DNA from: Utricularia gibba
Taxonomy: Eukaryota; Streptophyta; Magnoliopsida; Lamiales; Lentibulariaceae
Direction of reading: 5' to 3'
Assembly: GCA_002189035.1 (NCBI GenBank)
Contig: NEEC01000028.1
Location: 105,001-135,000 of the forward strand
DNA: 30,000 nucleotides
Under the pieces are notes generated by a model that ran no database searches, had not been told where the DNA came from, and was given only the letters and a program-made list of their open reading frames with translations. Every line of letters begins with the position of its first letter. The first letter of the stretch is position 1. The position numbers and the translations under genes were made by a program. Below are positions 1-30,000 of this stretch, piece after piece.

Positions 1-620
1 CCCGATCCTACTAGACTGACTAGCGCATTGCTTTTAGATTCTCCGCTTTCCCTCTAGTCTAGCTCATAGCCAACTCTCATCCCCGGTTTACCCGCTCATT
101 GTTCTTGCTCTACCTGCGCTTCATGATGTAGACAAAGGGCGTAACGCGTATTTTCTATGTTCTAATCCGGAAGGTTGCAAGAAAATGAATTGAATTTGGT
201 GGCTGCGGAGAACTAGGGCGACTAAAAGGAGCGGCATAGGACATCAATGAAGGATTCATGACTCATGAAAAAGAGAATAGTAAAGAAAAAAAGGGCGATT
301 AGTAAAGAATTCTTAGCCCTAGTTGCTAGAAGTGAAAGACAGCATAAGAGTGGACTCAATGATAGATAAGAAACCACCAGGATATAGTTCTCTATGAGCA
401 ACGGAGAGAAGGGCGTTTAGCCTTGGGAAAGTCAAACCTGGGGATCTTAGGTTGCCCCCTGCCTGCGGAACTGCAAGGTGAGCAACCAGGATCACAGAAA
501 CAGAGTAGGCACTTTATGGAGTGCACCCTAGTAAGGGCTCAGATGTCGAAGTGGGTCCGCTACCTCCATTGGTATTGTTTACTCGTACGTGATGCGGCGG
601 AAACGAATAAAGGGATTGGT
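1..620. other. anonymous intergenic DNA
   Basis: No gene, tRNA or rRNA is recognisable on either strand. One open frame (423-674, plus) begins in unidentified sequence and runs into the mosaic repeat, whose words form its C-terminus, so it is probably accidental. The words agggcgtaacgc (about 137) and tagccaactctcat (about 67) recur elsewhere in the window, near 22,883 and 2,150. Confidence 0.5.
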
Positions 621-800
621 CGAGTTCTTCAAACCGTAGGCCGGTACCTTTCGGTCGAGTACTTCGTGCCGTAGGCCGGTCCCTAACTAAAGAGCTTCTT
701 CAAACCTCCGGCGATAGGGAGAGGTTGGAAAGTGCTCGACCGTGGCGGGGACCGGCCGGAATGCGGGAGTTCGTTTGCGGTAGGTTTGAAAGAAAGACTT
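621..800. repeat. mosaic repeat locus
   Basis: This patchwork is built from words that recur across the window: ttcaaaccgtaggccggt, tcggtcgagtacttcgtgcc, ccctaactaaagagcttctt, ggcgatagggagaggttgg, ctcgaccgtggcgggg, accggccggaatgcgggag and ttcgtttgcggtaggttt. It lacks the accaattgaaggcc core. No coding function is apparent. Confidence 0.8.
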
Positions 801-991
801 TTAGGGATGTCTTGCTGCTTTTAGACTCGACAAAAAGAGAAGCTGGAATTACATTGTGCCATTCATCCTGATTCAAAGCGCTCTCTTACTTACACTGGGA
901 CGGACAGCTTCACGCTTGATCTTCTAGGCTTACTGCCCACAGGCTTCCTCGTTCTATTCACTATTCTAATCATTCTCAACATTCGTTCCCC

Positions 992-1363
992 TTGACTGCC
1001 ACGAAAAACCAAGCTCTACTACATAAGGTTTCGAGAAGAAAGAAGTTTGAAATCCTGTCCTTTACTAGTGGCACATTCCGGCAGCAACTAGATAAAAAAT
1101 CGAGAAATTGTCACGATGGAAGACTAAGCGGTGCCCTGACTTCCTTGATGAATAGGTCCTTCTTTTTGAAACGACTATCTCGCTCTAAAGGGGGAGAGGC
1201 ACGGAGTGGTGAACCTCTGATTAAAGAAATTGATCCTCAAAGGCTATATCAATACTCTACTATTCTTTACAACTTCCTATGGACAAGAGGAAGCCTATTC
1301 ATGTGTGATTTCGCCCGCCCCATATTAAACCATTGCTGGGGCTGTAAGCGCGGCTTTTGTTAA
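992..1363 (+). CDS. unrecognised 123-codon open frame
   Basis: This ATG-initiated frame encodes a basic, Lys/Arg/Ser-rich protein with no signal peptide, clear membrane segment or family motif that I recognise. It ends in a Cys-containing tail (residues about 104-123) with no convincing zinc-binding spacing. It has no repeat words inside it and no recognised neighbour. The length exceeds what chance often gives, but plant mitochondrial intergenic DNA commonly holds frames of this size. It may be a chimeric or chance ORF; conservation in related genomes would decide. Confidence 0.2.
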   Translation: MTATKNQALLHKVSRRKKFEILSFTSGTFRQQLDKKSRNCHDGRLSGALTSLMNRSFFLKRLSRSKGGEARSGEPLIKEIDPQRLYQYSTILYNFLWTRGSLFMCDFARPILNHCWGCKRGFC

Positions 1364-2395
1364 GTTTACTTAGATTGGTTGAACCTTTCACCAAGGTTCC
1401 TCGAGGACTGATCCCCGGGTAAAGAAGACAGAGACAGAAAGAGAAAGAAGGACTTACTCCACTCTATTGACTCTACTTACTTCCCTTACAGGACAGGATT
1501 ATCAACTAAACGAATTCCTTCACTTCGTTCACCCGGAATGGAAATGAAGCGAGTTAAAGAACAGAGCGGAGCGAGTAGAGAAAAGAGCGTAATGAAATGA
1601 AGCGAGTAGAAAAAAGTGAAGGTAGAACGAAACGAGTGTAACATTAGTGAAACGAGTAGAAAGAGTCAAAATTGCACTCGCATCACTAGAGAACCCGAAA
1701 TCTGATTCAATACGAGACTAGACTATTCAAAGCATCAAGAAGAAAATGTCTAAAACTCTCCCGGGCAGGCACGCTCCAGGGTTTTGAGTGAATCCACACT
1801 TTTCAAAAGAATGAGATTGGTTTGCTACTCTTCTTTAGATTCAGATATTCCAGCTAAAGCCATTCTTTTCTGCATCTTGACTTCTTCCGGATAGAAGCCA
1901 GATTGCTCTGCTCTGAAAGGTACGTCGCCGCTAGAGCTTCTGCACTCCTTCCTTCAACATCCTACACTTCGCTGTGACTAGAGCTCTTTATCTCCAAAAA
2001 CTCCAAAAGCATAGTGTTCGAAGCGAGAGACCGCGTTTAGGCTAGAGAGCCTTTGATTGAGTCAGCGAGTAGGTCGCATAGGAACGAGAGAAGAAGCTTG
2101 TTCAGTCTACTTTTGCTTTGGTGCAACGAAGTGAGTCAGATCTGATCTTAGCCAACTCTCATTTGACTAAAGTCTCTTAGATGCTCCGAGCCACAGTTAT
2201 CAGTAACACACATTCCTTACGCAACTTTCGATTCCGCTCGTTTCTATACTCGTTCCACTTCTAAACACTATACTCGCTTCATTTTATTCCGGGTGGGAAC
2301 AAGGAAAGAAGTCTTCAAGGCAGGACCCCGGAGACCACATTCTAGTAAGAGGAAAGGAAGCTAGACCTGATAGGCAATCAAGGCTGCATGTAATT
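1364..2395. other. anonymous intergenic DNA with GAGCGAGT-type repeats
   Basis: I see no gene. Two clusters of a second short repeat family lie here, at about 1,534-1,660 and 2,228-2,290. They are built from gaatggaaatgaagcgagt, gagcgagtagaa, aacgagtgtaac and their complements. The rest shows no recognisable homology. Confidence 0.5.
1534..1586. repeat. 53-bp inverted repeat, copy A
   Basis: These 53 bases are, by eye, an exact reverse complement of 25,867-25,919. The flanking bases diverge at once on both sides. This is in the size range of plant mitochondrial repeats that recombine rarely. It belongs to the GAGCGAGT-type family, but this pair is much longer than the other matches. Confidence 0.85.
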
Positions 2396-2397
2396 CA

Positions 2398-2540
2398 GTA
2401 ATCGTTGATGGGCCAGTAAACAGCATCTTCCTGCACAGGAACTCCCTTAGTTTTGGGTTTGAAGGCATAAGCAGATCCTCTTAAAGTGTTGAAGAAGCTC
2501 TTGCCACTGTCGGCATTACCTATGTTTAAGGAAAAAAAAA
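2398..2540 (-). other. unidentified minus-strand coding-like fragment
   Basis: Read on the minus strand, a frame upstream of a TGA near 2,410 gives about 42 well-formed codons ending EDAVYWPINDY. It includes a GNADSGKSFF stretch and follows a T-run (about 2,529-2,537, minus sense) where a frame slip could lie. It has no ATG and no family I can name. Its composition looks more like a real protein end than the surrounding frames. It may be a relic of transferred nuclear or other DNA. Confidence 0.25.
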
Positions 2541-2789
2541 GTGCGATCTTCTGGCAAAGCAAACCTTGTAAATAAATACGGATGAGCCCGTGGGATGAGA
2601 CTTTACTTCAGATCCTACTCTTCTTGAAATTGTAGCGCTGGTTCTGCTTTCACATCTGGATGCCGAGAATCGTCTTTCTATCTACAAAGAGCAGGCATGT
2701 GTGTGACTTTAGGATAAGGCGCTATTTGCCATTGAGCTTTCTTTTAATATGCCTTTATGTATAACCGGTCTTGGCAAGAATGCCTTTTT

Positions 2790-3010
2790 TTAGAAGAAGC
2801 AGCGGTGGACGAAGTGAAGAATGAGGGCAATAGTTGAGTTCAAAGGGCAACCGATGCCATATAGACAATAAGAACAAAAAGAAGAGAATTTTGTAGAGAG
2901 ATGAATGTCATTTTTTTGAAGTAAAAAACTAAGGACTCTAGAGCCTAAATGACCTAAATGTTGATGCCAGATGTCGCCTGAGACGCCAGAAGCAAGCAAG
3001 CCATGCAAGT
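2790..3010 (-). mobile_element. Ty1/copia fragment (GAG-pre-integrase zinc finger)
   Basis: The minus-strand translation contains IWHQHLGHLGSRVLSFLL followed by CSYCLYG. This is the H-x-H...C-x2-C layout of the GAG-pre-integrase/integrase zinc-binding region of copia polyproteins, where WHxRLGHP is the hallmark. The frame slips after the second Cys, and no integrase core, protease or LTR follows. It is a dead fragment, presumably of nuclear origin as usual for LTR retroelements in plant mitochondria. The family call is fairly firm; the exact ends are not. Confidence 0.7.
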
Positions 3011-3336
3011 GTGGTGAAACGAGACCCCTGCTTGCCCTCGATCATGAGGCCGTAAGCTATAATCGACATATGATGCTAGAACTTTTGAAAGGAAAATCCA
3101 AAAAATGAGTACTGATGAAGGCTGGAGCCCTATCTATGGACTGCTTTTAGGGGAAGAGAAGCATCCAAATCTTTAGCATAAAGGGCCCATGAGTTTCCCA
3201 CCGTTCTACAGAAGAGGCGGTTTTCTTTTCGTGCTTCTTGACCACTGCTCAGAGCTTGTCAAGGAAGACTCGCCCGACCGGGTCGGCCTTTTTTTTTCGG
3301 TGCTAGCATCAGAGCAAATAGCTTTTTAGCCATCTG
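3011..3336. other. anonymous intergenic DNA
   Basis: No gene is recognised. The only structured spot is a short GC-rich inverted repeat (ccgacc/ggtcgg) followed by nine T at about 3,275-3,297, just upstream of the trnM relic. I do not call it a terminator. Confidence 0.45.
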
Positions 3337-3390
3337 ACCTACTTGACTCAGCGGTTAGAGTGGGTTCGCATCCTCATCCTCTAGTAAGTA
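3337..3390 (+). pseudogene. trnM: trnM(CAU) relic lacking the anticodon arm
   Basis: The first 25 bases (acctacttgactcagcggttagagt) match the acceptor and D-arm half of the plastid-type elongator tRNA-Met found in plant mitochondria. A ggttcgcatcc T-loop-like stretch follows directly, then agtaagt plus A, which pairs with the 5' acceptor acctact with one mismatch. The anticodon arm and variable loop are missing, leaving about 54 bases. It cannot decode, so it is a deletion-derived pseudogene. An intact trnM must lie elsewhere, or the tRNA is imported. Confidence 0.65.
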
Positions 3391-3609
3391 TAAGTATAGA
3401 GATGAACGCTACAGAGACTCTGTTGTGTTCATTTCTATATAAAAGGCGACTGGGATTGAGGCTGAAACCTCAACAGACCAACAGCGGAAATAGCAGCAGC
3501 GCTTGTCTTTCTATCGATTCTGGTTAAGAGCCCTAACTTTTCCAGATGCTTTAGCCAAGCTTACATGTCAGACTTTTCCATCGGATCTATATCTTGAAGA
3601 ATTTAGAGA

Positions 3610-4071
3610 TTGACCGGAAAACAAACTTTCAGCAAGTCGGGTAAGATTTGGTACTCAAGAGTCAAAGCCATGAAAAAGGCTGACGCCCCGGAGAGTTGGC
3701 GCGACCAAAGGGAGCCGGGGCATTCTTCTGAAGCTAAAAAAGCGAGGTGCCGTAGACCCGGGAAATCCATTTTGGTCAGGAACGATCCCAACATCCGAAG
3801 GGGCTTTTTGAGCGAGTACCTGCATGAATATAGTAGGTTTGCTGAATTACACCCTCGCCCTCATTGCTGCAACACCTGTGAAAGAAGCTCACATCGGCTT
3901 TTGCCTTTTTCTTTGCGTTGTCTTATGTTGTTCTGGGCGATGTTGCTGTTCCTATTGGTTTCGCATTGTGCGTTGTCCTACGCGCCCATTGCCTTGCGTT
4001 TTCCCCTGCGTTTGTTCTTCCTCGGTACAACGTCCATTCTTTCTGTGCGTTTGCCACGGCCTTACCCTTGA
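3610..4071 (+). CDS. unrecognised 153-codon frame with hydrophobic C-terminal part
   Basis: The first 75 residues are basic and polar. Residues about 100-145 are strongly hydrophobic with Leu/Phe runs and could form one or two membrane segments. No family is recognised. Two other frames (3,824-4,102 and 3,918-4,109) are open over the hydrophobic part, so open length is weak evidence there. The word gcgaccaaagggag near 3,696 recurs near 13,159. A soluble head fused to membrane segments is the general shape of chimeric mitochondrial ORFs linked to male sterility, but nothing here proves expression. Confidence 0.2.
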   Translation: MTGKQTFSKSGKIWYSRVKAMKKADAPESWRDQREPGHSSEAKKARCRRPGKSILVRNDPNIRRGFLSEYLHEYSRFAELHPRPHCCNTCERSSHRLLPFSLRCLMLFWAMLLFLLVSHCALSYAPIALRFPLRLFFLGTTSILSVRLPRPYP

Positions 4072-4336
4072 TTTCTTTCCGACCTCTAGGCACTTCAAGT
4101 GAAAGCTAAATCAAAGGCGGGACAGAGACAGGGGTTGCTGTTTCAGTTCAAGAGTCTACAGACCTGACCGGACAAAAAAAAAAGTCGTTTCAGTAACACA
4201 CAGTGGTCCGGTCAATGTGCCGACAAAGAAGCGCGATTACGCTGTTCGGGCAGGCGCGTGTTCTGACGAGAAGAGCTAGAGCTTCAACGGGGTTATATGA
4301 AGTCGTGAAGGGGAATAAGCAAGTGGCCTCTTAGAT

Positions 4337-4744
4337 TTGACTTCTTCCCGTTCTCTCCCTATCGGTCGAGCCACTTCGTTCCTCGGCTTTTTTCGAGCTC
4401 TCCCTACCTCTCACTTCGTTCGAGCCCGAAAAACTACCGCATTCAAACCCGATAGCATGAAAACCTACCGCATTTTCCCTGACGGTCGAGATCTTGAAAC
4501 CGTAGGCCGGTCCGTAGGCGATAGGGAGAGGGATTCTTTCCTCTTCTCCATCGAGGCGCTATGGTTTTGCCTTGATACTGTGGTCAAAGAACTAATCAAC
4601 GAGGAGACCCGGCTCCCAACGAATGGAAAGATCTGCTCCATAGCCATACCATTCACGGATAGAACCAGTCGGCTCGACCTCAAATACTCTAGTAAACCAC
4701 TCGATGCTCTCTCGAAATCGCGCTATAGACGAAGCTTTTTATAG
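4337..4744 (+). CDS. chimeric 135-codon frame made largely of repeat words
   Basis: Residues 1-68 are translated mosaic repeat, such as PDGRDLETVGRSVGDRER. Residues 69-135 come from unidentified sequence. It ends 53 bases from the 3' end of trnK, on the opposite strand. The same repeat-encoded peptide appears in other frames of the window (near 17,700 and 19,480), which indicates an accidental ORF created by repeat insertion. I recognise no conserved domain. Confidence 0.15.
   Translation: MTSSRSLPIGRATSFLGFFRALPTSHFVRARKTTAFKPDSMKTYRIFPDGRDLETVGRSVGDRERDSFLFSIEALWFCLDTVVKELINEETRLPTNGKICSIAIPFTDRTSRLDLKYSSKPLDALSKSRYRRSFL
4345..4540. repeat. mosaic repeat locus
   Basis: The patchwork includes ctccctatcggtcgagcc, cctacctctcacttcgttcg, cgaaaaactaccgcattc, aacccgatagcatgaaaacc, ctgacggtcgagatcttg, aaaccgtaggccggtcc and gtaggcgatagggagaggg. 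It supplies the N-terminal two thirds of the frame at 4,337-4,744. Confidence 0.8.
4553..4571. repeat. 19-bp inverted repeat, left copy
   Basis: gaggcgctatggttttgcc occurs here, and its exact reverse complement lies at 5,165-5,183. The pair encloses trnK and the palindromic repeat locus next to it. Confidence 0.8.
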
Positions 4745-4797
4745 AATCCTTTCGCCGGGATTTTTTTCTTTACTCATAGTAGAGTGTAAGGCGGGTT

Positions 4798-4870
4798 TGG
4801 GTATAGCAGGACTTGAACCTGCGACCATTAGGTTAAAAGCCCAATGCTCTACCAACTGAGCTATACACCC
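4798..4870 (-). tRNA. trnK: tRNA-Lys (UUU)
   Basis: On the minus strand the 73 bases fold as a standard cloverleaf. The acceptor gggtgta pairs with tatacccA in the usual offset, the D-arm is gctcagttggtagagc, the anticodon stem-loop is ttgggcttttaaccta with anticodon TTT, and the T-arm is gcaggttcaagtcctgc. It reads AAA/AAG lysine codons in mitochondrial translation. No CCA is encoded, so it is added after transcription. It lies between two mosaic-repeat loci with 18 bases before the next repeat, and is enclosed by a 19-bp inverted repeat. No promoter is evident. Confidence 0.97.
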
Positions 4871-4888
4871 AAATCTTAGAATGTTTAG

Positions 4889-5090
4889 GATGGATGGACC
4901 AATTGAAGGCCAGAGGCCGGAGTTCGTTTGCGGTAGGTTTTCATGCGGTAGTTATCAGGGCTCGAACGAAGTGAGAGGAGAGGTATTGTGTGAATTGCCC
5001 TCTTTCTTTTCCGCACCAACATACCCTACCGCATTCCGGCCTCTGGCCTTCAATTGGTCCCTCTGGCCTTCAATTGGTCCATCCATCCTT
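4889..5090. repeat. mosaic repeat locus with inverted ends
   Basis: The left end reads ggatggaccaattgaaggcc followed by agaggccgga. The right end carries its complement tccggcctctggcc then ttcaattggtcc, with the 20-base unit doubled, and closes with atccatcc. The two arms could form a stem of more than 30 bp around about 115 bases of other words: ttcgtttgcggtagg, ttttcatgcggtag, ctcgaacgaagtgagagg and caacataccctaccgc. The 72-codon frame inside (4,881-5,099) is repeat-encoded and not called. Confidence 0.85.
5041..5080. repeat. tandem duplication of a 20-bp repeat unit
   Basis: ctctggccttcaattggtcc occurs twice head to tail with no spacer (5,041-5,060 and 5,061-5,080). The same unit in the opposite orientation is nearly duplicated at 27,381-27,419. 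This helps define the unit boundary. Confidence 0.9.
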
Positions 5091-5164
5091 CCTTCGTAGC
5101 CAAATCCAAATCTGATGATATGCTTTGGCGATCTTACCTACCAAAGAAAAGGGGGTGGATGAAG

Positions 5165-5183
5165 GGCAAAACCATAGCGCCTC
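5165..5183. repeat. 19-bp inverted repeat, right copy
   Basis: ggcaaaaccatagcgcctc is the reverse complement of 4,553-4,571. The surrounding 5,091-5,363 holds no gene that I recognise. Confidence 0.8.
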
Positions 5184-5363
5184 AAAACAGGATAAACCCC
5201 TACTCCAACTCTATTGTTTAGTCTCTTCCATCTACTGAATTCTAAAGGCGCCCCGCCTAACGGGCTGTAAGATAGAGCTGTTGTCCTACTTGACTGGTAA
5301 GAAAGAGCTTCCGTAAGAACTGGAATACTCTTGTATGTACGGTAACCCTCTCTTCCGCTACTG

Positions 5364-6500
5364 GTGGACTGTTGCACAGAAAGGCCGACAGAAGACTCTG
5401 AAGAACTGGACGATTGGGGCATGATGAATTCCATGCTCGTCTCGTGGATATTCAACACGATCGAGCCAACACTCAGATCAACCATCACATATGTGGATGA
5501 CGCTCGCGAGCTGTGGATTGACTTGCAACAAAGATTTTATGTAGGTAACGGACCGAGAATTCAGCAGCTTCAGTTTCAGACTGCAATGTGCCGACAAGAT
5601 GGACAGCCCGTTGTTACGTATTATGGGCGATTGAAGAAGCTAATGTCATTTTACGAAACTGTTGATACGTCGACAGGAGGAGGAGCGTGTGCATCAATTT
5701 CTTATGGGTTTGGATAGCACGCTCTATGGTACAATCTGCACTCCCATTTTCTCTATGGAATCTCTGCCGAATGTAAGCCAAGCTTACTCTATGGTAATTC
5801 GTGAAGAAAGCCAAGCCACCAAACCGCTGCAAGAAATCAAGAGGAACGTAGCGAGGCGGTGGCGTTTGCTGCTCCACCAGTGCTTGCGCGATTTGCTCGG
5901 AGGAACTGGAGTAGGATGGGTTTGAATGCAGTGAGTGCAGAAAAGAAAGTTCACTTGTGGCATCGTCGATTGGGCCATCCTGCTTAAGCGGCAGTTGCCT
6001 TACTTCCTAGTGTGTCATCATTAACAGGGGTATTAGATGCAGTGGTATTTCTAAGTTATCTTCATGTGATATTTGTTTGCGAGCTAAGCAAACGAGAACG
6101 GCATTTCCTCTCAGTGATAGTCATGCTAATTCTGCTTTTGATTTGGTTCATTGTGATGTCTGGGGGCCGTATAATTACGCATCTTAGTGTGAAGCTTTCT
6201 ATTTTTTGACAATAGTGGATGATTTCTCTCGGACAGTTTGGATTTATCTGTTTGCCGCCAAAAGTGAAGTCGCTAATATGTGAGATTTTGCATGATGGTG
6301 CGAATTCGGGTTAAGAGTTTGCGCTAAGATAATGGCACCGAGTTTACTAGCTAGCGAACCTCAGGCATCATTCATCAAACAAGTATTTACAATACTCCTC
6401 AGCAGAACGGGCGCGTGAAGCGGAAACATCGTCATATCCTAAACGTGGCCCGTGCACTAAAGTTCCAAGCAAATCTTCCAATTGACTTTTGGGGCGAATG
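5364..6500 (+). mobile_element. decayed Ty1/copia retroelement (gag and integrase)
   Basis: In order: a gag domain of the UBN2 type (5,400-5,650, with WIFNTIEPTLRSTITYVDDA and a PRIQQLQ segment), a frame slip, then EERVHQFLMGLDSTLYGT (about 5,680-5,735). The protease region is lost. WHRRLGHP of GAG-pre-integrase follows (about 5,960), then the zinc-binding CDICLRAKQTRTAFPLS (about 6,060), integrase core words FDLVHCDVWGP and FLTIVDDFSRTVWIYL (to about 6,255), and a last core piece, DNGTEF and [14 protein letters not shown] (about 6,330-6,430). Several frame slips and stops make it dead. Similarity stops at NLPIDFWGE, exactly where the mosaic repeat begins. No LTR was seen. Confidence 0.88.
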
Positions 6501-6615
6501 ACCAATTGAAGGCCTACTAAAGATCTCGACCGGAGTTCGTTTGCGGTAGTTTTTCGGGCTCGACCGTGGCGGGACCGGCCGGAATGCGGTAGTTAGTTTG
6601 CGGTAGTTATCAGGT
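6501..6615. repeat. mosaic repeat locus abutting the broken copia element
   Basis: It starts directly at the copia break with accaattgaaggcctac. It continues with agatctcgaccggag, ttcgtttgcggtag, ctcgaccgtggcgggaccgg, ccggaatgcggtag and agtttgcggtagttatcagg. Its position suggests that the repeat took part in the event that truncated the element. Confidence 0.85.
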
Positions 6616-7155
6616 AGATTTGTTTCAGTAGTTGTAGTTGTTCAGTAAGGAACTGGAATTCAAGATTAGGGGGCCGGGATGTAAACTGGTAATTGTTGTT
6701 CGCAAGCAAGCGGGCGGGTTTTGAGTTGGATGTTCGAGCAAGCGTAGCCTTCAGTGCTCTACGAGAAAAGTGATATTCTACGGCAGCTACTTTCAATCGT
6801 TAGTATCGGGTATCTACTCTCGTTACTGCACTTTAACGACACCGTAGTGGCGAAAGATAGGATTGCGAGGCATGCATAGAAGCTTTCTGCACATAGACAA
6901 ACCAGCACTTTTTTTGAATTAATAGCCGTTACATGGGAGTACATCCAATGGGAAGCTTACACACACATAGACCAGCCACACAACATTACAAAGTGAACAA
7001 CAGAAGCATTGAAGACTACTAGTGATACATGCAAACACACCCAAAAAAGCAATCTACTTAGGATAGGAGTAGATCTCCACGAAAGAAAGCCCAGGATGAA
7101 AACACACACAACTTTGGGTCGACGGACTCCTTATTGGTATAGAAAGTAGAAAGAG
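6616..7155 (-). other. possible 3' untranslated tail of a nuclear-type transcription unit
   Basis: Downstream (minus sense) of the 7,156-7,428 frame lies T/G-rich DNA without mosaic repeats. It includes ttgtaatgttgtgtggctgg, a catgtaacggctattaattc stretch and an A7 run. The composition resembles a nuclear 3' UTR or LTR more than plant mitochondrial spacer. The two short minus-strand frames here (6,593-6,796 and 6,759-6,944) show no homology and are not called. This is inference from texture only. Confidence 0.3.
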
Positions 7156-7428
7156 CTAATGCTCATTTCCCGGTGGATTGGGTGGGGGATTTGCTGCTGC
7201 TGCGACAACTAGTTCTTGCCGCTCGAGGAGCAGAGCCCTCTTCCTGTCTTCCAGACCGCGAATGCGGTCCCTGATCCTTTGCATGGCTTGTCCTACGATC
7301 TCCGGATCGAGAGCTGGCGGATGCTCCCAGAACAGACCCAGCCGAAACTCCTGTCTACCCTTTTCCTCCTCTATACGTCTAACTTCACCTTCCATTTGAG
7401 TAAGTCTCACAATGGTAGCTGGCTCCAT
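7156..7428 (-). CDS. 90-codon coiled-coil protein, probably nuclear-derived
   Basis: The encoded protein is Glu/Arg-rich with two charged helical segments (residues about 8-29 and 44-73, including RIRDRIRGLEDRKRALLLER). They are separated by a Pro-containing linker, and a Pro/Asn tail ends the protein, as in a small oligomerising coiled-coil. No catalytic motif or targeting peptide is seen. Both strands are open here, but the minus frame has the coherent heptad-like pattern. A TATA-like box lies 36 bases upstream. It resembles small retroelement- or virus-associated structural proteins in general form only; I cannot assign a family. Confidence 0.4.
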   Translation of the reverse strand: MEPATIVRLTQMEGEVRRIEEEKGRQEFRLGLFWEHPPALDPEIVGQAMQRIRDRIRGLEDRKRALLLERQELVVAAAANPPPNPPGNEH

Positions 7429-7463
7429 ATCTTCCTTTGCTTTGCCAAATAAGAAAGAAGCTT

Positions 7464-7472
7464 CTATTTATA
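7464..7472 (-). promoter_or_regulatory. TATA-box-like motif
   Basis: On the minus strand tataaatag lies 36 bases before the ATG at 7,428, in the context gcctataaatagaagcttc. This form suits RNA polymerase II promoters and is not a plant mitochondrial CRTA-type promoter. The implied leader would be very short. It may be chance in AT-rich sequence. Confidence 0.3.
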
Positions 7473-7765
7473 GGCGTAGGAGGCCCTGAACCCTTTCTTA
7501 TTATTTTGAATCATTCTTGTCTTGGTTCCGTAACATGGTTCAAACCTGGCTTTTCATGAATATGGAACCCATCCACTTTATTTTGCTGAATAATTGTCCT
7601 TTCCCCGTACGGATTGGAGTACGAAAGGCCCACCCCTAAGAGCGAATAGGACTTTCTTTTTCGCGGGTATCGCCACGCGGCTTAATCCCGATCACTCCTT
7701 CAAGAATAGGAAGCAATAATAGAGTGAATCCGTCAGAGAGTACTCCCCTTTCTTAAGAGATAGAG

Positions 7766-7933
7766 CAATCGTCACTCGACAGCTCAAAACGGACCAGTAC
7801 AAAACCATGTGATCTGTCCTCGTTTACGTACCCCACTGGCACTAGCCTAACGCCCTGCCTACTCGTCTTGTTCTGGCTTATTTTTACCCTGCTACATGAT
7901 GGAAGTCCCCTCGGCCAATCGTCACTCGACAGC
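7766..7933. repeat. 18-bp direct repeat pair, 150 bases apart
   Basis: caatcgtcactcgacagc occurs exactly at 7,766-7,783 and 7,916-7,933. No other copy was noticed in the window. The 132 bases between them hold no recognised element. Confidence 0.75.
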
Positions 7934-8308
7934 ATAGTCCTTTCCTACCCCCGCCAATAGGAAGAAGGCAACTAGATACCCTTAGCCTTAGGAAAAAAAC
8001 AGGATCTGAAGCTCAGAGATAAGCAGCAAGGAAAGAAAATAGGGAAAGGATGACCTAGGCTGGATACCCCACAGGAAAGATGCATATAAAGGCTGGAACT
8101 AGAGTATGCCCATGAAAGGGTAGGATCAAAGGGTGAGAAGGGCCTTTTTTCTATGGCAGAAGGCTATTACAATTGGAACAGGAGGAGCGACTGATAAGGA
8201 GCGAACGAATGGGAGAGGAGCGAAAGGGATAGGCTTGATAAGATATAACTGGTGGTTGAGGCTTGCTAACTATAGCTTTAGCCAGGCCAGATCCCTGTTG
8301 CTTTTTCT

Positions 8309-8641
8309 TTACTTAAGATGAAGAAAATTAGACCGCCCTCCTGAGAGTCCCAGTAATGTAAAAAAGCAGGAAAAGAGTGCTAGGATTCTTAGGAATTTTT
8401 TTTCATACCATACTATTGATGCTTTCAAACTGTCTTGCTCACACTCAAGTAATCCGATAAAGTTGCTTTCCCCACTCCGCGGTAAAGTTCGAATTGGGAG
8501 CATCCCCCAGGACAGAAGTTGATTGAATGGGACAGTCATCAAACAAAGAAGCAATGTTGATAACATCATCAATACGCCGGTAAGAGACCAGTCTTTACTC
8601 TCTCTATAAGAGCAAGACTCATGCTGAGAAAGACTATGCAA
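8309..8641 (-). CDS. unrecognised 110-codon frame
   Basis: This ATG-initiated minus-strand frame has a hydrophobic segment at about residues 22-45 (GVLMMLSTLLLCLMTV...) and a second near residues 84-98, so the product could sit in a membrane. I recognise no family. It has no repeat words and no recognised neighbour within 700 bases. It may be chance or a remnant of a mitochondrial ORF. Confidence 0.15.
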   Translation of the reverse strand: MHSLSQHESCSYRESKDWSLTGVLMMLSTLLLCLMTVPFNQLLSWGMLPIRTLPRSGESNFIGLLECEQDSLKASIVWYEKKFLRILALFSCFFTLLGLSGGRSNFLHLK

Positions 8642-9254
8642 GATCTGTAGGTAACTTCCCGGACTTTCATCAATGGTTGATAAGACAGAATCTCGGACAA
8701 AAAGAAAAGTGGTCGTGAAAAGAAAAGAGACTGCCTTTGCTTTGAATGCTTACCCAAGCTCTGACTCGGCTGTGAACAAAGAAAATCCTCTCTTAGAGAA
8801 TCGACCGTTCACTCATGCTTTCATGGGAACAAGGAATAAGCGGTCTTATCTGCAGTTGCCGATCTGATCTTTTCTTTCCTGTGTGTAGACGAGACTAAGA
8901 AGACTTTGTCTTCCGCGGTTAGATCTATATATAATCTTTTTGGAATACCTGTCGCAAGGTAAACAGGAGTTGGAGGCTCAAGCTAAATGATACCGGCGCA
9001 AGGTAAGTCAATTCTTTAGTTTAGGGAAGGATCCCGAGTGCCATCGATTTCGCTCTTGGAATCAGGGAAGTTTCATTTGGAAGAGTGGGCATAAGAGGTC
9101 TTGTCTCTTTCCCGTGCTTGAGGAAGCGAGTGACTCCCGGTCTTATTTAAAGAGAGTGAAGTGAGCCATTATCTCAGGGAAAGAAGCAATCAAAAGGGAA
9201 AATACACCCCCACCTTTAGACACTAAATACACACACACCTTTAGATGATTATGA

Positions 9255-9332
9255 ACATACCCGATAGCATTCCGGCCGTAGGAACGCGACCGATAGGTAG
9301 AGGTCTTCGAACCTCCGGCCGGTCCATCGAGC
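9255..9332. repeat. mosaic repeat locus
   Basis: The words present are catacccgatagcattccgg, ccgtaggaacgcgaccgata, ggtagaggtcttcgaacctc and cggccggtcc. It lies just past the 3' end of the ccmC frame (minus strand) and lacks the accaattgaaggcc core. Confidence 0.75.
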
Positions 9333-9354
9333 CTAAGAGAGAATAAGCTTTAGC

Positions 9355-10277
9355 TTAAGACTTTCTTATATGCTTCTGGCGGAATGGATAAAAAACGAGA
9401 CGGAATCCATTTCCTATTTTCTTTGTAGTGGAGTTCCAAGGCGGTCTATTCGAGGCATGAAGAGATATTCTTATATATATTCTAAAATCTAAGTAGTGAA
9501 AAAGAGACTCAGCGGGTGAACTAAGTTTTGGTATTCCTTCTCGAGCTTCTATTTCTTCCTTTAAAGAAGATTCGAGAAAAGATGGAATAGGAAGACGTGT
9601 TTCCAGAACGAACAAGATAGGGGTTGATAAGGGGGAGTTAGCAAAGTTAGACAAGATTGGAATGGGCATAGGAACATGTATTGATGTACCAGATCGGCTA
9701 ATGCTCCCAGGTTGATGCGATGTATTCCACCAGTTGACTGAAGATTTGATTATTGGTATATCGATCGGTCCTGCACGGATTGAAATAGGAGCCGGTTCGA
9801 CAGGAAGCTTTTGAAAATACAGTGCACCTAGGTAAATAAGGAACGAGATGAATACAGAGGTTAAACGAGCATCCCACACCCAAAAGGTGCCCCACATAGG
9901 TCTTCCCCGAAACCCCCAGTAACTAAGGTAAACAACGTAGAAAAAGCACCCATTTCTGTACCGGTTCCGGAAGAGCGAAGAAAAAGGGGATGTTTTGTTA
10001 ATAGGAACAATAATGTGTTTATAGCTGTAGCGATATAAACAAGAATACTCATCCGAGCCGCAGGAACATGTACATACGGAATACGAGAATTTCCACCTTG
10101 TTGAAGATCTAGTGGTGCTACCCGAAGACAACAATGAATAGCCATCGCTGTTAAGAACAACCGAGATCCAATGATCATTTGCGCGTAGCTCCTGGTCTTT
10201 GACATCAAAAAATAAGGATGGACGGACCAATTGAAGGCCTCCGGCCAGAATGCGGTAGGGTAGTTAGAAAGGGACAT
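9355..10277 (-). pseudogene. ccmC: cytochrome c maturation protein CcmC, frameshifted with altered ends
   Basis: CcmC is the membrane protein that handles haem for loading CcmE in system I cytochrome c maturation. The N-terminal part lies in one frame (stop at 9,861): MSKTRSYAQMIIGSRLF from 10,205, then HVPAARMSILVYIATAINT and SSGTGTEMGAF. The C-terminal part is one frame over: GRPMWGTFWVWDARLTSVF with the tryptophan-rich haem-handling motif, then SVNWWNTSHQPGSISRSGTS. The frames meet at a C-run (9,913-9,917), where loss of one base explains the break. Upstream of MSKT the frame runs into a mosaic repeat that replaces the usual N-terminus. The C-terminus leaves the family after PAESL and adds about 49 unrelated residues. 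A sequencing slip in the C-run could also explain the frameshift. Confidence 0.9.
10215..10275. repeat. mosaic repeat locus fused to the ccmC 5' end
   Basis: ggatggacggaccaattgaa leads into ggcctccggccagaatgcgg and tagggtagttag. Read on the minus strand it forms the codons for the non-homologous leader before MSKT of ccmC. It shares the atggac/ggatgg edge with the trnK-side locus at 4,889. Confidence 0.85.
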
Positions 10278-10615
10278 GTGATCATTTTGTCCTAGCTAGT
10301 GAAACAAGAAAGACATGGATTGTTATACGCAGGCTCGATGGAATTGCCCATTTCATCAACCCTTGCTTTCGCTCCGCTCGTGCGTGGCACTCCTTGCTCG
10401 CGGAGCGAATATAAGAAAAAAAAAACTCTTTCTTGGCAACTTGGACAACATGTTGCTATGGATTTAGCGGAGAAAGAGTATAGCGTAGCTACATGAAACC
10501 AAGTCATTCTTTCTAGAATACTTGCTGGCATGCGAGACAAGACTGGAACCAAGGCCAAGGGCAGGAACTCCACCAACAGGAACAACAAGAACCCTATCAT
10601 CAACCAATAGGCCAG
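10276..10615. other. anonymous spacer between ccmC and the next repeat locus
   Basis: A 103-codon minus-strand frame (10,292-10,603) starts with a hydrophobic stretch, but the opposite strand is also open for much of its length. The plus strand from about 10,550 reads as a Gln-rich stretch in one frame (QGQGQELHQQEQQEPYHQ). No family is recognised and neither frame is called. Confidence 0.45.
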
Positions 10616-10862
10616 GAACGAAGTGCTCGACCGTTAGGGACCGGCCTACGGACCCATTGAAGGCCAGAGGCCGGAATGCGGTAGGAAAGAAGGCCGGAGG
10701 TTTGAAGATCTCGACCGGAATGCGGGAGTGTGAAGGTAGGGACCAATTGAAGGCCTACGGTTTCAAGATCTCGACCGGAGTTCGTTTGCGGGAGTCAGGA
10801 AGATCTCGACCGAAAGGGGGAAGACGCTCGAACGAAGTGAGAGGTAGGGAAAGGGGAATTGC
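10616..10862. repeat. longest mosaic repeat locus in this part
   Basis: It begins aacgaagtgctcgaccgtta and continues gggaccggcctacggaccca, ttgaaggccagaggccgg, aatgcggtaggaaagaaggc, cggaggtttgaagatctcg, accggaatgcgggagtgtga, aggtagggaccaattgaagg, cctacggtttcaagatctcg, accggagttcgtttgcggga and later ctcgaacgaagtgagaggta. Nearly every word recurs elsewhere in another order. It lies immediately downstream of the rpl2 exon (minus sense). The 125-codon plus frame across it is repeat-encoded. Confidence 0.9.
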
Positions 10863-10870
10863 AATGAAGT

Positions 10871-11800
10871 TCAGGCGTCGCAATAAGTGTTGTCGCTAGT
10901 CGAAGGTTTAGACCAATTCATCACCGTCTTGCCCGCTTCCAATGGATGACTGGCTATTATATAAGTGACAGGTGCACGATCGACTTTGCACGTTCCATTC
11001 TTCGGTCCTTCGTCTATCGCCTTGGCAATTTGAATAGCGCCTTGATCCGTCTTCGGCTTCGATTCGTTATGCTCAGAAGCTCCAACAAGCCCACAAATCT
11101 CTTGCCAAGAGAGCGCTGCTTTACGTTTGATCCTATGTGCCCAGAGAATGCTATGCTTTCGGATCTCGCAAAGAGAGAATGTGTTTTTTCCTCTGACTTG
11201 CTCTCTCATTCGAAAAACGAAGAAAGGAGGCTTTGCCCCAGCTACCGCTATCCTTGGGAAAGAAAAAGAGCTACCGAAGGAAAGGCTCGTTGAGACCTTG
11301 GCCTTTTGAGAGGAGAAAGCAGAGAAGAAAACGTCCTTCGTGCAAGTTTTTTTGCTTCCAGCGCCCAACCTAGTAAAGTGGCTCTTCCACCAAGAGGGCA
11401 TTCTGGTAGGAAGGCCGACCACGGAATAAACCGCCATCAGTCCAGGAGAGAAGCAAGCAACTTTTCTTTGATCCACCTTCCCGGGCATGGAAGAGAACGC
11501 AAATGGACCGCGGATGGTAGATTCGAGTCTCTTTTTCAGCGGAGCGAACTCTTCTATCGTGTTGCATTTTCTGGCCCCCTCTTTCCATCGTACTGGAGCG
11601 ATTCGCGAAGAACGATGTGGGTCATATTCTATCCTTTCAACAATGCCCATAGACGAAGTGCTTCGTTTCAGATCAATTCTTCGCAGCAATCCCTTCGATC
11701 CACCCCCTCGGTGAAAAAAAGTAATACGTCCTGAAGAATTCCTACCAGCAGACTTCCCTGTACTCAAAGTGAATTGTCGTTGTGCTCTCCTTTCTCTCAT
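10871..11800 (-). CDS. rpl2: mitochondrial ribosomal protein L2, 5' exon
   Basis: Rpl2 (uL2) binds 23S-type rRNA near the peptidyl-transferase centre of the large mitoribosomal subunit. Residues about 9-70 are the conserved N-terminal RNA-binding part (FTLSTGKSAGRNSSGRITFF, then RRIDLKRSTSSMGIVERIEY). A long plant-mitochondrial insert follows (residues about 75-270, including SSMPGKVDQRKVACFSPG and RIAVAGAKPPFFVFRM). The exon then ends near APVTYIIASHPLEAGKTVM and WSKPSTS. The last few codons to the stop at 10,871 are not family sequence. The C-terminal half with its HPHGGGEGR-type motif is absent; in many plants it lies behind a group II intron. I see no clear intron start (GTGYG) here, because the mosaic repeat begins at once. 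It is either a 5' exon that needs a distant partner or a truncated gene. Confidence 0.88.
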   Translation of the reverse strand: MRERRAQRQFTLSTGKSAGRNSSGRITFFHRGGGSKGLLRRIDLKRSTSSMGIVERIEYDPHRSSRIAPVRWKEGARKCNTIEEFAPLKKRLESTIRGPFAFSSMPGKVDQRKVACFSPGLMAVYSVVGLPTRMPSWWKSHFTRLGAGSKKTCTKDVFFSAFSSQKAKVSTSLSFGSSFSFPRIAVAGAKPPFFVFRMREQVRGKNTFSLCEIRKHSILWAHRIKRKAALSWQEICGLVGASEHNESKPKTDQGAIQIAKAIDEGPKNGTCKVDRAPVTYIIASHPLEAGKTVMNWSKPSTSDNTYCDA

Positions 11801-11869
11801 TGTCTATTTCAGTTTCATTTTATTCTCAAGGCAATGTTCAACGCGCTTACTCCTCCTTTTCTTATCCTC

Positions 11870-11928
11870 ACACTCCCGCATTCCGGTCGAGATCTTCAAA
11901 CCTCCGGCCTTCAATTGGTCCATCCAAC
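11870..11928. repeat. mosaic repeat locus upstream of rpl2
   Basis: The words are cactcccgcattccggtcga, gatcttcaaacctccggcc and ttcaattggtccatccaac. It lies 70-128 bases upstream of the rpl2 start, so rpl2 exon 1 is bracketed by mosaic repeats on both sides. Confidence 0.8.
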
Positions 11929-12599
11929 TCTAGTTGGAAAGAGGGGGAAACCTAAGCCTATGGCCATGTTGAATAAAGAGAAGCCGAATCAGGTTTGGAA
12001 CTATAGCAAAAAATGACACGCAGGAAAGATATATTCCATTTCCATTTCGTTTACTTGACTACAAGACTCTTCTACATGTGGTTAACCGAATTAGTCACTG
12101 TTTGTTGGCCTACCTACAAACTTGCCGGGAGCTGCACCGGTCAAGTAGCGCCCAGCAAGAAAGACAATGTTCAACTTCCTTTAAAGTCGCGGAATTCCCT
12201 TCCTGACGATGTTTAGTTTCCCCTAACTCCACTCGGAGGAAATCGAAGATTGAAACTAACATCCCAACGAGCGAGCGGAAAAAAATGGAGCGAGTATAGA
12301 AGAACGAGACGAAACAACGTGTAGTCGAGTAGAAAGAGTAGAAAGTTTGGCCCAATCCTAAGGAGAATGCCAGTGCAATAACTTTGCGGAGGTTCCGTGC
12401 TAGGGGTTGAGTTCAAGTTGTAGTAGCGTTCCATGCATAGGATGTTCTAGGTTCGATATGGAGTAGTATATTCCAGTAGAGTCTTTCCTCTACCTAGAGG
12501 CATCTCCTGAAAGAAAGTGCTTTTCTCGTATGAGTATGATCAGGGGCGAGTTTATGAGCGGTCGATTTTTTAGGGGGTTGGAAAATGGATTTTTTACAT
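11929..12599. other. anonymous spacer with a GAGCGAGT-type repeat
   Basis: No gene is recognised. A copy of the second repeat family lies at about 12,266-12,345 (aacgagcgagcggaaaaaaa, tggagcgagtatagaagaac, gagtagaaagagtagaaag). Short open frames exist on both strands without recognisable homology. Confidence 0.5.
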
Positions 12600-13000
12600 A
12601 TTGGAGTTGCTTTCGCCCGTTTGACCATCTCCTTGTGGGTGGTATGCACTGCGGAACTCGAGTATAGTTCCTAACTTTTTCCATCAAGTTCTCCCGGCCG
12701 GTCAGACGTCATAACCCCATGCAACCTAAGAACCTCTGTAGAAAGAGGTATGCAATGTGAATAGCATTGGAAGTCGAATAACGTGAGCCATTTTCGAAAA
12801 ACGGATCGACTACCACAAAAATCGAATCGTTACCAAGCCCTGCACCAAATCCATGCTGATATCAATCCAAGACGCTACTGGAACTGGTAAAGGGGTGTAC
12901 TGTCCGGTATTCTGTGTCTGCCCCCTTGATAGTTGGCATACCCTGAATCTGGAAAGCGCTGGTTCGAGCCCTGTTCGTGAGAAAACATAGAATTCCTTGA
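12600..13000 (-). mobile_element. Ty3/gypsy integrase fragment
   Basis: Minus-strand translation in order: [20 protein letters not shown] (end of the zinc-binding domain, about 12,890-12,950), then [13 protein letters not shown] with the first catalytic Asp, then after a one-base slip [11 protein letters not shown] (about 12,800-12,830). Further down is a frame with AYHPQGDGQTGESN (12,612-12,653), the HPQTDGQTE hallmark of gypsy integrases. Frame slips and stops show that it is dead. No LTR or chromodomain was seen. Its origin is presumably nuclear DNA transferred to the mitochondrion. Confidence 0.82.
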
Positions 13001-14399
13001 CAGTCGACTCACTTCGTACTCGGATGACTGTCTTCTCATCACCTGACTTACTGGTGGACACTGCTAGAACACTCCGCATCATTTTCTTATTTCCAATTCA
13101 CGTATTCTTTATTATTACGATCGATGTGATTCTCCGGTAGAAGCTTTATCGGAGGTGGAGGCGACCAAAGGGAGGGCTAGTGCTCCATTATTGGTATTGT
13201 ACAGTCCCTGAGTAGAGGCGCGTAGGCAAGCAACTAAAGTACCGAACAACCCGAGGTTCCAAAGGACTACACTCTATTCATGATGGGAAAAGATTCTCTT
13301 TGAAATGAGGAGGTCCACAGCAAAGGAGTTCTATTTACTTAACGTAGGATTTGACAACACGGCCTGATGCTTGGGCCCTACCTCACGCTTTCATTCAACG
13401 CTCAATCTTGATACCTTTCCCTCGTCAGATGAGTTCAGGTATATACGTTCTATCTCCGCTACATGTGTTGTCTCTTCATTTCACATAGATCTCGGGATAC
13501 GAGACCTTCCTTCAACGTACAGATCGACTCTCCTTCTTCTTTCAGAGCAGTTTGTGCTGTTTCTTTTCTGAGTGGATTTGATGAAACTTTACGATAATAG
13601 TTTGATTTGCCTCCTTTCGTGTTGTTCCAGCAGCTATACAAATGTTGGTTCTTTGTTGACATTGCCATTGCACATGTTGCTTTCGCCCGAGTTTGCCTAG
13701 CGGGTGTTGGACAAGAGTGAAAACTACAAACTAGAAGATTCAGTCTAGTATAAAGAATAATATGCCCCCCTTTCGGGCAGAAGTGGAACTTTTAGGAAGG
13801 AATAGGAGAGTGAGTGAACTACTAGTCGTAGGACAGGGATAGCTCTAACCAGTGGGAGGGAAGGATCTATCAATGACATCCTGGCTCCATAGGTAAGCAA
13901 GACCTTGTCAATGGGAAGAAGGGCGGACATCGATTGAAGCGAAATCATTCCACTTTTCTATGGGAGAATCCGTAAAGAAACCTTTAGCTAATTGAATCTC
14001 CCCTTTCATCCTTAAGATCCAACCTACGAGTTAGGGCAATTGAATAGCGCGTTCGGGAAGGCTAAGAACGCTAAGCCATAGCTATTACGCCCTTGCTTCT
14101 TACTCCTACATTGACTCTCCAATCGTTTCGGCTTAGTCGTGAAAAGAGGCATTCCGTTCTTCCGGCGATGGGTGGTCTTCATACGTGGTACGTCGTCCTT
14201 CGTTCGTTAACGCTTATGACTGACCAGTTAGGGCTGGAAGAGTGCAATCAATTAGATGTAAAGGCTTGGCTGGAAAGCAGGGAAAGGGCAAGGATAGAGG
14301 TGAGTGAAACTTCGACGAGATCCCCGAAGAAGATTGATGCTAAGGTTTGGAACGCTCGACCGAACAAAGTAGTAGGAAACTGAAAACTCACTACAGACC
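13001..14399. other. anonymous intergenic DNA
   Basis: No gene is recognised. One half of an 18-bp inverted repeat lies at 14,033-14,050 (agggcaattgaatagcgc, partner at 21,674-21,691). The 96-codon frame at 14,093-14,383 shows no homology I recognise. There are no mosaic-repeat words in this stretch. Confidence 0.5.
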
Positions 14400-15120
14400 T
14401 TGGGACATAGGGACGATCCGAATAGGGCAGCCTCAGGAAAAGTCTTACTTTATTCGGAATTAGCATCCTCAAGTGGAGTTTTATATCCTTTGGAGGTCAG
14501 ATCGATCGAATGGAATTCATGGGCTCATCATGCTATACTCGCGGGGAAGGACAATCTCTCACTGATTTCTTTATGGAGTTTAAGAACACTTATGCAGAGT
14601 TGAATGCTCTATTTCCTCAACCACCTGATGTAACTGTTCAACGCACCCAACATGAGCAGATGGCTGTTATGAGCTTTCTTGCGGGATGAAACTTACGGTA
14701 TGAGGCAGTCAAATCTCAGGTGATTCCAGTGTTTCTATTTCTTCTCTTGAGGAGGCATATACTAGACGACTTCGTACAGAACTCTACCAGACCGCCTCCA
14801 TCATTGGTTCTCACAGTGCACTTATCAGCCACTAGAAATCGGACATGAATCAACACCAAATGAACAATCCCACTAGAGGGAAGGATGTGGTTTGTTATCA
14901 TTGCGGGACACCTGGACATACCAAAAGAACGTGTCGGAAGTTACAGTCTAAAGGTCAGAGGCCTCAGACAGAGAAATCACACCAGGCTCATATTGCTACC
15001 GTGGATTTGAAATGACCTCAGAGAAGTGGTCCCTGCAGATTCATATGCTAAATTCCTCCAGTATCAGGATCGTGTGAAGGGTTCATCCTCCTTTACCACG
15101 GATCAGACTTCATCAGGTAT
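14400..15120 (+). mobile_element. Ty1/copia gag fragment with CCHC zinc knuckle
   Basis: GQSLTDFFMEFKNTYAELNA (about 14,550-14,610) and QHEQMAVMSFLAG (about 14,650-14,688) match the copia gag domain. After a frame slip, EEAYTRLRRTELYQTASI follows, and then the zinc knuckle CYHCGTPGHTKRTC (14,893-14,934, spacing C-x2-C-x4-H-x4-C). An in-frame stop follows, then a piece reading SYAKFLQYQDRVKGSSSFTT (about 15,035-15,100), typical of the gag-protease linker. Protease and pol are not attached. It is dead through stops and slips. Confidence 0.85.
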
Positions 15121-16575
15121 ATCTGACAAAGCCCTTCTCTCGTAAAGAGATAGTGTTCCTCTATCCATGGGTTGTTCCCTGTCTAAGTCTAATAGAATCT
15201 CTGTAGCTAGAAAAGCGGCTACAAGAACAGCCCCCGCTCCGGAAGACCAACCAAAGGTTATATTCCCTTCGTCCTTACCCACAGGAAAGGGTATATATGA
15301 TGTCGTGCCCTGCAACCCGATAGTGACATAATTCCGATCAAATCAATCCCTGAAGACTGATTTTTACTTATGATCTTCCAACACTTCTTTAAGCTAGTAC
15401 CACCAAGTACTGCGTATTTGACGAGTAAAGCTCAGCCTAGGCTTCACCATGACCAGAAATCTCTTTGATTGTGAAGGCCCGGCCCTCTTTTCCACTTGGC
15501 AGCCTCTCTTAGTCAAGTACCCCAGCGTTCTTGCTTGCAACTAGGTTTGGAACGCCGTTGTAGCTAGCAGTTAGAGAATGAGTTGTTGGCTTATTGGATA
15601 TCGGATACGGGGATTAGCTGCAGCACTGTTTTGTAAGTACAGAGCAACAAACTGACCACCGATCTTCAGTTTGGTTATACCATTTCATGATATGAATGAA
15701 TCTATCAGATTGAGGCAGTAAGCAGCGGATTCTCGCCAAATAGCGATCCATCCTGTTCCATGGTTGGCACTCCGTTTAGCTTCTAAATGTGTATTGCTTA
15801 CAGGGAGCCAGGTCTCGACCAAGAGACATATCTGGTCTCCCTTCAGTCGGATACACACCTTGGGGTTGCCTATTGATGAAAGGAAAGTAGGCACGAACCT
15901 CTTTCCAGTTCCCTTTAGGTGCCCCGCGGCCAAAAGCCACTCTACGAGTGATCATAAAGTGGGTTTCTTCGCCCAACGCCAACAGCCCTCGAGCAGTGAC
16001 GCCCAACCGGTCTATCTTTTTCTAATTACAAAAAGTTGATCGACCTAAAGGATATGGAACTGTTGAATTTGGCACCAGGATTCTATCTCTTCCCCTTTTC
16101 TTTCCCACCAGGAGAAAGAAAACTTCGTATTCTGTGACGCCATTAGTCTTATGACTCAGGTTATAGACCAGTGTGTGAAGCTGATCCACCCTCCTTCCTT
16201 TCCCGGCGGGAAAGAAGTTACCCCTCTAGCACTTTCTATCAATTGTGATAACCACATTGTGATTCCAATTGAACAGTGTTAGAAAGAAGAGCAAGTTACC
16301 CTTCATTTCAAAGGGGACAAACTCTTCCCTTTAACTCGTTCCAAAGTTCACACCAACAATGCGCATAGATCATCCCACTAAAGATACCTTTAGACTTGCC
16401 CATCATCTTGTGACAGGCATCAACTCAGCATCTTTCGCTTCGGGGTGATCGATACCACACCGTTGTTCCTTCAGGATCTGGTGGTAGGTTTATATAAGAT
16501 TTCAATATCAGTTAGGATATTATTCCTATACTCCAGATGGAGGAAGAACATAAAGGTAGACCGGAGACTCACTTT
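15121..16575. other. anonymous DNA, possibly more degraded foreign sequence
   Basis: No gene is recognised. Minus frames at 15,103-15,315, 15,685-15,933 and 15,776-16,006 are short and match no family I know. The frames around 15,700-16,000 are open in several registers at once. Its position directly after copia gag makes decayed retroelement DNA plausible but unproven. Confidence 0.45.
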
Positions 16576-16765
16576 CACACTACCGCTTCCCCCTAACGGT
16601 CGAGCCCGTCACACTACCGCTTCATGACTCCCGCATTCTTTCCTACCTTCACACTACCGCATTCCGGCCGGTCCGTAGGCGATAGGGAGAGGTTGGAAAG
16701 AGCTCGACCGATAGGGAGAGGGATTCAATTGGTCCGTAGGCCTTCAATTGGTCCTTCCTTCGCTC
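16576..16765. repeat. mosaic repeat locus
   Basis: The words include cacactaccgcttccccct, aacggtcgagcccgtcacac, atgactcccgcattctttcc, taccttcacactaccgcatt, ccggccggtccgtaggcg, atagggagaggttggaaaga and gtaggccttcaattggtcc. The gatagggagagg word appears twice here. Confidence 0.85.
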
Positions 16766-16879
16766 GTTTCCGACCAATCCAAGGCCGTGTTGGTTCGAAT
16801 CGACCAACCTTCCTGCTTGTAGCTAAAGGTTTGTAATCCCTAAAGCGGGCATCCCTTAATCGATCTTTTTCGAACTGGA

Positions 16880-17120
16880 ACATAATGCGTACTTCCTATT
16901 CGCGGAACGAAACACCGGAAAGGCGAACAACCTCACCCAGTATTTTAGCAACTCCACCATCGGGGGAACTTCATCATCAGGTAACGAATTCAGGTTATAG
17001 CACGAAATTCATACAAGATTGGGCTACCAATGATGGCGTTGTAGGCCAATGGGAGGTCAACAACCATGAAGCTCGCCATGGCGGTGCGCACGGTGGGCTT
17101 CTTGCCTAAGGTGACAGGTC
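16880..17120 (-). mobile_element. Ty3/gypsy pol fragment (protease to reverse-transcriptase linker)
   Basis: Minus-strand translation gives PTVRTAMASFMVVDLPLAYN followed by AIIGSPILYEFRAIT. This matches the gypsy segment with FxVVDxxxxYNxIxGRPxL between protease and reverse transcriptase. After an in-frame stop the next piece reads IRYLMMKFP and, one base shifted, DGGVAKILGEVVRLSGVSFR. It is about 240 bases long, dead, and bounded on its left side by a mosaic repeat about 115 bases away. Confidence 0.7.
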
Positions 17121-17629
17121 GGCGAGAGTGCTACTCTTACAAATGCAGTTGGAACTTCAATCTTGGCAGCTTCATTCGAATAGAGCAAGAAGAGTCAGAG
17201 TGAAAACGTTAGGTTAGCATCTTCGGATACGGCTTTCGTTTAGTTCTCCTTGACTTGGATGCTCGTACGTATGCGTATAATAAGGGCAATGACATAGCGC
17301 CTATAGCTCAATAGACGAGACGGCAACACAACATCGTTGGGGTGGCTTGGTCGATTCTGAACGCTAGGACTAGCAAAGTAAGTTCTTGCGCACATACACA
17401 TATACGAATAGGAATAGGCATATCGGTAACTGAAGGAGTAGGCGCTCGACCTTGAACACAATAAGGTACGCTATCTGCTCGCTTCATTTCCATTCCGCTC
17501 GCTTGCTTCCCTTGATTCACGATCCTTGCAGCTGAATGAAAGAGTCTACCTTCCGAAAGTGTAGAAAAAAGTCATTTCCGAGGCGGGCTCATTTTCAAGT
17601 CGAATAGAACCCAAAGATCTTGAGGCAAG
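17121..17629. other. anonymous spacer
   Basis: No gene is recognised. It contains a copy of the second repeat family at about 17,478-17,512 (gctcgcttcatttccattcc and gctcgcttgcttcc). The Tyr/Ser-rich minus frame at 17,240-17,461 looks accidental. Confidence 0.5.
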
Positions 17630-17765
17630 AATGGTTAGGGACCGGCCAGAGATTTGAAGAAGCTCTTTAGTTAGGGACCGGCCTACGGTTTCAAGATCTC
17701 GACCGTTTGCGGGAGTGTGAAGGTAGGAAAGAATGCGGTAGGTTTTCATGCTATCGGGAACGAGT
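17630..17765. repeat. mosaic repeat locus
   Basis: The words are gttagggaccggccagagat, ttgaagaagctctttagtta, gggaccggcctacggtttca, agatctcgaccgtttgcggg, agtgtgaaggtaggaaagaa and tgcggtaggttttcatgcta followed by tcggg. There is no accaattgaaggcc core at this locus. Confidence 0.85.
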
Positions 17766-18324
17766 TCAAATACTCGCGATTTCCATGTCTATCGGCGGTA
17801 ATCCTCTTTGTTTCGAGTGCTGTTTATTAATGGCATCTCAACGGTTGGGAACCCATTAAGACTACAAACGTTTAGCCGTGATCGAATTGACTTCTCCGAG
17901 AAGAAGAGCACTAACTATTTCCAGCGAAACGACTCTCACTCTCGCTTTGGCATCATACCCACAACTCAGTGGAGTACCCTGAACAGGCATCGGATAGAAA
18001 TGTTATAGCAGGATTCTGATGATCGACTTGAAGAGTGAACAAAGAACACTTCGGAGTCCTGGAGCAACCTAGCTTCCCAGACAACTCAGAGAAGTACACG
18101 CAACTAGAAAATGAAAGTCGGAAGTAGTGCTTTCTTCTTTTAGAAGCATAGTCCTAACTTTCCTCCGGTAGGTAAGCCCTAGGTCATTAAGCTATCTGTC
18201 GTGTTTTCGCTAGAGATCTAAGATTCATGTCTCTGTCGTGCCGTCCCTTCCAGCGATCCGTGGAGTTTGCCTTTAGTAGACCTGCTCTGTCTATGAGTAG
18301 TACTTGGAATAGTTGCTTCTAAAG
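17766..18324. other. anonymous spacer
   Basis: No gene or tRNA is recognised on either strand between the mosaic locus and the copia fragment. The 66-codon frame at 17,808-18,008 has no recognisable homology. Confidence 0.45.
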
Positions 18325-19375
18325 ATTGTACAATCTGTCGCAAAGCTGCAACGCTTGCCCTTTCATTCTAGTACCATTCATAGCTCCAATATTTAGGACT
18401 TACTTCATGTAGACGGGGCCCTTACAAACTAGCATCTTAGCAAGGTGCTCATTACATTTTTACATTGGTTGATGATTTCAGTCGTGCCTCTATTTTCACT
18501 ACCCGAGGGATTTTACACCAAAGAAGTTGCCCCCCGGGGAGAGAAAAACATAAACATTTGTTGGAAGTGGCTAGAACCTTAACTTAATGTCTCAGGATGG
18601 CTTGCCTAAAATGTTCTGGGGGGAGTGCATTCTTGCTGCTACTTACATCATCAATCAGCTTCCAACTCCTTTAGTGGGAAAGACCTTTCTTCCGACTTTC
18701 TCATCAAAAGCCCTAATATGACAGAGAGTATTTGGTAGCTTGTGTTTTGCTACTAATCTTTCTCCTACTAAGGATAAATTTGATGGGAGGGCACATAAGT
18801 GTGTTTTCATTGGTTATTGTTTGTGGAGGTCATAAAGCTTACAAGTTATATAACCTCACCACTGGAGATGTTTTTGTTAGTAAGGATGTCACCTTCTTTG
18901 AACATCAATTTCCTTTCAGCAGCAAACACTGCTTCTTCTATCTTACCTTTACCTACTGTTTCTATTACTGATAGAGATTTTGCTACTCCTTTTGAGAACT
19001 ACCGCATTCCGGCCTCTGGCCTTCAATTGGTCCCCCACATCTGCAAATTCAGATATGCCTTAAAATACTTCACCATCAGTATCACCACATAACTCTGTTC
19101 AATCCTCCCCTTCAGAATCTGTTTCTTCAGCTACTCCACCCTTCGACTTCTCTTCTCAGCCTGATTTGCCTCCGGAATCTATTGTTCCCAGACATAGTAC
19201 TCAAATTTCCAAGAGGCCACAATGGTTATCTGATTTTGTCTCAAATGTCACTACTTCTACTGCCACACTTCCGCCATCTTTTATACCATCTTCTTCTTAT
19301 ATACCACCTGCTTATTCTTTCCTTCTTTCCTCTCCTTTCAGTCGAGTGTTCCCATCCTCGTACTAACTAAAGAGC
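18325..19375 (+). mobile_element. decayed Ty1/copia retroelement (integrase and linker), with an inserted repeat
   Basis: In order: a degraded integrase zinc-finger end (LPFHSSTIHSS, about 18,355-18,390), DLLHVDGA (about 18,398-18,421), FTLVDDFSRASIFTTRG (about 18,457-18,510), HKHLLEVARTL, then MFWGECILAATYIINQLPTP (about 18,608-18,670). Next come VFGSLCFATNLSPTKDKFDG and HKCVFIGY (18,728-18,822), then LTTGDVFVSKDVTFFEHQFP (about 18,861-18,920). The Ser/Pro-rich linker ending in ISKRPQWLSDFV (about 19,206-19,242), typical before the reverse transcriptase, completes the piece. Frame slips and stops abound. A mosaic-repeat copy interrupts the linker at 18,999-19,033, and the fragment ends where another locus begins. 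Confidence 0.88.
18999..19033 (-). repeat. minimal mosaic-repeat copy embedded in the copia linker
   Basis: ctaccgcattccggcctctg leads directly into gccttcaattggtcc. Before it the copia linker reads DRDFATPFEN. After it the linker resumes as PTSANSDMP one frame over, as expected for an insert of 3n+1 bases such as 34. It is the shortest isolated core-bearing copy in the window. No clear target-site duplication is visible. Confidence 0.75.
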
Positions 19376-19496
19376 ACCAACATACCCGATAGCAAACCCC
19401 CCTACCGCATTCCGGCCTCTGGCCTTCAATTGGTTCCTACCGCAAACGAACTCCGGTCGAGATCTTGAAACCGTAGGCCGGTCCCTAACGGTCGAT
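19376..19496. repeat. mosaic repeat locus at the copia end
   Basis: It begins caacatacccgatagcaaac and continues ccctaccgcattccggcc, tctggccttcaattggttcc, taccgcaaacgaactccggt and cgagatcttgaaaccgtagg, then ccggtccctaacggtcga. Copia similarity stops at its left edge. Confidence 0.85.
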
Positions 19497-19734
19497 CCTA
19501 AACCTGAGCAATTCCATGTGCCAGCTTGCAACACAATTATGACCTTTGACGTCTGTCGCCAGAGAGGAGGAAGGCAATAATAAAAACACTCACAGAAGCT
19601 GAGAGATATGCGGTGCTTGCGGCTTTGAAAAGGAATCTTTCCCGACAAGCAAGCCGAGTCAAGAAATGGGTAAGCTGTATCCCTGAAGAAATGGACAAAG
19701 AATGGACTTGGAAGTGAAGGACATATTATTCTTC

Positions 19735-19965
19735 AGATTCCAAGTTGGCGATCTTCCCCTAAATGTCTTCCTCCAAGGGAGGCGACATGCGGTAAGGGGC
19801 CGGTTCCATCCAAACCAGGCTCCAAGTCTATCTCATGATCAATCTCTCGCCATTAGTTAGGGAGTTCCGACGGCATGACATCCAACAATTCCTCAAGGAC
19901 GGCTTGGATGCACTCCGGAAGTGCTTCTTTTGCAAACGGAACATCGTCTTCATCACTAAACTAAG
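19735..19965 (-). mobile_element. Ty3/gypsy fragment (start of reverse transcriptase)
   Basis: On the minus strand, DEDDVPFAKEALPECIQ and VLEELLDVMPSELPN are followed by a stop, then REIDHEIDLEPG. One base shifted, PYRMSPPLEEDI then GKIANLE follows. This reproduces the order VLxEFxDVxPxELP, hxIxLxPG, PYRMSPxELEEL found at the N-terminal edge of gypsy reverse transcriptase. The catalytic palm is absent. It may come from the same kind of element as 16,880-17,120, but the two do not overlap. Confidence 0.75.
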
Positions 19966-21180
19966 CTCTCTTATTGTTGCGACAATGAAGCCCTTGAAAC
20001 TGTAGCTTCCACTTTGATTTTCATGAATGATTTGAGTCTATTCGCATGTGCATCGACTAGAGATCGTTAAATAAGATCACGACAAATAAGTTGTATCCAA
20101 TCCCCTTGAGGGATCAGGGTTCGCATTCCTAGGTCGCGCCTTTCCGGGCTAGAACACTTGAGAAAGGCAGATCCACAAGTCGGGGCATATCCGATTGAAA
20201 TGGAAGATGATCTTATACACGCCACCTAGTTCCATATCTTCGATCCTGTCTGTAAATATTTTAGTACCCAGAACGTAAGGACTGTTTAGGGAAGTTCTTG
20301 TTGCATCAGTTGAAAGCCCTCCTTCTTTTATTCCATTCAGGCAGTTCCGCAAGCTTGTCAAGCGCTAGTGTATACCCGGTCTTCAAGTCCATCTCCACCA
20401 AGAATCTGGCATAATGGAGTCTCTCTTTCGACGTTTAGTTTCACACTGGCAAGGAAAGTCGGGTATATCCCATCTCGTTTGGAGAGGGGGGAAAGAAAGC
20501 GGTATTGGTGTTTCAAACCGTGTCTGGTATTCACGGCTTCTGTCTCACCGTGACTCGGCTCGTGTTCTACTCGTAAGTAGCTACTCGGGCCCTTGTTCTT
20601 AATAGTCATAATAGGGCCTATGCTTTTTTTATGGAGTTGCTGTTGTTCCTGCAGCTGCTTGATCCAGTAGCTGTTAGTTCCGATCCGAGTTCGCAAAAGA
20701 TCCAACCACAAGTTCTGCTCTAGTCCTCCCCTGTGGTAGCTCGAATTGCTGGTATGTCTGTTGCTGCTGTTCCCGTAGCAGTAGTTGGTTTATGAAATCC
20801 TTCTCCTGCGGATGTTCGCCTAAGCAGTTTCCCTATTCCTAATAGTCGGCCGGTTCTTCATTTGCGACTGGAATTTTGGTTACCCAGCTCTCAAGGAAGA
20901 TTGGAAGTAGGTACCTATGTCCATGCTGAATTGGTGACACCATTAGTCTTATTTCTTAAAGGCTATAGAACTTGCTTGGGTAAACCAATTCTACCATTGA
21001 TCTCATTCCAAGGTGTTCAAAAAAGTCTATTTTCTATCGTAGACCTTTGGCTCCTTAAAGTTGCCTGACCAGAACATCACTCCCTCATATCCCGACAATA
21101 CAAGAGATCCTTTCGGGTCTCCTGTACTGCTAGGAATACAAGGAACGAAGTGCTCGTTTCTATACTCGCTCCATTTTATG
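19966..21180. other. anonymous DNA with unassigned frames
   Basis: No gene is recognised. Open frames at 20,149-20,361 and 20,358-20,711 (minus) and 20,862-21,068 (plus) match nothing I know. A minus-strand stretch near 20,630-20,810 reads Gln-rich in one frame (INQLLLREQQQQTYQQF), which may be retroelement-derived. A second-family repeat lies at about 21,139-21,192 (cgtttctatactcgctccat). Confidence 0.45.
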
Positions 21181-21200
21181 TAGCTCGTTCCATTAGTATG

Positions 21201-21252
21201 AGGGACCAATTGAAGGCCAGAGGCCGGAATGCGGTAGGGGGGTACTCGACCT
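21201..21252. repeat. short mosaic repeat locus
   Basis: agggaccaattgaaggccag is followed by aggccggaatgcggtagggg and then ggtactcgacctcat. It joins directly to a second-family repeat on its left (about 21,140-21,192). Confidence 0.85.
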
Positions 21253-22920
21253 CATACTCTAAGGATTGGGGATGCTAGCAAACAAATAGATAGACAGTAG
21301 ACTAAGGAATGAAGGTGACGACCCCTCTTTGAATTCCTTTTCAGGTCTGCTGCAGCATCTGATGCCTGTATCGGTTCGGTTAGCGAAGCTGGTGGTGTGT
21401 GGCGATCTGAGTGGGGCATTCCACATGGGAGGAAGAAGAAGTGTCGCTGGTCTTGACTTTGCTTGTCTTTCTTCCTTTGAATTCAGTCAGTCTTTACCAA
21501 CTAAAGAAAGAGTTTCAGAGTCAGGAATCGTAATCAGCCCGGAAACAGGGAATCCTATAAGGAAGAGGAAGCATAGTTCAGAAGGCAGCCTATAGAGGTA
21601 AGCGCCTTGCTTAAAGAAAGAATAAGTAGCATATGGCACCGATCCCTCTCTTTAGCCTTAGACAAGAGCAGAGGCGCTATTCAATTGCCCTGCCTTGCGA
21701 ATACTCGGGAGAATGCTTAGAGATTTGCTCCCGGGCATTCATCCAATGCAGACTTTTAGGCATAGCATGAGACTCTTGGAGCGAATCTGAAACCCTGATC
21801 TGTGCGCTGATTCATGTTCGCTTCACTTACGTTACACTCACTGGTTTAATAAATTGAGTGTTGGCACCTCCTTGGACCGAGTAGTTCGCATGCCAGCGGT
21901 CCAGAAAGATCGCAACGAACGAGCAAGAGGGTAGCACAAAACACCAAGCCTTAGTTGCCCAGAGTGTTCTAACGGGGAGCAAAGGACCGAATAAAGCGCT
22001 TAGGAGGAGTCGAAGGAAGTGCATTTCTTTTCACATGGCTGAATCCTTTACGGATAAGGAATTCCCGTATGAACCGTCTGCTTCTTCTTCCTCGAGTGCT
22101 TTAGTAGGGGCATATATAAAGGGCCTAACAGCAGTTTTAGTGGTGTCCATCTGCTTTCTGCTTCACTTCAAAAGAATGACGTAGGATCGATTCTATTGAG
22201 TTGGAAGAGTTGTTGGCTTAAGGCATAGTAAAAAAAGGAAATTCCTCAGACTTCCCGAAGGGATGTTCTTCAAGTCTTAGCCGGGGTAAAGTCCCAACAA
22301 TCTATCTCTTCCTTAACTAGCTTCTTTGTTTGCGGCCAGGGAATCAGAAACCTACTCTGCTTGAGTCATCAGAGGAGCTATTCCTGCATTTGTTGACTCC
22401 CATAAACCAAACATCAAACGATGAGACCGCTAACGTTTTTCATTCATCCCACAACAAACAAAGGGCGTGCTGCTGCATTCTCGAATGTTCGGGGAAAAAA
22501 TGCAAACTAGAAAAATACCATATTAGTCAATCTTCTACGAGATTCAGATCTTGCTATACTCCGGCAAGATAAGTCATCATGAAGTTACTGAAAGTGGGGA
22601 TGAGCTACATCTTGCTGCACTGATCTAGATTTCTATACGAAATTGATTAGCATCCGCATTTGGCTATACGACAAAGGCTCTGTAAGAGAAGCCGGAATAG
22701 TCCGGCTTTCCGGGGTTATTTCAAGTTTCCCATAGGAGGAGCGTAAACTCCCAAACCGGCTCCAGGTCCGATTCGTTTTCAGTGAGACACCGCATAAATG
22801 ATTCCATTGAAGATTGAAACGGAACCGTCTATTACTACACTCCTGTCATCGCCTGCGGTCCACTCAAACCCGGATTCCTATGTAGGGCGTAACGCTTAAA
22901 GTAGTGAATTCAATAAGGAA
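21253..22920. other. anonymous intergenic DNA
   Basis: No gene is recognised over this stretch. It carries the second half of an 18-bp inverted repeat (21,674-21,691). The unassigned frames at 21,329-21,595, 21,827-22,024 and 22,330-22,572 have no identifiable domains. A small GC-rich hairpin (agccgga...tccggct) lies near 22,690. Confidence 0.5.
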
Positions 22921-22925
22921 GAATG

Positions 22926-23010
22926 GAGGATGGACCAATTAAAGGCCTACGGACCGGCCTACGGTTTCAAGATCTCGACCGTCAGGGACCGGCCGGAATG
23001 CGGGAGTTAG
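22926..23010. repeat. mosaic repeat locus
   Basis: The words are ggatggaccaattaaaggcc (one changed base in the core), tacggaccggcctacggttt, caagatctcgaccgtcaggg and accggccggaatgcgggag. The first part shares the ggatggacc edge with 4,891 and 10,216. Confidence 0.85.
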
Positions 23011-23971
23011 CCGGATTTCGACATAGCGTAGGTGAGTTGGTATATAACCAAAGAAAGGAAGAGCAGAGGGAAAACTCGACCAGTAAGACCGATGCTTTAT
23101 TCGCTCTTCTCAATTTCATCGATCCTTTTGGTTGATATCCAGAATGGAATAGCCAGATAGAGTCACTATTCCCATTCCACTATTTGAAAGAGTAGAATCG
23201 CCCCTCGTTCGATTAGGTGAAATTGGCGAAGTCCCTCGGGATAAATGCCATTTACTAATTCGATTCCAGTGTGACAGTTGACCTCGAAGTACCCTCGAGA
23301 TTTCGGAGCATTAAGCCATCCTTATTGAAGAACCTATTCTCTATTCATACGAAAACATTCTCCATCTTCGCGAGATACCATTCCTTCTCCAATTTTTGCT
23401 TGACATTTAGCGTAGCGTATTCTTCTTTCTTTGGGTCCCTGGAAGGCCTCCGTTTTTAGGTCTATCAACTACCAAGCCCGATAAGACATACCAAGTAGGA
23501 TAGGAGTATTAGCCCTAGTAGGACCCATGAACACTTCCCATCCGGAACTCCTTGAATCGATTCCTCCAGTGGTGCCCGAGGTCTCTCGAGCCTAACTTCG
23601 TATGCCAGATAAGGACGAGATAAAAAGCACGGTCTTCTAGAAGGGGTGTCCCCAGATCCCGGTAGCTTCCCAGAAAGCTCTAAACCATCGATCCACTGGG
23701 GCCAGAGAGTCAAACAAATAGGTCGGGAAGAAAGAGTCTGAGGTCGGGTTGGACGACATACATCTTGATTGGTCCCACCATCACTAGAGATTGGACATAG
23801 TTCAACGTTTCTTTATTCTAATACACTGACTTTTTTTGTTTGACAAATGGGCAAGACCAAAAACCGAAAGCCCTTCTTTCTTTGTGAAAAGTTCCTCCCA
23901 GATACATGGCGCGTCACCATTGCCCAGCTCAACATTCTTGGAAAACGAGGGTCCGCAGGAGAATTGGCCAT
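23011..23971. other. anonymous spacer downstream of ccmB
   Basis: No gene is recognised. A plus-strand frame runs out of the mosaic repeat to 23,135 and ends KTDALFALLNFIDPFG, which looks protein-like but unassigned. The stretch 23,465-23,713 is open on the minus strand without a known domain. The rest probably includes the ccmB 3' untranslated region. Confidence 0.45.
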
Positions 23972-24592
23972 TCAATCTTGGGAACTAATTGAGACCGAAA
24001 TTGGAAAAAGAGATACGAACGGAGAGGAATAACCAATCGATGAAAGAACATGAAACCATTCTGTTTCAATAGAGGTACGAGAAAGGGTTGGGGGCAATGA
24101 AGTAGGTGAAGTGGTTGGATTTTGCGAGCTGTTCCAACCACTGCTGGATGTGATTCCAAGAGCCGAACGAGAATGAATACCACACAGAAGAGTGACAACC
24201 AGGCTCCCACATGGAATGTTTAACCGATCCATTCCGGATCGACCGAATTGGTACGGAAGTTGTAACATGGGAAAACCACGGAAAACACGACTTATTTGAA
24301 TAACCCGGTAACCCGCCAATAGTAGAAGTAGGATTTTTTGAAAGCAATAAGCACTACAATAATACAATTCAAGTGTACCATCTTCTTTCTCATTTCGAGG
24401 AAAAGGTGCGGAAGGAAAAGGAAACAACGGAGGGATCCGAATCGGACCTAAATGGGAATGACATGAAAAGTCTTTTTCAAAACCTAGCATTAAGGGCGTT
24501 ACGACGAGATACGAGAGGAATAGACAAAAACTCGTGATTGGTGTATATTCGAAGATCCGTTTATGATATAGTTCAAGAAAGAGTCGTCTCAT
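23972..24592 (-). CDS. ccmB: cytochrome c maturation protein CcmB (206 codons)
   Basis: CcmB is the polytopic inner-membrane partner of the CcmA ATPase in the system I haem-handling complex, and acts with CcmC. The frame is complete and of the usual plant mitochondrial length. It starts MRRLFLELYHKRIF, includes TPLMLGFEKDF, NEKEDGTLELYY and LALGITSSSGWNSSQ-like sequence (here SALGITSSSGWNSSQ), and ends SLFPISVSISSQD. Many hydrophobic positions are still encoded as Pro, Ser or Arg (for example IRIPPLFPFPSAPFP), the pattern of a transcript corrected by extensive C-to-U editing. There are no frameshifts. No promoter was identified. A plus-strand frame (24,538-25,044) overlaps its start antisense. 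Confidence 0.96.
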   Translation of the reverse strand: MRRLFLELYHKRIFEYTPITSFCLFLSYLVVTPLMLGFEKDFSCHSHLGPIRIPPLFPFPSAPFPRNEKEDGTLELYYCSAYCFQKILLLLLAGYRVIQISRVFRGFPMLQLPYQFGRSGMDRLNIPCGSLVVTLLCGIHSRSALGITSSSGWNSSQNPTTSPTSLPPTLSRTSIETEWFHVLSSIGYSSPFVSLFPISVSISSQD

Positions 24593-25044
24593 TTCCTTAC
24601 TTTTTATTTCACATTCTTCAAGACTGGTTCAGAACGCCGCATCATCTCCTTCCGTCATTAGGTTTCTCAATTCGCTTTTCCTATTCACTAGTACACTGCG
24701 CTAACCAACTCCATTACAGAGACCCAACGAGCGAGCGGAATGGAAATGAAGCGAGCAGAAAGCGTACCTTAAGAACCTTCCACGAACTTCTGCTCCTTCT
24801 CATGATTAGGGGGGAACATCAACTACTTTCACACTACCGCAAACGAACTCCCGCATTCTTTCCTACCGCATTCCTCTTCATACCCGATAGCATTCCTGCC
24901 TACGGCCTTCAATTGGTCCCTGACGGTCGAGATCTTCAAACCTCTGGCCTTCAATTCAATTGGTCCCTCTCTCCTTCTCTTTTCGCTTCTACAACTCCGC
25001 TCTTACGCTTACTCCATTTAACACATTCTCTAAAAAGGCGGTAG
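24538..25044 (+). CDS. 168-codon chimeric frame, antisense to the ccmB start
   Basis: The first 18 codons are antisense to ccmB. The middle (residues about 19-97) comes from ccmB upstream sequence and a second-family repeat (TSERNGNEASR). Residues about 103-150 are translated mosaic repeat, including AYGLQLVPDGRDLQTSGLQF. No domain is recognised. Composition from an antisense gene edge plus repeats argues for a chance ORF. Confidence 0.15.
   Translation: MVYIRRSVYDIVQERVVSFPYFLFHILQDWFRTPHHLLPSLGFSIRFSYSLVHCANQLHYRDPTSERNGNEASRKRTLRTFHELLLLLMIRGEHQLLSHYRKRTPAFFPTAFLFIPDSIPAYGLQLVPDGRDLQTSGLQFNWSLSPSLFASTTPLLRLLHLTHSLKRR
24722..24765. repeat. GAGCGAGT-type repeat upstream of ccmB
   Basis: caacgagcgagcggaatgga then aatgaagcgagcagaaagcg. 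It shares ggaatggaaatgaagcgag with 1,535 and with the complement of 25,900-25,919, and nearly the same words with 17,480. It lies about 130 bases upstream of the ccmB start codon. Confidence 0.75.
24828..24968. repeat. mosaic repeat locus
   Basis: The words are cacactaccgcaaacgaact, cccgcattctttcctaccgc, catacccgatagcattcctg, cctacggccttcaattggtc, cctgacggtcgagatcttca, aacctctggccttcaattca and attggtccctc. The last core holds an internal duplication of caatt (24,947 onward). Confidence 0.85.
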
Positions 25045-25061
25045 GCGCGACTTTGGAGCCC
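25043..25061 (+). repeat. 19-bp three-copy repeat, copy 1
   Basis: aggcgcgactttggagccc occurs here, again at 29,527-29,545 (same strand) and inverted at 28,478-28,496. All three match exactly by eye and have unrelated flanks. Confidence 0.8.
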
Positions 25062-26298
25062 TGGGACGGCTAATCTAAAGGGCAACTTACGACTAGAACT
25101 AAAAAACAGGTCACCATATATACAGATTGAGAATGCGAAGCACTACAACTGAAACTCTTGGGCTTCACCTTATTACATTACATGATATGCGGAGTATTCC
25201 CTCAGGTGAATAGAAAGACCTAAAGATAAGAAAAATGAACCGAAAGAAATGAATGAATGCTCTTTTGGGAAAGAGACTAAGGTGGAGTGGAGGAGAAAGA
25301 AAGGATGGAAGACATTTCGCATATCGGGGAAGGCATATCGCATTTCGCTAACCTATCTTTTTAGGCGTGTCCCTATACTATCATGAGAGAGAATTGCATC
25401 TGGCATCGGAAGGAGATATGATATCTTACCTAGCAGGGAAAGGATAGATCTTTTTCTTGCCTAGCTTCTTGGAGTGCCAAGATCTAATGGAATTCCTTTT
25501 CCCCGGGAGCCTTTCCCAGTCCCACTTGTTTTAATAGGAACATCTTTTAGCTAAGGATATTTCTTCTTCGCTTACGCCCCCTGTAGTGTAAAAGAAAAGT
25601 CTTTTGCATAAAATAAAGAGCCGGCTTGTCCAGTACGCAATAACAGAGGATAGAGGGAAGAGTGTTGATACCCCGTATACTAAGAGTGATGAAAATTCCC
25701 AGTATTCTCCCTTCTAGGTTAAGCCTTTCCTTCCTATGTAACCAAGTCGTCCTCCTATGAACCTATCCCCGCCTAAAGGATAGGATATAAACCAACTAGA
25801 AAGTCAAGGTACTTCTAACTAGTTGCAATTAGAAGATAGTTATACGAATCAAAGAGATGTCGCAGATCTTTTCTCTACTCGCTCCGCTCTGTTCTTTAAC
25901 TCGCTTCATTTCCATTCCGCTCGTTGGGTCAATTTGATCTTCTCGCATATCCGCTGTACCCTCTCTGCTGTTAAAGAAACATCCACTCAAAGAAGTGGAT
26001 TTGTCATGGTAAGGTTCTTATCTGCTTTCACGTGGAAACAATAGATGGGAACGAAGTCACTTGATTTACAAGAAGAGGAACTGGCCTAAAATCTCAACTC
26101 TCTCCACCCACTTCTCGACTTTCCCAGCAACAATGAAGACTCTGCGAGTGAACTAGAGATCATTAAAGCTATACAAAACAAAGTTTTAGTATTTATGATC
26201 GAGCTTCTTTCAAGAAGTGCCAGCCTCGTACACAGGCAACATAGATTCAGAAGACTACAAGCGAGATTCTCATCATTCTATCGGTCTCGGAACTGATC
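25062..26298. other. anonymous spacer downstream of atp9
   Basis: No gene is recognised. It includes the second copy of the 53-bp inverted repeat (25,867-25,919). The part next to atp9 (about 26,050-26,298) is the expected place for the atp9 3' untranslated region, but no clear stem-loop was seen. Confidence 0.5.
25867..25919. repeat. 53-bp inverted repeat, copy B
   Basis: Reverse complement of 1,534-1,586, identical by eye across 53 bases. Recombination between the two would invert the roughly 24 kb between them, which contains nearly all the genes of this window except atp9. Confidence 0.85.
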
Positions 26299-26523
26299 TC
26301 AGAATACGAATGAGATCAAAAAGGCCATCATTAATGCGAACAAGGCAATTGCCTCGGTAAGAGCAAAGCCCAAAATCGCATAACCAAATAATTGTTTCGC
26401 CAATGATGGATTTCGCGCCACAGAATGGATCAAAGAACTAAATACGTTTCCAATACCGACAGCTGCTCCCGCTAAAGCAATTGTAGCTGCTCCCGCACCT
26501 ATTAATTTAGCACCTTCTAACAT
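26299..26523 (-). CDS. atp9: ATP synthase F0 subunit 9 (c-ring), 74 codons
   Basis: Subunit c of the mitochondrial F1F0 ATP synthase; a ring of copies carries protons across the inner membrane. The frame is complete: [20 protein letters not shown] opens helix 1 with its Gly-rich face, RNPSLAKQ is the polar loop, and the second helix carries the proton-binding Glu in LTEAIALF, ending [10 protein letters not shown] and TGA. Unlike most flowering plants, the genomic codons already specify the residues normally produced by C-to-U editing (Leu in AKLIGAG, Leu in AKQLFGY, LFALMM, Phe in LISFVF), and the TGA stop, often made by editing CGA, is encoded. No promoter was pinned down. The upstream region is free of mosaic repeats for about 480 bases. 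Confidence 0.98.
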
Positions 26524-26999
26524 TTGAGAAAAAACAAAGAACTTCCTCTCGCTTTTTCAAGAACTCATCACATCACCCCACTGATTGATTCTCTTTCTCT
26601 GCCCCCTTCTATATAAGATAAGGGAGACCATATAGACGACGGAGTCCGTAAAGTACTGAAAGAACTCTTTCTATATGCTGGTCGAGATCCGGATAAAAGA
26701 GTCCCTTCCAGCAGATTACGCTGAAAAAGAAAATGGCGGGCGCTAACAGGTCTCGCTGACCTATCGCGTGGTAAAAAGAAAAAAGTACGAAAGAATAGTA
26801 AACGGAGCACACTCCATAATACGCTCCTGTTGTTCTTCCCCGGTCAAACAGTCGGTTTTCTACTATGCCCCGCCACTGCATTACAAGGAGCTAAAAAGAC
26901 TCCCGACCCAAGAATTCGAAGAATTCTTGAACGCTTGTTGCGGAGGCCAAGTACTGCCTTACTTCATTAGCATAATCTCCCGGATTGTTTTGAGGAGGT
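26524..26999. other. atp9 upstream region
   Basis: This stretch precedes atp9 on the minus strand and probably holds its 5' untranslated region. Three frames are open for long distances (26,568-26,810 and 26,609-26,881 on minus, 26,768-27,043 on plus) without recognisable homology, so none is called. No CRTA-type promoter could be chosen with confidence. Confidence 0.4.
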
Positions 27000-27118
27000 T
27001 CGAAGACCTCTCCCTATCGCCGGAGGTTTGGAACACTCTTTAGTTAGGGACGAAGGCCGGAGGTTTCAAGATCTCGACCGGAATGCGGGAGTGTGAAGCG
27101 GGAGTGTGAAAGAGTTGG
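27000..27118. repeat. mosaic repeat locus upstream of atp9
   Basis: The words are cgaagacctctccctatcgc, cggaggtttggaacactctt, tagttagggacgaaggccgg, aggtttcaagatctcgaccg and gaatgcgggagtgtgaagcg, with gcgggagtgtgaa doubled. It has no accaattgaaggcc core. Confidence 0.8.
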
Positions 27119-27365
27119 TGGTTGAATTCTGAACATCTTTCCCTGTGAAAATGTTGTCTTTTCCCTCTTACTCTACAATACAATATTTCTGGTGTCCGAG
27201 CGTTCCCTTGTCTGTCTTTTCCCTCTAAAGGTCGCTTTTTTGTTGATTTGATGTGTATTTTTCCAAAGATGAAGACCTAGAAAGCAATAGAGCTAGAGCT
27301 TGTTGAGAAAGTCGCTTTGAAGATGGGCACCTTTTCCCTATAGGTAGTAGGGAAGTCTGAAGCGA
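27119..27365. other. short anonymous spacer
   Basis: The sequence is T-rich, with the word ttttccctct occurring twice about 55 bases apart. No gene is recognised. Confidence 0.4.
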
Positions 27366-27600
27366 TAGCAAAGGCCTACGGGACCAATTGAAGGCCAGAG
27401 GACCAATTGAAGGCCGGAGGCACGAAGTACTCGACCGAAAGTACGAGGACCAATTGAAGGCCAGAGGCCGGAATGCGGTAGGGTATGTTGGAGCTCTTTA
27501 GTTAGGGACCGGCCTACGGTTTGAAGAAGCTCTTTAGTGGCGGGACCAATTGAAGGCCAGAGGCAGGAATGCGGTAGGTTTTCATGCGGTAGTGTGACTA
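27366..27600. repeat. large mosaic repeat locus with four core copies
   Basis: Cores begin at 27,383, 27,402, 27,449 and 27,545; the first two are in tandem (unit gaccaattgaaggccagag, then ggccggag). Other words are cacgaagtactcgaccgaaa, gtacgaggaccaattgaagg, ggccggaatgcggtagggta, gttagggaccggcctacggt, ttgaagaagctctttagtgg and gcggtaggttttcatgcggt. The 90-codon minus frame across it is repeat-encoded. Confidence 0.92.
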
Positions 27601-27752
27601 GTGAGATCAATTTCTAAGCAGGAGATACCCTCACTAGAAATAGGATTTGCTATGTTTGGCGATAGGATACTTTGATACTCAACGAATGGAACGTAAGTGA
27701 AATGAGTATAAGACATTGACAGACATCACTATCTTCTTAGAAACCGGGCTCT

Positions 27753-28040
27753 TGGATTGTTGATACAGGTGCCACGAATCACGTGTGCTTTGACCTCCAG
27801 TTATTTGATCGATACAACCCTACCACACAACCAACCCCGGTGCATCTTTCCAATGGAACAATAAAGATGATTCAAAATGTTGGAGATGTATCCTTAACAC
27901 CTAAAACACGTCTTGACATGCGTCTTACATATCCCAACCAGAAAGCTCATTCCCTGCTTCCTTTCTGTGAATAAACTTGCTGCCAGTGCCTCGATTGTTT
28001 ACTAGGAAAGACGGGAAAACCGTTTGAAAACCCATGTGGA
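27753..28040 (+). mobile_element. Ty1/copia protease fragment
   Basis: WIVDTGATNHVCFDLQLFDR contains the DTGA active-site motif of copia aspartic protease (27,762-27,773). VHLSNGTIKMIQNVGDVSLT follows, the substrate-flap side of the family. After a frame slip LSVNKLAASAS (about 27,968-28,000) matches the segment before GAG-pre-integrase, and weak traces continue to about 28,040. The left end joins unrelated sequence about 150 bases after a mosaic locus. It is dead. Confidence 0.85.
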
Positions 28041-29089
28041 ATCTCGCCATATGTACACCAGAGTCGACCTTCTTTGCCCGGAAGTGTCACGACAATGGAT
28101 GTCCAAGCGGAATTCCACTACTGTGTTGGCTCCACCCTAAGTTTATAGGCCAGTCTTTTTCCACGATTGCGATGGTATCCGCTCTTGGGGCCGGTTCGAG
28201 AAGGCTCTCTATTCGGTACGGAACTGACTCAATTTCTTGACGTAACTCATCTAAGTGCACCTAGGACTGGACTAGGACGGACGGGGCTTATGCCAAGGGT
28301 TCATGATATCCTTTCTTATGCTTTTAGAGAGTCTATCTTATGGGTGTCGCTATCGGCTAGCGCCGTGACTCTAGGGCATTCTTTCGCGCCTAAGACACTC
28401 TACTCTAAAAGAGCTTTCTTCACCTGTCCTTTTTCTATGTAAGTGAATTCTAAAGAGGTCTAGGACCACAGGATAGAGGGCTCCAAAGTCGCGCCTTTCC
28501 GGTTTCATGCGTATGGTGAGTTGGTCCCATTCCTTCTTCGTTCCTAGGTATAGAAATTCTCTTGGGTCGAAATCTTTGATTACTCATGGGCCTTCCAGGA
28601 TCACTTTTCTAGCTTGCTATTCATATTCTTTACTCTCGCTGGCCTAAGAAAAGCACTACATTGAAAGTGCAAAATTTGACTGAGAAAGCTTCTATTTCCT
28701 TTCCTTTCAACAGTCTATTCTACCGTAGCGAATAACTCCTGAATCACAAGCAAGGATAGGAGAATCGAAGACGAAAAAAAGGAGTCCCGGGCCTCAACAT
28801 ACCCTACCGCAAACTTTCAAGGACTGACTTTCCGTTGACACCTACTAGTTACCGCTCTGTGGGAACATCTTAATCTCCGATCTACGAATAAGAAATAGGA
28901 AGCATCTGGCCGAGTAGCAGTCAGTAGGCGGAGAAGAAGTCAAAGGCGAATATCTCTTTGCCCCCCTCTTCAGTCAATGCTTTTGCCTTCGTCTCTTTTG
29001 CCTTTTTTATGACTAGTCAGCAAGCTGAAAAAGCCCTTTCCAGGTAAGATCCAATTCCTTAGGTTTCCCTATACTCTTCCTTAAACCTA
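28041..29089. other. anonymous intergenic DNA
   Basis: No gene is recognised. It contains the inverted copy of the 19-bp repeat at 28,478-28,496 (gggctccaaagtcgcgcct) and an isolated mosaic word caacataccctaccgcaaac at 28,795-28,814. The 91-codon plus frame at 28,167-28,442 is unassigned. Confidence 0.5.
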
Positions 29090-29262
29090 CCTTCACACTA
29101 CCGCATTCCGGCCGGTCCCTGACGGTCGAGATCTTGAAACCGTAGGCCGGTCCGTAGGCGATAGGGACCAATTGAAGGCCAGAGGCCGGAATGCGGGAGT
29201 AAGGAGTCCCTAACTAAAGAGATCTCCCTACCTCGTACTTTCGGTCGAGCCCTCATGGAATT
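29090..29262. repeat. mosaic repeat locus
   Basis: The words are ccttcacactaccgcattcc, ggccggtccctgacggtcga, gatcttgaaaccgtaggccg, gtccgtaggcgataggga, ccaattgaaggccagaggcc, ggaatgcgggagtaaggagt, ccctaactaaagagatctcc and ctacctcgtactttcggtcg. A plus-oriented and a minus-oriented part meet inside the locus. Confidence 0.88.
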
Positions 29263-30000
29263 CGCCCTCTTCCTCGAGGGACAAAGCACGGAAAGAAAGA
29301 TCTTCGGCTGCGGCAATGTTAATTGGCCGATGAATTCCGAGTGACTAACTTACTTGAAAGAAGACGGATCTGCTTACTTTGAAAATGGCTTGAAAGGGAC
29401 AGATATGGGGCATTCATCCTATTTACAGACTTGAAGAAAGACTCCAAAAATGGGACTCTGGGGAATGAGACTAGGCGCGTAGCGATTTAGGTATTAACCA
29501 CTAGGAAGGCAATTTGCACTGGTGGGAGGCGCGACTTTGGAGCCCAAGAGAACTCACAAGAAAAAAATAGCATGGCTTGCTTGGTGCGGTAGAGAACTGA
29601 ATTGCATCCATCCTCTGGCCAAAGAAAGGATTTGCGTTTTATAAGGCCTAACAGGAATTCGTTTTTTTCGGCTAAAGAGGAAAAAAATGACAAAAGTGGT
29701 AATATTAGAACTTCGATAGAGGCACTCACTCTAACTCAAAGTCAAAGGGTAAGAACTACTCCCCTAAGAAAAGGCATGGATTCGGTTTTCTACTCGCATA
29801 ATGTCTCTTTCTCCTCAACTCATCAGGAATGCTACAGAGTTGCCTATCTCAGCTTGTTGTTCTGGAACCAGAGATATCCGCACATGGCAAACCGGATTCA
29901 GTGGATCCGCCATATAGGCCGGTTCTACGCAGGATCGCCCTGTTGTCTATCGCATCCCATACTTTACCGCAGTACAGGACTATATGCGTACCAAGGGAGT
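29263..30000. other. anonymous end of window
   Basis: No gene is recognised. Copy 3 of the 19-bp repeat lies at 29,527-29,545, inside an unassigned 80-codon minus frame (29,487-29,729). The last 200 bases could be the start of something cut by the window edge, but nothing is identifiable. Confidence 0.4.

Follow-up and report, generated by a model that had tools for sequence, protein, structure and literature searches.

A family of short polar mosaics in Utricularia gibba mitochondrial DNA, probably exchanging sequence words in place

The stretch of DNA analysed here, 30,000 nucleotides long and called the window, is part of a mitochondrial contig (267.5 kb) of Utricularia gibba. It contains the ccmC gene and a series of short elements, many of them carrying a 14-bp core:

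618..797, minus strand: element without core, minus at first, plus after about 713
4353..4593, minus strand: element, covered in part by nuclear copy L044 and in part by L045
4886..5091, no single strand: two elements of opposite polarity, with cores at 4898 (plus) and at 5045 and 5065 (minus)
6500..6610, plus strand: element with core at 6501
9254..9325, no single strand: core-less vocabulary with words of both polarities
9355..10277, minus strand: ccmC gene in two reading frames, apparently separated by a frameshift
10214..10262, plus strand: short element with core at 10226, antisense to the ccmC 5' end
10614..10851, plus strand: long element with cores at 10652 (1 mismatch) and 10742
11811..11943, minus strand: element with core at 11906
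16572..16801, minus strand: element with core at 16739
17634..17775, plus strand: element without core
18997..19034, minus strand: minimal element composed of core, AGAGGCC and GGAATGCGGTAG
19314..19517, minus strand: element with core at 19421
21200..21251, plus strand: short element with core at 21205
22925..23008, plus strand: element with core at 22934 (1 mismatch)
24826..24984, minus strand: element with core at 24904
26996..27114, plus strand: element without core, whose word block differs in nuclear copy L049
27371..27597, plus strand: element with four exact cores at 27383, 27402, 27449 and 27545
29086..29303, minus strand: mixed-polarity element, mainly minus, with a plus core segment at 29167

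The ends of the elements are not sharp. A scan of the window against Rfam at gathering scores gave tRNA as the sole match.

The exact core occurs 17 times in the window (starts at 4898, 5045, 5065, 6501, 10226, 10742, 11906, 16739, 19018, 19421, 21205, 24904, 27383, 27402, 27449, 27545 and 29167). The initial annotation had counted about twenty copies, a few of them altered, and its sites indeed hold these 17, two copies with one mismatch each, at 10652 (listed as 10,648) and 22934, and one more inexact copy. Alterations had been thought limited to one or two changes, but this last copy, at 24946 (listed as 24,944), differs at three positions. Additional core copies are located at 16720 and 16773 (two mismatches each) and 20305 (three mismatches). 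Exact copies of other words in the window number 11 for GGAATGCGGTAG, 9 for ACCGGCCTACGG, 7 each for TTTCAAGATCTCGACCG and GATAGGGA, 5 for TTCGTTTGCGGTAG, 4 for GTGTGAAGGTAGG and 2 each for TTTTCATGCGGTAG and GAAGCTCTTTAGTTAGGG; GGGAG alone is present 68 times and is uninformative. At least two words are found at 16 loci of the window, to which the short copy at 10214-10262 and the core-less stretch at 9254-9325 have to be added. Vocabulary without core, also noticed earlier, occurs for example at 618..797, 9254..9325, 17634..17775 and 26996..27114.

Contig-wide counts refer to the 212.5 kb of the 267.5 kb that were read (267,500 bases minus 55,000), the readable contig, and expected word counts to an order-1 Markov model on both strands. 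The exact core was observed 70 times against 0.0023 expected, GGAATGCGGTAG 59 times against 0.014 and AAGATCTCGACC 50 times against 0.045. Family words are present at 96 loci of the readable contig, 14.5 kb in total. The mitochondrial DNA contains about 100 short elements assembled from a common set of small sequence words, among which the 14-bp core is one of the commonest, with no further special status seen. Ten stretches of viral contigs gave a single match each to a 16-mer core, taken as chance, and the only literature match to family words, an RNA-RNA interaction prediction by its listing, is unrelated.

The elements are polar. Adjacent words of the readable contig lie on the same strand in 515 of 524 pairs. 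Co-occurrence 8 times or more was seen for 62 word pairs. A single order holds for 12 of them; reversal affects no more than 10% of cases in 24, including these 12, and 30% or more in another 12. Such polarity and order bias speak against unordered modules: of the earlier description of words recurring in changing order, the recurrence stands and the free order does not. The same description denied a single end-to-end consensus and any likeness to a simple transposon, and rightly, since word content, starts and order all vary. End-to-end alignment, one order and fixed ends, the marks of a simple transposon or MITE, were not found. One could still imagine a conventional dispersed repeat, or a miniature mobile element, that was inserted as whole copies and later rearranged by deletion and duplication between internal short repeats. 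Strong polarity and order agree with this, as do recurring starts and ends and tandem duplications, for example of the core at 27383 and 27402. We nevertheless regard it as unlikely: the same slot is filled by alternative words of unrelated sequence, and nuclear copies, described below, exhibit replacement beyond mere loss or gain.

In a four-combination test of left and right contexts, all four combinations were found at only 33 of 989 strings ("hubs"), many of which overlap mutually. The leading hubs by quartets are TGCGG (38), GG (28), GAATGCGG (27), ATGCGG (12) and GGACC (11); CG, with 687 occurrences, gave zero quartets. The test recovered the joints GGACC, GCC, CTCGACCG, GGTAG and TGCGG. 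Matches to other elements that follow one another have a mean overlap of 10.2 nt (median 8, n=299, 101 elements), compared with a mean of 1.15 nt over 20 replicates of blunt-joined mosaics. The initial annotation's proposal that words are interchanged at tiny shared ends is supported by the hub joints, GGTAG included, and by word differences at the same place relative to nuclear copies. The hub and overlap outcomes are equally compatible with end joining, with strand annealing and with break-induced copying.

Nuclear copies of mitochondrial stretches are the decisive evidence, and their sequences indicate that elements swap words in place. Thirteen nuclear stretches, representing 12 elements, were comparable; loci L003, L047, L048, L051 and L052 offered no usable comparison. 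Whole-word differences are clear in ten stretches and tentative in one (L053), and two (the second stretch of L004, and L045) contain no swap. Flanks match on both sides in five swap stretches (L001, L002 with L008, the first stretch of L004, and two elements of L006) and on one side only in five others (L044, L046, L049, L050 and L053), while the L007 stretch has no aligned flank. In the decayed copies L001, L002, L004, L007, L008, L049 and L053, several calls were read through C-to-T changes. Difference clusters number 20 in 1394 element columns versus 12 in 3916 flank columns (11 alignments, L050 and L053 not included), the flank clusters belonging to L001 (8), L008 (2) and L049 (2). The element at 4353..4593, for example, starts with AAAGAATC in the contig and with TTCGAAGA in L044. 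Exchange tracts seen through nuclear copies measure from 3 to about 40 nt.

Nuclear locus L006 aligns with the contig along 1629 nt at 97% identity. Its 253 element columns contain 3 difference clusters, its 1389 flank columns 0. At its site, the contig element 234168-234279 has an exact 65-mer in common with the inverted element at 234731, about 0.45 kb apart. GGTATGTTAGG, located inside this 65-mer, occurs in the readable contig only at these two elements; the nuclear copy carries at 234168-234279 a different word string, present in the contig at 244219. Judged from these sequences, the block of about 40 nt within 234168-234279 is one conversion, with the neighbour at 234731 as its probable donor. 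A private variant at two loci only, missing from the nuclear copy of one, also argues against insertion of whole copies as the sole process. The features of short-tract gene conversion are present: replacement in place, flanks unchanged on both sides in five swap stretches and, in one case, a private variant shared with a probable donor elsewhere. We infer the direction of change; the source of the nuclear copy may be another mitochondrial haplotype.

Element peptides are located inside the conserved genes ccmC, ccmFN and rps3. The ccmC frame reads through the element at 10214..10262, where most listed relatives keeping this end have LLQ. Relatives were compared via proteins, 120 listed of 1216 (ccmC), 955 (ccmFN) and 588 (rps3) matches, and the element sequence of the three genes was not found among the other relatives listed. 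Of the 120 listed ccmC relatives, two (P0091 and P0112) have the short element-peptide pattern RIPA within their first 60 residues; longer patterns tested from the ccmC frame are absent from this part of all 120. Apparent frameshifts of the contig in ccmC and ccmFN might suggest an assembly or consensus artefact in a contig rich in short repeats. This is highly improbable, as a separate U. gibba record (its own origin unseen) carries the rps3 insert at 100% identity, the same family occurs with matching flanks on nuclear contigs, and random error does not account for an exact 65-mer with a private variant.

G+C content is 53.1% in the elements and 44.1% elsewhere. The higher value would suit selfish mitochondrial elements of the GC-cluster or hairpin type, spreading and merging via secondary structure or an RNA intermediate, and merger and shuffling of units are described for yeast GC clusters (PMC4478555). 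Palindromes or excess folding typical of such elements were not found: relative to shuffled sequences, the mean z under RNA parameters is -0.03 for 86 elements, of which two fall below -2, and 0.0 for 60 control segments. DNA parameters gave z of -0.03, -0.86, 1.27 and -0.44 for four family-like examples, only the third of which is exact in the contig. Because there is no folding signal, this explanation is weakened and appears very unlikely.

The loci form a single family: its members are short, polar and mosaic, and they probably exchange words in place by short-tract copying. The best reading, held with considerable confidence, is short-tract, template-switching repair among dispersed repeats without excess folding, a variant of the repeat shuffling known from mitochondria. 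An end that has broken or stalled would pair with another member via a shared hub (about 5-20 nt), copy from it anything between a few nucleotides and some tens, and return via another hub common to both, so that the outer flanks stay as they were. Candidate pathways are microhomology-mediated template switching and synthesis-dependent strand annealing. Polarity and rough order would survive word shuffling because pairing is in register. Where hub-like words at other breaks prime such copying, new elements could be planted, those in genes included; we infer that breaks start the process and that the family spreads through microhomology-primed insertion. A search for DNA-repair genes found RecA-type genes at 3 loci and Whirly genes at 3 loci, therefore loss of surveillance is not indicated. 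GIY-YIG has a single match, about 0.6 Mb from the MutS_V match on the same contig (C412), and MutS_V is found on 7 contigs; MSH1 is therefore neither shown nor excluded. More tentatively, and with some doubt, the individual word might be the spreading unit: strings of about 8-25 nt with their own pairing ends would act as minimal copy-and-paste units, replacing each other and entering genes, with word exchange faster than point mutation.

To our knowledge, the origin and change of very short mitochondrial repeats are unsettled. Plant mitochondrial genomes are described as repeat-rich and readily recombining (PMC6981420). The nuclear copies offer side-by-side views of very short exchange tracts at known places, in a family that has also made its way into conserved genes. 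In populations or sister species, the rate and the lengths of tracts and hubs can be measured.

Several known systems resemble this family in part. Short repetitive motifs of cucumber mitochondrial DNA were reportedly the subject of work by Lilly and Havey in 2001. Such motifs are likewise dispersed through the mitochondrial genome of a plant and take part in recombination, and their description, as relayed by PMC4478549, mentions no word grammar or word-by-word exchange. Bpu elements of Cycas and Ginkgo are also abundant short interspersed elements of a seed-plant mitochondrion; Bpu is described as one 36-bp sequence with AAGG ends, at sites mostly orthologous in two Cycas species (PMC8297867). 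The initial annotation held that the sequence differs from Bpu, and the ungapped search of the readable contig with the Cycas and Ginkgo 36-bp consensus sequences agrees, the closest 36-mer having 12 mismatches. Short palindromic repeats of Volvox organelles build larger mosaics by mutual insertion, but they are hairpin palindromes with loops mostly TAAA or TTTA, and in the mitochondrion they are reported from intergenic and intronic DNA, except for one rRNA module (PMC2670323). Yeast mitochondrial GC clusters (GC42 and relatives) are likewise short, GC-rich, dispersed mitochondrial units, found both singly and merged with one another at the same homologous site; they are described as palindromic, with AG or ACT repeats at their flanks, and as comprising 76 types among 403 sequences with a common 13-nt start (PMC4478555). 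Compared with GC clusters as described there, the U. gibba family lacks excess folding, follows a longer, polar grammar, and has its words replaced at a fixed place.

The window corresponds to G000:C515:105001-135000 and lies inside a contig of 267,500 bases (C515), part of a 100.09 Mb assembly. Judged by its readings of ccmC, ccmFN and rps3, which match plant mitochondrial proteins, this contig is a plant mitochondrial chromosome. Along the full query length its rps3 reading matches a Utricularia gibba UniRef entry at 100% identity. Parts of the 2017 U. reniformis paper (PMC5516982) report that U. gibba mitochondrial DNA could be circularised at 270,037 bp, and that the mitochondrial genomes of both species are highly repetitive, with essentially zero common synteny.

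Repetition of the 14-bp core, claimed in the initial annotation, is far beyond chance: there are 17 copies in the window and 70 across the 212.5 kb of readable contig, where 0.0023 would be expected; the other 55,000 bases of the contig are masked as N. Other words of the family are similarly enriched there, and loci with two or more matches to the family word list number 96, totalling 14.5 kb. In the remaining assembly the exact core occurs nine times. A tRNA-Lys (TTT) gene (window 4797-4871) is flanked on either side by a main-family element.

Elements of the family are polar: 515 of 524 adjacent word pairs within loci lie on the same strand, and the words mostly keep to an order. Joints between words were approached in two ways. 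Among 989 strings of 2-8 nt with at least 10 usable occurrences, all four combinations of two left and two right 8-nt contexts were found at 33, several of them mutually overlapping; TGCGG, GG, GAATGCGG, ATGCGG and GGACC ranked highest, yet CG, despite 687 occurrences, lacked the four combinations. Each element was also tiled with the longest exact matches it has elsewhere in the family; neighbouring matches in such a tiling overlapped by a mean of 10.2 nt (median 8, n=299), against 1.15 in control mosaics joined bluntly. Words thus join at short shared strings, which bears out the tiny shared ends noticed earlier. Run starts (n=110) fell near GGATGG (25), at a G-run ahead of GGACC (23), at GG plus a GAAG word (16) or elsewhere (46); GTGTGAAAG, with 24 occurrences where 1.7 are expected, is a common run end.

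Nuclear copies of mitochondrial stretches preserve an older or alternative state of these elements. Eight nuclear loci carrying the core (L001-L008, of which L004 and L005 overlap) were compared with the contig; seven match it over at least 100 nt, L003 over just 36 nt. The copy at L006 is 97% identical to the contig across 1629 nt, its flanks being without block difference. Within contig element 234168-234279, the inner string between GAAGGCC and GTGTGAAGG differs from that of the nuclear copy. The contig element shares an exact 65-mer, including GGTATGTTAGG, with the element at 234731, and in the readable contig GGTATGTTAGG is confined to these two elements; the nuclear version of the inner string is present in the contig at 244219. 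An adjoining element has GGTA versus TATC. At L002 and L008 a word difference at one place is seen in two nuclear copies. Further word differences occur in L001, the first stretch of L004, L044, L046, L049 and L007 (there with neither flank aligned), L050 has TTT versus AAA in a single slot, and a difference in L053 is tentative. Altogether, by visual calls on alignments, whole words differ in 10 clear cases and one tentative case among 13 comparable stretches, which represent 12 elements since L044 and L045 each span part of one; no swap was called in L045 or in the second L004 stretch. L003, L047, L048, L051 and L052 were excluded. An automatic count over 11 alignments placed 20 difference clusters within elements (1394 columns) and 12 within flanks (3916 columns), those in flanks coming from L001 (8), L008 (2) and L049 (2).

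Two further nuclear arrangements were observed. C515 185212-185377 and 188549-188669 are found as the same joined pair at six nuclear places (90-95% identity), so it seems that a single chimeric copy was amplified within the nucleus. L047 holds two pieces 100% identical to C515 170657-170774 and 266955-267025, one an element fragment; this identity suggests recent transfer.

The simplest account would be that short tracts are copied between dispersed members via short shared strings. Homologous recombination, strand annealing, break-induced replication and microhomology-mediated variants are described for plant mitochondria in parts of PMC6981420, and the assembly holds three RecA-type and three Whirly loci. 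In the search for MSH1, MutS_V hits came from 7 contigs, and the only GIY-YIG hit was about 0.6 Mb away from the MutS_V hit on its contig (C412).

Elements are also found inside genes. An LLQP motif stands near the start of ccmC in 58 of 120 listed relatives (of 1216); in the window an antisense element occupies its position and the frame continues through it, the element peptide NWSV being found in none of the 120. The ccmC reading (window 9355-10277) is in two frames with an apparent frameshift between, genuine or from assembly; because of apparent frameshifts we make no claim on the intactness of ccmC and ccmFN. In ccmFN, RGGHRE and R.E.KSG are 30 residues apart, against 18 or 19 in all 73 measurable of the 120 listed relatives (of 955); two element patterns tried were found in none of the 120, and the Genlisea aurea protein is without such an insert. 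For rps3 the U. gibba spacing comes to 33 residues, versus 20-27 in the other 82 measurable of 120 listed relatives (of 588), among which the element peptide is confined to U. gibba. U. reniformis rps3 shares the residues on both sides (RRMDG ... ARGS) and lacks the core part, which fits an element that either inserted or lengthened inside the genus.

The contig carries other sets of short words. A second family (CTCGTTTCTATACTCGCTTCA type; window 1534-1586, 2236-2260, 12263-12345, 21152-21176 and 25867-25919) may, judging from its 51 of 51 co-oriented adjacent word pairs across the contig, obey the same rules as the main family. A third, contig-wide set (e.g. at L027 and L032) centres on GGATGGATGG (19 occurrences versus 0.39 expected), AATTCAG and CAATTCCATAGCGCC; its words, as well as those of the main family, follow GGATGG.

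Titles and abstract openings, with subscription journals little covered, gave no description of the U. gibba word family, nor any among modular, mosaic or hairpin organelle repeats. Yeast GC clusters are palindromic, according to parts of PMC4478555, whereas the U. gibba elements have no excess folding. In behaviour these clusters are nevertheless the nearest known system, merger and shuffling being described for them in the same source.
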